DNA from: Eisenbergiella tayi
GTDB taxonomy: Bacteria; Bacillota; Clostridia; Lachnospirales; Lachnospiraceae
Assembly: GCF_001881565.1 (NCBI RefSeq)
Contig: NZ_MPDJ01000003.1
Location: 488,270 to 552,269, forward strand
Direction: 5' to 3'
DNA length: 64,000 bases
The translations under genes were made by a program, and so were the position numbers. Below the pieces are notes generated by a model, which was not told where the DNA came from, made no database searches, and worked only from the letters and a program-made list of their open reading frames with translations. Numbering within the stretch: the first letter of the stretch is position 1; every line of letters begins with the position of its first letter. Positions 1-64,000 of this stretch are shown here, one piece after another.

Positions 1-222
1 CAGACCATCCGGGAAAAGCGGAAAAAACAAAAGAAAGAAAAGCGGATAAAAATCCAGAAGTGGATGTTTCCCGACAGGGAATACATGACCATGATATATC
101 CGAGAATGGGAAAATACCGTATCCTGCTCCCTCTGTGCTGGATGAGAAGACTTGTGCGCAGCTTTTTTATCTATATAAAGACGAAACTCAGAAAAAAGAG
201 AAAAATGGAAAACGTTTCTTAA
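1..222 (+). CDS. C-terminal end of a possible nucleotidyltransferase-family protein (5' truncated by window)
   Basis: Frame 1 is open from the first base to a TAA at 220-222, giving 73 residues. It is very basic at the start (repeated KRKK) and then reads MFPDREYMTMIYPRM followed by LLPLCWMRRLVRSFF. That spacing of MFP, a YP motif and LLP-W-R resembles the C-terminus of the uncharacterised nucleotidyltransferase family often found near cell-surface loci in Clostridia. This is recognition by memory of the pattern only; no catalytic residues are in view. It belongs to the preceding operon and is not evidently flagellar. The sigma-28 promoter of flgM1 overlaps its stop codon. Confidence 0.5.
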   Translation, partial: QTIREKRKKQKKEKRIKIQKWMFPDREYMTMIYPRMGKYRILLPLCWMRRLVRSFFIYIKTKLRKKRKMENVS

Positions 223-245
223 TATTTTACAGATTGTGACGATAA
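219..245 (+). promoter_or_regulatory. Candidate sigma-28 (FliA) promoter of the flgM1 operon
   Basis: TTAA at 219-222, a 15-base spacer, then GACGATAA at 238-245. This matches the sigma-28 pattern (TAAA-N15-GCCGATAA) with one or two differences. It sits 21 bases ahead of the flgM1 start. The same TTAA-N15 arrangement recurs ahead of fapA1, which supports it. Confidence 0.6.
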
Positions 246-266
246 TTTAGGTAAAGAGGTGATTGT

Positions 267-584
267 ATGAAAATATCTATGGAACATATTCATAATATGT
301 ACCGCCAGAATGAAGCACAGTCTGTAAAAAAAGATGAAAATGAATATGGAATAAACAGGAAACGTAATTTTGATGAAATAAAAATCAGCGCCCAGACAGA
401 AATGATTCCGGGAGAAACGGAGTTTGCTAAAATACTCGCTGAAAAGCTGTCAGCGGAGGTGAGGCAGGAGGCGCCTGCTGAAAAGCTGGATATTCTCAGG
501 GAAAAAATCCAATCTGGATGCTATGAAATAGATGTTTCCGCCATTGCATCAAGGATACTTTTGGAAGATAAAGGAGATAGTTAA
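267..584 (+). CDS. flgM: Anti-sigma-28 factor FlgM, copy 1
   Basis: A 105-residue FlgM. The family binds FliA (sigma-28), keeps late flagellar genes off until hook completion, and is then exported. The C-terminal half carries the recognisable FlgM part: FAKILAEKLSAEVR, then LREKIQSGCYEID, ending in SRILLEDK; the N-terminal third is polar and probably unstructured, as usual. Ribosome site AAAGAGGTG sits 6-14 bases ahead. First gene of the operon, one base before flgN1. A second, shorter FlgM is encoded at 43908-44207, so FliA has two potential antagonists here. Confidence 0.85.
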   Translation: MKISMEHIHNMYRQNEAQSVKKDENEYGINRKRNFDEIKISAQTEMIPGETEFAKILAEKLSAEVRQEAPAEKLDILREKIQSGCYEIDVSAIASRILLEDKGDS

Positions 585-585
585 G

Positions 586-1029
586 ATGGAGGAACTGAAG
601 AAAATTATTGTTGAGCTGAACAGTGTTTTTGAGGAACTGATACCGATAGAAAAAAATAAGCTGACAGCGGCTGCTGACCATAATGTGGTGGAGTTGGAAG
701 AATGCATGAAAAGGGAACAGGTGGCAATTCTTCAGCTGAAGGGACTTGATCAGAGAAGGGAAGCCCTGCAGCAGAAGCATGGGTGGAACGGAATGAGCTT
801 CCGGCAGCTGGCGGAAAACCTGGATGAAGAGCAAAAGGCAGATATTCAGCTGGTGTTTGATGAGCTGGATCGGAATCTGCAGTCCTTCCGTGATATCAAC
901 GGGGATGTGAATGAAGTGATTAAGACGAATCTACACGTAGTTGAGAACATGCTTGACAAAACGGGACCATATTCCGAACAGGGCAAGGAAAAAGAAACAG
1001 AGAAACATTATACGAGCAGAAAGGCTTAG
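586..1029 (+). CDS. flgN: FlgN-type export chaperone, copy 1
   Basis: 147 residues, mostly alpha-helical, of the FlgN family: cytosolic chaperone for the hook-filament junction proteins FlgK and FlgL, holding them ready for export. Visible features are the N-terminal helix ELKKIIVELNSVFEELIPIE, a central AAADHNVVELEECMKREQ, and the C-terminal amphipathic helix around DVNEVIKTNLHVVENML that would contact substrates. The ATG at 586 is chosen over one at 532 because AAGGAG at 571-576 fits it and flgM1 ends at 584. It stands directly before flgK1, its expected client. Confidence 0.75.
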   Translation: MEELKKIIVELNSVFEELIPIEKNKLTAAADHNVVELEECMKREQVAILQLKGLDQRREALQQKHGWNGMSFRQLAENLDEEQKADIQLVFDELDRNLQSFRDINGDVNEVIKTNLHVVENMLDKTGPYSEQGKEKETEKHYTSRKA

Positions 1030-1041
1030 AGGAGGTAACAC

Positions 1042-2616
1042 ATGCGGTCAACATTTTCAGGCCTGAACATGGCGCTGCTGGGTATGAATGCCAGCCAGAG
1101 AGCGCTGGATGTGACGGGACAGAATCTTACTAATATTAATAACAGCGTCTATACGAGACAGCGTCTGGATCTGGCGAGTATCAGCCCTACTGGTGCAGAA
1201 TATTTTAATACCAAATACGCGGTTAAGGTAGGCCAGGGTGTACTGATGACCGGGGTGAGCCAGATAAGGGATCCTTTTCTGGATATCCAGTTCAGAAACC
1301 AGCTCTCCAGGGTGGGCAGTGTCGATGCGAAGAATCAGGTGCTGACAGGAATTGGTGATGTATTTGATAATGTGGATGTGACTACAGTACAAAATGCCCT
1401 GGATGATGTGGTAAAGCAGCTGCAGACACTTTCCACAAAAGTGGGACAGAACGGTAATGATAATCTGGTCCGTTCTTCCTTTGAAGTTCTGCTTTCTTAT
1501 ATACACCAGAATGCTACGGATTTGTCGAAGGTACGTACGGAATTGGAATCGAAGATGGAGACGACAGTAATTCCGGATATTAACAAGATTCTGACCTCTA
1601 TACAGCAATTAAATGAATCCATCAAACAAAGCCAGGTTTTGGGAAGCCCCGCTCTTGAGCTTAAGGATAAGAGGAATCAGTTGATTGATGATCTGGCGAC
1701 CTATCTTCCCATTGATGTGGTTTATGGAGAAGAGGTTGTCGGCGGCAGCTTCAAGGTGGAAACCATGAGTATTAAGCTTAAGGATGGTTTCAATAATCCG
1801 CCGGAAGATGCCTATCTTATACAGGATGATCAGGCAGGTTCCCTGAAATATTCCATTGATCCGGCAACCGGGGAAAGCAAGATTGATCTGGAATATCTGG
1901 ATTCTACGGGAAGCATAAGACATGATACAGATGCTGCGGATAAGTTTACGGAAGGTATCCTGAAAGGGAATCTGGATATGCTTAATAAGGAAGGCATATT
2001 TGATGGCTCGGATGTAAAGGGGATTGGATATTATCAGAAAATGTTTGATTCTTTCGTCAATACGCTGGCTACAAAAATGAACGAGATGAATACCTTTACA
2101 GATGGATTGGGAAATAATCTGTACGACGGAGGTCCTTTGTTCGAGGCAGAGGGAGGCGGGACTATTACAGCCGCCAATATTAAAATATCAGACGGCTGGA
2201 TGGATGGTACCGTTCGGCTGGTAGCGGACGAGACAGATGATCCAGACAACACTTCAGGAAAGAATATTCTGAAGATGAGTAATCTTCTGTCTACCGATAC
2301 CATTGAATTTATGGGAACGAATAGTTCTGGAGTTTCCATTCAGGTCTTCAAGGGAACTATGCCGGGAGCTTATGCCAATATACAGGCAGAACAGGGTATT
2401 GAGAAAAAATCAACAGAGTCCATTCTTGATAACCGGGTAACAGTATTGGCTAATTCGGCAGATGCCAGGGACTCCGTAATGGGAGTGAATATGGACGAGG
2501 AGGTTATGAATCTGATGCGCTATCAGCAGTCATACAGTGCTGCGGCCAGACTTATGACAACAATGGATGAGGCATTGGATAAGCTGATAAATAATACAGG
2601 TGTCGTAGGCAGATAA
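1042..2616 (+). CDS. flgK: Flagellar hook-associated protein 1 FlgK, copy 1
   Basis: 524 residues. FlgK forms the first junction ring between hook and filament. The N-terminus has the rod/hook-family helix (GLNMALLGMNASQRALDV, then TGQNLTNINNSVYTRQR), and the C-terminus has the matching helix (MNLMRYQQSYSAAARLMTTM), the pair that forms the coiled-coil D0 domain. The middle is a variable outer domain of ordinary length. AGGAGGT precedes the ATG by 6 bases. It lies between flgN1 and flgL1. FlgK2 (44743-46215) keeps the same ends but has a clearly different and shorter middle, so the copies are diverged rather than recent duplicates. Confidence 0.93.
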   Translation: MRSTFSGLNMALLGMNASQRALDVTGQNLTNINNSVYTRQRLDLASISPTGAEYFNTKYAVKVGQGVLMTGVSQIRDPFLDIQFRNQLSRVGSVDAKNQVLTGIGDVFDNVDVTTVQNALDDVVKQLQTLSTKVGQNGNDNLVRSSFEVLLSYIHQNATDLSKVRTELESKMETTVIPDINKILTSIQQLNESIKQSQVLGSPALELKDKRNQLIDDLATYLPIDVVYGEEVVGGSFKVETMSIKLKDGFNNPPEDAYLIQDDQAGSLKYSIDPATGESKIDLEYLDSTGSIRHDTDAADKFTEGILKGNLDMLNKEGIFDGSDVKGIGYYQKMFDSFVNTLATKMNEMNTFTDGLGNNLYDGGPLFEAEGGGTITAANIKISDGWMDGTVRLVADETDDPDNTSGKNILKMSNLLSTDTIEFMGTNSSGVSIQVFKGTMPGAYANIQAEQGIEKKSTESILDNRVTVLANSADARDSVMGVNMDEEVMNLMRYQQSYSAAARLMTTMDEALDKLINNTGVVGR

Positions 2617-2632
2617 CAGGAGGATTGAGCAG

Positions 2633-3622
2633 ATGAGAATAACGACAAATATGCTGATGAGAAATTATCAGAACAGCCTGAGCAAAAATATCGGCGGATT
2701 GTCGGAAGCACGCAACGCGGTTCTGACAGGGCGCAGGTTTACCAAAGCTTCGGAAGATCCCGGAGGTGCGCTTTCAGCATCCTTGCTGGAAAGAAAATAT
2801 GTGAGGAATAAAAGCTACCTCACCACACTGACGGAGGTGCAGTCCAAACAGGATGCACAGGAAGATGCGATTATGCAGATGACAAATATCTGCAAGACGA
2901 TCGACAGGGATTATTCGGTCAGTGCCATGAACGGAAGCAATCAGGAAAAGAGTATACGCGCCACATATGCCGCAGCCATGAAGGAATTGCAGCGGTCTAT
3001 GGTCAGCAGCCTGAATGCCCAGTATGGGGATGAATTTGTTTTTGCAGGTGCGGGCGGTATGAAGGCTCCGTTTGAATTGAGTGACAGCGGCGTCCTTACC
3101 TACAGAGGAATTGATGTTAATACAACGGATCCGACTGAACTGGCCAAATTGCAGGAATATTCCAAAGAGGGGACCTATGTGGATATCGGCTTCGGCCTCA
3201 ATTTTGACAGCAGTGGTGAGGTGGTTCCTTCCAGCGCATTTAATACGGCTCTTCCCGGTATCAATGTAGTGGGATACGGCGATAAAAATCTGGTTACAAC
3301 AATCGGAAAAATGGTAAAAGTGTTAGAAGCCGATACCTTTGATCGGGATGCATATGCGGAACTCTGGACAGACTTCAGGGAAGGCACAAATACTCTGAAC
3401 GATATGACGACAAAACTGGGAACCAAAACCACTCTGCTGGAAGCGACGAAGACGAGGCTTACCGATCTGGATCTTTCGCTGTCCACACAGATTGACAGCA
3501 TTGTAAATGTGGATCCTGCAGAAGCGATTATGAATTTCTCATGGGCGAATTATACCTATACTACGGCACTGAAAATAGGAACTAATATTATCTCTCCGTC
3601 ATTACTAGATTTTATGCGTTAG
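2633..3622 (+). CDS. flgL: Flagellar hook-associated protein 3 FlgL, copy 1
   Basis: 329 residues, flagellin superfamily. FlgL builds the second hook-filament junction ring. It starts MRITTNMLMRNYQNSLSKN and has the family signature of a coiled-coil N-terminus followed by TGRRFTKASEDPGGA (the SEDP element typical of FlgL), and ends ALKIGTNIISPSLLDFMR, close to the end of FlgL2 (SSLIPPSIFDFMK). AGGAGG lies upstream of the ATG. The gene follows flgK1 by 16 bases in the same operon. Confidence 0.92.
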   Translation: MRITTNMLMRNYQNSLSKNIGGLSEARNAVLTGRRFTKASEDPGGALSASLLERKYVRNKSYLTTLTEVQSKQDAQEDAIMQMTNICKTIDRDYSVSAMNGSNQEKSIRATYAAAMKELQRSMVSSLNAQYGDEFVFAGAGGMKAPFELSDSGVLTYRGIDVNTTDPTELAKLQEYSKEGTYVDIGFGLNFDSSGEVVPSSAFNTALPGINVVGYGDKNLVTTIGKMVKVLEADTFDRDAYAELWTDFREGTNTLNDMTTKLGTKTTLLEATKTRLTDLDLSLSTQIDSIVNVDPAEAIMNFSWANYTYTTALKIGTNIISPSLLDFMR

Positions 3623-3649
3623 TTTTCATAAGCGGGAGGTGTTTGAGTG

Positions 3650-4267
3650 ATGGAACAACTTTTACAGATTAAAACCATTCCGGTCAATTATGAGCTGACA
3701 GTCCATAATGCAAGACTGGAAATAAAAAGCGGAACGGCTGAGCTGGAAATCAGCCGTGATAAAGGCGGCATGCATATTAAAAGCCGTCCCGTAAAGCTGA
3801 ATATTGATACGTTTGAAGCGCGTAATTCAGTAGTGCCCACTGTGGCAACCGCCATTAAGCAGGCTGCGGGCAGGGGGAAGAGTGCTTCGTATGAGGCCAC
3901 GGCTCAGTATGCATCCGAAGGGAAGCTGATGCTTAAGACCCAGATTGGTGAGGGAAACGAAATGCTGAATCAAATTATCGGACAGCGTGTGGCCCAGCCG
4001 GAAGGCAATTTCAATATAAAATTCATACCTTCCCAGGGCGCGAAGTTCTCTTATGAGGCGCCGTCTCTTTCTATAGAGTATGAGATGGATAAGCTGCAGT
4101 TTGATTTGAAGGTGGAAAAAGGACGGGTGGAATTTATCCCCGGCACAATTGAACTTTCGATTACCCAGCAGCCGGATGTGATCATTGAATATGTGGGCAA
4201 ACCCATATATGTGCCCCCGAGTGTGGCAGCTCATTTTAACGGTGAGAATATTAATGTAAAGGCGTGA
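3650..4267 (+). CDS. DUF6470 family protein, copy 1
   Basis: 205 residues. I recognise the DUF6470 family, found between flgL and fliW in many Firmicutes; its function is not known to me. Visible: an N-terminal beta-rich stretch (NYELTVHNARLEIKSGTAEL), a mid-section with VKLNIDTFEARNS, and a C-terminal segment IIEYVGKPIYVPPS that is nearly the same in copy 2 (IEYIGEPMYVPPS). No signal peptide or membrane segment is seen. GGGAGGTG precedes both a GTG at 3647 and the ATG at 3650; the ATG is preferred. Its fixed place next to fliW and csrA in both operons suggests a late flagellar role, perhaps in filament junction or FliW control, but that is inference. Confidence 0.75.
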   Translation: MEQLLQIKTIPVNYELTVHNARLEIKSGTAELEISRDKGGMHIKSRPVKLNIDTFEARNSVVPTVATAIKQAAGRGKSASYEATAQYASEGKLMLKTQIGEGNEMLNQIIGQRVAQPEGNFNIKFIPSQGAKFSYEAPSLSIEYEMDKLQFDLKVEKGRVEFIPGTIELSITQQPDVIIEYVGKPIYVPPSVAAHFNGENINVKA

Positions 4268-4315
4268 CTGAAATAACGTTTACCCGCGTGGTAACGAAGA
4301 AAATGGAGTATGGAT

Positions 4316-4759
4316 ATGAAAGCGGATACAATGTATTTTGGTATGCTTGAATTCAATAAAGAAGAATTAATTTGTTTTGAAGAAGGTCTTTTTGGTTTTG
4401 AAAACCGAAAAGACTTTCTCCCTGTTCCTTTTGAGGCGGATGATGATACCATTCTCTGCCTGCAGAGTATTGAAGACAGGGATACCTCTTTTATTATTAT
4501 GAATCCTTTCCGGCTGTCGCCGGATTATAATCCCAAATTAAAGCCTGAGGACTATAAAAGGCTGGGGACGTCGAGGGAAGAGGATTTATCTTATTATGTG
4601 ATATGTGTTATCCGTAATACGCCGGAAGAAAGTACGGTAAACCTTAAGTGCCCTGTTGTAGTGAATTCCGTTACGAGGAAAGCGATTCAGGTGATTCTGG
4701 AGGACGGGAACTACAGGTTCCGTCATTCCCTTTCTGAATTTTCCGGAAGGGAGGTCTGA
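4316..4759 (+). CDS. fliW: Flagellar assembly factor FliW, copy 1
   Basis: 147 residues, FliW family. FliW binds flagellin and, when free, sequesters CsrA, so that flagellin export and translation stay matched. Sequence hallmarks: an N-terminal MLEFNKEELICFEEGLFGFE, a central SPDYNPKLKPEDYK, and VNLKCPVVVNSVTRKAIQV near the end. An ATG at 4310 lies too close to the GGAG at 4305-4308; the ATG at 4316 is 7 bases from it and gives the usual N-terminus. It is followed one base later by csrA1. FliW2 (47907-48353) is its diverged counterpart. Confidence 0.9.
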   Translation: MKADTMYFGMLEFNKEELICFEEGLFGFENRKDFLPVPFEADDDTILCLQSIEDRDTSFIIMNPFRLSPDYNPKLKPEDYKRLGTSREEDLSYYVICVIRNTPEESTVNLKCPVVVNSVTRKAIQVILEDGNYRFRHSLSEFSGREV

Positions 4760-4760
4760 T

Positions 4761-5006
4761 ATGCTGGTACTTCGAAGAAAAAAAGGCGAGGCAATCAAAA
4801 TAGGTGATAATATCACCGTGACTGTTTCCGATATCGGCCAGGATTGTGTCCAGATTGCCATTGATGCGCCGAGGGAAATCAGTATTCTGCGTTCTGAGCT
4901 GGCGGAAGCCGCCAAGGTAAACCAGGAGTCGGCCAAAGTTGACCGAGAGTCGATAAAGAATCTGAAAAACATGCTGAAGAATCAAAAGGATAAAACGAAT
5001 ACATGA
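4761..5006 (+). CDS. csrA: Carbon storage regulator CsrA, copy 1
   Basis: 81 residues. CsrA is a small dimeric RNA-binding protein that blocks translation by binding GGA in hairpin loops. It begins MLVLRRKKGEAIKIG and keeps Arg44 of the RNA-binding surface (ISILRSEL). The usual MLILSRKKGE start has a serine at position 5 where this copy has arginine; CsrA2 keeps the serine. The tail is longer than in E. coli, with AKVNQESAKVDRES as a short near-repeat, as in Firmicute CsrA proteins that bind FliW. GGAAGGGAGG lies ahead. Its stop overlaps the start of the next gene (ATGA), implying coupled translation. Confidence 0.9.
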   Translation: MLVLRRKKGEAIKIGDNITVTVSDIGQDCVQIAIDAPREISILRSELAEAAKVNQESAKVDRESIKNLKNMLKNQKDKTNT

Positions 5007-7030
5007 AGAAAATAAGGTTAACGGTAACTGCTTTTTTTAGCATAATCATTCTGTTTACGGCTTTTATTGTCTTTTTCAGGCTGCAGACAGAGGCGGCAAA
5101 CCGTTCCACAGGGGATTTGAAGGTGACCGGCGGCAGCTATGGCGAGGATTACCGGTACGAAAACAACACCCTTGTTATTTTATCGGATAAACCGGTTACC
5201 ATCTCCGGAGAAACAAAAAAAGATCGGATTCAGGTGAAGACGGGTGTTGATGCGAACCTGACATTGAAGAATCTGGATATAAGGACCAGCGGCTGTGCGC
5301 TGGATGCGGGAGACGGGAAGGTCTCCATAAAATTCAGCGGCAGCAATTATGTGAAAAGCGGCGCCAAGTATGCAGGAATTCGTGTGCAGGAGGGGGCGCA
5401 GGTGACTCTCTCCGGAGGAAAAAAGGATACGCTCATGGTCTTCGGGGGAAGCCAGGCAGCCGGGATCGGCAGTGAAAAGGATATGGCCTTTGGCAAAATT
5501 ACTGTTTCGGGGGGAACAGTGACTGCCACCGGCGGAGCCAGGGCAGCCGGAATCGGCAGCGGTTATCAGGGAACAGGGGGAGATATCCTGTTAAAAGGCG
5601 GCTGTATCAGTGCATACGGGGGAGCAGGAGCTGCCGATTTGGGCTCTCCCCAGGAACAGGACGGAAAGGGTACGGTTACTCTGAATGGAAATAGTATGCT
5701 GTTCGCTGATGATATCCTGGATGAATTCAAAAAAGAAAATGGGATCTGGCAGTCAAAAAATACGATTGAAGTGTATCAGAAGGTCACGCTTACCTATCCT
5801 CTGGAAATCGGCAGCGGCCGGAAGCTGGTAATTCCTCCGGATGGAGAGCTTGTCATACCTGAAGGTACGGAATGTGTGAATAAGGGTGAAATATATGCTT
5901 ACGGCATATTGGATGTGTCCGGGACACTACGTAATGAAGGGGAGATTTATGATTATCAGGGAGACCTGGAGGAGGTTTCCGGAATAACGGGGAAGCAGGC
6001 TTCTTTCCGTGATTTAAAGGATATTTATCTTTCTGATGGAACCATCCTTTTTACGGAGGACGGTTATGAACAGAACGGCATGCAGTTCCTCATTGCGGAC
6101 AGTTCTTACAGAGGATATACGATATATGGAGACGGAAAAGAACATAAGGCCTCAATAGAGGTGTCCTCCGGTGTATCGGTGAGCTGTACACTGGAGGATG
6201 TGCTGCTTACCCCCGAAGGGAATGCTTATGCATTAACTGTGGGAGAAGGGGCGGAGGCTGTCCTTACATTAAAAGGAGAGAATACATTTACCGGCGGAGC
6301 CAGCCCGATATCGGGAAGTATCCTCATGCAGAAGGATGCGGAACTTGAGTTAAAGGGCAATGGTTCCCTCACATTGCAAAGCGGGAACGGAAGCAAAATG
6401 GTTCTGAGCGGTGACGGTTCTGGTGATGATGAAGAAGAGCTTCCGGAAGAGGAAGCGGACGAAGAGACTGAGGTTCGGATAACAGAGGATGAAAAGAAGA
6501 TGGAGGCCTTCCTGGAACGCGACATGCTGGAACGGCTGTCTGATGCAGGTGAGTCCCTGGATATCAACGGCAGGATGGTGCGGCTCCGTTTGAATGGACG
6601 GGGAATTGACGAGCTTCTGGCGGCAACCGCAGGGGATATCAAGGTTCGCGTGCGTCCGTTTGTCCTGACGGATAAATTTACGGAAGGAAAGCTTTACATA
6701 GAGGACAGGCCGGTTCTGGATATACAGGTTCTGGAGGTGCTGGGAGAAGAGGAAGAGATAGTTGATATCCACTTCAAAAATGGCCTGGCTACTCTTTCTA
6801 TCCCCTATCAGAAGCCATCGGCGGAAGATGCCGGAAATCTTGGCCTCGTATATGTCGGGGCGGACAACACTCTTGACTGGATTAAGAATTCTTATTATGA
6901 CGGTGATAAAAAAGTCATGATATCCGATGTAACACATTTTTCTGTTTACGGAATCGGATATAAAAGTCCGGCGGCCAAGGATAGTGAACAGAAATCCACA
7001 GTATCCGGGAATACGGTAAATAAGCAATAA
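5003..7030 (+). CDS. Secreted beta-helix-like repeat protein, translationally coupled to csrA1
   Basis: 675 residues; I do not recognise a named family beyond a carbohydrate-binding/parallel-beta-helix type. An N-terminal signal or anchor segment (KKIRLTVTAFFSIIILFTAF) is followed by short Gly-rich repeats in which AAGIGS and a similar GTGG motif recur (about residues 150-215), a low-complexity acidic linker (DDEEELPEEEADEETE) near residue 475-490, and a C-terminal beta-rich part ending in a SVYGIG segment. No LPXTG sorting motif is seen. It overlaps csrA1 by four bases (ATGA), so it is probably expressed with the late flagellar genes. It could be an adhesin or a surface protein; nothing visible ties it to the filament itself. 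Confidence 0.65.
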   Translation: MKKIRLTVTAFFSIIILFTAFIVFFRLQTEAANRSTGDLKVTGGSYGEDYRYENNTLVILSDKPVTISGETKKDRIQVKTGVDANLTLKNLDIRTSGCALDAGDGKVSIKFSGSNYVKSGAKYAGIRVQEGAQVTLSGGKKDTLMVFGGSQAAGIGSEKDMAFGKITVSGGTVTATGGARAAGIGSGYQGTGGDILLKGGCISAYGGAGAADLGSPQEQDGKGTVTLNGNSMLFADDILDEFKKENGIWQSKNTIEVYQKVTLTYPLEIGSGRKLVIPPDGELVIPEGTECVNKGEIYAYGILDVSGTLRNEGEIYDYQGDLEEVSGITGKQASFRDLKDIYLSDGTILFTEDGYEQNGMQFLIADSSYRGYTIYGDGKEHKASIEVSSGVSVSCTLEDVLLTPEGNAYALTVGEGAEAVLTLKGENTFTGGASPISGSILMQKDAELELKGNGSLTLQSGNGSKMVLSGDGSGDDEEELPEEEADEETEVRITEDEKKMEAFLERDMLERLSDAGESLDINGRMVRLRLNGRGIDELLAATAGDIKVRVRPFVLTDKFTEGKLYIEDRPVLDIQVLEVLGEEEEIVDIHFKNGLATLSIPYQKPSAEDAGNLGLVYVGADNTLDWIKNSYYDGDKKVMISDVTHFSVYGIGYKSPAAKDSEQKSTVSGNTVNKQ

Positions 7031-7049
7031 ATATAAGAATAAGAGGAAT

Positions 7050-7091
7050 AAAAAATCAGCGATACCGGAAGAGGATATCGCTGATTTTTTT
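7050..7091. terminator. Bidirectional intrinsic terminator between the flgM1 operon and cheB
   Basis: Perfect stem ATCAGCGATA / TATCGCTGAT around an 11-base loop, flanked by A6 on the left and T7 on the right, so it can stop transcripts from both sides. It ends 2 bases before the cheB stop codon on the minus strand. Confidence 0.9.
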
Positions 7092-7092
7092 A

Positions 7093-8163
7093 TCAGTGTA
7101 TTTTATTTAAGTAATTTGTCAGCACCCTGGGAATATTGGCACAGGAGGCCTGGACGTTGACAGCACCTATGTTATGCGCCACCATGGGCATGCCGTAGAC
7201 AACACAGGAATCCTTATCCTGGCCGATGGTATAGGCGCCTGCCCTTCGCATCTTCAGGAGCCCGTCCGCGCCGTCATGCCCCATTCCTGTCAGAATAATG
7301 CCCACGGCGTCGCTTTTTGCCACATCGGCAACAGAGCGGAACAGGACGTCAACGGAGGGCCTGTGGCCGTTTACCTTATCTGATGAGAAGCAGTTGACGG
7401 TGTAGGAAGAGCCGAGCCGTACCACCTTCATGTGAAGGCTTCCGGGGGCAATCAGCACGGTGCCGCGCTCTATTTTGTCTCCGGTACAGGCTTCCTTTAC
7501 ATGAAGCCTGCAAAGGCGGTTAAGACGTTCCGCATACATTTTGGTGAAACCCTCAGGCATATGCTGAGTGATTACAATACCGGGAATGTTTTCGGGAAGT
7601 GCCTGAAGAATCTGGAGAGTGGCTTCTGTGCCTCCGGTAGAAGCCCCGATGGCAATGATCATGGAATTCAGTTTCGCAGGATTGATAGGACTGAGTCTTG
7701 GGACTATGGGAGAAAGGGGCTCTTTTTTTACAGAAGACGGGCCTGCCACACGCACCTTGGAGCGGGAAGCAATGATGATTTTAGATGCCAGGCTTTCGAC
7801 GAATTCCTGACGGCCGAAGTTGGCGGCGGGATTTGGCTTTTTGACAAAATCCACAGCGCCGTTTGAGAGCGCCTCGAAGACATTCATGTTTACGGCGGAT
7901 ACCAGGATAACCGGTATCGGATGCTTGGGCATGACCTGTTTCAGGAATTCTATCCCGTTCATTTTAGGCATTTCCACATCCATGGTGATGACATCCGGTG
8001 CACACTGGGGTATTTTTTCAATGGCCTCATACGCATTGGCAGCATATCCAACGATTTGGATACGGCTGTTTGCCTTAGGCAGATTGCTGGTAAGAAAACG
8101 GCCGAAGACCAGTGAATCATCGACAACCAGAACTTTAATAGGAGTATTAAGTAGCATATTCAT
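7093..8163 (-). CDS. cheB: Chemotaxis response regulator protein-glutamate methylesterase CheB
   Basis: 356 residues. CheB demethylates or deamidates glutamates of chemoreceptors, balancing CheR during adaptation. The N-terminal receiver domain has the acidic pair VVDDS, the phospho-acceptor Asp62 in TMDVEMP, and the lysine in FVKKPNPA. The C-terminal esterase domain has the catalytic serine in IGASTGGTEA, the histidine in TQHMPEG, and the aspartate in LTGMGHDGADG. Both domains are complete. It is the last gene of the minus-strand operon cheA-cheW-cheR-cheB, 32 bases after cheR. Confidence 0.95.
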   Translation of the reverse strand: MNMLLNTPIKVLVVDDSLVFGRFLTSNLPKANSRIQIVGYAANAYEAIEKIPQCAPDVITMDVEMPKMNGIEFLKQVMPKHPIPVILVSAVNMNVFEALSNGAVDFVKKPNPAANFGRQEFVESLASKIIIASRSKVRVAGPSSVKKEPLSPIVPRLSPINPAKLNSMIIAIGASTGGTEATLQILQALPENIPGIVITQHMPEGFTKMYAERLNRLCRLHVKEACTGDKIERGTVLIAPGSLHMKVVRLGSSYTVNCFSSDKVNGHRPSVDVLFRSVADVAKSDAVGIILTGMGHDGADGLLKMRRAGAYTIGQDKDSCVVYGMPMVAHNIGAVNVQASCANIPRVLTNYLNKIH

Positions 8164-8195
8164 ATCGCCTTTCTGATATTTCTAAAGGATACGGG

Positions 8196-9005
8196 CTATT
8201 TTCTATATGTTGCCGGCATTATGTAATTATAACGGGTCGTGGTTTTGTTAAGGCTTTCGGAGTGGCCGATTAACAGGTAACCGCCGGGGGCGGTGGCATT
8301 ATAAAACCTTTCTATTAATCCGTTCTTCGTTGCCTGGTCAAAATAAATCATTACATTCCGGCAGAAAATCACATCAAATTTTAATTGGAAACGTATAGGA
8401 TCCATGAGATTGAAGGTCCTGAAAATAACGTTGGATTTCAGGTTCTGTTTTACGGTCCAGATACCGGGTTCCGCTGTCCGGTCAAAGTATTTGCTCTTCC
8501 ATAGCGGAGGAAGCTTAGACAGGGATTCCTCATCGTACTGGGCGTTCTGGGCGGCCGTAAGGGCATTCTGGGATATATCGGTGGCCAGCACCCTGGTATC
8601 CCACATGGCGGCTTTATTGCCGAAATATTCTTTTAATATCATGGAAATGGTATAGGGCTCCTGGCCGGTGGAGCAGCCCGCGCTCCAGATGCTTAATACG
8701 TGATCCGTCTTTGTCCTCTCCAGATAAGGGAGGATTGTTTCCCGGAAGAAGGTGAAATGCTCTTCCTCCCTCATAAAGTAGGTATAATTTGTAGTAAGAC
8801 GGTTCAGCATACTGTCAATGTCCGCCGGGCTGGCCTTGGTGAGGATATCATTCACATAGTCTGTAAAGTTGGTATATCCCTTTGCGAGGATGTCATTGGA
8901 TAATCTTCCGATAATCAGCTGTCTTTTCTTGGAGAGATCGATACCATATTTACTTTTGATAAAAGTATATAAGCGTTTAAAATCATTATCACTTATAGTC
9001 AGCAT
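8196..9005 (-). CDS. cheR: Chemotaxis protein methyltransferase CheR
   Basis: 269 residues. CheR uses S-adenosylmethionine to methylate glutamates on chemoreceptors. The N-terminal helical part (residues about 1-75) ends in the loop TTNYTYFMREEEHF, then the SAM-binding motif IWSAGCSTGQEPYT, LATDISQNAL, and the catalytic-domain motif VIFCRNVMIYFD; all key positions are intact. The end, LIGHSESL, is typical. It lies between cheW and cheB on the minus strand. Confidence 0.95.
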   Translation of the reverse strand: MLTISDNDFKRLYTFIKSKYGIDLSKKRQLIIGRLSNDILAKGYTNFTDYVNDILTKASPADIDSMLNRLTTNYTYFMREEEHFTFFRETILPYLERTKTDHVLSIWSAGCSTGQEPYTISMILKEYFGNKAAMWDTRVLATDISQNALTAAQNAQYDEESLSKLPPLWKSKYFDRTAEPGIWTVKQNLKSNVIFRTFNLMDPIRFQLKFDVIFCRNVMIYFDQATKNGLIERFYNATAPGGYLLIGHSESLNKTTTRYNYIMPATYRK

Positions 9006-9032
9006 TATATTGGCTCCTGTCCGTTTTATTGT

Positions 9033-9494
9033 TTATTCAACAAGCGCTTCGTAGTTCAACAGCAGAATAACGGTTCCGTCCGGTAAAGATACCATGCCGT
9101 TGGTTAATTCCTGTCTGCTTTCAACCGGAATTGACGAGGTCTGGCGTAAGTCAATATCAAGTACCTGGGACACGCTGTCCACCATCATGCCTATGGTGTT
9201 GGATTCAACCTGAAGGATGATGGTGCTGTTGGATTCCAGGTCTTCCATACAGCCAAGGCGCAGACGGAAATCAATGATGGGAATGATCTGCCCTCTCAGG
9301 TTGATGATGCCCTTTATATATTCGGGGACAAGAGGGACGGGCCGTATGGAATAATCGGTAATGATTTCCACAACATGCATGGTGTCCACACCATAGGTCA
9401 GGCCGTTTGCTATAAAGGTAAGATAGCTTCGGATATTGGTATTTTCTTCAATCATCTGTTCTTCATCTGTTCTGTCGTTTATTTGTTCAGCCAT
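9033..9494 (-). CDS. cheW: Chemotaxis adaptor CheW
   Basis: 153 residues forming a single CheW domain, the adaptor that links chemoreceptors to CheA. Motifs: YGVDTMHVVEII, RPVPLVPEYIKGIINLRGQI (the most conserved part of the family) and IIDFRLRLG, then the second barrel to VILLLNYEALVE. A short polar N-terminus of about 25 residues precedes the domain. Third gene from the cheA promoter end on this strand. Confidence 0.95.
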   Translation of the reverse strand: MAEQINDRTDEEQMIEENTNIRSYLTFIANGLTYGVDTMHVVEIITDYSIRPVPLVPEYIKGIINLRGQIIPIIDFRLRLGCMEDLESNSTIILQVESNTIGMMVDSVSQVLDIDLRQTSSIPVESRQELTNGMVSLPDGTVILLLNYEALVE

Positions 9495-9562
9495 TTTAAA
9501 GCCTCCATAATTTTATTGATCATATGCGGGCCGGTATACGGCCTCTGTTATCCGGGCGCAGT

Positions 9563-11659
9563 TTAAAAAAGGGACTGTGCCGAATGATATACATTGGCGA
9601 TATCCAGTATGATACTGATATTTCCGTCTCCCAGAATCGTACAGCCGCTGATTCCGGAATTCTTGATATTAAAATTGTTCAGATAGGGAGGGAGAGGCTT
9701 TACAACAACCTGCTGTTCTCCCAAAAGCTCATCTATGAACAGGCAGTAGGACTTGTCGCTGGCATCCACCCACATAAGAAGTCCGTCTTCCAGGCTGGTA
9801 ATGGCGTCGTTGATATTATACAGCTGGTGAAGACGTACAAGCGGGTAAAAATCACCCATGCAGCGTATCATCTCATGGCCTTCGGAATCATAGATGATAT
9901 CCTCCGGAAGAGCCTTGAAGGACTTGCGGATATTGGAGATAGGCACGGTGAAAATAGTGCCGCCGACACTGACCTCCATGCCGTCCACAATGGCCAGGGT
10001 AAGAGGAATGCGCAGTGTCATGCAGGTCCCCTTTCCGTATTCACTGGTTATGGTTACGGTGCCGCCTATGCTTTCCACATTCCGTTTTACAACATCCATA
10101 CCCACACCGCGTCCGGAGTATTCCGTTACCTCCTTATTGGTGGAGAAGCCGGGAAGCATCAGGAGAGAGAGGATTTCCTTCTGGCTGTATTCTTCTTCCG
10201 GTTTTGTAAGAATGCCGTTTTCACGGGCCTTTGCCAGAACAGCGGCAGGATCGATTCCCTTTCCGTCATCTTTTACTATAATGATAACCTCGCTGCCGGT
10301 ATGGCGGGCGGATAAAAGAACCTCGCCCTGGGGATTCTTCCCTGCGTCAATACGTTCCTGCGCCGTTTTCTCAATTCCGTGATCCATGGCGTTGCGGACA
10401 ATGTGCATGATAGGATCGCTGATATTATCCACAATGCTTTTGTCAACCTCTGTATCTTCTCCTTCTATTGTCAGCCGCACATCCTTGTTCAGCTCCTGCT
10501 TCATATCACGGACAATACGGTTCATTTTTTGGAAGGTTCCTGAAATGGGCACCATACGAAGCGACATGGCGATATCCTGCAGATCATCGGTGAGCTTGCG
10601 CAGCTGTCTTGCAGATTTCAGGAAGCTGTCGAGCTTCAGGTCATGAAGCTCAGGGGAAGAAATTACCATGGACTCAGTAATGACGATTTCTCCCACAACA
10701 GCCATGAGCATATCCAGCTTGGAAAGGTTGACACTGATTAAATTCTGCTTTACAGGAGCATTATGGGCGGCGGGAGCCGCGGGCTTTTTAGCAGGGGCTG
10801 CAGCCGCATTTCCGGTATTCCGGGATTCCTCCTGCGCCGCCTTTGCAGCCTCCCGCGCCGCATAAGCCGGATTGTCAATCAGCTCATAGGAACGGATATT
10901 GCTGCTGTCTTTTATGATAGTGATGGCAATTTCAGCCGTTTCCCTTGAATCGAAGGCAAAATAAAAACCGTCCTGTACTATGCTTTCGGCGGAGCTGCTG
11001 TTTGTTTCAATATCGTCAGGATAAAAGCGGAAATCAGAAGTGGCATCCTTTACAGAGGTGACCAGCATGAACGCCCGGAGATTTTCCATGCCGCAGCCCT
11101 CATCAAAGAAAATATGCACAAAACACATTCCCTTATCCTCCGGGAGATGGGACATCGGCAATTCCTGGCCTGCGGCCGTTTCAGGAGCAGCATTCTGAGG
11201 TGTTTCCGAAACAGCGGCGGCGCCTTCCGATCCGCCTTCCGTTTCTTTGTCACTGATTTTGTCAAGAAAACTATTAATTTCTGCTATTACATTGTCGATA
11301 TTAGTACTGAGAGGTTCATTATTTTCCACCTTCTGCACTTCTTCGCGCAGCTTATCGGTAGATTTGAACATGAGGTTAAACAGTTCGGACTTGTGCGTGC
11401 TGTCTAACTTGCTGATTCCATTCTCCCGAATATAAAAGAACAGGTCTTCGATGTGATGTGCAATGGTCATGAGGGAAGTAAACTCAAGCATTGCGGAAGA
11501 ACCTTTAATTGTGTGCATGATACGGAAGATTTCATTCACGTCATCTGATGTGAAATCCGTATTCTTTTCCGCATTTATTAACAACTCATCAAGCTGTTCC
11601 AGAAGAGAATTCGTTTCGAATAAATAGGTATCAAGTAGATTGTCCAGGTTGTTGTCCAT
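9563..11659 (-). CDS. cheA: Chemotaxis histidine kinase CheA
   Basis: 698 residues. CheA is the receptor-coupled kinase that passes phosphate to CheY and CheB. In order: HPt domain with phospho-acceptor His49 (RIMHTIKGSSAM); a diverged P2 region (about residues 165-265); an Ala/Pro-rich linker; the dimerisation helices (LSKLDMLMAVVGEIVI); the ATPase with N box (HIVRNAMDHGIE), G1 (VKDDGKGID) and G2 (GRGVGMDVVK); and a C-terminal CheW-like domain ending LDIANVYHSAQSLF. First gene of the chemotaxis operon. No cheY, cheC or cheD is found in the window, so its output regulator must be elsewhere. Confidence 0.95.
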   Translation of the reverse strand: MDNNLDNLLDTYLFETNSLLEQLDELLINAEKNTDFTSDDVNEIFRIMHTIKGSSAMLEFTSLMTIAHHIEDLFFYIRENGISKLDSTHKSELFNLMFKSTDKLREEVQKVENNEPLSTNIDNVIAEINSFLDKISDKETEGGSEGAAAVSETPQNAAPETAAGQELPMSHLPEDKGMCFVHIFFDEGCGMENLRAFMLVTSVKDATSDFRFYPDDIETNSSSAESIVQDGFYFAFDSRETAEIAITIIKDSSNIRSYELIDNPAYAAREAAKAAQEESRNTGNAAAAPAKKPAAPAAHNAPVKQNLISVNLSKLDMLMAVVGEIVITESMVISSPELHDLKLDSFLKSARQLRKLTDDLQDIAMSLRMVPISGTFQKMNRIVRDMKQELNKDVRLTIEGEDTEVDKSIVDNISDPIMHIVRNAMDHGIEKTAQERIDAGKNPQGEVLLSARHTGSEVIIIVKDDGKGIDPAAVLAKARENGILTKPEEEYSQKEILSLLMLPGFSTNKEVTEYSGRGVGMDVVKRNVESIGGTVTITSEYGKGTCMTLRIPLTLAIVDGMEVSVGGTIFTVPISNIRKSFKALPEDIIYDSEGHEMIRCMGDFYPLVRLHQLYNINDAITSLEDGLLMWVDASDKSYCLFIDELLGEQQVVVKPLPPYLNNFNIKNSGISGCTILGDGNISIILDIANVYHSAQSLF

Positions 11660-11716
11660 AATCTTTACACCGCCTTATCTGTCAGTTATATTTTTGTACT
11701 TAAAACACATACTTAT

Positions 11717-11743
11717 ATATCGGCAGAATACATCAAAAAATAA
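11717..11743 (-). promoter_or_regulatory. Candidate sigma-28 promoter of the cheA operon
   Basis: On the minus strand GCCGATAT (plus 11717-11724) matches seven of eight bases of the sigma-28 minus 10 box, with TTAT 15 bases upstream (plus 11740-11743) as a weaker minus 35. It lies about 57 bases ahead of the cheA start, in the divergent region between cheA and the FliK-like gene. Confidence 0.55.
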
Positions 11744-11760
11744 TTGGAGTCAGAGAAAAA

Positions 11761-13182
11761 ATGTCTAATATTTTAAAAGTTACCAGTCCCATAGGGGGAT
11801 ATGAAAACGGCAACAATATAAAAATGAATCCGACCGCAAACGCGGAGGTTCAGGGCGTACAGGCGCCGATTACCCCCCAGAAGGTATCCAGGCCGGGAGG
11901 GCGGGATGATGCAGGTCAGAACAGCACACAGCTGAAACTGAATTATGAATCTAATTTTAACCATTTTATAAAGCTGCTTAACAATTCGCCTGATCAGGTG
12001 GAGGATCTGATGCGGCTTCTTATGGAAAAAAAGGAGCTGCTTGTACAGGCGGGCATGAATAAGGGGACAGCGGAGGATATCGCCCGGTTTTTCTCCATGA
12101 TCGGACTGAAGGAGGGCAATATGTCGGCGTTTCTGAAGGAACAGGCCGATATGGGAATCCGCTACAGAGGACCCTTTTTTGATTTGCTCCGGCAGGTGTT
12201 CAACAACACGGATTCTGTGGATTTAAAGGCGGGGCTCCTTGATTTTGTTAGGCGTTATGGAGACATGGCCTCCGGCGGCCACATTATGCAGTCCATTTCA
12301 GAACTGCTGGAAAAATGCAGGGAACAAATGTTCAGCAAATCAGCCGGTGAACTGGAGCGGATGGCCGCCCGTCTTAAGACGGGAGAGCAGCATGTGAACG
12401 GGGATACACAGAAGAACGCCGCGCTGCTGAAGGAAAAGATTCTTCCTTTTCTGAACAAGTATATATCCGCCACCCATGACAGAGGGCTGCTGCGTCAGTA
12501 TACCGCGCATCTGGCATACCAGCTTGCCCGTTATGAAAACGGAAGCATGGACGGACTGATGCAGACATTTGGAAAATTAATGGGGTTCCAGGGCTTTAAA
12601 AAGGTCTTCGGAAGTATGGATGAGGCGCTGATAGAATCGGTCCTGCGCAAGGCTTCACAGACGGATGAAGGCTGGAATAAGGAGTTCTTAAATATCCTGC
12701 GTTCCGGTATGAACGGGGACGCCAGCACGGAAGGAAAGATGATAAGCCAGAATTTTGTCCATTCCATGCTTTTGAATGAGAGCGTGTATATGCCGGTCCT
12801 CCACCTCATGCTTCCCATGATGGTGGACGGCAGGCTGATGTATTCGGAGCTCTGGGTGGATCCGGATGACAAAGGGGCCGCCGAAGATGACGAGGAGGAT
12901 GGCCGTGTTGTAAAGGCTTTAATTAAATTTGATATTGAAAAACTGGGATTTTTCGACATGTTTTTTGTTTATAAAAACGGGAAGATGGATATGCAGCTGG
13001 ATTTTCCGGATAATCTGAAGGGGAAAGAGAAGGAAATAAGGCAGAATATAAATCGTATCATGGCCGAGAACGGAATCCGGCTGCAGAATCTGGTCACCGG
13101 ATCCAGCCAGGAATCCATACCGATTACGGAAGCATTTCCGAAAATTTACGAAAGGAAGAATGGAGTAAATGTCAGAGTTTAG
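11761..13182 (+). CDS. FliK-like protein, copy 1 (partner of the FlhB-C-like protein)
   Basis: 473 residues, cytosolic or exported, no signal peptide. The C-terminal part (about residues 345-440: YSELWVDPDD, LIKFDIEKLGFFDMFF, IRQNINRIMAENGIRL) has the pattern of the FliK hook-length-control C-domain, in which a DLPELG-like strand precedes an amphipathic helix; this is my reading, not a search result. The N-terminus (SNILKVTSP) and GPFFDLLRQVF are also shared with copy 2 at 35575-36969, so the two are paralogues. It overlaps the FlhB-C-like gene by 14 bases, as does copy 2. FliK normally senses hook length and acts on the C-domain of FlhB, so the pairing suggests a dedicated export-switch pair. 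B. subtilis YlqG/YlqH may be comparable. Confidence 0.6.
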   Translation: MSNILKVTSPIGGYENGNNIKMNPTANAEVQGVQAPITPQKVSRPGGRDDAGQNSTQLKLNYESNFNHFIKLLNNSPDQVEDLMRLLMEKKELLVQAGMNKGTAEDIARFFSMIGLKEGNMSAFLKEQADMGIRYRGPFFDLLRQVFNNTDSVDLKAGLLDFVRRYGDMASGGHIMQSISELLEKCREQMFSKSAGELERMAARLKTGEQHVNGDTQKNAALLKEKILPFLNKYISATHDRGLLRQYTAHLAYQLARYENGSMDGLMQTFGKLMGFQGFKKVFGSMDEALIESVLRKASQTDEGWNKEFLNILRSGMNGDASTEGKMISQNFVHSMLLNESVYMPVLHLMLPMMVDGRLMYSELWVDPDDKGAAEDDEEDGRVVKALIKFDIEKLGFFDMFFVYKNGKMDMQLDFPDNLKGKEKEIRQNINRIMAENGIRLQNLVTGSSQESIPITEAFPKIYERKNGVNVRV

Positions 13183-13510
13183 GGAAACATTGAATAAAAA
13201 AGCCGTAGCGCTCACTTATGATGAGGATAAACAGAACGCGCCGGTTATTGTGGCTTCCGGAATGGGATATATGGCGGAGAAGATTGTGGAGATAGCAACG
13301 GAAAACGGTGTTCCTGTCTATGAGGATGATTCCCTTGCCACAGTCCTTACACAGCTGGAGCTGGGAAGTGAAATACCGGAGGAGCTGTATCAGGCCGTGG
13401 TTGATATTTATGCTTATTTTTTGCATTTTACACTGAACGGGGAAGAGAAAAAAACAGAAGCCGCCAAACCGGAAGTGGTAAGTCAGGAAGAAGAAATGCA
13501 GGAGGAATAA
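13169..13510 (+). CDS. FlhB C-domain-like protein (YlqH/FlhX type), copy 1
   Basis: 113 residues resembling only the cytoplasmic C-domain of FlhB/YscU. Aligned by eye with FlhB of this window, KAVALTYDEDKQNAPVIVAS corresponds to FAVALGYDPERNKAPVVLAK, followed by AEKIVEIATENGVPVYEDD and EIPEELYQAVVDIYAYF. It lacks the membrane domain, and it lacks the NPTH autocleavage site, starting just after it; it thus resembles the cleaved C-terminal fragment. It overlaps the FliK-like gene by 14 bases. Proteins like this can replace the FlhB C-fragment in part in other bacteria; that role here is inference. The tail after residue 90 is polar. Confidence 0.75.
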   Translation: MSEFRETLNKKAVALTYDEDKQNAPVIVASGMGYMAEKIVEIATENGVPVYEDDSLATVLTQLELGSEIPEELYQAVVDIYAYFLHFTLNGEEKKTEAAKPEVVSQEEEMQEE

Positions 13511-13560
13511 GGGAGCGGCATTCATTGCCATATCCTCCTGCCGATTATAAAAGCCGCACG

Positions 13561-13604
13561 AAAAAAGCCATCCCGGCGTTAATACGCTGAGGGATGGCTT
13601 TTTT
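13561..13604. terminator. Bidirectional intrinsic terminator
   Basis: Stem AAGCCATCCC / GGGATGGCTT with a 16-base loop, A-run on the left and T-run on the right. It separates the convergent FlhB-C-like gene (plus) and PilZ gene (minus). Confidence 0.9.
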
Positions 13605-13615
13605 GCCGTCCGATG

Positions 13616-14242
13616 TTATTTTTTATGGATGGATTCCATGTGGAAGATAAATCTCCGCAGCAGGCTTTCCGTGTAAGAGGAGAGATCCTCGAAACAGCAG
13701 CCATAACCATATTTCCCATTACTCAGAGGTTCTGTCCGCAGGACCCGTGTCTGGGGGGCGATGGGCAGGACATTATGCTGAAAATGGGTATAGAAAACCT
13801 GGACGGGAAGCTTCTGCGCTGCGATAATATATACGCCTCCGGCGGAAATATTGGAGGTCACGCCGCCTATACCGCCGCTTCGTCCCGTTTCGGGGTCAAT
13901 GTATGACATATTTACGGTTATTGTCAGAGGCAGCCGGAAGTCTTCATGACGGTCGGCTGTATTTTTTACGGACAGGATATGACAGAAACCATGGTAATAC
14001 CCCTTTTTGTCTATGACAGGCTCGATTTGGCAAATGCTGCAGTTACAGGTCACCAGACCGTTTATTGAATCAAAAAATACCACCGGCATCAGATAAGCTT
14101 CCTCCATTACCAGCTCCCATCCGGGAAAGGTAAGGTATATTTCATTTTCTCTTGTATAGCTTACAGCGGCTTCACTGAGCATTGCGCCGGTCTGTGGATC
14201 AAGAATATGACATTTTCTACAGTTTTTTATTGATAAATCCAT
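13616..14242 (-). CDS. PilZ-domain protein, copy 1 (first binding motif altered)
   Basis: 208 residues. PilZ domains bind cyclic di-GMP; in flagellar loci they often act as brakes or assembly regulators (YcgR type). The PilZ part starts near residue 110. The NxSxxG motif is intact (SNISAGG), but the RxxxR motif reads DRHEDFR, with histidine where the first arginine is expected. The N-terminal half contains cysteines (HILDP..., CNCSICQ) and is not a clear YcgR domain to me. It follows fapA1 by 114 bases on the minus strand and is probably co-transcribed with it. Copy 2 at 37453-38091 has both motifs. Confidence 0.7.
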   Translation of the reverse strand: MDLSIKNCRKCHILDPQTGAMLSEAAVSYTRENEIYLTFPGWELVMEEAYLMPVVFFDSINGLVTCNCSICQIEPVIDKKGYYHGFCHILSVKNTADRHEDFRLPLTITVNMSYIDPETGRSGGIGGVTSNISAGGVYIIAAQKLPVQVFYTHFQHNVLPIAPQTRVLRTEPLSNGKYGYGCCFEDLSSYTESLLRRFIFHMESIHKK

Positions 14243-14356
14243 ATAGGCCTCCGGAAAAAAAATTTATGCTGCATAGGAGCAGATGTCACTATTTATTATC
14301 GGATTGAATGCTTAAAATGAAAGGGAGGACTTGTCAGGAAATTTTCTTTTTACATT

Positions 14357-15982
14357 TCAGAAGGTACCAAGAACAAGTTCAGCGTCTTTATAATAGATAT
14401 TGCAGTGTTCTTTAGTGTCTTTTATGATGAGATGGGAATGATTGAGACTGATTTCTGTAACACCATAGATAATATCGCTTTTCACACGGCATTTGCTGTA
14501 ATTCGGTTTTGCCCGCAGCATTTTGTCGATTTGTTCATTGAGATCCTTCACCTTTTTTTCGTAAAGAGCTTTTTGTTCACTTAAAATATTGAAAATTTCT
14601 TTTTTGTTTTCAGGAACGGAGGGCTGTTCCGTCAGATAACGGTAATTCAGACGGATTTTTTCGAGTGTTTTAACAGCCTCTTCCAATTCGGCCGACAAAT
14701 GCTCCGTGTTCTTTTCTTCCTGCACAGCCTGGCCGATTGTTATCCGTGTTTCATTATTGGACGGTGTGCCGATTTTCCTGGCCTCCACACTTTTTGACGC
14801 GCTGATATTTCCTCCGATAATGGTACCGCGTCCCGACAGGGCCAGAACGGAGCCTCCGCAGGTGATATTGCTGTTAATGATGGTTTCGGAGGATACATTT
14901 CCGTTGGCCGTTACCCGGACGTGCTCCAGGAAAAGGGAAGAAACATTGCCTCCGGCCTTCAAAAAACCACCGCCGCTTCCATTCATGCCCTTTCTGATTT
15001 CTATGTCCTCCCCTGCCGTGACAGAAGCATTTTCCACCATCCCGTAAACAATAACATTTCCGCCGGCATGAACCGTAAATCCCCGGCAGATATCGTCCAT
15101 TACCAGAATATCGCCCGCAAAATCCAGGTTTCCTACCGAACCGTCCACGCTTCCGGGGATTGTCAGCCGGGATGCCACACGGAAGACGTCGTTTTGAAAG
15201 GAAATCTCTCCGCTTACCTTTGCCGTGAGAGCCGTTTTTTCCTCATTCAGGACCGTATTTTTCCCCTGGGGGATAACCGGTGCGTTTCCTTTTTTTGCGG
15301 GCACGGCATAGCCCAGCACATCGATGCCGTCCGTTCCGTCACCGGGCGGGATGATATCACAGATAACCTCACCGGCTTCAATGTTCTGGAAAAGGTTCAG
15401 ATCCTTATAATTAATACTTCCGCGGGAGTCCTCCTGAAGGTGAATCTGCCTGATTCTGGAAAAATGGTCGACTATTTTTCCGTTTTCACCATCAACGGGA
15501 GGTGTGCCCCGGGCGATGGGAAAGACACAGTAATAGCTTCTGTGCTGATAAATCTGCTTCAGAAGGTCCATGTCGATTCCTGTGGTTATCCCGGTGTCTT
15601 GTGCCGCAGAAATAATATCGTTTTCCTCAGGTTCGGCGCCGCCGTCTGTGGGAGGAAGGAGATACAGAAAAGCGGTCATGCGGTCCGGGGACAGAAGGAT
15701 CCGTACAGCGGCATCCGCGGGCTCCGGATTTTCAGCGTGCTGTCCGCAGATTTCCATTATTTCAGGAAGACGGCTTTGGATGAATTCCAGATCCTGCGGG
15801 TGTTCTGCCTGACGGTTTTGCAGCTCCTGGAGAAGAGTCTGCGCAGAAAAGGCAGTGACGCCGGATTCCCGGGAATCGGTTTCTTTATCAGGAGTAATTT
15901 CGGAGCTTGTGTCCGCAGGCGCCGGAGGAGGGGCTGCAGCGGAGTTTTCTTTTTTATTTTTTGATTTCTTAAAAAATGGCAT
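14357..15982 (-). CDS. fapA: FapA family protein (DUF342), copy 1
   Basis: 541 residues. The FapA/DUF342 family has an N-terminal polar region, a middle beta-helix of short Gly/Val repeats, and a C-terminal coiled coil. All three are visible: an Ala/Pro-rich head with charged tail (residues 1-50), repeats such as VYGMVENASVTAGEDIEI and FLKAGGNVSSLFLE, and a helical segment ELEEAVKTLEKIRLNYRYLT before a final beta part. In Vibrio, FapA affects flagellar assembly and localisation through its interaction with glucose-PTS signals; the role in Clostridia is unknown to me. A strong sigma-28 promoter lies upstream. Copy 2 is at 33830-35545. Confidence 0.8.
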   Translation of the reverse strand: MPFFKKSKNKKENSAAAPPPAPADTSSEITPDKETDSRESGVTAFSAQTLLQELQNRQAEHPQDLEFIQSRLPEIMEICGQHAENPEPADAAVRILLSPDRMTAFLYLLPPTDGGAEPEENDIISAAQDTGITTGIDMDLLKQIYQHRSYYCVFPIARGTPPVDGENGKIVDHFSRIRQIHLQEDSRGSINYKDLNLFQNIEAGEVICDIIPPGDGTDGIDVLGYAVPAKKGNAPVIPQGKNTVLNEEKTALTAKVSGEISFQNDVFRVASRLTIPGSVDGSVGNLDFAGDILVMDDICRGFTVHAGGNVIVYGMVENASVTAGEDIEIRKGMNGSGGGFLKAGGNVSSLFLEHVRVTANGNVSSETIINSNITCGGSVLALSGRGTIIGGNISASKSVEARKIGTPSNNETRITIGQAVQEEKNTEHLSAELEEAVKTLEKIRLNYRYLTEQPSVPENKKEIFNILSEQKALYEKKVKDLNEQIDKMLRAKPNYSKCRVKSDIIYGVTEISLNHSHLIIKDTKEHCNIYYKDAELVLGTF

Positions 15983-16023
15983 ATGTTTCCACTCCTCTTT
16001 ATCTGATATAGACTATTGTTATA

Positions 16024-16050
16024 TTATCGGCTTGTTTTGGCGGAAATTAA
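16024..16050 (-). promoter_or_regulatory. Candidate sigma-28 promoter of fapA1
   Basis: On the minus strand TTAA, 15 bases, GCCGATAA (plus 16047-16050 and 16024-16031). The minus 10 box matches the B. subtilis consensus perfectly. It is 42 bases from the fapA1 start. The adjoining long inverted repeat begins 8 bases beyond the minus 35 box. Confidence 0.75.
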
Positions 16051-16058
16051 GAGGGTGG

Positions 16059-16441
16059 GGATAAACGCCTGAATCACAGCCGTCATGCCGCCCTGCCCCG
16101 GCCGGCCCTGTTTCCTTCCTGGGCGAGGGGGAGCGCTGTGTATGTGTTCTGTGGCCCAGCTTCAAAAAAGGGGTGTTTCTAAATATTCCGTTCCGCCGGA
16201 ATTCTGCTGACGCGGCAGAACTCCTCGCGGTGTTAATTATTGGTTTTGAGCCAGAAGGGGTGGCGCTCGTCAGACAGGCCGCTAAGGGCAGCAGAATTCC
16301 GGCGGAACGGAATATTAAGAAACATCTCCTTTTTTTCAGATGGGTCACAGAACACATACACAGCGCTCCCCCCTCGCCCAGGAAGGAAACAGGGCCGGCC
16401 GGGGCAGGGCGGCATGACGGCTGTGATTCAGGCGTTTATCC
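16059..16441. repeat. Long inverted repeat, element 1 (arms about 151 and 153 bases, 79-base centre)
   Basis: The left arm (16059-16209) and right arm (16289-16441) are reverse complements. The outer 90 or so bases are almost perfect (one indel in a G-run), and the inner part has scattered changes. The outer edge reads GGATAAACGCCTGAATCACA on both strands. The centre has no gene. Short open frames inside the arms are by-products of the palindrome. It lies between fapA1 (minus) and the fliE operon (plus). Its nature is unknown: a MITE-like element, an intergenic palindrome family or a structured RNA are possible. Confidence 0.85.
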
Positions 16442-17117
16442 TGGCGAAGGTAGTTGGTATGGGGAGGTATCGTTTAGAGGATATGGGGCTGTATGTTGTT
16501 GGGAGGGAATGTAAAAAAATTGCAGTGATTTTTCGTTTCAGGAATGAATTTTTTGATAGGGTTCTTTTGTGAATATGTTTTTCTCAGTATGACAAATAAT
16601 GTGATGACAAATAATGCAGGGGGATGGATTTATTTGGTAAATATGTGTTTCTTAACTGGTAGTAAATGAAATAGTTAACTGACGGGCAAAAATTGGGCTG
16701 GTATGAAATGCTGTTATGGAGAATCAAAATGACGGTAAAATTGTGCCGGGCTGCCATTTTATGGAAGGGCACGAAATTCCGTAATTTTTTACTTGCTGGT
16801 AACCGGAGGGATATCTTGATCACAATATATCAGGAAAGGGGCACAAAACGTGAAAAAGAAAAGGAAAATTCTTGCTTGATGTGTTTGGAAATTGAAAAAA
16901 AGAATGGAGTATATTAACTGAATATCGTTTAAAATAAATGTAATTATAAAACGTTTAATTGAATTAGAAAATATTGTAAAAAGAATATATAAACAAAAAA
17001 TACACATAAACGATCATATGAGAATGTTAAAAAACGTTAAATGTTATAAAAATTCAGAAATATACTTAAAAATGTTTGTAGAAAATAATAAAAAATACTT
17101 TTGTAATTGCTAAAATG
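16442..17117. other. AT-rich intergenic region ahead of fliE
   Basis: About 680 bases without a convincing gene; short open frames here lack ribosome sites and family resemblance. It becomes strongly AT-rich after about 16900 and ends in the fliE promoter. I see no further repeat or RNA gene in it. Confidence 0.6.
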
Positions 17118-17126
17118 TGATATAAT
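17118..17126 (+). promoter_or_regulatory. Extended minus 10 promoter of the fliE operon
   Basis: TG at 17118-17119, one base, then TATAAT at 17121-17126 gives a perfect extended minus 10 box for the housekeeping sigma factor. A minus 35 box is weak (TTTTGT about 16 bases upstream), as expected for extended minus 10 promoters. The start of fliE is 36 bases on. This fits early-class flagellar genes not needing sigma-28. Confidence 0.65.
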
Positions 17127-17162
17127 AGGCTAGCAGTCTACATATGATACGAGGTGTAATTA

Positions 17163-17471
17163 ATGTTTATTGTACCGATAACAAAAATGGAGCCTTCTCT
17201 TACTCTTGAGGAACTGAAAAAGAGTGAAGGAAGTCAGCTGCCGTCTGAAGGGAAAGAATTCGGCAGCTTTTTAAAGGAAGCGATCAGGGAAGCCGACCAG
17301 GCCCTGCAGGAAACTTCGGAAATGGACAGAAAGCTCGCTCTGGGAGAGATAGATGATCTGCATTCCGCCATGATTCAGGCGGAACAGTCAGCTGCTGCGG
17401 TGGAGTTTACTACCCAGCTGACCAGCAAAGCGGTAAGCGCATACAATCAGATAATGGGAATGCAGGTATAA
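17163..17471 (+). CDS. fliE: Flagellar hook-basal body protein FliE
   Basis: 102 residues. FliE joins the MS ring to the proximal rod. Family features: FGSFLKEAIREADQALQET, then KLALGEIDDLHSAMIQAEQS and the end FTTQLTSKAVSAYNQIMGMQV, matching the common AYQEIMRMQV ending. GAGGTG precedes the start by about 8 bases. First gene of the long early operon, so fliE and fliF head the rod and MS-ring genes. flgB and flgC, usually just before fliE, are instead 35 kb away at 52193. Confidence 0.93.
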   Translation: MFIVPITKMEPSLTLEELKKSEGSQLPSEGKEFGSFLKEAIREADQALQETSEMDRKLALGEIDDLHSAMIQAEQSAAAVEFTTQLTSKAVSAYNQIMGMQV

Positions 17472-17491
17472 ACTTGCTGCGGTGGAGATAG

Positions 17492-19102
17492 ATGAGTATA
17501 AAGGATAATGTGAAGGCTAAGGTGGAAAGCAATAAGACCCTTAACCGCTTTTTTGGCGGAAAGAAGCTTGTTTTGGCGGTCGGTATCGCAGCAGCTGTTT
17601 TGGTTGCATTGGGAGCAGCGATTTTTCTTAATGTAAAAAATACGGGAAAATATGAAGTGCTGTTTCCGGGAATATCTGTGGATGAGAATACGGAAGTGTA
17701 TACCGTGCTGAGAAGCCGCGGGGTGGATGCAAAGCGTAATGAATCGGGAGAGGTTACGGTTCCGGAAGCGGAGCTGGGGGATATTATGCTGGATATGTCC
17801 CTGCTGGGATATCCCAAGACGGCCCTGCCTTTTAATATTTTTTCTGATAATACGGGTTTTACGACCACGGAATTCGAGAAGAAGCAGTATCTTCTTTTGA
17901 ATCTTCAGGATCGCCTGGAGCGGACGCTGAAGGATATGAGCGGGATTTCCAATGCCATCGTAACCCTGAATGTTTCTGATGACAGTATCTATGTCTGGGA
18001 TGAGCAAAGCTCGGACAGCACAGGTTCTGTCTCTTTGACGTTAGTGCCTTCTTATGAGCTGTCCCCGGAAAAGGTCGCAGCCATCAAGAAGCTGGTGGCC
18101 AACAGCGTGCCCAGGCTTCTTCCGGAAAACGTTGCCGTAATCAATGCCGTGACCATGGAAGAACTGCAGGGGCAGAGCCTGGACAGCGGGAGCTATTACG
18201 GGCTGGATCGTCTGGATTTTGAGTCCAAGGTGGAAAAGCGTCTGGAAGATAAGATCATGAATGTACTGACTCTGGCATATAAGCCCAGCCAGATTCGTGT
18301 TTCCGCCACAGTCGTCATCGATTATGACAAGATGATTACGGAAAATATGCAGTATGTTCCCCAGGAAAACGGCAGCGGGGTTGTGGGAAAGTCGGAAGAA
18401 AGCAAATCCCAGGGCTCCACCCAGGGGGCGGGCGGTGTGGCCGGAGAAGAAAATAATACCGATATTCCTTCTTACGGGACGGCGGACAGCGGGCAGAGCG
18501 GGACGCAGTCGGAGGAGTATTACAATAACGTGGATTATCTGGTGGGATATATAAAGCAGCAGATAGAAAAGGATAATGTAAAGCTGCAGAAAGCCACCGT
18601 GTCGGTAACGGTTAATGATAATAATCTGACGGAAAACAGAAAACAGCAGCTGATTGACACGGTTTCCAAGGCTGCCAATATTGCGCCGGAGGATATTGTC
18701 ATAACCAGCTTCCGGCAGACTGAGGTTCAGCCGGAAACTGTCCAGCCGGAGAAAAAAGAGACCGAACCGCAGGGTATTGTATGGGACAGGAATACACTCT
18801 TTCTTGCAGGAGCCGGGCTGCTCATCCTTCTGCTGCTGATTTTTCTGCTTGTTCACAGGAGCAGAAGACATAACAGAGAAGATGAAGAGATGTTTGCCCG
18901 GGCGGAGAACCAGGGGGATGGAGCCGCCGTTCTGGAGCGGGCCGGTGAGGGAGCCGTTGTGAATACGATAGGAAGCGGAACCCAGGATCCTGTGGGAGCA
19001 GCAGAAGAAAATCCCATGGATCAGGTACGCAGCTTTGCCAAAACCAACCCGGAAATTATTGCGGCTATGATTAAGTCCTGGCTGAAGGAAGGAAATGAGT
19101 AA
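17492..19102 (+). CDS. fliF: Flagellar MS-ring protein FliF
   Basis: 536 residues. FliF forms the MS ring in the membrane, the first basal-body structure. A transmembrane helix (LVLAVGIAAAVLVALGAAIFL) lies near residues 28-48, a second (LFLAGAGLLILLLLIFLLV) near 432-450, and the periplasmic YscJ/FliF domain between them (LVPSYELSPEKVAAIKKLVA; IRVSATVVIDYDKM). The C-terminal cytoplasmic tail, SFAKTNPEIIAAMIKSWL, is the usual FliG-binding segment. It overlaps fliG by 8 bases, giving coupled translation of ring and rotor. Confidence 0.95.
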   Translation: MSIKDNVKAKVESNKTLNRFFGGKKLVLAVGIAAAVLVALGAAIFLNVKNTGKYEVLFPGISVDENTEVYTVLRSRGVDAKRNESGEVTVPEAELGDIMLDMSLLGYPKTALPFNIFSDNTGFTTTEFEKKQYLLLNLQDRLERTLKDMSGISNAIVTLNVSDDSIYVWDEQSSDSTGSVSLTLVPSYELSPEKVAAIKKLVANSVPRLLPENVAVINAVTMEELQGQSLDSGSYYGLDRLDFESKVEKRLEDKIMNVLTLAYKPSQIRVSATVVIDYDKMITENMQYVPQENGSGVVGKSEESKSQGSTQGAGGVAGEENNTDIPSYGTADSGQSGTQSEEYYNNVDYLVGYIKQQIEKDNVKLQKATVSVTVNDNNLTENRKQQLIDTVSKAANIAPEDIVITSFRQTEVQPETVQPEKKETEPQGIVWDRNTLFLAGAGLLILLLLIFLLVHRSRRHNREDEEMFARAENQGDGAAVLERAGEGAVVNTIGSGTQDPVGAAEENPMDQVRSFAKTNPEIIAAMIKSWLKEGNE

Positions 19103-20111
19103 TATGGCTACAGAAGATAGAAGCGCTGCGGAGAAGGCGGCGGCGGTGATATCCGTTATCGGGGTGGAAAATGCATCCGAGGTCCTCAGGCACCTTTCCG
19201 AAGGGGAAATCGAACAGTTGTCCGTGGAACTCTCCCGTCTTCCCAAGATTTCAAGCGGCGAGCTGGAAGAAATATCAAAAGATTTTTATGAATGCTGTGT
19301 GACAGAAAAAGTGATAGCAGGCGGCGGCCGGGAATACGCCAAAGAGGTGCTGGAAAAGGCGTTCGGGCAGCAGCAGGCAAGAAGCATGATGGACAGGGTC
19401 AGCAAAGCCCTGCATACCAAATCCTTTTCTTTTATAAGGAAAGTTGATTATAAATCCCTGATGGCTGTCATTCAGAATGAACATCCCCAGACACTGGCCT
19501 TTATCCTCTCTTATGCCAACGCGGAGCAGGCTTCCAAAATCATAGCGGAGCTGCCGGGAGATATCCGGATTGACGTAGTGGAGCGTATCGCCGGCATGGA
19601 ACGGGCCTATCCTCCCATTGTTAAGGTGGTTGAGGAGGTGGTCCGGGGAAAAATCGGGATATCCGCGTCAGAAGATGCCATGGAGATAGGCGGGCTGAAT
19701 TATGTGGCTGATGTGATGAACCACGTGGACCGCAGCACGGAGAAGGATATTTTCGATGAGTTGAATATCAAGAATCCCCGCCTGGCGGAAGGCGTCAGAA
19801 AGCTCATGTTTGTATTTGAGGATATCGCCTATCTGGATCCCATGTCCATCCAGCGTTTTATCCGGGATACCGATTCCAGGGATCTGGCCGTGGCCCTGAA
19901 GGTGGCTAACAGAGATGTGACCAATGCGATCTTTTCCAATATGTCAACCCGTATGAGGGAAAGCATACAGACGGATATGAAGTTTCTGCATAATCTCCGG
20001 ATGAGTTCGGTAGAGGAAGCGCAACAGAGGATTGTTTCCACCATCCGCCGCCTGGAGGAGGAAGGGGAAATTGTGATTTCCAAAGATGGAAAGGATGAAG
20101 TAATTGTCTAG
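19095..20111 (+). CDS. fliG: Flagellar motor switch protein FliG
   Basis: 338 residues, full length. FliG carries the torque-generating surface of the rotor and meets MotA. N-terminal KAAAVISVIGVENASEVLRH; middle EHPQTLAFILSYANAEQASK with the EHPQT family motif; C-terminal charged region (AVALKVANRDVTNAIFSNMS) including the helix that meets the stator. It overlaps fliF at its start by 8 bases and fliH at its end. Confidence 0.96.
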   Translation: MSNMATEDRSAAEKAAAVISVIGVENASEVLRHLSEGEIEQLSVELSRLPKISSGELEEISKDFYECCVTEKVIAGGGREYAKEVLEKAFGQQQARSMMDRVSKALHTKSFSFIRKVDYKSLMAVIQNEHPQTLAFILSYANAEQASKIIAELPGDIRIDVVERIAGMERAYPPIVKVVEEVVRGKIGISASEDAMEIGGLNYVADVMNHVDRSTEKDIFDELNIKNPRLAEGVRKLMFVFEDIAYLDPMSIQRFIRDTDSRDLAVALKVANRDVTNAIFSNMSTRMRESIQTDMKFLHNLRMSSVEEAQQRIVSTIRRLEEEGEIVISKDGKDEVIV

Positions 20112-20853
20112 AATTATTAAAAGCGGTCAGACCGTATATCAGGATCTTGAGGTGGCCGTATATGGAGAAACCTTCGAATCGGCGGAAGAGGAAGAATGGC
20201 CGGAAGCTCAGGAAGAGAGCTATACACTGATTTCGGAAGAAAAAAGGCATATTCTGGAGCATGCAAGAAACCAGGCCCGGGAATCCATGGCGGAGATCCT
20301 TTCGGATGCTTACGCACAGAGAGATAAAATAGTGAACACGGCGGAAAAAGAGGCTGTGAGGATCCGGGAACAGGCCCGGGAGCAGGGACATGAACAGGGA
20401 CTGGAGGAAGCCCTGTCATCGGTGGAGGACCTGACCGTTCGCCTGCGGCAGGAAATAGGGGAAGCCTATGAACGGATGGAGAACCAGCTGGAGGATATCC
20501 GCAGCCAGATTGTGGAGCTGTCCCTGGATATTGCCGGCAAAATCCTGGAAAAGCGGATTGAAGAGGACAGCGGGGAAATGGCCGAGCTGGTAAAAAAGGC
20601 CATTCAGTCTGAACGGGATAAAAAGAAGATTGACATACATATTTCCGCAAAAGCCCTGGAGCTTGCGGAGGCACTGGAAAAGGAACTGGAACCCCTTCAG
20701 GAAAAATACGGAGGGACCATTAAAGTGAAAAAAGAAGAATGTCCGTTGGACAGGGTACGGATAGAAACCAGTGACGGGATTCTGGATGCTTCGGTGTTCC
20801 GTCAGCTGGAACAGCTGAAATGCCAGCTGGCCTCCCTGGAGGGGCAGATATGA
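20104..20853 (+). CDS. fliH: Flagellar assembly protein FliH
   Basis: 249 residues. FliH controls the ATPase FliI and docks it at the export gate. A long charged coiled coil with repeated Ala, Glu and Gln (EKEAVRIREQAREQGHEQG) is followed by the C-terminal FliI-binding domain (VELSLDIAGKILEKRI, then ECPLDRVRIETSDGILDASV). It starts with TTG at 20104, the only start that fits: AAAGGATG lies just upstream and the start is inside the end of fliG. The stop overlaps fliI by four bases. Confidence 0.88.
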   Translation: MSRIIKSGQTVYQDLEVAVYGETFESAEEEEWPEAQEESYTLISEEKRHILEHARNQARESMAEILSDAYAQRDKIVNTAEKEAVRIREQAREQGHEQGLEEALSSVEDLTVRLRQEIGEAYERMENQLEDIRSQIVELSLDIAGKILEKRIEEDSGEMAELVKKAIQSERDKKKIDIHISAKALELAEALEKELEPLQEKYGGTIKVKKEECPLDRVRIETSDGILDASVFRQLEQLKCQLASLEGQI

Positions 20854-22160
20854 GGATGGAAACAGAAAAAGTCCGTGATTATTTAAAACGGGCGGATTTG
20901 TACACCTATATGGGGCGTATTGATAAAATTGTAGGAACCACGGTGGAAGCCACAGGGCCGGAATGCCGTATCGGTGATGTATGTACGATAGAGGTGGCGG
21001 GAAGCAGTCGGGAGATGGCCGCTGAGGTGGTGGGCTTTCGGGAAAACAAGGTCCTGCTGATGCCCTATGAGGATATCGAAGGAATCGGTTACGGAAGTGC
21101 GGTTCACAATACCGGCAGCAAGCTTCTGATTCCGGTGGCCGACAGCCTGGTCGGACGTACGGTGGACGCGCTCGGCCAGCCAATTGACGGAGGGCCTCCC
21201 GTGGAACAGCCTGCTTTTTATCCCATTACCGGAGTATCTTCCAATCCCATGGATCGGCCGCGTATCGATACCGCCATCCAGATGGGAGTAAAAGCGATTG
21301 ATGGCCTTTTGACCATAGGAAAAGGCCAGAGAATGGGAATATTTGCCGGAAGCGGCGTGGGCAAAAGTACGCTGATGGGTATGATTGCCAAAAACGTGAA
21401 GGCGGATGTGAACGTGATCGCCCTGGTGGGGGAACGAAGCCGTGAAGTGGTGGAATTCATTAACCGGGATCTGGGAGAGGAAGGACTGAAACGATCGGTC
21501 CTGGTGGTGGCAACCTCCAACCAGTCCGCCATGATGCGCGCCAAATGTACGATGACAGCCACCACGATTGCAGAATATTTCCGGGATCAGGGGAAGGATG
21601 TGCTTCTTATGATGGATTCCCTGACCCGTTTTGCCATGGCACAGAGGGAAATCGGCCTGAGTATCGGAGAGCCGCCCGTGGCCAGAGGCTATACACCCTC
21701 CATTTATTCGGAGCTGCCAAGACTTTTGGAACGTTCCGGTAATTTCGAACAGGGCTCCATCACAGGCATTTATACCGTTCTTGTGGAAGGGGACGATGCC
21801 AATGAACCGATTTCCGACACAGTGCGCGGTATCATAGACGGCCATATCATGCTTTCCAGGAAGGTGGCTACCAGCAACCGCTATCCGGCAATTGATATCC
21901 TTTCCAGCATCAGCCGTCTGATGAACGAAATCGTTCTGCCGGAGCATAAGGAAGCCGCCGGAAGGCTGCGGAAAATGCGTTCTGTTTATGAAAGCAACCT
22001 GGATCTGGTATCCATAGGCGCTTACAAAAAAGGGACGAATCCGGAGCTGGATGAAGCGCTGGAGAGGATCCGGCAGATTTACGATTTCCTGCAGCAGAAG
22101 ACGGATGAAAGCTTTACCCTGGAAGAAACGGTGCTTCAGATGATCAAACTGATGCAGTAG
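20850..22160 (+). CDS. fliI: Flagellum-specific ATPase FliI
   Basis: 436 residues. FliI is the ATPase that helps unfold and deliver substrates to the export gate. Walker A GIFAGSGVGKST near residue 165-175, the EAR-type arm ALVGERSREVVEFI, Walker B VLLMMDSLTRFAMAQREI, and the C-terminal bundle YESNLDLVSIGAYKKGT. Its ATG overlaps the fliH stop (ATGA) and has GGAGGGG upstream; a start at 20820 would lie inside fliH without a ribosome site and is not used. Confidence 0.96.
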   Translation: MRMETEKVRDYLKRADLYTYMGRIDKIVGTTVEATGPECRIGDVCTIEVAGSSREMAAEVVGFRENKVLLMPYEDIEGIGYGSAVHNTGSKLLIPVADSLVGRTVDALGQPIDGGPPVEQPAFYPITGVSSNPMDRPRIDTAIQMGVKAIDGLLTIGKGQRMGIFAGSGVGKSTLMGMIAKNVKADVNVIALVGERSREVVEFINRDLGEEGLKRSVLVVATSNQSAMMRAKCTMTATTIAEYFRDQGKDVLLMMDSLTRFAMAQREIGLSIGEPPVARGYTPSIYSELPRLLERSGNFEQGSITGIYTVLVEGDDANEPISDTVRGIIDGHIMLSRKVATSNRYPAIDILSSISRLMNEIVLPEHKEAAGRLRKMRSVYESNLDLVSIGAYKKGTNPELDEALERIRQIYDFLQQKTDESFTLEETVLQMIKLMQ

Positions 22161-22170
22161 GAGGCAGTCA

Positions 22171-22626
22171 ATGAAAAAGTTTAACTTTCCCCTGGAACGG
22201 ATGCTGAATTATCAGGAACAGGATCTGGAAAAGGAACGGGGGATTATGAGCCGGCTTCTGGCAGCCAGGACGGGGCTTGAAGAAAAAAGGCTGAGACTTA
22301 TGGAGGAAATGGAAGAAATACAGTCCGAACGGGGAAAGGAAATCCGTAAAGGAACCACCATTTTTTCCCTGCGCTCGTCCAGCGTGCTGCTGGTCAGCGG
22401 GAAGAAACAGTTGGAGGAAATCCGGAATGAACTGAACCGCATCGATGAGGAAATCGAAAAACAGCGCCAGATAGTGGTCAGCGTTTCCCAGGAAGTGAAA
22501 AAGCTGGAAAACCTGAAAGAAAAACAGTTGGAGGAATACCGCCATGCAGAAGCAAAGGAAGAGCAGGAGATGATATCTGAGCATGTTTCCGGCAGCTTCG
22601 TGCGCAATGGCGTTTCCTATATATGA
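22171..22626 (+). CDS. fliJ: Flagellar protein FliJ
   Basis: 151 residues, almost wholly coiled coil. FliJ is the central stalk of the export ATPase and helps recycle chaperones. It begins KKFNFPLERMLNYQEQDLEKE, like other FliJ proteins, with a continuous heptad-rich stretch to EQEMISEHVS. AGGAGG precedes the ATG. Directly after fliI, as is universal. Confidence 0.88.
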   Translation: MKKFNFPLERMLNYQEQDLEKERGIMSRLLAARTGLEEKRLRLMEEMEEIQSERGKEIRKGTTIFSLRSSSVLLVSGKKQLEEIRNELNRIDEEIEKQRQIVVSVSQEVKKLENLKEKQLEEYRHAEAKEEQEMISEHVSGSFVRNGVSYI

Positions 22627-22676
22627 TTCCTGCCTCCTGTGGCGGGAAGAAATGGAAAAGAAAGGTGGTGAAAAAC

Positions 22677-24035
22677 ATGACAGTACAGACAGTACAGAAC
22701 GCAGGAATAACAGGAACGGGTAAGGATAACCGGCAAAGCGCCGCGGCCCGGGACTCTTTTATGGAGATGCTGAATACTCATCTGAATCAGGCGTCCGACA
22801 GAAAAAGTGCGAATGCAGGCCCGGGAAAAGCGGCATCACAGCCCGGTCAGAAAAGCGGTGAGCCGGTGAAAAAAGAAGAAAACGCAGCTGGAAAAGCATC
22901 GCGGGATACGCAGGATAAGACAGGGGATGCCCTGAAGGAAACTGCCGGGAATGCGGAAGACAAACCCGCAGACAAGGTGGAAAAACCGGGCAAAGAACAG
23001 ACAGAAGCGGCAGCGGGAATCCTGATGGAGGAACAGATGCAGCAGAACGGCTGGGAAATGATTCTGCCCGGGGAGGAGCTTTCCGGAAATACCGGCAGCA
23101 GGGAAGAAGAAATGTCTCTTTCCGGTATTGTGCAGACAGCCGATGCGGCAGAAACGTTTCCGGCAGGAAGCGAACAAAATCCAGCGGCCATTGCCAATCC
23201 GGCGGCGGGGGAAATGCAGTATGCCCGGGGAAAGAAAACCGACCGACAGACAGCCGGAGCGGCAGAAGATATTTCTGTCCTGAAAGACAGCGGACTGGAA
23301 AATGCGGCACAGGCCGGCAGTACCGGTGTAAAAGCAGCCGGAAACGGGCAGGAAGCTTTTGGAGACAGCGCATCCTCTTATGGAGATATGCTGAAGGAAC
23401 AGTCGGAGCTTCTGAAAGCCATGGCAGGGAAAAGCAAAGAGGAAAAAGATACCGAAACCTCTTATGTTTTGCAGGACAAAGAAACCGATACTGAGGCCCT
23501 GCAGAAAAAGGTGGATGAAAAAGCCTATCTTCCCTTAGATCGCATGATAGCCGTGAGAACGGCGGACAGGCCGGAAATGACGGCAGTTCCCAATACGCAG
23601 ACAGAAGCGGTTCCGGTTATGCAGCAGGTAAAAACAGGTCTGGAGGAAGGAATGGCAAAGGGCATGAACCATTTTACCATTCGTCTTAAGCCGGAAGGCC
23701 TGGGAGAAATCGTAGTCCGCATGGTTACGGAAGGCGGCAGAATCTCCATGCGTATCGGCGTGAGCAATGAAGACACACAGCGTCTGATAAACAGCGAGCT
23801 GCTCCAGCTGAAGGAAGCTCTTCAGCCACTGAATGCCCAGGTGCAGGAGGTTTATCACAGCGGCTTCGGCGGAATGGATTTTTCCGGATACCAGCAGGAT
23901 ATGTACCGACAGCAGCATCAGATGACGGGCGGGATACTCCGTCACTTTGGAGCAACGGCAGCCGGAGAGGAGGAAGATACTCCGGAAATTCCGGTCTATA
24001 ACCGGATGGAAGGAAGCTTGTACGCTTATATCTGA
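22677..24035 (+). CDS. fliK: Flagellar hook-length control protein FliK
   Basis: 452 residues. FliK is exported, measures the hook and then flips FlhB to late substrates. The long N-terminal part is low-complexity (Ala, Gly, Glu, Lys), as usual for the ruler. The C-terminal Flg_hook domain is clear at about residues 320-390: FTIRLKPEGLGEIVVRMV, then ISMRIGVSNEDTQRLINSEL and LKEALQPLNAQVQEV. The start at 22677 has AAAGGTGGTG upstream; a start at 22623 has no such site. It is the canonical FliK, distinct from the two FliK-like proteins elsewhere in the window. Confidence 0.88.
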   Translation: MTVQTVQNAGITGTGKDNRQSAAARDSFMEMLNTHLNQASDRKSANAGPGKAASQPGQKSGEPVKKEENAAGKASRDTQDKTGDALKETAGNAEDKPADKVEKPGKEQTEAAAGILMEEQMQQNGWEMILPGEELSGNTGSREEEMSLSGIVQTADAAETFPAGSEQNPAAIANPAAGEMQYARGKKTDRQTAGAAEDISVLKDSGLENAAQAGSTGVKAAGNGQEAFGDSASSYGDMLKEQSELLKAMAGKSKEEKDTETSYVLQDKETDTEALQKKVDEKAYLPLDRMIAVRTADRPEMTAVPNTQTEAVPVMQQVKTGLEEGMAKGMNHFTIRLKPEGLGEIVVRMVTEGGRISMRIGVSNEDTQRLINSELLQLKEALQPLNAQVQEVYHSGFGGMDFSGYQQDMYRQQHQMTGGILRHFGATAAGEEEDTPEIPVYNRMEGSLYAYI

Positions 24036-24064
24036 CAAAAACGGGAAAGGAGGAAACAGCCCAA

Positions 24065-24952
24065 ATGGCAGTAGACGGTTTGAACAGTAGCTATGACACC
24101 TATGCTTCCGCTTATGCAAGAAGCACGGAAAATACAGCCGGAGAGAGCAGCGGTACAGGCAATGTAATCGATGCGGTATTCGAGAAGGAATCGGACAGAC
24201 AGGTTTCGATTGACGACTTTCTGGTGCTGATGGTGGAACAGCTGAAAAACCAGGATTTTATGAATCCGGTTGACGATACCCAGTACGTGACACAGCTCGC
24301 ACAATTTACTACCATGCAGCAGATGCAGGAACTGGCCTATAACGCGAAAAGCACCTATGCAACCTCTCTTGTGGGAAAGGACGTGACGGCGGCGAAGATC
24401 ACCGTAAACGGCGACCTGGCCACAACGGAAGGACCGGTGGAGAAGGTTTCCCTGCTGGACGGGGAATATGTGATATACGTGGGAGGCAAAGGCTTTACCC
24501 TGGATGAGATCATGGAAGTGAAGCCCTCCAGCCAGAGCGACGGTGCCCTGAAAAAAATAAGCAGCCAGCTGGAAGATATGAATAAGATGCTGGACGGAAA
24601 ACTGACGGAAGGCTTTGAAAGCATTCGGAATGCCGCGGATAGCGGTGCGGCCGGCAGTGCGGATGGAAATAAAGTTACTGGCGGAACGCAGGGAAGCGGC
24701 AGCGCAGACGGAAATGAAGGAACAGACGGAAGCGGGAACGCGGACGGAGTTGGCGGGATGGACGGCAGCGGAAACGCGGGCGGAACCGGTGGAGCAGAAG
24801 GCGGCGGTAGTGCGGGCGAAACCGGTGGAGCAGAAAGCAGCGGAAGCACAGATGGAACCGGCGGAGCAGAGAATAACGGAAACGCGAATGAAACAGACGG
24901 AGCGGATGGAACCGGAGACGGCTCGAACGCAGACAGTCCGGAAGGTGTATAG
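24065..24952 (+). CDS. flgD: Hook-capping protein FlgD with a long Gly/Ser/Asp-rich tail
   Basis: 295 residues. FlgD caps the growing hook. The N-terminal FlgD domain is clear: FLVLMVEQLKNQDFMNPVDD, TQYVTQLAQFTTMQQMQEL, then SLVGKDV and a hook-like fold to about residue 155. From about residue 192 to the end a low-complexity tail repeats short units of the kind GSGNADG, TGGAEGG and NANETDG, about 100 residues. Such a tail is not usual for FlgD. The family normally ends near residue 220, with or without a Fibronectin-like domain. Confidence 0.88.
   Translation: MAVDGLNSSYDTYASAYARSTENTAGESSGTGNVIDAVFEKESDRQVSIDDFLVLMVEQLKNQDFMNPVDDTQYVTQLAQFTTMQQMQELAYNAKSTYATSLVGKDVTAAKITVNGDLATTEGPVEKVSLLDGEYVIYVGGKGFTLDEIMEVKPSSQSDGALKKISSQLEDMNKMLDGKLTEGFESIRNAADSGAAGSADGNKVTGGTQGSGSADGNEGTDGSGNADGVGGMDGSGNAGGTGGAEGGGSAGETGGAESSGSTDGTGGAENNGNANETDGADGTGDGSNADSPEGV
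24640..24949 (+). repeat. Imperfect short repeats coding the FlgD tail
   Basis: Recurring near-copies of GGAACCGGTGGAGCAGAA and related GGAAACGC-type units give Gly-rich peptide repeats. The reading frame is kept throughout. Copy number variation by slippage would change tail length in whole units only where unit length is a multiple of three. Confidence 0.7.
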
Positions 24953-24973
24953 GGACGGGAAGGAGGATTAGGG

Positions 24974-25378
24974 ATGGATCCATTACGATATAATCAATTG
25001 CTGCAAAGGCCAGTTTATACCGGCAATCCCGTTGATATCCAACAAAACCGGGACAGCAGGGAGACTTCCGGAGAAGAAAATACTTCTTTTCAGAAGGTTC
25101 TGGAAGAGAAGCTCAGGGAAGAGAGTGGGATTTCTTTTTCCAAACACGCGATGGAACGCGTGGCAGAACGGAATGTGGATGTATCCGCAGAACAGCTGGA
25201 ACGCCTGAATGAGGGAGTGCGGCTGGCAGAGGAAAAAGGCCTGAAAACGCCTTTGATTCTTATGGATACCACAGCTTTTGTAGTTAATGTACCCAATAAC
25301 AAAGTAGTTACCGTCGTGAATGACGAGAGCCTGAAGGGCAGCGTATTCACCAATATTGACGGAACCGTTATGATATAG
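24974..25378 (+). CDS. Flagellar operon protein, TIGR02530 type
   Basis: 134 residues, of the small family placed between flgD and flgE in Firmicutes and spirochaetes. Typical elements: SFQKVLEEKL followed by FSKHAMERVAERNVDVSAEQ, a mid-part GVRLAEEKGLKTPLILMDTT, and the end VVTVVNDESLKGSVFTNIDG. Its function is unknown to me, though its location suggests a role in hook assembly. AGGAGGATTAGGG precedes the ATG. Confidence 0.85.
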   Translation: MDPLRYNQLLQRPVYTGNPVDIQQNRDSRETSGEENTSFQKVLEEKLREESGISFSKHAMERVAERNVDVSAEQLERLNEGVRLAEEKGLKTPLILMDTTAFVVNVPNNKVVTVVNDESLKGSVFTNIDGTVMI

Positions 25379-25449
25379 CCGGTCCTTTTTAGGAGGCTAT
25401 CTTACCCCGACTGACAGAAGGGTAAGAACGGTGGAAAAGGAGATTTGTA

Positions 25450-27150
25450 ATGTTACGATCATTATATTCGGCGGTGTCCGGTATGAAGGCACACCAGAGC
25501 CAGCTTGATGTTATCGGCAATAATATTGCCAATGTTAATACATTTGGTTTTAAATCCAGCCGCGGACGTTTTTCTGATGTGTTTTACCAGACACTCCAGA
25601 ACGCTACGGGCGGAAGCGCAACTATGGGAGGAACTAATGCTTCCCAGATCGGTTATGGTACCCAGTTGGCTGGCATCGACCTGGACATGAGCCGTTCCGC
25701 ATTTCAGTCCACCAACAGAGGGCTGGATGTGGCTATTGCCGGAGAAGGCTTTTTCCAGGTACAGGATTCGGACGGAAATATTTTCTATACAAGGGCCGGA
25801 GCCCTTCAGATCGATCCCAACAGCGGGAACCTGACAGACGCCAATGGTTATACGGTACTGGGTGTTTCCGGGGATCCGCTTGGCAAAGCGCCGGGCTCCA
25901 ATAAGATCCATCTGGACATTCCTTCCCAGCAGGCGGCGAAAGCGGTAAAAACGGAAACCATTAACGGGATCCGCTATACGCTGACTTCAGAAAAAGCGAC
26001 GACAGATGCCAATGTATCCGTGAACTTTGTGGTGGATGATACCCTGCCGGACGGAGCGGACGCTGTGGTAAAGGATACGGAAATGAATACCGGTTCCCTG
26101 ACAGTCCGCGTCAATGCCAAATCTGTGTTCAGCAGCCTCAGTGATTTGATGGATAAAGTGAACACTGCCATTACCCAGGCTAACGGAGGAAAAGAATACC
26201 CTACCGGAAAGCTGTCTCTGACAGCGGTGCCTGACGGCGGCCTGTTCCCCGCAGGAGGTCTGACCGGTGCGGAAATCCTCGGTTATAACTTCGATGTGGT
26301 TCCGGGAGAACTGACACTGTCCGCAGACGATGCTGCAACGAATGGTGTTTTTGGTTCCATGCTTCCTAAGACGGTGAGCAGTGTACCTAAATTTACTGCA
26401 GAAGGAGACGTGACATTTAATGCCAAATATATCAAGGCAACGGCTGACACAAAAGCAGCGTGGGAAATTACGGCTACTGTGGTAAAAGGCGGAGATACAA
26501 GGACTTTTGTGGGACGTATTGATGAAAGCAGTACGGCGGCCAATTCGGTGCTTCTGAAAGAAAGCCCTGTAAAACCCGGAGAAGAAACCGGACAGTATAT
26601 TGAAATGAAGCATGAAGGCTTTACCAAGCTGTCGGATGAATGGCTGAAGGATCATGCAGGAGCGGATATTGGTACGGCGACAATGACTTCCAAGGGAACC
26701 AGTACAGTTACCGCATCACAGGATTCCAAAGAGCTCGGCCTGGGACAGAAAGGCTTTGTCCTGGAAGGCGGAACCGCAGGCGGCACGCTGTCCTCCTCTC
26801 AGGTAGGAGTTTCTATTCTGGCGAACGGTATTGTGGAAGTCAACCATCCCGACAAAGGAAAAATCCAGGTAGGCCGTATTGACCTTGCCACCTTTGAGAA
26901 CCCGTACGGCCTGGAGGAGGTGGGAAATTCCTACTTCCAGCAGACAGCCAATTCCGGCAATGCCAAGCTGTGCCAGGCGGGAACCAACGGCTCCGGCGCT
27001 CTGAAATCATCGGCGCTGGAAATGTCAAACGTTGACATTTCCTCCGAGTTTTCTGACATGATAGTGACCCAGAGAGGGTTCCAGGCCAACTCCAGAATAA
27101 TTACGGTATCGGATACCATCCTGGAAGAACTGGTAAATCTGAAGAGATAA
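25450..27150 (+). CDS. flgE: Flagellar hook protein FlgE
   Basis: 566 residues. FlgE polymerises into the hook. Start MLRSLYSAVSGMKAHQSQLD and VIGNNIANVNTFGFKSSR are the family N-terminal signature; the C-terminal pair is SALEMSNVDISSEFSDMIVT followed by QRGFQANSRIITVSDTILEE. The central variable domain (about residues 150-430) is longer than in B. subtilis FlgE. Just downstream, flbD follows in the same operon. A 71-base gap before it holds a ribosome site AAAGGAG. Confidence 0.95.
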   Translation: MLRSLYSAVSGMKAHQSQLDVIGNNIANVNTFGFKSSRGRFSDVFYQTLQNATGGSATMGGTNASQIGYGTQLAGIDLDMSRSAFQSTNRGLDVAIAGEGFFQVQDSDGNIFYTRAGALQIDPNSGNLTDANGYTVLGVSGDPLGKAPGSNKIHLDIPSQQAAKAVKTETINGIRYTLTSEKATTDANVSVNFVVDDTLPDGADAVVKDTEMNTGSLTVRVNAKSVFSSLSDLMDKVNTAITQANGGKEYPTGKLSLTAVPDGGLFPAGGLTGAEILGYNFDVVPGELTLSADDAATNGVFGSMLPKTVSSVPKFTAEGDVTFNAKYIKATADTKAAWEITATVVKGGDTRTFVGRIDESSTAANSVLLKESPVKPGEETGQYIEMKHEGFTKLSDEWLKDHAGADIGTATMTSKGTSTVTASQDSKELGLGQKGFVLEGGTAGGTLSSSQVGVSILANGIVEVNHPDKGKIQVGRIDLATFENPYGLEEVGNSYFQQTANSGNAKLCQAGTNGSGALKSSALEMSNVDISSEFSDMIVTQRGFQANSRIITVSDTILEELVNLKR

Positions 27151-27194
27151 CACATACATAAAAAATAAATGGCAGAGATAAGGAGAAGGTATCC

Positions 27195-27404
27195 GTGATT
27201 TTTTTAAGAAAGCTGAACGGGGAACGTTTTGTACTGAACCCGGATTTGATTGAAATGGTTTCCGAAAATCCGGATACTACAATCCTTCTCACCAACGGCA
27301 AGCATCTCATCGTGAGGGAAACCATGGATGAGGTAGTGGAAAAAATACGGGAAGAACGAAGGAACATCGTACGCGAGCTGCTGGGCGGAGCCGGCCCCTC
27401 CTGA
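27195..27404 (+). CDS. flbD: FlbD family protein
   Basis: 69 residues starting GTG. Small cytosolic protein common after flgE in Firmicutes and spirochaetes; not the FlbD transcription factor of Caulobacter. Family core: FLRKLNGERFVLNPDLIEMV and NGKHLIVRETMDEVVEK. Its role is uncertain; in B. subtilis it sits between flgE and fliL. A GGAGAAGG precedes the start. The next gene is motA. Confidence 0.85.
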   Translation: MIFLRKLNGERFVLNPDLIEMVSENPDTTILLTNGKHLIVRETMDEVVEKIREERRNIVRELLGGAGPS

Positions 27405-27446
27405 AGGAGGCCGAAAGAAACAAAAGAGAAAAGGATATAACAGGTT

Positions 27447-28313
27447 ATGGACATTTTGTCGATTATTGGTTTGATTTTGGCAGTTGGAATGGTGTTGTTC
27501 GGAATTATGTTCGATTCCGATACCACCCGGGTAGTACTCGGGAATCTGCATGCGTTCTGGGATTATCCAAGCCTTGCCATAACAATAGGAGGAACGATAG
27601 GCGTTATGATGCTTTCCTTTCCCCCCAGTGCATTTAAAAAAATCGGAAAGCATATGCAGATCATTTTCCGGCCCCAGAAGTTTGACCCCAGGCAGTCTAT
27701 TCAACAGATAGTGGAGCTTGCGACGGAAGCCAGAATGAAAGGGCTTTTGTCCCTTGAAGATAAGCTGAATGAAATTGATGAACCATTCCTGCACAACAGC
27801 CTTATGCTGGTAGTGGATTCTGTGGATTCGGAAAAGGTAAAGGCGGCGATGGAAACGGAACTGGATCAGCTGGATGCACGGCACGCCCTGGATCGCAGCT
27901 TTTACGAAAAAGCGGCCAGCTTCGCCCCTGCTTTCGGAATGATCGGTACCTTAATCGGCCTGATCCTGATGCTTGGAAACATGCAGGATGTGAATGCTCT
28001 TGCGAGCGGTATGGCGGTGGCCCTTATTACAACCCTCTATGGCTCCCTGCTGGCAAACATTGTATGTCTGCCTGTGGCAAGCAAGCTGAAGGCCCGGCAT
28101 GAGGAAGAATTTCTGTGCAAGCAGCTTGTCATGGAAGGGGTTATAGCCATACAGGAGGGAGAAAATCCCAGATACATCGAAGAAAAGCTCTACAAGCTTC
28201 TGCCGGCCCACATGAAACTCGGAAAAGAGGAAGAAGAGGGCTCGGAAGAGGAAAGCGGCACACCCAGACGTTTCGGCAGAAGAAATAAGAATAATCAGGA
28301 TAAAAGGAGTTAG
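27447..28313 (+). CDS. motA: Flagellar motor stator protein MotA
   Basis: 288 residues. MotA forms the stator with MotB and conducts ions (protons or sodium). Four transmembrane segments are visible: the first near residues 3-24 (IIGLILAVGMVLFGIMF), the second near 39-55, and two around 155-225, AFGMIGTLIGLILMLGNM and ALITTLYGSLLANIVCLPV. The conserved prolines (ASFAPAFGMIG) are present and the cytoplasmic loop is charged. MotB is not adjacent but 25 kb away at 53035, which is unusual. Confidence 0.93.
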   Translation: MDILSIIGLILAVGMVLFGIMFDSDTTRVVLGNLHAFWDYPSLAITIGGTIGVMMLSFPPSAFKKIGKHMQIIFRPQKFDPRQSIQQIVELATEARMKGLLSLEDKLNEIDEPFLHNSLMLVVDSVDSEKVKAAMETELDQLDARHALDRSFYEKAASFAPAFGMIGTLIGLILMLGNMQDVNALASGMAVALITTLYGSLLANIVCLPVASKLKARHEEEFLCKQLVMEGVIAIQEGENPRYIEEKLYKLLPAHMKLGKEEEEGSEEESGTPRRFGRRNKNNQDKRS

Positions 28314-28318
28314 GCAAA

Positions 28319-29350
28319 ATGGCAGCAGAGCAGGAAATCCGGAATTTGTCGGAGGATAATATCTTTGACGCGCTTATGGAACAATACGGAAAAGCAGCAG
28401 GGGAATCCATCTCCGCCATGCTTAAGACGAAGGTGGAGATCAAGGCTCCGGAAAAATCAGAAACATTGGTTAAGGATGTGGAATACAGCATTCTGGAACC
28501 AGCCTTGTTTGTCAAGAGCTGCCTTACTTCGAATGCCGCCGGAAACATTGTCATGATTTTCAGGCAGCGGGATATACAGGCTTTCCTGAACAAGCTGATG
28601 GGAAGCGACGACCTGCCGGATCCGGATTTTGAATTCGACGAAGTGGCTATGAGCGCGGCAGGGGAGCTTCTGAACCAGATGGTGCACAGCGCTGCCAAAT
28701 CGGTGGCGGAGTACCTGGAAAATACTATGGATTCTTCGGACTGCCAGCTGTTTTTATCGGACAGCGGACAGCGTCTGTGGGAAATTATGGGAGAGGATGC
28801 CGCATGTAAGACCACTGTCATCCGCTATGGCATGACAATTGGGGATCTGATGGAAACAGAGTTCCTGGAATGCATATCCGAAACGGCAACGGACAGCCTG
28901 ATGCAGGAAATTACGGTGAAAAAGCAGAAGGAGGAGGAACGGGCCGTCCGGGAGGAAGAAGAACGAAACAGCATTCAAATCATGGACAGCATGCCGGACG
29001 AGAACGGTACCGGGCTTCTGGCCGCCGGGCGGATTGACGGAACCGCATACCGGGAAACGGCGCAGCTGCAGCCGGTATCCATCCCGCAGGGAAATCTGGG
29101 ACTGCTGATGGATGTCCCCCTTCATGTGTCTGTGGAAATCGGTAAAACAAGACGTAAGCTGAAAGAGATTCTGAGCCTTAATAACGGCATGGTAGTGGAG
29201 CTTGATAAACAGGCTGACGCGCCGGTGGACATTATTGTTAACGGCCAGCTGATTGCGAGAGGCGAAGTAGTGGTCATAGACGATAACTTCGGGGTGCGCA
29301 TCAGTGAAATAGTAAATACCAAAAGTATTATAGAAAATGGTGATCTGTAA
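28319..29350 (+). CDS. fliY: FliY-type motor switch protein, copy 1 (CheC-like domain plus FliN domain)
   Basis: 343 residues. The C-terminal FliN domain is clear (LLMDVPLHVSVEIGKTRRKL, VVELDKQADAPVDIIVNGQL, GVRISEIVNTK). The N-terminal 200 residues resemble CheC/FliY phosphatase. Of the two ExxN sites of that fold, the second (about residues 115-119, GELLNQM) keeps both Glu and Asn; the first (MEQYG) does not. The very start (NLSEDNIFDALM) weakly resembles the CheY-binding LSQDEIDALL peptide. It lies between motA and flhA, with a flhA start directly after its stop. A second FliY-type protein is at 54750-55667. Confidence 0.82.
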   Translation: MAAEQEIRNLSEDNIFDALMEQYGKAAGESISAMLKTKVEIKAPEKSETLVKDVEYSILEPALFVKSCLTSNAAGNIVMIFRQRDIQAFLNKLMGSDDLPDPDFEFDEVAMSAAGELLNQMVHSAAKSVAEYLENTMDSSDCQLFLSDSGQRLWEIMGEDAACKTTVIRYGMTIGDLMETEFLECISETATDSLMQEITVKKQKEEERAVREEEERNSIQIMDSMPDENGTGLLAAGRIDGTAYRETAQLQPVSIPQGNLGLLMDVPLHVSVEIGKTRRKLKEILSLNNGMVVELDKQADAPVDIIVNGQLIARGEVVVIDDNFGVRISEIVNTKSIIENGDL

Positions 29351-31399
29351 TTGAAACGATATAACATAGTGGTGACTGCCGGTGTAATCGGAATTATTTT
29401 CCTGATTTTGATACCCCTCCCTACCTTTTTATTAGACTTTTTCTTTATATTGAACATTACCCTGTCGCTGGTGATTCTGTGTATGGCGATGTATATCAGG
29501 GAAACCCTGGAATTTTCCGTTTTTCCCTCGATGCTGCTGATCACCACACTTTTCCGGCTGGGACTTAATATTTCCTCCACCCGGAAAATCCTGTTTGACA
29601 ACGGATATGCAGGACAGGTGGTAAAGACCTTCGGAGAATTTGTCATCCGGGGAAATGCCATTATCGGATTTATTATTTTCCTGATTATCGTGTTGGTTCA
29701 GTTCATCGTAATTACCAAAGGCTCCGAGCGTGTGGCTGAGGTTGCGGCACGTTTTACCCTGGATGCCATGCCGGGAAAACAGATGGCGATTGATGCAGAT
29801 CTCAATACCGGCCTGATCGATGAACAGGAAGCCAGAATCAGAAGATCCAAGGTACAGCGGGAAGCCGATTTCTTCGGTTCCATGGACGGTGCCACGAAGT
29901 TTGTAAAAGGAGATGCCATTATCTCTATCATCATTACGCTGATCAACTTTATAGGCGGCATTCTGGTAGGGACAATGAACAAACAGGGAAGCATCACCGA
30001 GATCATGCAGATATACACCACCTCCACAATAGGCGACGGCCTGGTATCCCAGATACCGGCGCTGCTCATATCTGTTGCTACCGGTATGATCGTAACACGC
30101 TCCGCTTCCGAAAACAGCCTCAGCGAAGAGGTGACAAGGCAGTTCCTCGCCCAGCCCCGCGTCATTATGATGGCCGGTGCGGCCGCCGCGTGCCTGAGCC
30201 TGATACCGGGATTTCCGGTAATTCAGATACTCTGTACATCGGCAGCATTGCTGGCAGGCGGTTATTACCTGCAGCGGAAACAGAAAAATCTGATAGAAGA
30301 AACCGTTCCCGGAATGGTGGAAGCGGAAGTGACAAGCGAAGCTGATTTTTATAAAAATATGGACAATGTCTATGGGCTTCTGAATGTGGAGCAGATAGAA
30401 ATGGAGTTCGGCTACAGCCTGATTCCCCTGGCGGATGAAAGCAACGGCGGGAATTTCATAGACCGTGTGGTCATGTTCCGTAAGCAGATGGCGCTGGAAA
30501 TGGGCTTTGTCATCCCTTCCGTCCGGATCAAGGACAGCGGGCAGCTTAATCCGAATCAGTACAGCATCCTGCTGAAAGGAGAAGAAGTGGCAAGAGGAGA
30601 TATCCTTATGGATCATTTCCTGGCGCTTTCTCCCGGCCCGGACGCGGATGACATCCCGGGAATCGACACCATAGACCCGGCCTTTCACATCCCTGCCAAA
30701 TGGATCAGTGAGGATAGGAAAATACAGGCGGAAATGGCAGGCTATACCCTGATCGATCCGGCTTCGGTAGTCATCACACATCTGTCGGAGGTAATCAAAG
30801 AACATCTTTACGAACTGCTCAACCGTCAGGAGGTCAACAACCTGCTGGAAAACCTGAAAAAGACCAATGCGAGCATTGTGGAGGACACAATCCCCGGCGT
30901 TATCAGTCCGGGCAGCCTGCAGAAGGTGCTGGCAAATCTGCTTAGAGAAGGAATTCCCATCCGTGATATGGAAACGATCATTGAAACGGTGGGCGATTAC
31001 GGAAAACAGATCAAAGATACGGATATGCTCACGGAATACGTGCGCCAGGCGCTGAAACGCACCATTTCCCACCGCTTTTCCGAAGCAGGACAGATGAAGG
31101 TGATCAGCCTGGATGAAAAAATCGAGAACATGCTCATGGCCTCCGTGAAAAAGATGGAAACAGGCTCCTATCTGGCCCTGGATCCTTCCTCCATACAAAG
31201 CATCATTACCGCTTCCACCGGGGAAATCAACAAAATCAAGGATCTGGTTAATGTTCCGATTGTGCTGACCTCACCCGTGGTGCGGATTTACTTTAAAAAG
31301 CTGATAGACCAGTTTTACCCCAATGTTACGGTGCTGTCGTTCAGTGAAATAGATAATAATATCCAGATTCAGGCGCTTGGAAATATCGTCCTGACGTAG
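29351..31399 (+). CDS. flhA: Flagellar export gate protein FlhA
   Basis: 682 residues. FlhA is a core component of the export gate. Eight membrane segments fill the first 300 residues (for instance GVIGIIFLILIPLPTFLL); FHIPEP-region LINFIGGILVGTMN; then the cytoplasmic domain to NIQIQALGNIVLT. The start is TTG, directly abutting the fliY1 stop, with little ribosome site, so it is probably coupled to fliY translation. No flhF or flhG follows, although they normally stand between flhA and fliA in Firmicutes. Confidence 0.95.
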   Translation: MKRYNIVVTAGVIGIIFLILIPLPTFLLDFFFILNITLSLVILCMAMYIRETLEFSVFPSMLLITTLFRLGLNISSTRKILFDNGYAGQVVKTFGEFVIRGNAIIGFIIFLIIVLVQFIVITKGSERVAEVAARFTLDAMPGKQMAIDADLNTGLIDEQEARIRRSKVQREADFFGSMDGATKFVKGDAIISIIITLINFIGGILVGTMNKQGSITEIMQIYTTSTIGDGLVSQIPALLISVATGMIVTRSASENSLSEEVTRQFLAQPRVIMMAGAAAACLSLIPGFPVIQILCTSAALLAGGYYLQRKQKNLIEETVPGMVEAEVTSEADFYKNMDNVYGLLNVEQIEMEFGYSLIPLADESNGGNFIDRVVMFRKQMALEMGFVIPSVRIKDSGQLNPNQYSILLKGEEVARGDILMDHFLALSPGPDADDIPGIDTIDPAFHIPAKWISEDRKIQAEMAGYTLIDPASVVITHLSEVIKEHLYELLNRQEVNNLLENLKKTNASIVEDTIPGVISPGSLQKVLANLLREGIPIRDMETIIETVGDYGKQIKDTDMLTEYVRQALKRTISHRFSEAGQMKVISLDEKIENMLMASVKKMETGSYLALDPSSIQSIITASTGEINKIKDLVNVPIVLTSPVVRIYFKKLIDQFYPNVTVLSFSEIDNNIQIQALGNIVLT

Positions 31400-31409
31400 A
31401 AAGGAAAAA

Positions 31410-32183
31410 ATGTTGGCGGAGTTGACGGAAACCCGGGAAGCCCGGATGCTGAAGGAATACCAGCAGACCGGCAGCCCGGAGTTAAGAGAAAAACTGATAA
31501 ATGAATATATCCACCTTGTGCGTTCCGCCGCGGTGCAGATGAGAGGCATGGCATCCGGCTATGCACAGGAAGAAGATTTGGTGAACCAGGGCGTACTTGC
31601 GCTGATGGATTGTCTGGAACGATACGATGAAACAAGGGGCGCGAAGTTTGAAACCTTTGCATTCCTGCGGGTAAGAGGTTCGCTGATAGATTTTGTACGA
31701 AGCCAGGACTGGGTGCCTCATCGGGCCCGTTCCCTGCAGAGACATATCGAAGAAGCCTTCCGGCAGCTGGCAAATGAAAAAATGAGGGAACCGGATGCGG
31801 CGGAGGTAGCCGCTTACATGGGCCTTCCAACAGAAAAAATTGAGAGCCACCTGCAGTATATGGATCGTGCCTCCATCCTTTCTTTTGAAGGGATGATGCA
31901 GGATGCACAGGAAAATGCCAGCCGGATGGAACCGGAAAGCCCGGATCTTTCTTTAAGGCCGGAAGAAAGCTACTGCCGGCAGGAGCTTACGGAAGTGCTG
32001 GCCCGGGCTGTGGAGGGACTTACGGAAAAAGAACGGCTGGTCATCACCCTTTACTATTATGAAGAATTAAAATATGCGGATATCGCCCGGATTCTGGACG
32101 TAGTGGAATCCCGCGTATGCCAGATCCATACGAAGGCTGTCAAAAAACTCAGAGACAGTCTGCGGGAATATATGGAAGGTTAG
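31410..32183 (+). CDS. fliA: RNA polymerase sigma factor FliA/SigD (sigma-28)
   Basis: 257 residues. Sigma-28 drives late flagellar and chemotaxis genes. Region 2: SGYAQEEDLVNQGVLALMDC and RYDETRGAKFETFAFLRVRG; region 3 follows; region 4: LTEKERLVITLYYYEELKYA with the HTH DIARILDVVESRVCQIHTKA. Its antagonist FlgM is encoded twice in the window. It lies 10 bases after flhA. Candidate target promoters are seen before flgM1, cheA, fapA1, flagellin and flgM2. Confidence 0.95.
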   Translation: MLAELTETREARMLKEYQQTGSPELREKLINEYIHLVRSAAVQMRGMASGYAQEEDLVNQGVLALMDCLERYDETRGAKFETFAFLRVRGSLIDFVRSQDWVPHRARSLQRHIEEAFRQLANEKMREPDAAEVAAYMGLPTEKIESHLQYMDRASILSFEGMMQDAQENASRMEPESPDLSLRPEESYCRQELTEVLARAVEGLTEKERLVITLYYYEELKYADIARILDVVESRVCQIHTKAVKKLRDSLREYMEG

Positions 32184-32193
32184 GAGGAAACCG

Positions 32194-32931
32194 ATGTTAT
32201 CAGGTTTTTATACGGCGGCTTCAGGCGTGCTCACCAATCAGAGGGCACTGAACCTGAACGCCAATAATATGGCAAATGTTAAGACACCCGGTTATCGGGA
32301 ACAAAGACTGATTAAAACCACCTTTGAAGAAGAATTCCTGCGTATGCAGGGAGGAAAATCCACTTCCATGGGAAGCGGATCACTCATGACGGCGGCCGCA
32401 TCCCAGGCGGTTTCCTTTAAACCCGGGGACCTGACCGAGACCGGAGGCGCCTATGATCTGGCCCTTGGCGGAGACGGTTATTTCGTCATCCAGGGAGAGA
32501 ACGGAGAGTATCTGACCCGGAACGGCAATTTCCGCATGGATGCCGAAGGATATCTGAGCCTGAACGGAATAGGAAGGCTCATGGGAGAAAATGGCCCCGT
32601 CCGTCCCGGAAATGAAGGTTTTCAGGTAGATGAACAGGGTACCTTCCGGAACGGAAAGGGAGATATCCTGGGAACGCTCAGAATCGTGATGCCGGATATA
32701 CCCGAAAATATGCAGTTCTATGAAAACGGAATGTTCCAGGCGGGAAATGCACAGCTTCTTCCCGTGAATACCGCCGTGATTCAGGGCAGCCTGGAGGGCT
32801 CCAACGTGGACTTGAGCGCGGAAATGACCAGAACCATGGAAATCCAGCGCGCGTTTCAGTCCTGCAGCAAGGCGCTTACCATCATCGACCAGATGAACCA
32901 GAAGACGGTTTCGGAAATCGGAAAAATCTGA
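32194..32931 (+). CDS. flgF: Flagellar rod protein of the FlgF/FlgG family, first of a pair
   Basis: 245 residues with the rod-family ends: N-terminal MLSGFYTAASGVLTNQRALN and NANNMANVKTPGYREQ, and C-terminal EGSNVDLSAEMTRTMEIQRA followed by FQSCSKALTIIDQMNQ. FlgF and FlgG are rod proteins; in Firmicutes the first is often called FlhO or FlgF. I assign FlgF by position, before a clearer FlgG. It starts 10 bases after fliA. Confidence 0.78.
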   Translation: MLSGFYTAASGVLTNQRALNLNANNMANVKTPGYREQRLIKTTFEEEFLRMQGGKSTSMGSGSLMTAAASQAVSFKPGDLTETGGAYDLALGGDGYFVIQGENGEYLTRNGNFRMDAEGYLSLNGIGRLMGENGPVRPGNEGFQVDEQGTFRNGKGDILGTLRIVMPDIPENMQFYENGMFQAGNAQLLPVNTAVIQGSLEGSNVDLSAEMTRTMEIQRAFQSCSKALTIIDQMNQKTVSEIGKI

Positions 32932-33009
32932 GGGTAAAAAGCGCAGCGCAGAATTCACGCGCGCATACACCCTGCATACGGCGAAGCGTGCAGATGGGAG
33001 AAAAGAAAG

Positions 33010-33777
33010 ATGAATACAGCATTTTATACGGCGGTTTCCGGGATGAGGACCTTTCAGTCCGCCCTGGATATCACCGCCAATAACATGGCAAATGTGAACA
33101 CTACGGCTTACAAGGCAGAAAGAGGAGCCTTTCAGGATCTGCTGTACACGCAGATGGACGTCAAATCCGGAGAGCTTCTTACCGGACACGGCGTAAAAAT
33201 GAGTGATGTGCAGCCGGTTTTCATCCAGGGGGCATTTGAAAAAAGCGGACAGCCGCTGGATTTTGCCATTACAGGAGACGGTTTTTTCGCCGTGGAAAAA
33301 GGAAACGGAGGAACCCAGCCGCTGTATACCAGGGATGGCTCCTTCAAAATATCCGTATCGGAGGAGGGGGACTTCCTGGCTACCAGGGACGGATATTTTG
33401 TGCTGGACGGAGATGGAAAGCGCATCCAGCTGACCAAAAAGGTTGTGAAAGATAAAGACGGAAAAGAACAGGCCACCAATCAGCTGGACCTGGACGGCCT
33501 GAATAAAAAAATAGGCCTGTTTACCTGTGATAATCCGGAAGGACTCGTGCATATGGGTAATAACAGATACCGTTCCGGAGAGTTTTCCGGCCAGTGGACA
33601 GCGGTTAAGGAACAGACAAACAGCAACCGTATCGTATCCGGAGCCCTTGAACTGTCCGGCACCGAGCTCTCTTCGGAAATGGTGAATGTCATTGAGGCCC
33701 AACGCGCATTCCAGCTGAACGGAAGGATTGTGACAACTGCGGATCAGATCGAAGAGATCATCAATAATCTGAGATAA
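33010..33777 (+). CDS. flgG: Flagellar basal-body rod protein FlgG (FlhP-like)
   Basis: 255 residues. Ends: MNTAFYTAVSGMRTFQSALD, ITANNMANVNTTAYKAERG, and C-terminal LELSGTELSSEMVNVIEAQR with AFQLNGRIVTTADQIEEI. Distal rod protein, exported. It follows the FlgF-like gene by 78 bases and precedes fapA2. The paralogues differ through most of their length. Which of the two is the true FlgG cannot be settled from sequence by eye. Confidence 0.8.
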   Translation: MNTAFYTAVSGMRTFQSALDITANNMANVNTTAYKAERGAFQDLLYTQMDVKSGELLTGHGVKMSDVQPVFIQGAFEKSGQPLDFAITGDGFFAVEKGNGGTQPLYTRDGSFKISVSEEGDFLATRDGYFVLDGDGKRIQLTKKVVKDKDGKEQATNQLDLDGLNKKIGLFTCDNPEGLVHMGNNRYRSGEFSGQWTAVKEQTNSNRIVSGALELSGTELSSEMVNVIEAQRAFQLNGRIVTTADQIEEIINNLR

Positions 33778-33829
33778 GTGATGCAAAAGGGCGGAAAACA
33801 GGTATGTCAACCGGTAAAGGAGAGTTCCC

Positions 33830-35545
33830 ATGAAGGAAAAAAGTCTGCTTTATAATCTGTTTATGAAATACCTCGGGGAAGATGGGGAGGAAGAAGCAAA
33901 GCAGGAAACCCCTCTGTCGGACCACGGGGGGGACGATAAACAGGAACATATGCATGATGGCGGAGAAGCAATTCCTCAGGAGACAGATGAGGAGCTTTCC
34001 GAACAGCCGGATATACCGCGGAAAACGGAGCCTGAGCCCCTGATTGAAACCGTGGAAGACTGGAATGAAGCGGAGCTGCAGAAGCAGAGGGAGCTGGACG
34101 CCAGAAGCCGGGGCGCGGAAGAACCGGACTCTGAGGAAATGCCTGCAGAACCGGAAGAAGAGATCGTCCCATCCAGGGATGCTTCCCTGGAGCTTGCTAT
34201 AACAGATGATAAAATGAAAGCAACCATGATGGTATGGGAACCGGAAGGGGACGGGGCGGATATAACAGAGGAGGCCCTTTACAAAGCCCTTCAGGAGAAG
34301 CATATCACCTATGGGATTGATGAGGAAAAAATCCGTGATATCGCGGAAAACAAACGTTACCGTCAGCTGTTTGTCATTGCCTCGGGCAAGCCTGCAAAGG
34401 ACGGAACCAGCGGGAAAATAAAGGATTTTTTTCCGAGACAGGTACAGCTGAAATATGCCACCAAACAAAATGGGGGCATTGATTTTAAAAACATGAACCT
34501 GATCCATAATGTAAAGGAAGGCGATGTGGTATGTCAGATCACCCGTCCCACAGACCCGGAAGACGGCATGAATATTTACGGACAGCCGGTCCGGGGCAGA
34601 CAGGGCGCTATGCCGGCCATCCCCCAGGGAAAAAACATCACCTATAACGAGGACGGCACACAGCTCGTGGCGGCCTGCGAGGGCAATCTGACCTTCCGCA
34701 GCGGCCGTTTCCATGTGGAAAAGGTATTCGAAGTGGCCGGAAATGTGGATAATTCCATTGGAAATATTAATTTCAGCGGCAGCGTATTTATCCAGGGAGA
34801 TGTATTTGAGGGCTATGAAGTACGCGCCAAAGGGAATATTACGGTTATGGGAATGGTGGAGGGAGCCGCGCTCATCGCGGGCGGAGATATCCAGCTCCAG
34901 AAAGGAATGCGCGGCATGCACTGCGGCGTCCTGGAAGCGGGAGGCGATATTACCGCCAAATTCCTGGAGGACTGTACCATTCACGCCGGCAGCAATATCC
35001 AGGCGGAATATATCATCAACTCCCAGGTTGCCTGTGAAAACAATCTCACCCTTGTGGGACGCAGGGGAGCCTTTATCGGGGGAAGCTGTTCCGTATACAA
35101 TGAAATGAATGTCAAAGCGGTAGGGGCGGCGAGCCACATCACCACCTCCGTCACGCTGGGAGCCACCCCGCAGCTTATTGCGGAAGCGGAAAAAGCGGCC
35201 CGGGAAATTCGTGAAGTATCCGAACAGATGGAAGAAAACCGCAAAAATACGGCCTGGCTTACCGAAAAGCAGAACCGGGGAAGCCTGACGCCCGTCCAGC
35301 AGCAGAGACTGAGCGCCCTGAACCTGGAAGCATCGGTAAACAAACTCAAACAGCGTCAGCTGCAGAGCAAAGCAGCACAGCTGGCAAAACAAATCCGGGA
35401 GGTAGGAAGGACCCGCCTCCAGGCGGATGAGGTTTATCCCGGTACGATTATCTGCATCGGGGATTCCAGGCTTGTGGTTATGGATAAAGAAGACAGTGTG
35501 AGCTATTACTATCTGGACGGAGAAATCCGCAAGGGCATGCTCTGA
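33830..35545 (+). CDS. fapA: FapA family protein (DUF342), copy 2
   Basis: 571 residues. Same architecture as FapA1: polar acidic head (about residues 20-125), N-terminal globular domain, a beta-helix core (VEGAALIAGGDIQLQKGMRG and GVLEAGGDITAKFLEDCTIH), a coiled coil with AEKAAREIREVSEQMEENRK, and a final beta domain with YYYLDGEIRKGML. The NINFSG and GKNITYN segments parallel FapA1. It stands at the head of the second accessory module, after flgG and before the FliK-like gene, all on the plus strand. Confidence 0.82.
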   Translation: MKEKSLLYNLFMKYLGEDGEEEAKQETPLSDHGGDDKQEHMHDGGEAIPQETDEELSEQPDIPRKTEPEPLIETVEDWNEAELQKQRELDARSRGAEEPDSEEMPAEPEEEIVPSRDASLELAITDDKMKATMMVWEPEGDGADITEEALYKALQEKHITYGIDEEKIRDIAENKRYRQLFVIASGKPAKDGTSGKIKDFFPRQVQLKYATKQNGGIDFKNMNLIHNVKEGDVVCQITRPTDPEDGMNIYGQPVRGRQGAMPAIPQGKNITYNEDGTQLVAACEGNLTFRSGRFHVEKVFEVAGNVDNSIGNINFSGSVFIQGDVFEGYEVRAKGNITVMGMVEGAALIAGGDIQLQKGMRGMHCGVLEAGGDITAKFLEDCTIHAGSNIQAEYIINSQVACENNLTLVGRRGAFIGGSCSVYNEMNVKAVGAASHITTSVTLGATPQLIAEAEKAAREIREVSEQMEENRKNTAWLTEKQNRGSLTPVQQQRLSALNLEASVNKLKQRQLQSKAAQLAKQIREVGRTRLQADEVYPGTIICIGDSRLVVMDKEDSVSYYYLDGEIRKGML

Positions 35546-35574
35546 CAGAAATAAAATGAGGGGAAACGGGAAAT

Positions 35575-36969
35575 ATGGCTGACATCTTGAAGGTAACATC
35601 TCCGGTAATCGGCAAGAACATCGTCCAACAGAATAAAAACGTAACAGACCCTTCCATCCCCTTTGATCTCCAGGAAATCAGCCACATCGCAAGAAATCCC
35701 AACAGCAGCGCCCTTCTTTCCCAGCATAACATCTTCCAGCGGGATGCGGGCGCCGCCACACTGATGAATCTGCTCAAGGATCCGGATGTGACCGTGAACT
35801 ACCTGAAAAACATCACTATGCTTGAAGAAATCATCAGCCTTCTGCCCGTGAACAACAACACGGTAACGGAAGAAATCCAGCAGCTTTTCCAGGCTCTTTT
35901 GATCCATCCCGATTCCATTGTGGATGAAATGATGCGCCAGGAATACTCCTCCACCCTTTTTAAAGGCCCGCTTTTTGATTTCCTGCGCTCCCTGGTCAAA
36001 GAAAATCCCGAGCTTCGCACAGAAACCGCAGAATTACTGAAAGCGATCAATTCCATCCTTTCCAGAAAGGATGCGGAAGACTCCGCCGCCAATGGCTTTT
36101 CCTTCCTTGCGGAACAGCTCTCCGCCAGCAAAAACCTGGCGCCCCGCCTCCGGGAACTGGCGGCAGGCTTCCGCCAGGATGACGGAACCCTTTTCCAGGA
36201 ACTCAAATTACAGGCACAGGCCCTTCTTAAGGAAATGGAGGGGAGCATCCTGTATACCCCCCAGGCGGCCCGGGTAGTGCCGAACATCATCTATAATCTT
36301 TCCCGCTACCGGGAAAATGAAGCCTTTCTCCAGGAAGCCCTGTTCGGCCTTCTGGTCAGGATGAACAGCAGAGAGGCCAAGGATCAGCTGCGTATGCTTG
36401 TGAAGGAATATATAGAACAATTCCCGAAAGCCGACAACAGCCGGACACGCTCCCACGTAGTGGATACCCTGGCGGAAATCATTGCAAAACAGGATAAGGA
36501 AAGCGGCATGCAGAGCTTAAACGGCGACCGCATCGAAAAAATCCTCACCAGCCTTCTTTCCTCCCCCTGCAATTACACGCCCCTCCTGCATTTCGTCATA
36601 CCTGTGGACTTCCAGGGAATGAAAGCCTTCTCCGAACTGTGGATCGATCCTGACGACCGGGAAGCTTCGGCAAAGGACGGCGGAGACGGCAGCCATATCC
36701 ACATCCTGATTACTTTTGACATTGAGGGGATCGGACAGCTGGAAGCGGAATTCATGGTGAGCGGAAAAACCATCAATTTTCTTCTGCTCTGCCCCAAAGG
36801 CTATGTAAAGCTTTTTTCAGGCCTTCTTCCCGAATTTAAGAAGATTGCGGAACAAAAAGGATACCAGATGAGCGATGCCAAGGTGGAGAAGCTGGAGCAT
36901 ATCCGCTCTCTGATGGATGTATTTAAAACCCTGCCCTACAGGAGGACCGGCGTAGATGTCAAAATTTAA
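35575..36969 (+). CDS. FliK-like protein, copy 2 (partner of the FlhB-C-like protein)
   Basis: 464 residues. Paralogue of the gene at 11761: the same start (MADILKVTSPVIGK), GPLFDFLRSLVKENPE in place of GPFFDLLRQVF, and a similar C-terminus with FSELWIDPDDRE, then LITFDIEGIGQLEAEF, KIAEQKGYQMSDAKVEKL and final RRTGVDVKI. The C-part again looks like the FliK C-domain. It overlaps the FlhB-C-like gene by exactly 14 bases, as does copy 1, so the pair has moved or been kept as a unit. No signal peptide, as expected if it is exported by the flagellar route or stays in the cytoplasm. Confidence 0.6.
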   Translation: MADILKVTSPVIGKNIVQQNKNVTDPSIPFDLQEISHIARNPNSSALLSQHNIFQRDAGAATLMNLLKDPDVTVNYLKNITMLEEIISLLPVNNNTVTEEIQQLFQALLIHPDSIVDEMMRQEYSSTLFKGPLFDFLRSLVKENPELRTETAELLKAINSILSRKDAEDSAANGFSFLAEQLSASKNLAPRLRELAAGFRQDDGTLFQELKLQAQALLKEMEGSILYTPQAARVVPNIIYNLSRYRENEAFLQEALFGLLVRMNSREAKDQLRMLVKEYIEQFPKADNSRTRSHVVDTLAEIIAKQDKESGMQSLNGDRIEKILTSLLSSPCNYTPLLHFVIPVDFQGMKAFSELWIDPDDREASAKDGGDGSHIHILITFDIEGIGQLEAEFMVSGKTINFLLLCPKGYVKLFSGLLPEFKKIAEQKGYQMSDAKVEKLEHIRSLMDVFKTLPYRRTGVDVKI

Positions 36970-37438
36970 GAAAAATAAAGCCGCCGCCCTCAAATACAAC
37001 ATGGAAGAGGATACGGCCCCGGTGGTCATAGCCTCCGGTTACGGCCCCATGGCCGAAAAAATCATAGATATTGCCGAGCAGAAAGGCATTCCTGTTTTTA
37101 AAGATGACAGCGCCGCCTCTCTTTTGTGCATGCTGGACGTGGGAACCAACATACCGGTGGAGCTGTACGAGGTGATAGCGGCTATTTATGGAAAACTGAT
37201 GGAAGCTTCTGCCAGAACCCATGGGAATTCTCCGGCTGTGGGAAAAACTCCGGCAGCAGGAAAAGTTCCAACCGCAGGAAAATCACCAACCGCAGGAAAA
37301 ACATCCGCTTCCGCAGAATATAAGACCCAAAATACGGAAGCCGGCCCGGAAAAAAGAACGGCACGCCCCTCTCTCAGGGACGGACTCGTATCTGCCGGGA
37401 AAAAAGAAACGGAGAAAGACAGCACAGAAACTAAGTGA
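36956..37438 (+). CDS. FlhB C-domain-like protein (YlqH/FlhX type), copy 2, with repeat tail
   Basis: 160 residues. The first 90 residues match FlhB's cytoplasmic part from just after the cleavage site: KAAALKYNMEEDTAPVVIAS, AEKIIDIAEQKGIPVFKDD, NIPVELYEVIAAIYGKLME. The NPTH motif is absent. The tail has four imperfect hexapeptide repeats (SPAVGK, TPAAGK, VPTAGK, SPTAGK) not present in copy 1. Coupled to the FliK-like gene by a 14-base overlap, then 14 bases to the PilZ gene. Confidence 0.75.
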   Translation: MSKFKKNKAAALKYNMEEDTAPVVIASGYGPMAEKIIDIAEQKGIPVFKDDSAASLLCMLDVGTNIPVELYEVIAAIYGKLMEASARTHGNSPAVGKTPAAGKVPTAGKSPTAGKTSASAEYKTQNTEAGPEKRTARPSLRDGLVSAGKKETEKDSTETK

Positions 37439-37452
37439 GGGGAAACAACAGC

Positions 37453-38091
37453 ATGATTGATCTGTCGGAAGGATATATAGGCTCTTCCTGTGTGGTGAAA
37501 GCCAAGAACAACGATTTGTTGATGATGGGTACCCTGCACAGGATTAAGACCAGCTTTATAGATATCAGCAGTACCAGGAATGAACTTCCTGTAATAAGCT
37601 ATAACCTCTTTGTCAAGGTGGAAGTCTACAATGCACGGCTGGGATTCCGCGTGCTTATAGGCAGAGTCTATATTTCCAATCAGGAATTGATTCGGATTAT
37701 AGACTTAAACGAAGCTACTAACGATGAACGCCGCGAATATTTCCGAATCAGTACGAGACGTGACGGCATTATCTTTAACCTCACCCACCAGCAGCCGGAC
37801 GGCACAATAAAAGAATACCAGGATTTCAAGGTTTCCCTCGTGGATATCAGCCTGGGCGGCCTGATGTTCAGGACAAAGGAAGTGCTGGGAGTGGGAGAAA
37901 CCTTCAGCATTGTAATCCCCGCCATGAAAGAAAACATGCTCTATGAATGCACCATCCGCAGAAGTGTGGAGAAACCGGAAAACTACATCGGTTACGGCTG
38001 TGAATTCAGTGAGATGACCAATCTGCAGGAGGATATCCTCTACCGCTATATCTTACGGTGCCAGAACGAACAGCTTAAAAGAATACGTTGA
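37453..38091 (+). CDS. PilZ-domain flagellar brake-like protein, copy 2
   Basis: 212 residues. An N-terminal YcgR-type domain (to about residue 90, ending VYISNQELIRIIDLN) is followed by a PilZ domain with both cyclic di-GMP motifs: RxxxR in ERREYFRIS and DxSxxG in LVDISLGGLMF. GAGGGG at 37437-37442 sets the start at 37453; a GTG at 37435 sits on the preceding stop and lacks a ribosome site. YcgR-type proteins bind the motor when cyclic di-GMP is high. Its counterpart at 13616-14242 has an altered first motif. Confidence 0.85.
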   Translation: MIDLSEGYIGSSCVVKAKNNDLLMMGTLHRIKTSFIDISSTRNELPVISYNLFVKVEVYNARLGFRVLIGRVYISNQELIRIIDLNEATNDERREYFRISTRRDGIIFNLTHQQPDGTIKEYQDFKVSLVDISLGGLMFRTKEVLGVGETFSIVIPAMKENMLYECTIRRSVEKPENYIGYGCEFSEMTNLQEDILYRYILRCQNEQLKRIR

Positions 38092-38127
38092 TCAGAAAGG
38101 AAAAACTGATCAGGAAGGGAAAGAAAC

Positions 38128-38979
38128 GTGAGCAGGAAAAAGCCGGAAGACCGGAGAGTGGTCAGGACCAGAAGGACGGTGATTTATACCTTCCTTCTGA
38201 TCCTGATTTTTATGTATATATCCGCCCATGCCCAGCTGGAAGAAGAGCGGGCGCAGGCACTGCAGGCGGAGACGTTGGAAACGGGAAACGCTGCGCAGGC
38301 CGGGCTTGCTGCCGGGCAGGAAGAAAACGGAGAACAGGTGATGGAGCAGGAGAAGGGAGACGGGAAAGCGGAAGGTCAGGAAGGATTGATACTTAATCCT
38401 GAAGATATGTGGTGCCTGATACTGACCAATGCCCAATATCCTATCCCGGAAGACTATCTGCCTGTTTTGAAGGAGGTTCCCGGACAGGGGCAGTCCGTAG
38501 ACGAACGCATTTACGATCCGCTTATGGAGATGCTTTCGGATATGAAGGAGCAGGGATTGTCACCTGTTGTCTGTTCCGGCTACCGGACTCTGGATAAGCA
38601 GGAAATGCTGTTTAACCGGAAGGTTTCCGCCTATGTGAAACAGGGCTATTCCATGGAAGAAGCCAATCAGATGGCCCGCAGGTTGCTTTCTATTCCAGGA
38701 TCCGGTGAACATTGCCTCGGCCTGGCTGTGGATATTTACTGTGAATCCTATCAGAAGCTGGAAGCCGGTTTTGCTGATACCAAAGAGGGAAAATGGCTGC
38801 GTGAGAATTGCTGGGATTATGGGTTTATCCTGCGTTATGACCAGGGGAAAGAAGAACTGACCGGGATTGATTATGAACCCTGGCATTTCAGATATGTGGG
38901 GAAAGCGGCTGCCCAGTATCTGAAGGAGACAGGGATGTGCTTGGAGGAATTTTATATTGAAGAAAGCCTGTATGGGTGA
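38128..38979 (+). CDS. Membrane-anchored D-alanyl-D-alanine carboxypeptidase, VanY/M15B type
   Basis: 283 residues from a GTG. An N-terminal transmembrane helix (VIYTFLLILIFMYISAHA) is followed by an Ala/Gln/Glu-rich linker and a VanY-type catalytic domain (about residues 130-283). Zinc-site residues are all there: GSGEHCLGLAVDIY supplies His and Asp, and EPWHFRYVG the second His; GYRTLDKQEMLF is the usual first motif. It trims the peptidoglycan stem peptide outside the membrane. It sits 36 bases after the PilZ gene and may belong to the same transcript. No FlgJ-like muramidase is present in the locus; whether this enzyme helps the rod cross the wall is inference. Confidence 0.85.
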   Translation: MSRKKPEDRRVVRTRRTVIYTFLLILIFMYISAHAQLEEERAQALQAETLETGNAAQAGLAAGQEENGEQVMEQEKGDGKAEGQEGLILNPEDMWCLILTNAQYPIPEDYLPVLKEVPGQGQSVDERIYDPLMEMLSDMKEQGLSPVVCSGYRTLDKQEMLFNRKVSAYVKQGYSMEEANQMARRLLSIPGSGEHCLGLAVDIYCESYQKLEAGFADTKEGKWLRENCWDYGFILRYDQGKEELTGIDYEPWHFRYVGKAAAQYLKETGMCLEEFYIEESLYG

Positions 38980-39017
38980 TGTGGTGAGTCGGGTACAACT
39001 GTGATTTGAAAAATAGG

Positions 39018-39328
39018 TATAATACTCAAACTTCGCACATGCCCTTGTCCCTTCCGGCCAGTGATTACGGTGCTGCTGCCCGGCTTGGATTCCCTTCCTT
39101 CCCTCTGCCGGCTATGCAGGGATCCTTGCAGGGGACGCTCTCGCTCGGATAAACACGCAGCGGTACTAAGGCCGCAAAGTACGCGGCCTAAGGACCGGCG
39201 AGTTTATACGCCCCTTACAGGAAACCCTGTATGGCCGGCAGAGGGAAGGAAGGGAATCCAAGCCGGGCAGCAGCACCGTAATCACTGGCCGGAAGGGACA
39301 AGGGCAAGTGCGAAGTTTGAGTATTATA
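39018..39328. repeat. Long inverted repeat, element 2 (arms 104 bases, 103-base centre)
   Basis: Left arm 39018-39121 and right arm 39225-39328 are reverse complements. TATAATACTC at the outer edge and most of the outer 90 bases pair with one mismatch; the inner 10-12 bases pair less well. The centre holds a smaller hairpin, AGGCCGC aaagtac GCGGCCT. No gene. It fills the space between the carboxypeptidase gene and the flagellin promoter. Its sequence is not the same as that of element 1. Confidence 0.85.
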
Positions 39329-39350
39329 TGTAAAATAGCACAAAATGAAA

Positions 39351-39377
39351 TTTACTTTTTGTGAAATATCACGATAA
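39351..39377 (+). promoter_or_regulatory. Candidate sigma-28 promoter of the flagellin gene
   Basis: TTTA at 39351-39354, 15 bases, CACGATAA at 39370-39377. The CGATAA core matches; the minus 35 box is weak. The inverted repeat ends 22 bases upstream. The predicted transcript would have a leader of about 150 bases. Confidence 0.55.
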
Positions 39378-39410
39378 AGAATAAAAAATTAGGTACGATC
39401 ACTTAGGTAG

Positions 39411-39530
39411 AACAGCAGGGACAGTAAGTTCCTCCTGTTTGGTGCCGGGCAAGGGCCCGTCCGGTACTGCTTAATAAAATAAAAATGAGGGAAAAGGATT
39501 TCCCGAAGAAATTATTACATGGAGGTAATA
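39411..39530 (+). promoter_or_regulatory. Structured flagellin leader with two CsrA-type GGA-loop hairpins
   Basis: Two ordinary hairpins come first: AACAG/CTGTT (39411-39439) and GTGCCGG/CCGGTAC (39442-39467). Then come two hairpins of the CsrA-target form. GGGAAA-AGGA-TTTCCC (39489-39504) has AGGA in the loop. TATTAC-ATGGAG-GTAATA (39513-39530) has the ribosome binding site GGAGG in loop and stem, so its folding or CsrA binding would block translation. This parallels the B. subtilis hag leader with its two CsrA sites. CsrA and FliW are encoded twice in the window. Confidence 0.7.
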
Positions 39531-39532
39531 GT

Positions 39533-41014
39533 ATGAGAATTCAACACAACATTATGGCATTAAATTCCCACAGACAGTTGGGAAACAACAACAGCGCAGT
39601 ATCCAAATCTTTGGAGAAGTTATCATCCGGCTACAGAATCAACCGCGCAGGTGATGATGCTGCAGGGCTGGCTATTTCCGAGAAGATGAGAGCTCAGATT
39701 AAAGGTTTGACCGCAGCTTCCGATAACTCCCAGGATGCTATTTCCTTAGTACAGACAGCTGAAGGCGGATTACAGGAAGTTCATTCCATGCTGAACCGTA
39801 TGCAGGAACTGGCTACCAAATCTTCCAATGGTACTTATACCGATGATGTTGATCGTAAGGCTCTGCAGGATGAAGTCAGTGCATTGAAGGATGAAATTAA
39901 CCGTATTGCTGATAGTACTAACTTTAATGGGATTAATCTTTTGGATGGGTCTATGGGTGTTGGCAAGGTCGGTGATACTGCAAATGTTTTGGCAGCAGCA
40001 GATAAAATTGTTGAAGGTGCTGAGTTTACCTTATCAGCTCCAACAGGGTATAAGGTAGTTATAAAAAATGGTACAGCAGAAAGTGCCGCATGGAATGATG
40101 GAACAAAGACAATTACCTTAACTATGAAGAACGGTGATACATATAATCAGGATAAGCTAAATAAGTTGATAAATGGACTTAGTGGACTTCCTGGTGAAGC
40201 TGTTGGCAAAATAAATCTAACAGTTGATAAAAATAGTTTTACGGCAGGTACAGGAACAGATACTCTTGCTACATTGGAAGCAAAAGAAGCAGCACAATCG
40301 CAAAAAGATGGAGCGACAGGTAAATTAACAGTAACTGCGATTAAAGCAGGAAAAGATTTTGATGGTAAAATTTTTAAGGCTACTGCTAATAATGCTAATG
40401 TACTTGGGGCAGTACAAGGTGCAGATGGTAATGTTACCGTTAATTTAGTTGGAAATCAAAAATATAGTGCTAGTGATATTAATAAAATGTTGGCTGATGC
40501 TGGTGCAAATATGCGTGTATCCTTTGAGGGTACAATGGATGGATCTTCTTTTGTAACTGAAGCAGGAGCAGGAGCAGGTTTAACATTAGCTGGTGGTGCC
40601 GGTTTAGCGGCTGGAGGCGGTATAGAACTTCAAATCGGAGATACTAATGATGCTTGGAATCAGTTAGAACTTTCTATAGACGATATGCATGTTTCCTCCT
40701 TAGGCATTGGTGATATAGATATTAGCACAAGGCCTGGAGCATCTGCTGCAATCAGTAAAATCAAAGACGCAATTAATCAGGTTTCCACTAGCCGCGGTAA
40801 ATTAGGTGCCATCCAGAATCGTCTGGAGCACACCATCAACAACCTTGGCGTAACAACCGAAAATATCACAGCGGCGGAATCCCGTATCCGTGACGTTGAT
40901 ATGGCAAAAGAGATGATGGAATTCACAAAGAACAGCGTTCTTATGCAGTCCGCACAGGCAATGCTGGCTCAGGCAAATCAGCAGCCTCAGTCCATCTTAC
41001 AGTTATTACAGTAA
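39533..41014 (+). CDS. fliC: Flagellin
   Basis: 493 residues. Filament subunit exported by the flagellar route. Conserved N-terminal D0/D1: MRIQHNIMALNSHRQLGNNN and SSGYRINRAGDDAAGLAISE; conserved C-terminus: EHTINNLGVTTENITAAESR and SAQAMLAQANQQPQSILQLL. The middle (about residues 140-385) is a hypervariable outer domain that is visibly more AT-rich than the ends (39960-40690). A start at 39485 would make an extra MREKDFPKK segment without a ribosome site; the ATG at 39533 follows GGAGG. The only flagellin in the window. Confidence 0.95.
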   Translation: MRIQHNIMALNSHRQLGNNNSAVSKSLEKLSSGYRINRAGDDAAGLAISEKMRAQIKGLTAASDNSQDAISLVQTAEGGLQEVHSMLNRMQELATKSSNGTYTDDVDRKALQDEVSALKDEINRIADSTNFNGINLLDGSMGVGKVGDTANVLAAADKIVEGAEFTLSAPTGYKVVIKNGTAESAAWNDGTKTITLTMKNGDTYNQDKLNKLINGLSGLPGEAVGKINLTVDKNSFTAGTGTDTLATLEAKEAAQSQKDGATGKLTVTAIKAGKDFDGKIFKATANNANVLGAVQGADGNVTVNLVGNQKYSASDINKMLADAGANMRVSFEGTMDGSSFVTEAGAGAGLTLAGGAGLAAGGGIELQIGDTNDAWNQLELSIDDMHVSSLGIGDIDISTRPGASAAISKIKDAINQVSTSRGKLGAIQNRLEHTINNLGVTTENITAAESRIRDVDMAKEMMEFTKNSVLMQSAQAMLAQANQQPQSILQLLQ

Positions 41015-41031
41015 TTCTTATAAACAAATGG

Positions 41032-41073
41032 GAAGGCCGCAGACTCCTTCGGGAGCGCGGCCTTCTTTTTTAT
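41032..41073 (+). terminator. Intrinsic terminator after flagellin
   Basis: Stem GAAGGCCGC / GCGGCCTTC with an inner CTCC-TTCG-GGAG stem, then a T-run. The stem is strong and ends the flagellin transcript. Confidence 0.9.
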
Positions 41074-41364
41074 TATGAAATAAATAATAAATCTTCATAT
41101 CATAGCTGCTTTTATGTTTATACTTTTTTAATGATTCAAAAGTAAGATCCTCATTTCATTTTTCGGAAAATTATGATATAAATAATTTATCTGGTTATCA
41201 GTTTCTTGTATTTTTCTCAGGCTGTATCAGCCATTTATTCATTTTTATTTTCTATTTTATATCCCAAAAGAATTGCTTTTTTGCTGGTATATCACTATAA
41301 TAATCCATATAAAGCACATATCTTTTGGATTAACCATCAATTCATAAGGAGGTATTGTGCTTAT
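41074..41364. other. AT-rich intergenic region before the rpn gene
   Basis: Almost 290 bases of AT-rich sequence. The reading frame of the next gene stays open through much of it, but without a ribosome site or family resemblance, so I do not count it as coding. A weak promoter may lie at about 41170-41190 (TATAAA in a TA-rich context). Nothing else seen. Confidence 0.4.
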
Positions 41365-42372
41365 ATGTCAAACGAGAAGGACGCGGTAATAAAGAAATTC
41401 CTGGAGAAGCCTGAGAATTTCAGTGATTTATTTAATGGCTCTCTCTTTCAGGGAAAGCAGGTGCTGAAGGCAGATATGCTGGGTGATCTGCCAGGAGAAT
41501 CTATGATTTCTTTCTCAGATAAAGAAGGAAAAAAGGTATCGGCCAGACGGTACCGTGACATAATCCGTAAAGCATCCGGCCGAACAACGTATGCAGTTTT
41601 CGCAGTGGAAGGGCAGGAAAAAACACATTATGCCATGCCGGTCAGGGAAATGGTTTATGATGCCTTGAATTATGCAACGCAGGTAAAAGAAATTTCCGAC
41701 ATGCACCGGAGAGATAAGGATTATCGTGACAGTTCGGAATTTTTGTCCGGTTTGCTGCGGGAAGACAGGCTTGCGCCGGTGATTACCATTTGCCTGTATT
41801 ATGGGACAGGGGAATGGGAAGGGCCGAGGGAGCTTTATGACCTTTTGGATATCCCGGAAGAATATGAAGATATGAAACCGTTTATGTCCAATTACAAAGT
41901 GAATCTGGTACAGCCAACCGATGTGGATCCGGAAAATTTCAGGACTGATTTAAAGCTTATTTTTTCTCTGCTGGCAATATCGTCAGATGGAATGGGTATG
42001 AGGAAATACATACAGGAACATTCGGAAGAGTTCAGTCATATTCCTTATGAAACATATGATTGTCTCAGAGAACTGCTTCACGTGGATAAGTGGTGGAAGG
42101 CAGAAAGTAAAAAAGAGAAAGGGGAAGTGGATATGTGCAGGGCATTGGAAGAAATTGCTGAGATGGCAAGGCAGGAAGGCCAGGAAAATGGAGAACAAAT
42201 GATGTTGATCAAGTTTGTCACAAAGAAACTTCTGAAAGGAAAACAGGAAGAAGAAATTGCTCTTGAATTGGATGAGGATAGAGATACCGTGACTCGGATT
42301 TGCCGGGCGGCCGCGAAGTTTGCACCGGAGTATGACAGTGAAGCAATATATCGTGAAATGAAAAAGTTATAA
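41365..42372 (+). CDS. Rpn family recombination-promoting nuclease/putative transposase
   Basis: 335 residues. The start at 41365 follows AAGGAGG by 12 bases; the open frame upstream is not used. The N-terminal PD-(D/E)XK nuclease core shows RYRDIIRKASG, YAVFAVEGQEKTHYAMPVRE and MVYDALNYATQ, the pattern of Rpn nucleases. A C-terminal helical part has EEEIALELDEDRDTVTRIC, resembling a helix-turn-helix. Rpn proteins cut DNA and stimulate recA-independent recombination; they are common in multiple copies in Lachnospiraceae and need not be linked to motility. It ends in its own terminator. Confidence 0.82.
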   Translation: MSNEKDAVIKKFLEKPENFSDLFNGSLFQGKQVLKADMLGDLPGESMISFSDKEGKKVSARRYRDIIRKASGRTTYAVFAVEGQEKTHYAMPVREMVYDALNYATQVKEISDMHRRDKDYRDSSEFLSGLLREDRLAPVITICLYYGTGEWEGPRELYDLLDIPEEYEDMKPFMSNYKVNLVQPTDVDPENFRTDLKLIFSLLAISSDGMGMRKYIQEHSEEFSHIPYETYDCLRELLHVDKWWKAESKKEKGEVDMCRALEEIAEMARQEGQENGEQMMLIKFVTKKLLKGKQEEEIALELDEDRDTVTRICRAAAKFAPEYDSEAIYREMKKL

Positions 42373-42394
42373 AATATGAGTCAGGAACTGAAGT

Positions 42395-42425
42395 GAGCCG
42401 CAGCTAATGCCGCGGCTCCTTTTTT
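42395..42425 (+). terminator. Intrinsic terminator after rpn
   Basis: Stem GAGCCGC / GCGGCTC, 10-base loop, then CCTTTTTT. Its sequence overlaps the 3' end of comFB on the opposite strand. Confidence 0.8.
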
Positions 42426-42865
42426 ACAACCAGGATTGCCTGAACAAGCGCTCCCGTTACTTCAGATGCATATTTTTCTTCCGCTTCTTTCTGCTTTTGT
42501 TCCCGGTTGCCTTCGATTACCGTATAGTGAGGGGCAAGGCGGTTTAAAGCAAGGGCGGCAATATCTTTTTTACATTTATCACACCGGCAGCAGTTAAAAC
42601 GCTGAATGGTGGAATCCAGTCGGGTAAGGACAAGCTCTTCCATCAGGTTCACAAGTACGGAATCCTTATTTTCCCGCATCTGTACAGGTGTGGTGAGGGA
42701 GCGGCGCAGTGCATCGGCCATACCTGCGGAAGTAGGGGAAGGGGCGCTGTCCATATTACTAACGGAGGTAGGTGCCTCTGTATGAACCGGCTGGGAACGG
42801 GTAGAGGAAGGCATGATTTTGCGGTACATGATTTCCTTGTCTATTTCAGCTTTGCTTTTAGCCAT
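42404..42865 (-). CDS. ComFB-domain protein
   Basis: 153 residues. The late competence protein ComFB domain fills the second half: NLMEELVLTRLD, then a cysteine cluster (FNCCRCDKCKKDIAALALNR) and LAPHYTVIEG. The N-terminal 60 residues are polar. From memory, ComFB proteins have recently been described as cyclic dinucleotide receptors that affect motility in B. subtilis; I cannot verify the details here. It starts two bases after the parA stop, with AAAGGGGG upstream, so the two are co-expressed. Confidence 0.75.
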   Translation of the reverse strand: MAKSKAEIDKEIMYRKIMPSSTRSQPVHTEAPTSVSNMDSAPSPTSAGMADALRRSLTTPVQMRENKDSVLVNLMEELVLTRLDSTIQRFNCCRCDKCKKDIAALALNRLAPHYTVIEGNREQKQKEAEEKYASEVTGALVQAILVVKKEPRH

Positions 42866-42867
42866 GC

Positions 42868-43629
42868 CTACAGCCCCCTTTCCTGAAGTTCATCCGTCAG
42901 CGTTTTATAATCCTGTACGGCATTACAGGAAGGGGCATAATCCAGTACGGACTGCTGGATGGACTGTGCTTCCCGCAGAGCTACGCTTTCCCTGATAAAA
43001 GTATCCAGAACAGGGATGGAAAAGTCCTGGGCGATCATATTCAAGGCTCCTTTGACTTCCCGGCTGAAACGGGTCTTGGGATTGTGTTTGGTGAGAAAAA
43101 CTCCCAGAATCTGCAGATCCGGGTTGCAGAAATTTTTCACCCTGGAAACGGTCTCCGAAAGCTGGGTGAGTCCCTGGAGGCTGAATATATCGGACATCAT
43201 GGGCACCAGGACAAAATCCGACGCAGTGAAAGCATTGACAGTCAGAATACCCAGGGCAGGAGGGGAATCGATAAAAATATAATCATAAACCTGCTGCAGC
43301 GGTTCCAGCGCCCTTCGCAGCAGATATTCCCTCTGCGTGCCGGTAAATTCCAGTTCGATGGAACTGAGCAGTATATTGGAAGGAATGATATCCACAAGCC
43401 CGGTTTTCTGAATGGCAAAACGGGGTTTGACTTCCTCCTTCAGAACTTCATAAATAGTCGCCGTGCCGTCGGTATCGGCCCCTGTGCTGAAACTCAGGTT
43501 TCCCTGGGGATCCAGGTCAACCGCAAGAACTTTATATCCTCTTTCCCGAAAAATGAGGGCGAGGGCGTTAGCAGTGGTAGTTTTTCCCACACCGCCTTTC
43601 TGGTTGGAAAGAACGATGGTTTTAGCCAT
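42868..43629 (-). CDS. ParA/Soj family ATPase
   Basis: 253 residues with the start MAKTIVLSNQKGGVGKTTTA: deviant Walker A (KGGVGKT) near residue 11-17, Walker A' (LAVDLDPQGNLS), and Walker B (DYIFIDSPPALG). A longer start lacks a ribosome site; the ATG at 43629 has CGGAGG 11 bases upstream. It is closer to Soj/ParA than to FlhG/MinD by the lack of a C-terminal amphipathic helix. No parB lies next to it; comFB follows. It could place chemoreceptor or flagellar structures, or partition DNA; not resolved. Confidence 0.85.
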   Translation of the reverse strand: MAKTIVLSNQKGGVGKTTTANALALIFRERGYKVLAVDLDPQGNLSFSTGADTDGTATIYEVLKEEVKPRFAIQKTGLVDIIPSNILLSSIELEFTGTQREYLLRRALEPLQQVYDYIFIDSPPALGILTVNAFTASDFVLVPMMSDIFSLQGLTQLSETVSRVKNFCNPDLQILGVFLTKHNPKTRFSREVKGALNMIAQDFSIPVLDTFIRESVALREAQSIQQSVLDYAPSCNAVQDYKTLTDELQERGL

Positions 43630-43679
43630 AAGTAAAGTAACCTCCGTGTGTTGCGGTAACAATTTATACATGGTTATCA

Positions 43680-43775
43680 TGCGGTTTTTCTCTGTGTACC
43701 TTGGGAGTCCGGAGGACAGGAAAAAGTGTCGGAGGAACCCCGAAAGCGTAGATGCAGAGAGAAAAACCGCACCTC
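43680..43775 (-). promoter_or_regulatory. Possible structured leader or inverted repeat upstream of parA
   Basis: TGCGGTTTTTCTCT at 43680 and AGAGAAAAACCGCA ending near 43773 pair as a 13-14 base stem enclosing about 65 bases with further GGA-rich pairing potential (GTCCGGAGGAC, TCGGAGGAACCCCGA). It is about 50 bases ahead of the parA start on the minus strand. It may be a cis-acting RNA or a simple hairpin; I do not recognise a riboswitch class. Confidence 0.35.
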
Positions 43776-43841
43776 AATCACATTATATTATAACAACAAA
43801 CAGCAGGGGAAACAACTATCCAAATTTTTTTGTAAAATAGC

Positions 43842-43868
43842 TAAAGATATACAACGGATGTACGACAA
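43842..43868 (+). promoter_or_regulatory. Candidate sigma-28 promoter of the flgM2 operon
   Basis: TAAA at 43842-43845, 15 bases, TACGACAA at 43861-43868 (five of eight bases of GCCGATAA). Weaker than the fapA1 and flgM1 promoters but with the right spacing and position, 39 bases before flgM2. Confidence 0.4.
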
Positions 43869-43907
43869 TACAGTTGACAGAGTAAATACCGGGAAAGGGT
43901 GCTGAAA

Positions 43908-44207
43908 ATGGATATAAAGATAACAGGCAAATATGCAATATATCAGAGTGCCGTAAGCAGCGGCAGGAAACTGGAAAAAAATACAGCTGTCCCGGCCGGA
44001 AGTGCAGGCGGGAAGGGCGATGAGATCTGTATCAGCAGCGATGCTGTGAAGAAGCAGGAGGCATCGGTTTATTCTTCCGCAGTGAGTTCCTCCCTTAAGG
44101 AACCGGCTTCGGAGGAGCGTATTGCGCAGCTGAAGCAGCAGATCGGGGATGGCACTTATCAGATATCCGCCGAGCTGGTGGCTAAGAAACTGATGTCAGG
44201 TTTATAA
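43908..44207 (+). CDS. flgM: Anti-sigma-28 factor FlgM, copy 2
   Basis: 99 residues. The C-terminal FlgM core is seen: ERIAQLKQQIGDGTYQISAE followed by LVAKKLMSGL, the same IxxGxYxIxxxxIAxxLL pattern as copy 1 (IQSGCYEIDVSAIASRILLE). The N-terminal half is Ala/Ser/Gly-rich. The ATG at 43908 has GGGAAAGGGTG upstream. It heads the second late operon. FlgM1 and FlgM2 share little outside the core, so they may differ in affinity for FliA or in export. Confidence 0.8.
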   Translation: MDIKITGKYAIYQSAVSSGRKLEKNTAVPAGSAGGKGDEICISSDAVKKQEASVYSSAVSSSLKEPASEERIAQLKQQIGDGTYQISAELVAKKLMSGL

Positions 44208-44222
44208 GAAAAGGCGGCCGAT

Positions 44223-44693
44223 GTGGAAGAAATATTTGTATTTTTAACAGAATATACGGAATTCCTGGAAAAAATGGAAGTGACCCAGCAGGAGAAGCTG
44301 GATTTGCTGCTATCCGGGGATCTGAAGAAAATAGAACAGAGCATCATGGTACAGCAGGCGATGGATAAGCAGCTGGAAAATCTGGAACAGGCCAGGATGC
44401 GTCTTTTTCAGGAGCATGGAGTGGAAGGGAAAACCTTCCGTGAGCTCATACCTCTTCAGCCGGAGGCCGGGAATGGAGAGGGCTCTTCCTCCTGCAGGCA
44501 GGACTGGCAGCTGCTTTATGACAGGCTGCAGAAGGCGATTGACAACATCCGGTACTATAACAAAAAATCACAGGATTTTGCCCGCTCGGAGCTGATAAAA
44601 ACGGGATCCGATGCAGGGACTGTGGATCCGTCCAGCGGGGTTTACCATCCGGATTACGGCGGAAGAAAGAATATGTTTAGTAAGAAAATATAG
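44223..44693 (+). CDS. flgN: FlgN-type export chaperone, copy 2
   Basis: 156 residues from a GTG. Helical, with a FlgN-like EEIFVFLTEYTEFLEKMEVT and LLLSGDLKKIEQSIMVQQA, and a C-terminal helix (DNIRYYNKKSQDFARSELI) similar in position to FlgN1. Probably serves FlgK2 and FlgL2. An ATG at 44221 lies in another frame, so GTG is the start used. Confidence 0.72.
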   Translation: MEEIFVFLTEYTEFLEKMEVTQQEKLDLLLSGDLKKIEQSIMVQQAMDKQLENLEQARMRLFQEHGVEGKTFRELIPLQPEAGNGEGSSSCRQDWQLLYDRLQKAIDNIRYYNKKSQDFARSELIKTGSDAGTVDPSSGVYHPDYGGRKNMFSKKI

Positions 44694-44742
44694 CGGTTGT
44701 CAGATACGGCTGCAGCATATACAGAAAGCAGGGGCACAGGGG

Positions 44743-46215
44743 ATGAGACCGACATTCATGGGGCTGGAAACAGCCAAAAGAGGCCTGATGGTGAATCAGA
44801 AGGCTATCGATATTGTAGGAAACAACATTACGAACATGCAGACCAAGGGTTATACCAGGCAGCGGCTGGATACGGTGAGCGTGCAGGTATACGGAGGAAT
44901 GGGCGGTTTTCAGACAAGCTCCATTCCGCTGGCGGGCCAGGGCGTTGATATGCTGGGAGTGGCACAGATAAGGAATCCCTATCTGGACAGTAAGTTCCGG
45001 GAGCAGTACGGGGAAGTGGGTTATTACGATCAGAGAACCGCTATCATGCAGGAGCTGGAAGGAATCATCAGCGATCCGGAAACGGAAGGGACAGGACTGA
45101 AGGATGCCCTTACCATCCTTTCCCAGGCATTGGCGGATTTCGGGGAGCAGCCCTATCAGGAAACAAATGCCAACATCACACTGAATGCGGTGAAGGGAAT
45201 TACCCATATATTGAATGAATACGACAGCAAGCTTAAAAATGCCATGCAGGAACAGAAGGATGATCTTGCGGCATCAGTGAAGGATATCAACGGAAAACTG
45301 AAACAGCTGGCGGAACTGAATAAATCCATCGTCCATGAGGTATTTGTGAGTGATGACTTGGACGGTGTGAGCTATGGCCCGAATGATCTGCTGGATCAGA
45401 GAAATGTCATTCTGGACGATTTGTCCCGCTATGGCAATGTTTCCGTTACGGAAGGCGGAGACGGATGGATTCAGGTGAAATTCAACGGCAAAACCGTGGT
45501 GGATTCCAGCGGAAACCAGTTCACCAGTGATGAACTTCTTATCGGGCCGGATGGAGTGACGCTTACCTGGAACAGTGACAATTCAGGCATGCATTTGGAG
45601 AATGGCGCGCTGAAGGCTTATACGGATGTGATTACGGGGAATGCGCCGGGCAATGCGGGAATTCCTTATTATCAGCAGAAGCTGGATGATTTCGCGGCGG
45701 CTTTCGGTGAACTTATGAATAATACAATCCATGAGGATGACGGGACAGCGGTGTTCAAGACTCTGATCGAGGCAGAGGGCGGAGGAGCGCTGACGGCGGG
45801 AAATATATCGGTCAGTACTGCATGGGCGGAAGACCCGTCCTATGTTATCCGGGATCAGAATCCGGACGGAACGCTTGACAATACCGATATCATGAAGCTC
45901 AAGGCCGGTCTGACAGAGGAACGGACCTTTGGGAAGGAGTATAAGTATTCCGGTAATTTCAGCGGATTCATTACCAATTATACGGATACTCTGGGCAGTG
46001 ATATCAAAACGACCAAGGCAAGGCTGAACGCATCGCTTGCCATTGCGGAAAGTGTGGAAAAAGATCGCCAGGGAGTGTCAGGGGTATCTCTTAATGAAGA
46101 GGGTATCAACCTGATGACCTATAACAAAGCGTATCAGGCACTGGGAAGGCTCATGACCACCATGGATGAGCAGCTTGATATGATAATCAATCAGATGGGC
46201 ATGGTGGGACGCTGA
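44743..46215 (+). CDS. flgK: Flagellar hook-associated protein 1 FlgK, copy 2
   Basis: 490 residues. N-terminal MRPTFMGLETAKRGLMVNQK, then IVGNNITNMQTKGYTRQRLD; C-terminal GINLMTYNKAYQALGRLMTT. The middle is 30-odd residues shorter than that of FlgK1 and differs in sequence. The ATG at 44743 follows AGGGG; an earlier in-frame start at 44611 would lie inside flgN2. The FlgK/FlgL pair 2 is linked to FliD and FliS downstream, so it is probably the set used with that cap. Confidence 0.92.
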   Translation: MRPTFMGLETAKRGLMVNQKAIDIVGNNITNMQTKGYTRQRLDTVSVQVYGGMGGFQTSSIPLAGQGVDMLGVAQIRNPYLDSKFREQYGEVGYYDQRTAIMQELEGIISDPETEGTGLKDALTILSQALADFGEQPYQETNANITLNAVKGITHILNEYDSKLKNAMQEQKDDLAASVKDINGKLKQLAELNKSIVHEVFVSDDLDGVSYGPNDLLDQRNVILDDLSRYGNVSVTEGGDGWIQVKFNGKTVVDSSGNQFTSDELLIGPDGVTLTWNSDNSGMHLENGALKAYTDVITGNAPGNAGIPYYQQKLDDFAAAFGELMNNTIHEDDGTAVFKTLIEAEGGGALTAGNISVSTAWAEDPSYVIRDQNPDGTLDNTDIMKLKAGLTEERTFGKEYKYSGNFSGFITNYTDTLGSDIKTTKARLNASLAIAESVEKDRQGVSGVSLNEEGINLMTYNKAYQALGRLMTTMDEQLDMIINQMGMVGR

Positions 46216-46255
46216 TAATGGCAGAGCGCGCCCCGGGCGCGGGATGGGAGTCGGA

Positions 46256-47233
46256 ATGAGAATTACGGAAAGCATGCTGACAGGATCCTATACCAGGAAC
46301 CTTCAGCGCAATATCAGCAATCTGGCACAGTCCAATCTGAAGCTTTCCTCCGAACGGGAATACAATCATGTATCGGAGGATCCGGCAAGGGCTGCAAAGG
46401 CTTTTGCGGTAAGGGATCAGATTGCTTTAAGCGAAGAACATATAAGAACGGTAAAAAGCGCCATGGGGGAACTGGATACGGCGGATAAAAATATCCAGTC
46501 CATTAATTCTATCCTCCAAACTGTTTTTGAGAAAGCCACTAAGGCAGGTGGTGTGACAAATCAGGAAAACCTGAATGCCATTGCGGAGGAGCTGCATGGC
46601 CTGAATGAAGAAATCCTCCAGACCATGAATGCCAGATACGGAGACAAATATCTTTTTTCCGGATCCGGTAATGAGGAAGCGCCGTTTACCGTGGATGGCG
46701 GGAGACTTTTTTTCAACGGAAAAGCTGTGGATGATTATGATAAGGACGATCCGGATACCTATTTTGACAACAACAAGGAAGTTTATCTGGATGTGGGCTT
46801 CGGCGCTTATGGTTCCGGTGCGGTAAATGCCAAAACCGGTGTGAAGATATCCACCTCAGGTGTGGATGTGCTCGGATATGGAACAAAGGACGGCCAGCCC
46901 AATAATATATACAGTCTGATATCCCAGATAGAGGGGCAGCTGCGCAGCGGAAACACTAAGGATGCCATGGATACGCTGGAGCATTTGAAGGATAAGCAGA
47001 ATAATATTTCCATTGCCACTGCGGAAATCGGTACGAGAGAAACACTTCTGGACAGGGCGCAGGACCGGCTTGAGGGCGGCCTGGTGAACCTGAAGGAGAG
47101 GCAGAAGGATCTGGAAGCAGTGGATTTGGCGGGGGAATCCATTAATAATAAGGCGTATGAAGCAGCCTGGATGGTTACGCTTCAGCTGGGAAGCAGCCTG
47201 ATTCCTCCATCTATTTTTGATTTTATGAAGTAG
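46256..47233 (+). CDS. flgL: Flagellar hook-associated protein 3 FlgL, copy 2
   Basis: 325 residues. Start MRITESMLTGSYTRNLQRNI, with SSEREYNHVSEDPARAAKAF as the SEDP element. The C-terminus ends SSLIPPSIFDFMK, as in FlgL1. GGGAGTCGG precedes the ATG; the upstream in-frame ATG at 46244 is less well placed. Follows flgK2 by 40 bases. Confidence 0.9.
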   Translation: MRITESMLTGSYTRNLQRNISNLAQSNLKLSSEREYNHVSEDPARAAKAFAVRDQIALSEEHIRTVKSAMGELDTADKNIQSINSILQTVFEKATKAGGVTNQENLNAIAEELHGLNEEILQTMNARYGDKYLFSGSGNEEAPFTVDGGRLFFNGKAVDDYDKDDPDTYFDNNKEVYLDVGFGAYGSGAVNAKTGVKISTSGVDVLGYGTKDGQPNNIYSLISQIEGQLRSGNTKDAMDTLEHLKDKQNNISIATAEIGTRETLLDRAQDRLEGGLVNLKERQKDLEAVDLAGESINNKAYEAAWMVTLQLGSSLIPPSIFDFMK

Positions 47234-47259
47234 TAAGTGGATAACAGGAGGTCATTCAA

Positions 47260-47865
47260 ATGAATGTGCTTAAAATAACCACAACACCCATCAAGCTTTC
47301 CATGTCGTCCCAGAAAGCCCGTCTGGAAAGCCATCTTCCGGAACCGGAGCTGGGAATTATTCGTACCCCGTCCCGTCTGAATATGAAATCGGAAAATATC
47401 AAGGTGAATATTGATACTTCGGCGGCCAGGGACAGCCTGGGATTCAAGACGGCCCGTTCGCTGAACCGGGATGCGGCGGTTTTCGGAAAGCAGGCGGCAG
47501 CGGATGCCACAGGGCGTTATGCCCAGATGGGCAATCAGATGATGCAGATCCAAAAAGGGGTGACGATTCCCGAAATTGTACAGAACCAGATGATGGCTCA
47601 GACAAAGGTTACGACAGGCTTTGAATTCCTTCCTGCCGTAGGGCCGGATATCAGCTGGGATCCGGGAAGCCTTGCCATAGATTATACCCCTTCCCGGATA
47701 GAATTTGATCCGCAGCCGGATATACAGGATGCGGTTTATGTTCCCGGAGAGCTGAATATTAATGTGGAGCAGTATCCCAAGGTGGAGATCGAATATATAG
47801 GGGAGCCGATGTATGTCCCTCCCAGCGCGAGCCCTGAGTATGAGGAAAGAGACGGACTTTCATAA
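47260..47865 (+). CDS. DUF6470 family protein, copy 2
   Basis: 201 residues. Same layout as copy 1: beta-rich start (MNVLKITTTPIKLSMSSQKA), INIDTSAARDSLGFKT where copy 1 has LNIDTFEARNSVVPTV (VNIDTSAARDS here), a middle NQMMQIQKGVTIPEIVQNQM, and IEYIGEPMYVPPSASPEY at the end. AGGAGG lies before the ATG. The family's function is unknown to me; its two copies each stand between flgL and fliW. Confidence 0.78.
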   Translation: MNVLKITTTPIKLSMSSQKARLESHLPEPELGIIRTPSRLNMKSENIKVNIDTSAARDSLGFKTARSLNRDAAVFGKQAAADATGRYAQMGNQMMQIQKGVTIPEIVQNQMMAQTKVTTGFEFLPAVGPDISWDPGSLAIDYTPSRIEFDPQPDIQDAVYVPGELNINVEQYPKVEIEYIGEPMYVPPSASPEYEERDGLS

Positions 47866-47906
47866 AGAGGCGCTCGGAAGGAATGGCTTACAGGAGGAAT
47901 GGGCAG

Positions 47907-48353
47907 TTGAAAATAGAGACAAGGGATTTTGGCATCATTGATGTGGAGGAAGAGAATATCATTACCTTTAAGCAGCCGGTTTTCGGGTTTGAGGATTATA
48001 CCCAGTTCGTTCTCGTGACGGATTCCAACATGGGAAACGGGATATGCTGGCTGCAGTCCATAGAACAGAAGGGAATCTGTTTTATTATGCTTAATCCTCT
48101 GGAGATCTGCCCGGATTACGCTCCGGCAGTCATGCAGGATGTGCTTTTCACCCTGCAGGCGGTGCCTAAGGATGACCTGGACTGCTGGGTGATCGCAGTG
48201 ATAGGAGATACCTTCCGTGAGTCTACAGTGAATCTGAAAAGTCCGATTATCATAAACCATAAAACCAATCTGGGAATGCAGGTGATTCTCGATCAGGATT
48301 ACCCGATCCGCCAGCCGATTTTCGATTCGAAAGGTGGTGGGGTATCATGCTGA
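47907..48353 (+). CDS. fliW: Flagellar assembly factor FliW, copy 2
   Basis: 148 residues from TTG, chosen because AGGAGG (47893-47898) lies 8-9 bases before it and the resulting KIETRDFGIIDVEEENIITF is the normal FliW N-terminus; an ATG at 47883 is immediately next to its own weak purine tract. Family motifs: VFGFEDYTQFVLV, EICPDYAPAVMQD, and ESTVNLKSPIIINHKTNLGM. It overlaps csrA2 by 7 bases. FliW2 is nearer than FliW1 to consensus FliW at the N-terminus. Confidence 0.9.
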   Translation: MKIETRDFGIIDVEEENIITFKQPVFGFEDYTQFVLVTDSNMGNGICWLQSIEQKGICFIMLNPLEICPDYAPAVMQDVLFTLQAVPKDDLDCWVIAVIGDTFRESTVNLKSPIIINHKTNLGMQVILDQDYPIRQPIFDSKGGGVSC

Positions 48354-48634
48354 TCCTGTCCCGGAAAAAAGGGGAATCCATTATAATCGGAGAAGATATT
48401 GAGATTTTTGTGGCAGATGTGAAAGGGGATAAGGTCCGTCTTGGCATATCTGCTCCGGAGGATATGAAGATATCCCGAAAAGAACTCTATCTGACCGTGG
48501 AAAACAATAAAGAAGCATCGGATAAAGTGGATCTGCTGAAGGTGTTCCAGCTGTCCCGCAGCCTGTATGCGCAGCAGGGAACGGATAAAGCAAAAGGAAA
48601 GGACGAACCGGATGCAGATACAGACAATAAATAA
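48347..48634 (+). CDS. csrA: Carbon storage regulator CsrA, copy 2
   Basis: 95 residues, starting MLILSRKKGESIIIGEDIEI, the consensus CsrA start, with Arg44 retained (KISRKEL). The C-terminal extension (NKEASDKVDLLKVFQLS) is long and helical, as in CsrA proteins that bind FliW. Compared with CsrA1 it is closer to consensus. It is coupled to fliW2 by a 7-base overlap and its 3' end overlaps the next gene by 23 bases. Confidence 0.92.
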   Translation: MLILSRKKGESIIIGEDIEIFVADVKGDKVRLGISAPEDMKISRKELYLTVENNKEASDKVDLLKVFQLSRSLYAQQGTDKAKGKDEPDADTDNK

Positions 48635-49097
48635 GCTTAAGGAACTGACAGATAACAGAAAACAGCTTTTTACAGAATATCTAACAATCACGCAGAAGCT
48701 CACTGACCTGAAGGAAGAGGACGTGGAACAGATTACGGCAGGGATGGAACAGAGAGCAGCGCTGGCCGAGCAGATCGATGACCTGGGAATACAGAGCAGG
48801 AAAGTTTGCCGGGCGGATGGAGGAGAAGAGCATCTGACTGAAATTCTGCAGTGCCGGGCGGATTTTTCTTTGTTGAGCGAAGCGGAAAAAGAATTGTTTT
48901 CCCTGTGCCAGTCCGTTAACCGGATTCTGTTAGAGATTCAGGATCAGGAGGTCCTGGTGCACAGGAATTTTGAGGACATCCGGAATAAACTCCAGGAATC
49001 CATACACAGGAACAATACAGGGGCGAAATTCGCGGGTTATCTGAATCATATGAATTACGGAGCATCCAAGGGTGTCCTGTATGACAGTAAAAAGTAG
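48612..49097 (+). CDS. Probable late-substrate chaperone (FlgN/FliT-like) before fliD
   Basis: 161 residues, helical and coiled-coil-rich (QTINKLKELTDNRKQLFTEY; LLEIQDQEVLVHRNFEDIRN). I do not see a definite family; the pattern of a long N-terminal coil and a final helix (SIHRNNTGAKFAGYLN) is FlgN/FliT-like. The ATG at 48612 has AAAGGACG upstream and lies inside csrA2. Being just before fliD suggests a FliD-specific (FliT-type) chaperone, which is inference. Confidence 0.6.
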   Translation: MQIQTINKLKELTDNRKQLFTEYLTITQKLTDLKEEDVEQITAGMEQRAALAEQIDDLGIQSRKVCRADGGEEHLTEILQCRADFSLLSEAEKELFSLCQSVNRILLEIQDQEVLVHRNFEDIRNKLQESIHRNNTGAKFAGYLNHMNYGASKGVLYDSKK

Positions 49098-49105
49098 GAG
49101 GCAGT

Positions 49106-51754
49106 ATGGCATCTTCAATTAATACAGTGAGCGGGAACCGGGTTGCAGGCCTGGCTTCCGGGATGGATACCGAAAGTATAGTGGAAAAAATGCTTTCCGG
49201 CACACAGTCCAAGATCGATAAACAGACAGGATTAAAACAGCAGCTGGAATGGAAACAGGAAATGGTAAGGGGAATTATAACGGATATCAATTCCTTCCAT
49301 GATAAATACTTTTCCTTCTACAGCAGCGCCAATACCAACCTGCTGAGCAATGCTTTTTACAATACAATGAATGCGGCGAGCAGTACCAGTGCAATAAAAG
49401 TGATATCCGCCGCTTCCAATGCAGCAGGAAAGGTGACCATAGATAGCATCGACCAGCTGGCATCTGCGTGTACGGTGAAGTCAGGAGGCCGGGTGAGCGG
49501 CGAACTGAAAGGTACGGTTATCGATCCCGGTCAGTTTACGGAAGAGTCCTATTCCTTTGAAATGACTCTGGATGGTGTCAGCAGGACAATTTCCTTTAAA
49601 AAAGGAACGAATGCGGATGAAACAGAGGCGCTTAAGGAAACGGTAAATAATCTGAATGACAGTATGTACAGGGCTTTCGGTACTGCCGCAGGATTTCAAT
49701 TGGATACAACACAGCCAGGCGGCCCCAGGCTGAATTTGACCCAATTGGTATGGGATGAAACACAGAATGGCGGTCAGGGCGGAGCAGTACCGAAAAGTAA
49801 TGGTTCAGGCGGTTATGTTCCTGTGGATACCTCCAGAAAGCTGTATATGGAAAATACGCAGGGGAAAACAGCGGTACTTCCCCTTCTGGGATTTAAAAAT
49901 GAAGCTTCCAATAAGCTTGACTATAATACCAGTCTGGATTCCCTTCCGCTGGCAGAGTCTCTTCAGGGAAAGGAGTTTTCCTTTAAGATTAACGGCGTTG
50001 TTATAGATGGGATAACAAGTTCCAGTACATTGGGCGATGTAATCAATAAAATAAATACATCAGAAGCAGGGGTAAAGGTTTCCTATTCTTCCATAGAAGA
50101 TAAGTTTATTATGGAATCAAAGACCACCGGAGATATCTCCAATATTCTCATGGAACAGACTTCAGGGAATCTGCTTACAGTCATGTTCGGTACAAAAAGC
50201 GCCGATACAGTGACAGGAAGCCTGGACGGAGTGAAGAGCAGTAAGGATCTGGTTTCTGTAAATACAATTGAAGATATCATGAGAGATGCAGTGCTGGGCG
50301 GTGTAAACGGCGGAACCCCGCATATCTTTTCACTAAATGTTGACGGAAAAGATGTGGATATCATAGTTAAGAGAGAATTAACCGCAGACAGTACGGACTG
50401 GAATATGAGTGAGCTGGCTGACGAAATCAACAGACAGCTGGATGAAAAATTCGGGGCAGGCGAAATTGTTTTGAGCGTTGATGATCCGGATTCACCTACC
50501 AGAGCTACCGTCTCTTCCGCAAACCATCTGGTCAGCTTCAATGATGAAAATCTGAACAGGGATATCACCTCCATGCTGGGCTTTACGACGGCGAATACGC
50601 AGAAGGCCGGTATGCAGTCCACTCTGGGTGAGTTGGGTTTTTACGGAAAAATAACATTTACCGGAACGCAGCCTGATGCTTCCGGTTCGTCCGCTATGCA
50701 ATCTGTCACCATAGATTTTGATAATGTTGACACGCAAGGTCAGACGGTAGAGTGGCTGGTAAATCAGGTACGGGCTGCAGGAGTGGAACTCACGTTTGAC
50801 AATGGAGCAGTTCAGATTGGTTCTGCCAGCAGTGTGACAGGGGATGGGGAAGGAAAGAAAATCCTTAATTCTCTGTTTGGAACAGACAGTCTCACCTTTG
50901 GCACGGCAGGCAGTGCAGCCGTGGTAACGGAAGGGCAAAATGCAAAGTTTGTGGTAAACGGACAGGTCGTTGAAAGGAACACCAATACCTTTGAATTAGA
51001 GGGCATTACACTGGAACTGACAGAAAAATCCAGCGGCCCAATTACCTTGACTACGACTAAGGATACTGATAAAATAGTAGAAGGGTTTAAGAGCTTTGTC
51101 GAAGACTATAATAAGCTGATTGAACAGCTGAATGATCGCATTAATGAAAGCGCTACATATAAGAAATATGCCCCTCTGACAGAGGAACAGAGAAAGTCCA
51201 TGAGTGACCGGGAAGTGGAGCTTTGGGAAGAAAAAGCAAAAGAAGGTCTGCTCAGAAACGATTCCAATATCAGTTCATTCCTGAGTGATATGAGAACAGC
51301 GCTGTACCAGTCTGTGGACGGTGCGGGCCTGGCTCTGTATGATATGGGCATTGAGACTTCGGACAGCTGGAGGGATAACGGCAAGCTGATTCTGGATGAG
51401 AGCAAGCTGAATGCGGCGATAAGCACCAATCTGGACGGTGTGAAGAAGCTGATGACGGATAAGGAACACGGAATAGGCGTACTGCTGGACAACGCGGTGA
51501 AAGCGGCGGCCAATGTGAGTACGGGCAGTCCGGGAAGCCTTGTTTCCTACGCCGGAACGAAAGCGGTCCTCACCACGGACAACAGCCTCTATCAGCAGCT
51601 TAAGAGCGTGAGTAATACGCTGGCGAATCTGAACATAAGGTATGAGTCGGAACGGACGCGTTATTGGAATCAGTTTACGGCAATGGAACAGGCGATTTCC
51701 AATCTGAACAATCAGAGTTCCTGGCTGACACAGCAGTTCTCATCAGGCAGTTGA
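49106..51754 (+). CDS. fliD: Flagellar filament cap protein FliD
   Basis: 882 residues, longer than the usual 450-600. FliD forms the filament cap on which flagellin folds. N-terminus: VAGLASGMDTESIVEKMLSG and SKIDKQTGLKQQLEWKQEMV; C-terminus: ESERTRYWNQFTAMEQAISN and LNNQSSWLTQQFSSGS. The extra length lies in the middle (about residues 190-650), which contains beta-rich stretches such as AVPKSNGSGGYVPVDTSRKL. GTAGGAGG lies upstream of the ATG. Confidence 0.93.
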   Translation: MASSINTVSGNRVAGLASGMDTESIVEKMLSGTQSKIDKQTGLKQQLEWKQEMVRGIITDINSFHDKYFSFYSSANTNLLSNAFYNTMNAASSTSAIKVISAASNAAGKVTIDSIDQLASACTVKSGGRVSGELKGTVIDPGQFTEESYSFEMTLDGVSRTISFKKGTNADETEALKETVNNLNDSMYRAFGTAAGFQLDTTQPGGPRLNLTQLVWDETQNGGQGGAVPKSNGSGGYVPVDTSRKLYMENTQGKTAVLPLLGFKNEASNKLDYNTSLDSLPLAESLQGKEFSFKINGVVIDGITSSSTLGDVINKINTSEAGVKVSYSSIEDKFIMESKTTGDISNILMEQTSGNLLTVMFGTKSADTVTGSLDGVKSSKDLVSVNTIEDIMRDAVLGGVNGGTPHIFSLNVDGKDVDIIVKRELTADSTDWNMSELADEINRQLDEKFGAGEIVLSVDDPDSPTRATVSSANHLVSFNDENLNRDITSMLGFTTANTQKAGMQSTLGELGFYGKITFTGTQPDASGSSAMQSVTIDFDNVDTQGQTVEWLVNQVRAAGVELTFDNGAVQIGSASSVTGDGEGKKILNSLFGTDSLTFGTAGSAAVVTEGQNAKFVVNGQVVERNTNTFELEGITLELTEKSSGPITLTTTKDTDKIVEGFKSFVEDYNKLIEQLNDRINESATYKKYAPLTEEQRKSMSDREVELWEEKAKEGLLRNDSNISSFLSDMRTALYQSVDGAGLALYDMGIETSDSWRDNGKLILDESKLNAAISTNLDGVKKLMTDKEHGIGVLLDNAVKAAANVSTGSPGSLVSYAGTKAVLTTDNSLYQQLKSVSNTLANLNIRYESERTRYWNQFTAMEQAISNLNNQSSWLTQQFSSGS

Positions 51755-51782
51755 TGAAACCGGTAGGAAAAGGAGCGGCAAA

Positions 51783-52166
51783 ATGCAGAACCCATATGAA
51801 AAGTACAGACAGCAGTCGGTCATGACTATGACACAGGGAGATATGATTTCCCTCTTATATTCAGAGCTTGGTGATCGTCTTGGAAAAGGGCTGATTTGTC
51901 TGGAAAATAAGGACTATGAAGGCTGTAACACAGCGTTTAAAAAAGCGCAGGAAATTCTGACACATCTCACTGCGACACTGGATCGCAAATATGAGGTGGC
52001 CGATAAGCTGGCGGCACTGTATGATTTCTTTAAATACCAGATCATACAGTCCAACATCCGGAAGGAAGCCGGGCCGGTAGAGGAAATCCTGCCGATGATA
52101 AAGGAATTGCAGGAAGTATTTGTACAGGCGGATAAGCAGGTGCGGATAGAGAACAGCGTCGGTTAG
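51783..52166 (+). CDS. fliS: Flagellin chaperone FliS
   Basis: 127 residues. FliS binds the C-terminal disordered part of flagellin and stops early assembly. Typical motifs: YRQQSVMTMTQGDMISLLYS at the N-terminus, then ENKDYEGCNTAFKKAQEILT and LAALYDFFKYQIIQSNIRKE. It follows fliD by 28 bases and precedes flgB. GGAGCGG precedes its ATG. Confidence 0.95.
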   Translation: MQNPYEKYRQQSVMTMTQGDMISLLYSELGDRLGKGLICLENKDYEGCNTAFKKAQEILTHLTATLDRKYEVADKLAALYDFFKYQIIQSNIRKEAGPVEEILPMIKELQEVFVQADKQVRIENSVG

Positions 52167-52192
52167 AAGACGCGCAGAGGGGGATACAGAGG

Positions 52193-52555
52193 ATGGCTTT
52201 TTGGGAAGACCCGTCAGTAAAGGCATTGAGCAGCGGCATGGATGCGCTTTGGCAGAAGCAGCAGGTAATCAGCCATAATATTGCCAATGTGGAGACGCCG
52301 GGATATAAGGCAAAGCATGTGGAATTTAAAGAGGTTCTGAAAAAGACAGAGGACGGGGGAGAACCCGTCAAAGAGTACAGGACAGTAGTATCTGTGGACG
52401 AGGCCACACAGGCCAGGGCCGATGGGAACAATGTCCAGGTGGAGTCTGAAGAGCTTGAGCTTTGGAAGACCTATGTAGAGTACTCCACACTGACGAGCCG
52501 CATGTCAAAGAAATTTTCCTCTCTCCGGTATGTGATCAACAATGCCGGTAAATAA
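52193..52555 (+). CDS. flgB: Flagellar basal-body rod protein FlgB
   Basis: 120 residues. FlgB is a proximal rod protein. Typical features: SSGMDALWQKQQVISHNIAN (in fact LSSGMDALWQ), IANVETPGYKAKHVEFKEVL and the end YSTLTSRMSKKFSSLRYVIN. GAGGGGG is upstream of the ATG. flgB-flgC lie apart from fliE, which starts the other operon. Confidence 0.92.
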   Translation: MAFWEDPSVKALSSGMDALWQKQQVISHNIANVETPGYKAKHVEFKEVLKKTEDGGEPVKEYRTVVSVDEATQARADGNNVQVESEELELWKTYVEYSTLTSRMSKKFSSLRYVINNAGK

Positions 52556-52573
52556 CGGAATACGAAGGAGCGA

Positions 52574-53011
52574 ATGATGGGATATCTGGATTCATTGAAT
52601 ATAACCGGTTCCGCACTGACGGCGGAACGGTTCCGTACGGATGTCATACTGCAGAATATGGCTAACCAGAACACTACCAGGACGGAAGACGGCGGGCCTT
52701 ACCGCAGGAAGCAGGTAGTGCTTCGTGAAAATTCCATGAGCTTTGAAACACAGCTGGATAAAGCGGTGAAAAAGACAGATGGAGGCGGAGTATACGCGGA
52801 GCAGGTGGTGGAGAGCGGGAATCCCTTTGTACCGGTATACGATCCGGAACATCCGGATGCGGATGCGGACGGTTATGTTATGATGCCCAATGTGAACAGC
52901 GCGGAGGAAATGGTGGATTTGATGGCGGCGACAAGAGCCTATGAAGCCAACATTACGGCGCTGAACATTGCCAAGAGCATGGCGATGAAGGCACTGGAGA
53001 TCGGAAAATAA
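52574..53011 (+). CDS. flgC: Flagellar basal-body rod protein FlgC
   Basis: 145 residues. FlgC is a proximal rod protein. Start NITGSALTAERFRTDVILQN, then PFVPVYDPEHPDADADGYVM (the EYDPSHPDAD family pattern with P-x-Y-D-P-x-H-P-D-A) and the end ATRAYEANITALNIAKSMAM. Two adjacent ATG codons (52574 and 52577) are both possible starts. Follows flgB by 18 bases. Confidence 0.94.
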   Translation: MMGYLDSLNITGSALTAERFRTDVILQNMANQNTTRTEDGGPYRRKQVVLRENSMSFETQLDKAVKKTDGGGVYAEQVVESGNPFVPVYDPEHPDADADGYVMMPNVNSAEEMVDLMAATRAYEANITALNIAKSMAMKALEIGK

Positions 53012-53034
53012 CAGATCCTGCAGGGAAAAATAAT

Positions 53035-53835
53035 ATGAAGAGAAGAAAAGAAGAAGAGGGCGGCGGCCAGGAGTGGCTGAATACCTACGCGGATATGATC
53101 ACTCTGGTACTGACCTTCTTCGTTTTATTGTACAGTATATCCAATGTGAATATAACCAAACTGGAACAGATAGCGGCAGCCATGCAGAAAAAGCTGGGCA
53201 TGGAACAGGCGGTGAGTCTGGATGAGGTTCCGGAGGATATCAAATATCCCACAATCGGAGAAGAAACAGGCGGCGTCCCGGACAGTACTTCCACGGAAAG
53301 CATTCAGAAGATGGCGGAGGAACTCCGGGAATATTTTGCGAATTCCAATATTGATGCACAGACAAGCAGCAGCGATGATGTGATTTACATACGTTTTAAG
53401 AATGATCTCCTGTTCGGGCCGGACAGTGCACAGCTGCGTGAGGAAAGCGTTTCCATGCTGGATTCCCTGGGGAATATGCTGATGGAAAAAGAGGATGAAA
53501 TCCTTGCGGTTTATATTAACGGCCATACCGCACAGGCAGCGGGATCTCCCGTCAATGACAGGGTGTTATCTTCCATGCGGGCTGACAATGTGGCAATCTA
53601 TCTGGAGGATCATGTGGGCTTCGATCCGAAGAAGCTCATATGCAGGGGGTACGGAAAGTATTATCCCATTGCGGATAACAGCACAAAAGAAGGGCGGGAG
53701 CTGAACCGCCGTGTGGATATTATTATTCTCGGAAACGATTTTAAAATGTCCGATGTGGACGAAAGGCAGCAGGAGGTAATCGATCCTCTGGCGCCTGTCA
53801 CACTGCCGGAATTAGAGAAAGGGCAGGACAAATGA
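53035..53835 (+). CDS. motB: Flagellar motor stator protein MotB
   Basis: 266 residues. MotB anchors the stator to peptidoglycan and conducts ions with MotA. The transmembrane helix ADMITLVLTFFVLLYSIS carries the essential Asp20. The C-terminal OmpA-like domain shows VYINGHTAQAAGS, VLSSMRADNVAIYLEDH and NRRVDIIIL. The plug region between is charged. It overlaps fliM by four bases. Its partner motA is 25 kb away. Confidence 0.93.
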   Translation: MKRRKEEEGGGQEWLNTYADMITLVLTFFVLLYSISNVNITKLEQIAAAMQKKLGMEQAVSLDEVPEDIKYPTIGEETGGVPDSTSTESIQKMAEELREYFANSNIDAQTSSSDDVIYIRFKNDLLFGPDSAQLREESVSMLDSLGNMLMEKEDEILAVYINGHTAQAAGSPVNDRVLSSMRADNVAIYLEDHVGFDPKKLICRGYGKYYPIADNSTKEGRELNRRVDIIILGNDFKMSDVDERQQEVIDPLAPVTLPELEKGQDK

Positions 53836-54722
53836 TAAAGGCATACGACTTTAAATCCCCTAAAAAATTTACAAAAGAAAGAATGAGCACCGTGGAAAAT
53901 CTGTACGACAGTTTTTCACGGTCTCTTGCACCTTACCTGACCGGACTGCTGCAGTCCTATTGTGAAATCTCCATTAACGGGATCCAGGAAATGCGGTTTC
54001 AGGAATACAGTGCGGAGCTGGATGACCGTTCTTTGTTCGGCCTTATTACCCTTGCGCCGGAAAATAAGGATTACAGCGATGCTCCCATGATTTTTGAAAT
54101 GGATACCTCTCTTGGATTTTTTATGATTGAAAGACTGCTGGGAGGGGCCGGTACAGAATATGAGCTGCATCGGGATTTTACGGATATTGAAAAGGCGATG
54201 CTGCACTATCTTCTGGAAAAGATCACCGGCTTTATCGGGGATGCCTGGGGCGGCTACATGGACGCGGAAGTGACGCTTACAGGCCTGCAGACCAATCCTC
54301 ATCTGCTTCAGCTGGGGGCGGCAGAGGATGTGGTCATTCTGGTGGAGCTGGGTATTGTGGTGAATGAGCTGAAGGCGAAGCTTCATATCGTTATGCCTGC
54401 GCCCAACGTGGAAGAGCTGACCTCCCGTTTCGGATATAAGTTTGCCATGAACCGTAAGAATAAGGATGAGGCAAAGGCGGCGGAACGTCAGAAATACATT
54501 GAGAAAAATCTTCTGGATGCCGATGTGGAAATGCGGGCGGTGCTTCATGAATTTTATCTGGACGCCCAGGATATCCTTCAGCTTCAGCCGGGGGATGTGG
54601 TACCTATCGGTAAAAATATGGCGAGCGATATCCAGGTTTACGTGGAAGATATGCCCTGCTTTGAAGCGAAGCCCGGGCATACCAGCATGCATAAAGCCGT
54701 GCGCATCAGTAAGGTGCTGTAA
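53832..54722 (+). CDS. fliM: Flagellar motor switch protein FliM, lacking the CheY-binding N-terminus
   Basis: 296 residues. FliM forms the upper part of the C-ring. The middle and C-terminal domains are complete: VENLYDSFSRSLAPYLTGLL, FEMDTSLGFFMIERLLGGAG, and IQVYVEDMPCFEAKPGH. The protein begins MIKAYDFKSPKKFTKERMST, directly at the YDFKRP/RF element that in other FliM proteins follows a 30-residue N-terminus with LSQDEIDALL, which binds phospho-CheY. Here there is no room: the start overlaps the motB stop, and no in-frame upstream start exists. Confidence 0.88.
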   Translation: MIKAYDFKSPKKFTKERMSTVENLYDSFSRSLAPYLTGLLQSYCEISINGIQEMRFQEYSAELDDRSLFGLITLAPENKDYSDAPMIFEMDTSLGFFMIERLLGGAGTEYELHRDFTDIEKAMLHYLLEKITGFIGDAWGGYMDAEVTLTGLQTNPHLLQLGAAEDVVILVELGIVVNELKAKLHIVMPAPNVEELTSRFGYKFAMNRKNKDEAKAAERQKYIEKNLLDADVEMRAVLHEFYLDAQDILQLQPGDVVPIGKNMASDIQVYVEDMPCFEAKPGHTSMHKAVRISKVL

Positions 54723-54749
54723 AGACAGGCGGAGAAACAGGAGAAAATC

Positions 54750-55667
54750 ATGATTAGTGCGGATAGGGATGCGATGCGGGAGCTGCTTGAGCTGGCGGCT
54801 GTTCCTGCGCAAAAAACGCTGAATTCATTGATGGGCGGTGCGGCCGTTACATTGAAAGAAATAAAGGAAGTGTCTTTGGAAGCTTTGGCAGAGAGGCTTC
54901 CACATTTTTCCATGGTGGTGGAAGGACGTGCTTTTTCTGAAAAAGAAGAGGTGCGTATGTTGTATTTTATGGACAGGGAACAGGCGCAGCATCTGATAAG
55001 CGCGATCTGCGGCCTGCCGCAGGCCGGTTCAGGCGCTATGGATGAGATCGCTATCAGTGCGTTCCGTGAAGTGCTTTCCCAGTGCCTGGAGACCTCGGTA
55101 ACGGAACTCAGAAATTTTCTTGCGAGGGATATGCAGCAGGAGCTCGGCAGGGCCTATCTGTCCGATTCCGCAGGAAGTATGGTAAAAACTCCCGGAATGT
55201 GGCAGGAAGGAAGCATTCTCATGCTGGAATACCGGATCACTCTGGAGGGAGTGGGGGAATTCACCCTGTTCTGTGCGGCCTCCATGCTTTTATTTAATAT
55301 ATTCGGCATGGAATACAAGGCTCAGAAAGCGGCCGGAGGCGGGCGCAGCCCGGCAATACCGGTGCGCAGTGTGAGTTTCCCGGAGTTCCGCTATATGAGC
55401 CTGGAGGATACCGTGGATGAAATCGGTGAAGACCGGGGACGTATCAGAGACATGAGTCTGGATGTGTCGGTGCGGATCGGGGAAACTGTCTGCAAGGTGC
55501 GCGATATCCTGGCGCTGAAGCCCGGCCAGATGATCGTTCTGGATAAGCAGGCGGGCGCGCCTGCCGATGTGGTGGTGAAGGATCGGCTTATAGGGAAGGG
55601 CGATGTCCTTGTAAGCAGTGATAATTTTGCGGTACGGATCACGGAGATCGTAAATAAAGCGGAATAA
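54750..55667 (+). CDS. fliY: FliY-type motor switch protein, copy 2 (CheC-like motifs lost)
   Basis: 305 residues. The C-terminal FliN domain is clear (LDVSVRIGETVCKVRDILAL, IVLDKQAGAPADVVVKDRLI, AVRITEIVNKAE). The N-terminal domain follows the CheC/FliY fold, but the ExxN positions read RELLEL (near residue 10) and REVLSQC (about residues 105-110), so both asparagines are missing and phosphatase activity is unlikely. It is therefore probably structural. A linker of about 20 residues joins the domains. Follows fliM by 27 bases. Confidence 0.82.
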   Translation: MISADRDAMRELLELAAVPAQKTLNSLMGGAAVTLKEIKEVSLEALAERLPHFSMVVEGRAFSEKEEVRMLYFMDREQAQHLISAICGLPQAGSGAMDEIAISAFREVLSQCLETSVTELRNFLARDMQQELGRAYLSDSAGSMVKTPGMWQEGSILMLEYRITLEGVGEFTLFCAASMLLFNIFGMEYKAQKAAGGGRSPAIPVRSVSFPEFRYMSLEDTVDEIGEDRGRIRDMSLDVSVRIGETVCKVRDILALKPGQMIVLDKQAGAPADVVVKDRLIGKGDVLVSSDNFAVRITEIVNKAE

Positions 55668-55687
55668 GAGTAGTTGAGGGAGTATTC

Positions 55688-56047
55688 ATGGTAATATTAA
55701 AGTTGCTGCTGTATCTGTTTGTCCTTGTGCTCGTGGTTTTCCTGGCCTACTATACCACGAAGCTGGTGGGAAAAAGCGCAGGGGGAAAACAGATGGGCAA
55801 GAGCATCCATGTCCTGGAACGGACAGGCATAGGCAGGGACAGCTGGCTTATGATTGTGGAGGTTCAGGGGAAGGTGATGCTTCTGGGGCTTTCGCCTGCG
55901 GGAATTCAGCAAATCAGCGAGCTCGAAGATTATGTACGGCCCAAAGAGGATGGAGAAGGAGATAAAAGCTTTCTGGCCATGCTGACCAAGCAGATGGAAG
56001 AGGGGCAGGCAGCTTTTCACAGACAAAAGAATGATCGGGATAAATAA
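55688..56047 (+). CDS. fliO: Flagellar export protein FliO
   Basis: 119 residues. FliO helps assemble the FliP ring. Single N-terminal membrane helix (LLLYLFVLVLVVFLAYYTTK), then a small cytoplasmic domain with GKSIHVLERTGIGRDSWLMI and VMLLGLSPAGIQQISELE. It overlaps fliP by 17 bases. Typical place between fliN/Y and fliP. Confidence 0.85.
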   Translation: MVILKLLLYLFVLVLVVFLAYYTTKLVGKSAGGKQMGKSIHVLERTGIGRDSWLMIVEVQGKVMLLGLSPAGIQQISELEDYVRPKEDGEGDKSFLAMLTKQMEEGQAAFHRQKNDRDK

Positions 56048-56852
56048 ACAAATCGGGAAAAAGGGACATCCGGCACACCGGACCGGATGGAAGGCCGCAG
56101 GAGCGGGATGTATGCTGTCTGTACTGGCCGCATTTTTATATGCAGGCAGGGTTTATGCGGCGGAGGTGTCCATGACCTTATCTGATACGCAGGGAAATGC
56201 CAGAGCTTTCGATACGATGGATATTCTGATTCTTTTCCTGCTTCTTGCTGTTGTGCCTTCTCTGCTGGTTATGATGACCAGCTTCACCAGGATTATTATC
56301 GTCCTGTCTTTTCTGCGGAGTGCCCTGGGAACCCAGCAGTCGCCGCCCAACCAGATTCTGGTGGGACTGGCTCTGTTTCTGACCCTCTTTATCATGCAGC
56401 CCGTTTTTTCCCAGGTGAATACACAGGCTTACCAGCCCTATAAAGACGGGACGCTGACCAGGGAAGAAGCGCTGGAGCTCGCGCAGGATCCGATGAAGGA
56501 ATTCATGCTCAAACAGACCGAAAAGAAAAGCCTGGAGCTTTTTATGGATATCTCTAAAACAGAACTGCCGGAAATAAAAGCAGGAGAAGGCCCGGAGCGG
56601 TATAAACAGCTGGGGCTGACGGTCATCGTTCCTTCTTTTATTTTAAGCGAACTGAATAAGGCCTTTACCATGGGCTTTCTTATATTCATCCCGTTTCTCA
56701 TTGTGGATCTGGTGGTGTCCAGCACCCTGATGTCCATGGGTATGGTTATGCTTCCGCCGACCATGATCGCGCTGCCTTTTAAAATCATGCTGTTCGTATT
56801 GGTGGACGGCTGGGATCTGGTAATAAAAACGCTGGTTGAGGGATTTCATTAA
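56031..56852 (+). CDS. fliP: Flagellar export gate protein FliP
   Basis: 273 residues. FliP forms the export gate core with FliQ and FliR. Signal peptide CMLSVLAAFLYAGRVYA followed by LILFLLLAVVPSLLVMMTSF, then TRIIIVLSFLRSALGTQQSP with PPNQILVGLALFLTLFIM, and the C-terminal membrane hairpin LGLTVIVPSFILSELNKAFT. The N-terminal start at 56031 lies inside fliO. The family has an N-terminal signal and four membrane segments, as here. Confidence 0.95.
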   Translation: MIGINKQIGKKGHPAHRTGWKAAGAGCMLSVLAAFLYAGRVYAAEVSMTLSDTQGNARAFDTMDILILFLLLAVVPSLLVMMTSFTRIIIVLSFLRSALGTQQSPPNQILVGLALFLTLFIMQPVFSQVNTQAYQPYKDGTLTREEALELAQDPMKEFMLKQTEKKSLELFMDISKTELPEIKAGEGPERYKQLGLTVIVPSFILSELNKAFTMGFLIFIPFLIVDLVVSSTLMSMGMVMLPPTMIALPFKIMLFVLVDGWDLVIKTLVEGFH

Positions 56853-56863
56853 GGAGGCGCGCT

Positions 56864-57127
56864 ATGACGACAGAACAGGTTATGGAAGTGATGAAGGAAG
56901 CCATGCTGGTAGCCTTTGAGATGGCCGGGCCGCTTCTGATTCTGAGTATTATTGTAGGCCTTATCGTGGCGGTATTCCAGGCGGCCACGCAGATTCATGA
57001 GCAGACGCTGACCTTTGTGCCGAAGCTTATAGTCATTGCGGTGGTCCTGCTGGCTACGGGTTCCTGGATGCTGAATACCTTCGACGGATTTGTCCAGAGG
57101 CTTTTTGAAATTATGGCTTCCCTGTAG
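56864..57127 (+). CDS. fliQ: Flagellar export gate protein FliQ
   Basis: 87 residues with two membrane helices: GPLLILSIIVGLIVAVFQAA and LIVIAVVLLATGSWMLNTF. The sequence AATQIHEQTLTFVPKL is the family's conserved loop. AAGGAGG precedes the start. Directly after fliP and before fliR. Confidence 0.95.
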   Translation: MTTEQVMEVMKEAMLVAFEMAGPLLILSIIVGLIVAVFQAATQIHEQTLTFVPKLIVIAVVLLATGSWMLNTFDGFVQRLFEIMASL

Positions 57128-57138
57128 GTGATTTTTAT

Positions 57139-57909
57139 ATGTTGACAGAGATAGTGGTTTCCCTTAATCTCTTCCTTCTGGTTTTTGCCAGGCTCGGGGC
57201 GATGATATTCCCCAGTCCGGTATTCGGCAGGAAGAACGTTCCCATGCGGATCAGGGCCGGTCTTGTACTGGCGCTGACTCTTTTGCTTGTCCCGGTCCTG
57301 AATGCGGGCGCAGTTTCCGCATTGTCGGGCTTTGACATGGTGGAAGGTTTGGTGCGGGAAATCCTTCTGGGACTGATAGTTGGTTTTGTATTCCAGATTT
57401 TCTTTTTTATGATCTTTGTGGCGGGGGATATGCTGGATACTGTATTCGGCCTGGCCATGGGAAAGGTGATGGATCCCGGCGGGGGCGTACAGGTTTCAGT
57501 GCTGGGGCAGTTTCTGAATGTGTTCTTTTTCCTGTACTTCTTTGCCACGGGAAGCCACCGGCTGATGATTAAGCTGTTTGCCTATTCCTTTGAACTCATT
57601 CCTGCGGGAGCGGCGGCTGTTTCCATGGAAAAGGCCGGGCCGTTTGTGCTGGCTCTTTTTCATTCCGTTTTTGTGCTGGCTATCCGGTTGACCCTGCCCT
57701 TTGTGGCGGCGGAATTCGTGCTGGAGGCGGCTATGGGGGTGTTGATGAAATTAATCCCTCAGATCCATATTTTTGTGATTAACCTGCAGGTGAAAATCAT
57801 CGCGGGTATTCTGCTCATGATGCTGTTTGCGGTGCCGATGGGACAGTTTATCGACCGGTACATTGGGACGCTGTTTGAGGATGTACAGAAGCTGCTTCTG
57901 CAATTGTGA
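57139..57909 (+). CDS. fliR: Flagellar export gate protein FliR
   Basis: 256 residues, with about six membrane segments. FliR completes the export gate. Start EIVVSLNLFLLVFARLGAMI, then PSPVFGRKNVPMRIRAGLVL, DPGGGVQVSVLGQFLNVFFF and the C-terminal LQVKIIAGILLMMLFAVPMG. The GxxGR and PMRIR patterns are usual. Ten bases after fliQ. Confidence 0.94.
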   Translation: MLTEIVVSLNLFLLVFARLGAMIFPSPVFGRKNVPMRIRAGLVLALTLLLVPVLNAGAVSALSGFDMVEGLVREILLGLIVGFVFQIFFFMIFVAGDMLDTVFGLAMGKVMDPGGGVQVSVLGQFLNVFFFLYFFATGSHRLMIKLFAYSFELIPAGAAAVSMEKAGPFVLALFHSVFVLAIRLTLPFVAAEFVLEAAMGVLMKLIPQIHIFVINLQVKIIAGILLMMLFAVPMGQFIDRYIGTLFEDVQKLLLQL

Positions 57910-57941
57910 AGAACAGCGTTACGAAAGGCAGGTGGTGAACG

Positions 57942-59000
57942 GTGGCAGCGGATGAAAAGACCGAAAAAGCCACACCCAAACGAAAACAGGACGAACGTAA
58001 AAAGGGTAATGTATTTCAGAGCAGCGATGTGGCCGCCGTTGCATCTCTGCTGGCGGTGTTCAACGGTCTGAAAATATTTGCCTCTTTTATGTATAAGAGT
58101 ATGTATCAGGGTGTGATTCTCTTTTTTGGATATGCGCGGATGGAATATCCGGTCAATTCCGAAAGCCTTCAGGACAAGCTGATTCAGGCCATGCTCCTGT
58201 TTGCGCAGGCCGCGCTGCCGCTTCTGCTGATTGCCGGGGTAACGGCAGTGGCGGTGGCGGCTTTACAGACCAGAATGGCTTTTTCCATGGAAACCATTAA
58301 ATTCAAGGCAAACCGTATCAGCCCGCTCCAGGGCTTTAAACGACTGTTCAGCATCCGTTCCGTGGTGGAATTGCTGAAAGCGCTGATTAAGATTACAGTG
58401 CTGGGCTGGATGATATATTCCTTTTTAAGCAGCCGGATGCATGAATTTGTCCGTCTGATGGATGGTACGGTTATGGATGCCATTTCTTTTGCGGGAAATA
58501 CGGTGCTGTCCCTGGTGAACACAGTGGGTGTCGCCTTCCTGTTTCTGGCGGCGTTTGATTATCTGTATCAGTGGTGGGATTATGAAAAGAACCTGCGTAT
58601 GAGCAAGCAGGAAATTAAGGAAGAGTATAAACAAACAGAAGGAGATCCCCAGATCAAAGGGAAAATCCGGGAAAAACAGCGTCAGATGTCCTCCAAGCGT
58701 ATGATGCAGAATGTGCCGAAGGCGGATGTGATCATCCGTAACCCTACACATTTTGCAGTGGCTCTGGGGTATGATCCGGAACGGAATAAGGCGCCGGTGG
58801 TGCTTGCCAAGGGAGCGGATCGGGTGGCTTTGAAAATCGTGGAAATCGGGGAAGCCAACGACGTATATATCATGGAAAACAGACCCCTGGCCAGAGGCCT
58901 GTATGACGCGGCTGAAATTGACATGGAGATTCCCGGTGAATTTTACCAGGCCGTGGCAGGCGTTCTGGCATTTGTATACAAGCTGAAAAAGGAGAAATAG
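57942..59000 (+). CDS. flhB: Flagellar export switch protein FlhB
   Basis: 352 residues from a GTG. FlhB controls substrate specificity. Start DEKTEKATPKRKQDERKKGN, four membrane segments, and the cytoplasmic C-domain with the autocleavage site NPTH (IRNPTHFAVAL, near residue 267), followed by APVVLAKGADRVALKIVEIG and the end GEFYQAVAGVLAFVYKLKKE. This is the complete FlhB; the two small FlhB-C-like proteins correspond to its C-fragment without the cleavage site. Ribosome site GGTGGTG. Confidence 0.95.
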   Translation: MAADEKTEKATPKRKQDERKKGNVFQSSDVAAVASLLAVFNGLKIFASFMYKSMYQGVILFFGYARMEYPVNSESLQDKLIQAMLLFAQAALPLLLIAGVTAVAVAALQTRMAFSMETIKFKANRISPLQGFKRLFSIRSVVELLKALIKITVLGWMIYSFLSSRMHEFVRLMDGTVMDAISFAGNTVLSLVNTVGVAFLFLAAFDYLYQWWDYEKNLRMSKQEIKEEYKQTEGDPQIKGKIREKQRQMSSKRMMQNVPKADVIIRNPTHFAVALGYDPERNKAPVVLAKGADRVALKIVEIGEANDVYIMENRPLARGLYDAAEIDMEIPGEFYQAVAGVLAFVYKLKKEK

Positions 59001-59003
59001 CCG

Positions 59004-59702
59004 GTGGATAGCAGTATGGTGGTATTAAACGGGGTAAGCAAGGTTTATTCCAATGGGCAGAAGGCTCTTGACAACATAAATCTGGATATCAGGAAAGGGG
59101 AATTTTTATTCTTGTCAGGAAGCAGCGGAGCAGGGAAAACCAGCCTGCTGGAGCTTTTGCTGAAGGAGGAGGAGCCAACCCGCGGAATGATACAGGTAAA
59201 CGGGATCGATCTGGGAAAGCTGAAGGAACGCCAGGTATACCGTTACCGTCGTATGATTGGGATGGTTTTCCAGGACTTCCGTCTTTTTCCCGATTTTACC
59301 GTATATGAGAATGTCGCTTTTGCCCAGAGGGTGCTGGAGGTACGCCCCAATGCGATTAAAAGCCGTGTGCGCAGCGTTCTGGCCCAGGTGGGGCTGGAAA
59401 GCAAGGAGCGCTATTATCCGAGTCAGCTTTCCGGCGGGGAAAAACAGCGGGCGGCTCTGGCGAGGGCCATAGTGAACAAACCTGTCCTTCTTCTGGCGGA
59501 TGAGCCTACGGGAAATCTGGATCACGAAAACGGAGAGGACATTATGCGTCTTCTGAATACCATCAATGAAACAGGGACTACTGTGCTGGTAGTATCCCAT
59601 AACAGGGATTTGGTACGTTCCATGAAGAAGAGGGAAGTCACGCTGAAAAACGGCAGGATTATCAAGGACAGTGACAGAGGGGGATTTTTATATGAGCTTT
59701 AG
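59004..59702 (+). CDS. ftsE: Cell-division ABC transporter ATPase FtsE
   Basis: 232 residues from GTG, AAGGAG 9 bases upstream. Walker A SGSSGAGKTSLLELLL, signature LSGGEKQRAALARAI, Walker B LLLADEPTGNLDHE, and H-loop VLVVSHNRD are intact. FtsEX drives a cell-wall hydrolase. It begins four bases after flhB, so it is at the end of the flagellar operon; this gene order may let division or wall turnover share control with motility genes. Confidence 0.93.
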   Translation: MDSSMVVLNGVSKVYSNGQKALDNINLDIRKGEFLFLSGSSGAGKTSLLELLLKEEEPTRGMIQVNGIDLGKLKERQVYRYRRMIGMVFQDFRLFPDFTVYENVAFAQRVLEVRPNAIKSRVRSVLAQVGLESKERYYPSQLSGGEKQRAALARAIVNKPVLLLADEPTGNLDHENGEDIMRLLNTINETGTTVLVVSHNRDLVRSMKKREVTLKNGRIIKDSDRGGFLYEL

Positions 59703-60600
59703 GAATTTCATTTATCTCATCCGTCTCGGTTTGAAAAATGTATGGAACAATAAAGTATATGCAGCGGCTGCGGTGATGTCCATGGCGGCCTGTATTTTCC
59801 TGTTCGGGATTTTTTATATCGCAATGGTTAATATTAACAGCGCTGTGCGGAATGTGGAAAAGGATGTGGCTGTTTCCGTTTTTTTTGAGGAAGGGATTTC
59901 CGAAGAAAGAGTGGAGGAGCTGGGAGAAGAGATACGGGGACGGGAAGAAGTGACCAATACCGTATATATTTCGGAAGACGAGGCCTGGGACAGCTTCCGC
60001 GAGGACTTCCTTGACAGTGAAGAGCTGAGAGAAGGGATTTTTGAGGGAGATAATCCTCTGGCCGGATGTGACAGCTATGAGGTGTATATTAATGACATTA
60101 GCAGGCAGGAGGAGTTTGTGGCCTATGTAAAAAGCCTGGAAGGAGTGGGGACGGTAACCCATTCGTCCGAGGTGGTGAATGCATTGATGGGGCTGAAGGA
60201 GAGGATCACGGGGATCGGCGCAGGATGTCTTTTTGTACTGATTCTGCTATCGGTACTGATGATCAGAAGCACGCTTCTGGTTACGGTGGCTTCCCAGAAG
60301 GATAAGGTGCGGGTCATGCGGCTGATCGGGGCCAGAGAGGATTTTATCCGCATTCCCTTTATTGTGGAGGGCCTGGTGCTGGGAATTGCGGGAATGTGTA
60401 TTCCTATCGCTTTACTCTATGCAACATATGTATATGGTATCCGGTTTGTTGATGTTCATTTCGGGCTGTTCGGCGCGCCTCTGAAGCTTCTGCCGGCAGG
60501 ACAGGTGATGCCTGAATTGATACAGGCTTCTGTCGCTTTGGGTGTGCTGACGGGGATAATAGGGAGTATTGCGGTTATGGGGAGGTTAAAAAGTAAGTGA
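59692..60600 (+). CDS. ftsX: Cell-division ABC transporter permease FtsX
   Basis: 302 residues. FtsX has an N-terminal helix (VYAAAAVMSMAACIFLFGIF), a large extracellular domain with many Glu, and three C-terminal membrane segments (GAGCLFVLILLSVLMIRSTL; VEGLVLGIAGMCIPIALLYA). The ATG at 59692 has GAGGGGG upstream and overlaps the ftsE end by 11 bases; a start at 59671 gives MTEGDFY without a ribosome site. The partner hydrolase is not in the window. Confidence 0.92.
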   Translation: MSFRNFIYLIRLGLKNVWNNKVYAAAAVMSMAACIFLFGIFYIAMVNINSAVRNVEKDVAVSVFFEEGISEERVEELGEEIRGREEVTNTVYISEDEAWDSFREDFLDSEELREGIFEGDNPLAGCDSYEVYINDISRQEEFVAYVKSLEGVGTVTHSSEVVNALMGLKERITGIGAGCLFVLILLSVLMIRSTLLVTVASQKDKVRVMRLIGAREDFIRIPFIVEGLVLGIAGMCIPIALLYATYVYGIRFVDVHFGLFGAPLKLLPAGQVMPELIQASVALGVLTGIIGSIAVMGRLKSK

Positions 60601-60688
60601 GTGAATGGCGTTTGGAGGAATGGCAGAACGGCGGATTGGGGAAAGAAAATATTTGAGAAAAATTTGTTGCGAAAAATGAAAAAACATA

Positions 60689-60717
60689 TTGACAGATCTG
60701 GTATTATTTTGTATACT
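60689..60717 (+). promoter_or_regulatory. Housekeeping sigma promoter ahead of tRNA-Pro
   Basis: TTGACA at 60689-60694, 17 bases, TATACT at 60712-60717: near-perfect vegetative promoter. The tRNA starts about 140 bases beyond the expected transcript start, so a leader would be trimmed. Confidence 0.8.
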
Positions 60718-60864
60718 AACATTCGTCGGCTGGATGTCTGACTCGCTGAAATGCATCGGGTTCAGATGATAAAAGTTGTAATTTGGTAATGGTATTTAAC
60801 GATTATCAGACAGCTTTACAAGAAGCCAAATCCGCAGAAAGCCGGGCGGGTGTGGTATATATAT

Positions 60865-60937
60865 CGGGGTGTGGCTCAGGTGGTAGAGCGCTACTTTAGG
60901 GAAGTAGAGGCCGCAAGTTCAAGTCTTGTCACTCCGA
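60865..60937 (+). tRNA. tRNA-Pro (anticodon AGG)
   Basis: Full cloverleaf: acceptor CGGGGTG/CACTCCG (one G-T pair), D arm GCTC/GAGC, anticodon stem CTACT/AGTAG with loop TTAGGGA (anticodon AGG, G at 37), T stem GCAAG/CTTGT with TTCAAGT loop, and A73. The C1-G72 pair and A73 fit proline tRNAs. The CCA end is not encoded. The anticodon begins with A, which would need conversion to inosine to read CCC and CCA codons as well. A terminator follows 5 bases later. Confidence 0.9.
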
Positions 60938-60941
60938 CTGT

Positions 60942-60973
60942 AAAAGCCCAGTAATTACTGGGCTTTATTTTTT
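60942..60973 (+). terminator. Intrinsic terminator after tRNA-Pro
   Basis: AAAGCCCAGTAATTACTGGGCTTT folds as a stem with a small loop, then ATTTTTTG. Right at the 3' end of the tRNA. Confidence 0.85.
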
Positions 60974-61001
60974 GTGTTGTATTTCGTGTTACATGCTCAT
61001 A

Positions 61002-61151
61002 TCATTTAATAAGGGTGAAATAGCCACATGTGATTAATTCATTTAAGATTCTATTGTAATCCTCTATTTTTTCATGGTTGAATAATAATAGTTGTCCATC
61101 ATAAGGATGGCGTGATAATACAAATAATGTTGAGAGATCCGGAGACATCAT
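61002..61151 (-). CDS. Small orphan reading frame (49 residues)
   Basis: Starts with two ATG codons after a GAAGGTG ribosome-like site and ends at TGA. The protein includes FVLSRHPYDGQLLLFNHEKI and NELITCGYFTLIK, coherent enough to be coding. In frame with, and right after, the stop of the integrase remnant upstream on this strand. No family recognised; it may be a surviving small gene or part of a broken one. Confidence 0.35.
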   Translation of the reverse strand: MMSPDLSTLFVLSRHPYDGQLLLFNHEKIEDYNRILNELITCGYFTLIK

Positions 61152-61184
61152 CGCACCTTCACGTAAATTGAGAATCCAGCCACG

Positions 61185-61499
61185 TTATTCCAATACAGTT
61201 TTATATTTGTACAATATTTCTGTCGCTTCATCGTTTTTAATCTTGATTTCTTCGTAGGAATTCACGGGTTGTAATATTTTATTATTATAGTCTATCAGAA
61301 TAGCCTTTCTTATCTGTACATTTTCCGTCATTGTCTCAAAATAATTATTTGCCTTTTGACTTATCTCTGCCTTTTTGTCTTCAAGTGTATGGCGGTATAC
61401 ATTCTTTAAAGTCTCATCATCTTCCCATCCGCCTCGTTCCATAATATATGCATCGGCCATGACGCTGCAAGGCTGCTGGGTGATTTCAAATATCCGCAA
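61185..61499 (-). pseudogene. C-terminal remnant of a tyrosine-type integrase
   Basis: 104 residues. YIMERGGWEDDETLKNVYRH followed by TLEDKKAEI is the C-terminal part of phage-type tyrosine integrases (the GW-x-x-x-x-L-x-x-Y-x-H segment carrying the catalytic tyrosine). The part before it, including the R-x-x-R-H-T box, is missing: SVMADAYIMERGG joins directly to unrelated sequence. A broken gene, probably left from an element integrated at tRNA-Pro. Confidence 0.6.
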
Positions 61500-61768
61500 A
61501 TGCAGTCAACATAACGAATTCAAACGATTCAAGTACGAAAAGTACTGCTCTGTCATGGTTGGATTGAACTTTCAAAAATGATTGAAAGCAGAATCCAGCT
61601 ATGAAAGAAAAGCTGGAAATATCAGAAATGGACCGGGAAAATGTCCACCGAAAGGTGCCGGTATAGGAATGATTATAAACAGGTCAGTAAGACTTAAAAT
61701 AAAGAATGAGCTAGTAGTCGACAGGAATAATCACCATAGGGCAAGACCCTGCTAAGGAGCTGAGCTGA
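61500..61768. other. Noncoding, degenerate sequence between integrase remnants
   Basis: About 270 bases without an intact gene. A stretch from about 61640 to 61760 (with ACAGGTCAGTAAGACTT and ATCACCATAGGGCAAGACCC) looks structured and may be the trace of an intron or mobile element; I cannot assign it. Confidence 0.3.
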
Positions 61769-61981
61769 CACCCTAGATATGGGCAGACAAAACGAAGGAA
61801 GGGTAAGCACGAAAGAACAGTATTGGAATTCTTGTTTTCCACTGGCGCCAGAGTGGGAGAAGTGCCGGACGTCAAGATAGCTGACATAGATTTTGTGTCT
61901 GGTTCATTGATGATTGATGTGCAAAAAAACCGGGAGTACCGCGAGGTATATCTTAATAATGCCGAACAGGCGCCGGGATAG
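61769..61981 (+). pseudogene. Fragment of a tyrosine recombinase/integrase
   Basis: An open frame without a good start, in which TVLEFLFSTGARVGEVPDVK, then IADIDFVSGSLMIDVQKNRE and YREVYLNNAEQAPG is clearly the middle of a tyrosine recombinase (TGARVGE holds the first catalytic Arg box). It has stops on both sides and no catalytic C-terminal part. It is on the strand opposite the other integrase remnant, so at least two elements have decayed here. Confidence 0.7.
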
Positions 61982-62001
61982 TTGCGGAATGTATATAAGG
62001 C

Positions 62002-62226
62002 ATGCATAGCATAAAAAGATATAATAAGGATACACAGATATGTTTAAAAAATAGTGAAGACTATTCCGATAACACTGCGGGAGTTGCCATAGAACGGACG
62101 GACAAGCCGCCACATGCAGTAAAGCAGGTAATCAATATTCTGCATTTCATTACAAGTGTGGCCAGTATGGAAATTGTTGGGAGGATTACTTTAAAGGATA
62201 AGGATACAGGAAGGACATGGGAATAA
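62002..62226 (+). CDS. Small orphan reading frame (74 residues)
   Basis: Begins ATG with a poor ribosome site (ATAAGG) and codes KPPHAVKQVINILHFITSVA and EIVGRITLKDKDTGRTW, which look coherent. No family recognised. It sits in the decayed strip beyond the integrase fragment; it may be a remnant of a small phage or plasmid protein. Confidence 0.3.
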   Translation: MHSIKRYNKDTQICLKNSEDYSDNTAGVAIERTDKPPHAVKQVINILHFITSVASMEIVGRITLKDKDTGRTWE

Positions 62227-62390
62227 TGAATAGGAAAACATTGGAGTCCAATCAGTCGAATAAGCGACTGATTGAACGTAGTAAGAAAAAATAGAGGATG
62301 AACAGTTCAGAGAAATTCCCGCGGGAAAGGGAAAAGTAACTGGATCCTCCCGTGAATTCCTGTACATTGTATAGGAATTTTTCTGTTGAG

Positions 62391-62507
62391 ATGGAGGAAC
62401 CGCTGGAAACAGATAAACAGCGCATGAATATAGATAAATTAAATGAGGATGTCCAGAAAGCGGAAAAAGAGATAAAAGAAGTCGAAAATTTATTACAGGG
62501 ATTTTAG
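62391..62507 (+). CDS. Small charged coiled-coil reading frame (38 residues)
   Basis: MEEPLETDKQRMNIDKLNED followed by QKAEKEIKEVENLLQGF. The heptad-like pattern of Leu/Val/Ile with Lys/Glu suggests a helix. There is no strong ribosome site. It may be the tail of a decayed gene. Confidence 0.25.
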   Translation: MEEPLETDKQRMNIDKLNEDVQKAEKEIKEVENLLQGF

Positions 62508-62551
62508 ATACTTGGGGGTGGGAGATTTTCATATACCGTTAAATTGATGAT

Positions 62552-62635
62552 ATGAAAGTTAAGGAAGTTTCTGCAGCAGTAGGTTACACGCATGGTAGGG
62601 TTTCACAGATAATTTCAAAATACTTGAAAGATTAA
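62552..62635 (+). pseudogene. Helix-turn-helix tail fragment
   Basis: Twenty-seven residues: KVKEVSAAVGYTHGRVSQII followed by SKYLKD. This is the pattern of a sigma-like or resolvase-like C-terminal helix-turn-helix (V-G-x-x-x-x-R-V-S-Q-I-x-x-K). Too short to be an intact regulator; probably the remaining end of a lost gene. Confidence 0.4.
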
Positions 62636-62880
62636 CGAAATTAACACCGTTAACAAGAAAAGTGTGTTCTAAATACACTAAAATAATTAGAACAATTGTC
62701 CTTTTTACCCTTTCAAACATTTTTCAAGAAAAAACATCCTGTGTACTGCAAAATGCTTCTTTATTATATTAATTATATTAATAAAAAATTTTATGAAGTA
62801 CACATAAAAAGCTTGATTGAAAATTTAATTTTTGCTACAGTGTGGTCACAGTTAACTGAAAATAAAAGGGAGATAAAATA
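62636..62880. other. AT-rich intergenic sequence
   Basis: About 245 bases, strongly AT-rich, no gene. GGGAG just before 62881 serves the next gene. I see no repeat or clear promoter. Confidence 0.4.
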
Positions 62881-63096
62881 ATGGGACTAATTGATAATAA
62901 CAAAGAAGAATGTTTTGCATGTGATAATACAGGAGTCATGCTAATACCAAACAATATTAAAAAATTTGATTGGCTTTTTGATAAATACGCAGATTCTGGG
63001 CAATGGAATTTGTACGAGTGTAGAAAGAAGGCGCTCAATGAAGTAGGATATAAAAGAATTTCTTGTCAGTATTGTCTTAAGGGAAAAGAAAAATAG
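62881..63096 (+). CDS. Small protein with two CxxC pairs (possible zinc-binding)
   Basis: 71 residues with a good ribosome site (AAAGGGAG). Cysteine pairs ECFACDNTG near the start and ISCQYCLKGKEK at the end are spaced about 45 residues, as in zinc-ribbon folds. No family recognised. The lowered GC content of the gene and its surroundings suggests that this strip was acquired. Confidence 0.5.
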   Translation: MGLIDNNKEECFACDNTGVMLIPNNIKKFDWLFDKYADSGQWNLYECRKKALNEVGYKRISCQYCLKGKEK

Positions 63097-63278
63097 GAGA
63101 AGGTGACCCATACATCTGTTTTGCGTCTGTAGTAAACAGCTAGTGTGATATTATGAGGTGGCTCAGTGCTGCCTCCTTTGTTCTAAATGTATATGTACTT
63201 CAAAATAATAACGATTTCATTGAAAAGATTGGAATTAAATATCTATCTATATAGTGAAACGATAAGGGAGTCTAGTTT
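63097..63278. other. Short intergenic region
   Basis: About 180 bases without a gene. GAGGTGGC and GCCTCC around a short loop (63155-63177), followed by TTTG, could be a weak terminator of the preceding gene. Confidence 0.3.
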
Positions 63279-63455
63279 ATGAAAATCAGTATGGATAGAT
63301 GGATTTTAGTTAGTGAATACACACCAAGTATAGATGGATATTATTTAATAACTATTTGTAGAAAATATGTAAAGAATACACTGGTGAAATATAGTAAATT
63401 TGATGTGGAGAATGTAATTACGTGGATGAATTTGCCTATTCCATACAATTTTTAA
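63279..63455 (+). CDS. Small hypothetical protein, possibly DUF551-like
   Basis: 58 residues. MDRWILVSEYTPSIDGYYLI has the W-I-x-V-S-E-x-x-P start known from DUF551 and similar phage-linked proteins. It ends NVITWMNLPIPYNF, in line with the W-M-P-L-P ending of that family. AAGGGAG precedes it. The similarity is by eye only. Confidence 0.45.
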   Translation: MKISMDRWILVSEYTPSIDGYYLITICRKYVKNTLVKYSKFDVENVITWMNLPIPYNF

Positions 63456-63514
63456 TGATTTCAATGTTAAAATATGCTATAATCTATCTAAAACATTTTG
63501 TGTGAGGGATTATT

Positions 63515-64000
63515 GTGAATCAGGATATAGCGGAAGATAAAATTAAGTGTGAGAAATTAAAATTGCACATAAGATATATAATTTTCATGTGTGCAGCATG
63601 TGTTACATTGGTAGTTATTTTAAGTTTTTGCGAGGATACAATGTTTAAAAATTGTGTATCCGTTGCAAGTACTGTTACTTCTATAATTCTTTCTGTGATC
63701 GCTATTATTTTAAGTGTTACAGGGGAAAGAACTACGAATGAAATCCGTAATAAAGTATCTGATTCTGTTGGACAGTTGGAAGCTTGTACAACTAAGTCGA
63801 GTGGTTTAGCGGAGGAATTAACAGCAACGTTGCAGCAGTTAAATCAGTTATACAGTAATATAAATGAAAAAATATTGAACCCAATGCATCTATCCGAGGA
63901 AGGTTTAAAATCACACATAACTCAAAATGAAGATTTTTCAGTATTTGAGAAAGATTATATTGAAAAAAAGGCTGAGAGTATTTCGGGGTTTTTAAATGTA
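63515..64000 (+). CDS. Membrane protein with coiled coil, 3' truncated by window
   Basis: At least 162 residues from a GTG with GAGGGA upstream. Two close membrane helices (YIIFMCAACVTLVVILSF, then VSVASTVTSIILSVIAIILS) precede a soluble helical part with ELTATLQQLNQLYSNINEKI. The reading frame runs out of the window. No family recognised; it could be a membrane-anchored sensor or effector. GC content is as low as its neighbours. Confidence 0.5.
   Translation, partial: MNQDIAEDKIKCEKLKLHIRYIIFMCAACVTLVVILSFCEDTMFKNCVSVASTVTSIILSVIAIILSVTGERTTNEIRNKVSDSVGQLEACTTKSSGLAEELTATLQQLNQLYSNINEKILNPMHLSEEGLKSHITQNEDFSVFEKDYIEKKAESISGFLNV

Follow-up and report, generated by a model that had tools for sequence, protein, structure and literature searches.

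Two flagellar systems in one Eisenbergiella tayi genome, each with its own FliK-like and standalone FlhB C-domain pair and a PilZ gene

INTRODUCTION

The closest described relatives of the genes reported here are pairs of a FliK-type protein and a standalone FlhB C-domain. In Bacillus and Clostridia, the YlqG/YlqH pair has, like the trio described below, a FliK-like gene followed by a gene for a standalone FlhB C-domain. The usual pair of this type in the family differs from the trio in its surroundings: in 5/5 such neighborhoods scanned, the next gene is a UPF0102 gene (yraN), and the pair is separated from flhB by over 30 kb or sits on a different contig. FlhX of the Campylobacterota is a standalone FlhB C-domain too. 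Its gene lies beside a fliK, as here; in Nitratiruptor, flhX-fliK is described as located apart from the main cluster, and PilZ goes unmentioned for flhX-fliK in the excerpt of that source that we cite (PMC9321776).

The change of export from hook to filament is an old question. A 2026 study gives the removal of the cleaved FlhB C-domain as the key step in this change, and in the published model it is the FliK C-domain that ejects the cleaved domain (PMC13344023). Against this background, almost every FlhB-bearing genome that we sampled from the family has genes for a free FlhB C-domain and for a switch-type partner.

RESULTS

Two whole flagellar systems lie side by side

The window, i.e., the whole stretch of 64,000 nucleotides that was analyzed, starts inside one flagellar gene set and holds most of another. 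Directly to its left lie a second flhA, flhB, fliF, fliG, fliI, fliP, fliR, fliM, sigD, and flgE/F/G, together with a true fliK, and this second core set spans roughly 33 kb (about 455-488 kb of contig C17). The genome encodes two FlhA proteins, both on contig C17, and two full-length FlhB proteins. Within the window, flgN, flgK, flgL, and DUF6470 are double, with one copy per system; fliY is also double, and both of its copies belong to system II. The main landmarks in the window are as follows.

532..11659: right end of system I, with flgN, flgK, flgL, DUF6470, and cheB/R/W/A (che names assigned by eye)
17163..33777, plus strand: basal-body and export genes of system II, fliE to flgG (several gene names assigned by eye)
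22623-24035, plus strand: true fliK of system II, within the fliE-flgG run
29351-31399, plus strand: flhA of system II, within the fliE-flgG run
57942..59000, plus strand: full-length FlhB of system II, with NPTH

The genome carries two whole flagellar systems (I and II), side by side, which we regard as virtually certain. An earlier note on this DNA had described four genes (those for FapA, a FliK-like protein, a standalone FlhB C-domain, and a PilZ protein) as doubled while the basal-body and export genes were single. That description does not hold, and a selective doubling of the four genes is rejected, because the core flagellar genes are themselves present twice. Gene content and trees show that the accessory set is present twice because there are two whole systems, each with its own accessory genes, and the apparent doubling of four genes only results from the edge of the window, which can turn a whole-system duplication into an apparent small module. 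Both systems are also present in the closest two-system relative (G125), where they lie more than 100 kb apart. A true FliK is kept separately in both systems, beside the FliK-like protein.

The accessory genes of the two systems

The positions and strands reported earlier for all eight open reading frames proved correct, and the identities of FapA, PilZ, and the FlhB C-domain were borne out by Pfam matches over the cut-offs in both copies.

11761..13182, plus strand: copy 1 (system I) FliK-like protein, 473 aa
13169..13510, plus strand: copy 1 standalone FlhB C-domain, 113 aa (Bac_export_2, 81.0 bits)
13616..14242, minus strand: copy 1 PilZ-domain protein (PilZ, 35.7 bits)
14357..15982, minus strand: copy 1 FapA (FapA_N and FapA, 135 and 198 bits)
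33830..35545, plus strand: copy 2 (system II) FapA (FapA_N and FapA, 138 and 197 bits)
35575..36969, plus strand: copy 2 FliK-like protein, 464 aa
36956..37438, plus strand: copy 2 standalone FlhB C-domain, 160 aa (Bac_export_2, 55.3 bits)
37435..38091, plus strand: copy 2 PilZ-domain protein (PilZ, 48.0 bits)

In both copies, the start of the FlhB C-domain gene overlaps the stop of the FliK-like gene by 14 nt. Over their aligned parts, copies 1 and 2 are 33% (FapA), 21% (FliK-like), and 46% (FlhB C-domain) identical, and the two PilZ proteins share only a 23-residue match; the two copies are old paralogues. Scanning 9500-17500 for sigma-70 promoters yielded 17 sites, compared with 12.7 (sd 3.6) in shuffles. 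A sigma-D-type consensus promoter pattern matched once in the window, inside the flagellin gene, with 0.57 matches expected by chance.

Distribution, linkage, and trees

The family sample comprised 120 genomes, including that of the window, of which 66 have FlhB and 54 do not. The standalone FlhB C-domain is found in 64 of the 66 FlhB-bearing genomes, the switch-type (FliK-like) partner gene in 63, and FapA, over its cut-off, in 58; neither the FlhB C-domain nor FapA is found in any of the other 54. All 15 FliK-like matches of classes I and II in the sample adjoin an FlhB C-domain gene (one is a contig-end fragment), and outside these classes 12/50 FlhB C-domain genes have no detected FliK-like gene next to them. 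A PilZ match lies near 35/40 loci and is missing near 5/40. In class I the trio often adjoins cheA, in the Oscillospiraceae loci it adjoins cheA too, and in system II it follows fapA. The A5 profile matches in 1/149 genomes drawn from the phylum, namely the window's own; therefore, classes I and II seem rare outside the family. Two metagenome-assembled genomes titled Paenibacillaceae are among the named matches.

FapA follows a different pattern. It lies within 1.5 kb of the FlhB C-domain gene in 12/12 system II loci, and it adjoins the trio in system II, in the Lacrimispora group, and in the window's own system I locus. Leaving aside the Lacrimispora group, no FapA gene was found near the trio in any of the 13 other class I loci, nor in the six Oscillospiraceae loci, and the only FapA of G125 that exceeds the cut-off belongs to system II, with no such counterpart in system I. 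These absences reject FapA as a constant member; it is a flagellar gene that, in system II, shares a gene run with the trio. Of the co-localization proposed earlier for four families, the FliK-like/FlhB C-domain pair, usually with PilZ, stands, and FapA drops out as a core member. The conserved accessory is this pair, usually a trio with PilZ.

In quick trees, made without bootstrap, the FliK-like and FlhB C-domain copies split along the same I/II line as FlhA and FlhB, although the FlhB tree holds only two system II rows; FapA agrees weakly. The common branching anticipated for all the families is thus found for the pair and only in part for FapA, and the two PilZ forms are too divergent for a tree, so that the trees cover the other families. 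Locus L061, which carries a class A label in the FapA and FliK-like trees, comes from G015 and belongs to system II; it is identical to L084 (Diplocloster). The branch of FapA copy 1 is long and joins the Lacrimispora group (SH-aLRT 89), and this join may be false. The FapA of G085 has a still longer branch and lies outside.

Features of the encoded proteins

Both FapA copies match PF03961 and PF20250 over the cut-offs. Both PilZ proteins exceed the 22.5-bit cut-off of PF07238. Taking RxxxR and [DN]xSxxG to be the c-di-GMP-binding motif, we find it intact in copy 2 (REYFR, DISLGG), whereas copy 1 has HEDFR at the RxxxR columns and keeps NISAGG; RxxxR is missing in copy 1 and in 14/15 other class I sequences. 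The proposed role of cyclic di-GMP sensor is consequently plausible on motif grounds for copy 2 and is not supported for copy 1.

The standalone FlhB C-domains match only the C-part of Bac_export_2 (PF01312, gathering cut-off 24.4 bits); the alignments start after the cleavage site, that of copy 1 at FlhB residue 274, and NPTH is absent from the alignment columns of both copies. At 113 and 160 aa, with a match that begins after NPTH, they are not FlhB proper. The nearest NCBIfam model is TIGR00789 (98.1 and 81.2 bits), whose curated cut-off of 117.35 is reached in 0/120 family genomes. One substrate-pocket position is Tyr in all 40 FlhB C-domains of classes I, II, and Oscillospiraceae and Leu in 22/22 FlhB and 29/29 YlqH-type copies; the pocket Ala is Val or Ile in 21/21 class I sequences, whereas the YlqH-type class keeps A-P-A-L in 29/29. 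The Leu-to-Tyr change in classes I and II offers a single-residue handle for a purified-protein test.

Neither FliK-like copy has a Pfam or NCBIfam match over a cut-off, including Flg_hook of FliK (PF02120, 29.8 bits), which both YlqG-type relatives tested pass (38.2 and 49.4 bits). By hhalign, copy 1 aligns with the system II form at E 2e-35, while alignments with the YlqG type reach probabilities of no more than 49% (copy 1 to the YlqG-type C-domain, E 2e-4) and 16%. When the PDB was searched with profiles built from YlqG-type sequences and from the FliK-like C-domain, no plausible relative emerged. The C-domain models of both copies match 5cuk, with the type III switch-domain fold (FliK C-domain, PscP), at Foldseek probability 1.00, with weak E-values (0.07 and 0.026, the latter for copy 1 to 5cuk), and 2rrl at 0.98 (copy 2) and 0.57 (copy 1). 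For copy 2, 5cuk and 2rrl alone exceed probability 0.6 among the 50 matches listed of 723, and 5cuk has Z 5.6, at rank 36. For copy 1, 5cuk is first by Z (5.3, rmsd 3.1, 79 aligned), but an unrelated chain is close at 5.0 and an unrelated enzyme reaches Foldseek probability 0.89. Altogether, these models moderately support a predicted C-domain fold like that of type III switch domains.

The model of the N-part is helical, with low confidence in places; for copy 2, the mean pLDDT over the full-length model is low (58.3), with residues 1-128 under 50, and the top structural matches of the helical part are bundles from many unrelated proteins. The hydrophobic fraction is 0.33 and 0.34 in the FliK-like copies, compared with 0.22 and 0.19 in the two true FliKs. 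With predicted helices in place of FliK-like low-complexity sequence, a second FliK ruler is not supported: of the earlier "ruler/switch" label, the switch likeness is retained and the ruler is not.

DISCUSSION

We propose that the FliK-like protein would bind the standalone FlhB C-domain via its switch-type domain and hold it in the cytosol, where it would imitate the C-domain cleaved from FlhB. Such a mimic could adjust or reset the switch from early to late export that true FliK and FlhB bring about, and in system II PilZ might make this action depend on c-di-GMP. The best explanation overall, with a probability of roughly 0.7, is that two systems carry their own accessory genes, with the trio as a cytosolic export-switch mimic. 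Among its parts, the trio is probably one functional unit, its action on the export switch is a tentative proposal, and the c-di-GMP gate in system II is rather doubtful. A stronger version, in which a soluble complex of the FliK-like protein and the pocket-altered FlhB C-domain would be a c-di-GMP-controlled decoy that antagonizes or resets FliK/FlhB switching, is decidedly unlikely; there, the system II PilZ would let c-di-GMP stop or restart assembly and not only rotation, and the system I PilZ would no longer read c-di-GMP in the usual way.

Other readings draw on parts of the same evidence. The earlier note's reading, an independently doubled module of four genes that adds a second layer of export control, would account for the presence of all four genes in both copies and for FapA beside the pair throughout system II, yet the doubled core and the trio loci that lack FapA in class I, Oscillospiraceae, and the G125 system I make it very improbable. 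The standalone FlhB C-domain could instead be a spare part that replaces the domain ejected by FliK and re-docks early substrates. It matches most of the cleaved domain, and the YlqH-type class keeps the whole pocket; however, the invariant Tyr of classes I, II, and Oscillospiraceae and the Val or Ile of class I argue against this reading, which we consider unlikely. Lastly, the genes may be neighbors of convenience with separate tasks: a PilZ motor brake, FapA placement, and the FliK-like/FlhB C-domain pair. PilZ proteins often act on the flagellar motor, FapA comes and goes, and some loci have no PilZ nearby, but the trio persists across different layouts, and separate tasks are possible without being probable.

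A literature search, which reached few subscription journals, found no functional study of the trio or the pair, so that the trio is apparently an unstudied add-on resembling a copy of the flagellum export switch. Its predicted FliK-like C-domain fold is like the switch domain of FliK and PscP, and its FlhB C-domain matches the cleaved part of FlhB; it differs from FliK, with its ruler N-part, in a less low-complexity N-part that is predicted to be helical, and from the cleaved FlhB C-domain in being encoded separately and lacking NPTH. YcgR/MotI-type PilZ proteins have an N-part plus a PilZ domain, the same layout as the trio PilZ, which differs from them in its genetic link to a switch-like pair and, in copy 1, in the lack of RxxxR. 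Unlike the YlqH-type loci, where a PilZ profile matches in 0/29 (flanks of roughly 1.5 kb) and the pocket is kept, classes I and II usually come with PilZ and have an altered pocket. The pair or trio is best read as a variant of the YlqG/YlqH (FlhX) kind and as a cytosolic switch mimic that, in system II, may be controlled by c-di-GMP.

Two flagellar systems account for the doubled gene set

Earlier inspection of the window had described a module of four genes in two copies, copy 1 at 11761-15982 and copy 2 at 33830-38091, with basal-body and export genes single. All eight open frames are present as described, and FapA, PilZ and the standalone FlhB C-domain protein (FlhB-C) are Pfam-confirmed in both copies, while neither FliK-like protein has a Pfam match over a cut-off. 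The doubling is not confined to these genes. The window covers positions 488270-552269 of its contig (C17). To its left, at ~455-488 kb of the same contig in this 7.56-Mb genome, lie counterparts of the window's fliE, fliF, fliG, fliI, fliJ, fliK, flgD, flgE, motA, motB, fliM, fliY, fliP, fliR, flhB, flhA, sigD, flgF, flgG and fliD, with a weak match for fliH. FliK, FlhB and CheC there are Pfam-confirmed, FlgM reaches 24.8 bits, just under the Pfam cut-off of 25, and fliQ, fliZ, fliL, cheY, cheD and fliS were named by eye. This set (system I) continues into flgN-flgK-flgL at the window start; copy 1 lies at its end and copy 2 within the second set (system II). Rod-type genes occur in both stretches, and the genome totals two FlhA and two full-length FlhB. 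That the gene set occurs in two copies therefore reflects the presence of two complete flagella.

Within the window, flgN, flgK, flgL and DUF6470 also occur twice, once per system (DUF6470 at 3647-4267 and 47260-47865, 33% identity, doubled along with flgN-flgK-flgL), and fliY twice, both in system II. Among 120 sampled Lachnospiraceae genomes, only the window's own has two full-length FlhB; a genus relative (G125) is the second of 13 genus genomes with both systems, there more than 100 kb apart. Other features near the flagellar genes are as follows.

Window 5003-7030: 675-aa protein, flanked by flgL-DUF6470 and cheB; weak beta-helix match
Window 16059-16441: inverted repeat, 73 nt perfectly complementary, between FapA copy 1 and fliE
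Window 38128-38979: VanY-type D,D-carboxypeptidase, between PilZ and flagellin, system II
L070 2211-3326, L074 2992-3867, L078 5595-6338 (three class I loci): lytic transglycosylase (SLT, 93-106 bits), near FliK-like/FlhB-C

The 675-aa protein is also found in system I of G125. The repeat region, which holds two more inverted pairs of 45-46 nt, lies at the junction of systems I and II and is perhaps a mobile or regulatory element. Nine of the 12 system II loci have the VanY-type gene, whose product may make an opening in the wall for the flagellum.

The copies appear to have diverged with their systems

Over aligned parts, the two copies share 21% (FliK-like), 33% (FapA) and 46% (FlhB-C) identity, and the PilZ proteins almost no detectable similarity. 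A quick FlhA tree (34 rows) forms three groups, the usual family type (type A) and systems I and II, set apart by supported branches (100, 100 and 99, respectively), with one Oscillospiraceae row beside system II. The FlhB tree, with just two rows from system II, gives the same picture (A 100, I 87), as do FlhB-C (71 rows, 98 columns; I 96, II with Oscillospiraceae 98, A 89) and FliK-like (43 rows, none of type A; 100 for I and for II with Oscillospiraceae). Therefore, as far as these quick trees show, the copies parted along with their entire systems. A common split thus appears for FliK-like and FlhB-C as for FlhA and FlhB; FapA separates A from I and II at 100, its system I group resting on long branches.

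The FliK-like/FlhB-C pair, usually with PilZ, is conserved

FlhB is present in 66 of the 120 family genomes, the window's own included. Of these 66, 64 carry a standalone FlhB-C (one a contig-end fragment), 63 a FliK-like gene and 58 FapA over the cut-off; the 54 genomes that lack FlhB had none of the three by these counts, which exclude a weak FliK-like row from one of them (G084). All 15 class I/II genes among the 65 FlhB-C adjoin a FliK-like gene; of the other 50, 38 adjoin a YlqG-type gene and 12 have none nearby.

We fetched 44 class I/II and Oscillospiraceae loci and excluded four ending within 400 bp of the pair. A PilZ-profile match lies within 4 kb in 35 of the remaining 40, a description and not a test against chance, since the profile was built partly from the same loci and many are close kin. 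No match occurred in the ~1.5-kb flanks of 29 type A loci, used as a contrast set. The trio is often divergent from cheA-W-R-B; in system II, fapA precedes it.

FapA is the member that does not stay with the group, which the earlier note had treated as one system. In the family sample it lies within 5 kb of FlhB-C for 4 of 15 class I/II genes (the window's own two and those of two system II genomes) and for none of the 50 others. In the fetched stretches it does so in 12/12 system II and 9/10 Lacrimispora-group loci (the remaining locus does not extend far enough, and in one of the nine the pair is broken), but in 0/13 other class I loci and 0/6 Oscillospiraceae loci with FlhB-C. The sole FapA over the cut-off in G125 belongs to system II. 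Because the available part of a published neighbourhood study groups FapA with the flagellar sigma factor in one sub-module (PMC11607428), its position behind sigD-flgF-flgG in system II is an ordinary one.

The FliK-like protein may resemble a switch protein in its C-domain

Between systems I and II the FliK-like proteins align over their whole length (hhalign E 2e-35); their match to the YlqG type is weak and confined to the C-domain (E 2e-4, probability 49%; E 1.6e-3, probability 16%). Both YlqG-type proteins tested exceed the Pfam FliK cut-off; the YlqG-type profile also catches the C-domain of some flgD-adjacent genes, and the three checked are true FliKs. AlphaFold models (copy 2 whole, mean pLDDT 58; copy 1 C-domain, 75) both retrieve the PscP switch domain 5cuk at Foldseek probability 1.00 (Z 5.6, rank 36, for copy 2; Z 5.3, rank 1, for copy 1), and the FliK C-domain 2rrl less well (0.98 and 0.57). 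Since E-values are weak in both searches and copy 1 also draws an unrelated enzyme at probability 0.89 and another chain at Z 5.0, this likeness is support, not proof, for a switch-type fold. The N-part has a higher hydrophobic fraction than in true FliKs (0.33 and 0.34 versus 0.22 and 0.19), and for copy 2 the model shows a bundle of helices from residue 132 to ~287.

The FlhB-C substrate pocket is altered in classes I and II

In both window copies the FliK-like stop overlaps the FlhB-C start by 14 nt, which suggests coupled translation; the same overlap is found in 11 of 44 loci, most others having an earlier start chosen by the tool. FlhB-C aligns to solved FlhB structures from residue 274 on, right after the NPTH site, which is present in 22/22 full-length FlhB examined and in none of the listed class I/II FlhB-C sequences.

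The early-substrate pocket of Salmonella FlhB consists of A286, P287, A341 and L344, according to the available part of the source (PMC13344023). Transferred through structure-based and sequence alignments, it reads A-P-A-L in 22/22 FlhB and 29/29 type A FlhB-C. The fourth position is Tyr in all 40 remaining rows (class I 21, class II 13, Oscillospiraceae 6), of which 16 have Ser at the first position (L094 does not fully cover the first two); the third is Val or Ile in 21/21 class I rows. Because the rows share ancestry, the pocket changes may represent one or two events.

A c-di-GMP role is plausible for system II

PilZ domains bind c-di-GMP through the motifs RxxxR and [DN]xSxxG. The latter is kept in 35/35 rows. 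RxxxR is kept in 19/19 system II and Oscillospiraceae rows (two pairs of rows each from the same genome) and in 1/16 class I rows; copy 1 reads HEDFR, and most other class I proteins retain the first Arg, with Lys in place of the second. Thus, judged by these motifs, the c-di-GMP sensor proposed earlier is plausible for system II but open to doubt for system I.

Separately, a ParA-like gene adjoins a ComFB-domain gene in both flagellar systems (window 42404-43680, minus strand; fetched locus L065, 10893-12375), with ComFB scoring 71.1 bits in the window and 61.5 in system I. ComFB is a c-di-GMP receptor; if it acts as one here, these genes would offer a second possible c-di-GMP input to the flagellar systems.

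Proposed working and known relatives

In the Salmonella model, as given in the available part of its source, early substrates dock on the cleaved FlhB C-domain, and its ejection by the FliK C-domain leads to export of late substrates (PMC13344023). Our results suggest that a switch-type FliK-like protein and the free FlhB C-domain produced alongside it would form a complex imitating this ejection step. Class I/II FlhB-C might instead simply replace the substrate dock, as the intact type A pocket would allow for that type; the Tyr in the pocket argues against such replacement in classes I and II and favours a role as a decoy or in resetting the export switch.

The PilZ link, the changed pocket and the arrangement in two systems did not come up in our literature search, run mostly without subscription journals, and neither did a functional test of the pair, usually with PilZ. 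The conserved pair is a variation on a type already known. One comparable case is FlhX, a free FlhB C-domain. FlhX is counted as a flagellar export part, and flhX-fliK lies outside the main cluster in Nitratiruptor, in the available parts of the sources (PMC9321776, PMC10746217). These neighbouring flhX and fliK genes resemble the FlhB-C gene beside the FliK-like gene described here.
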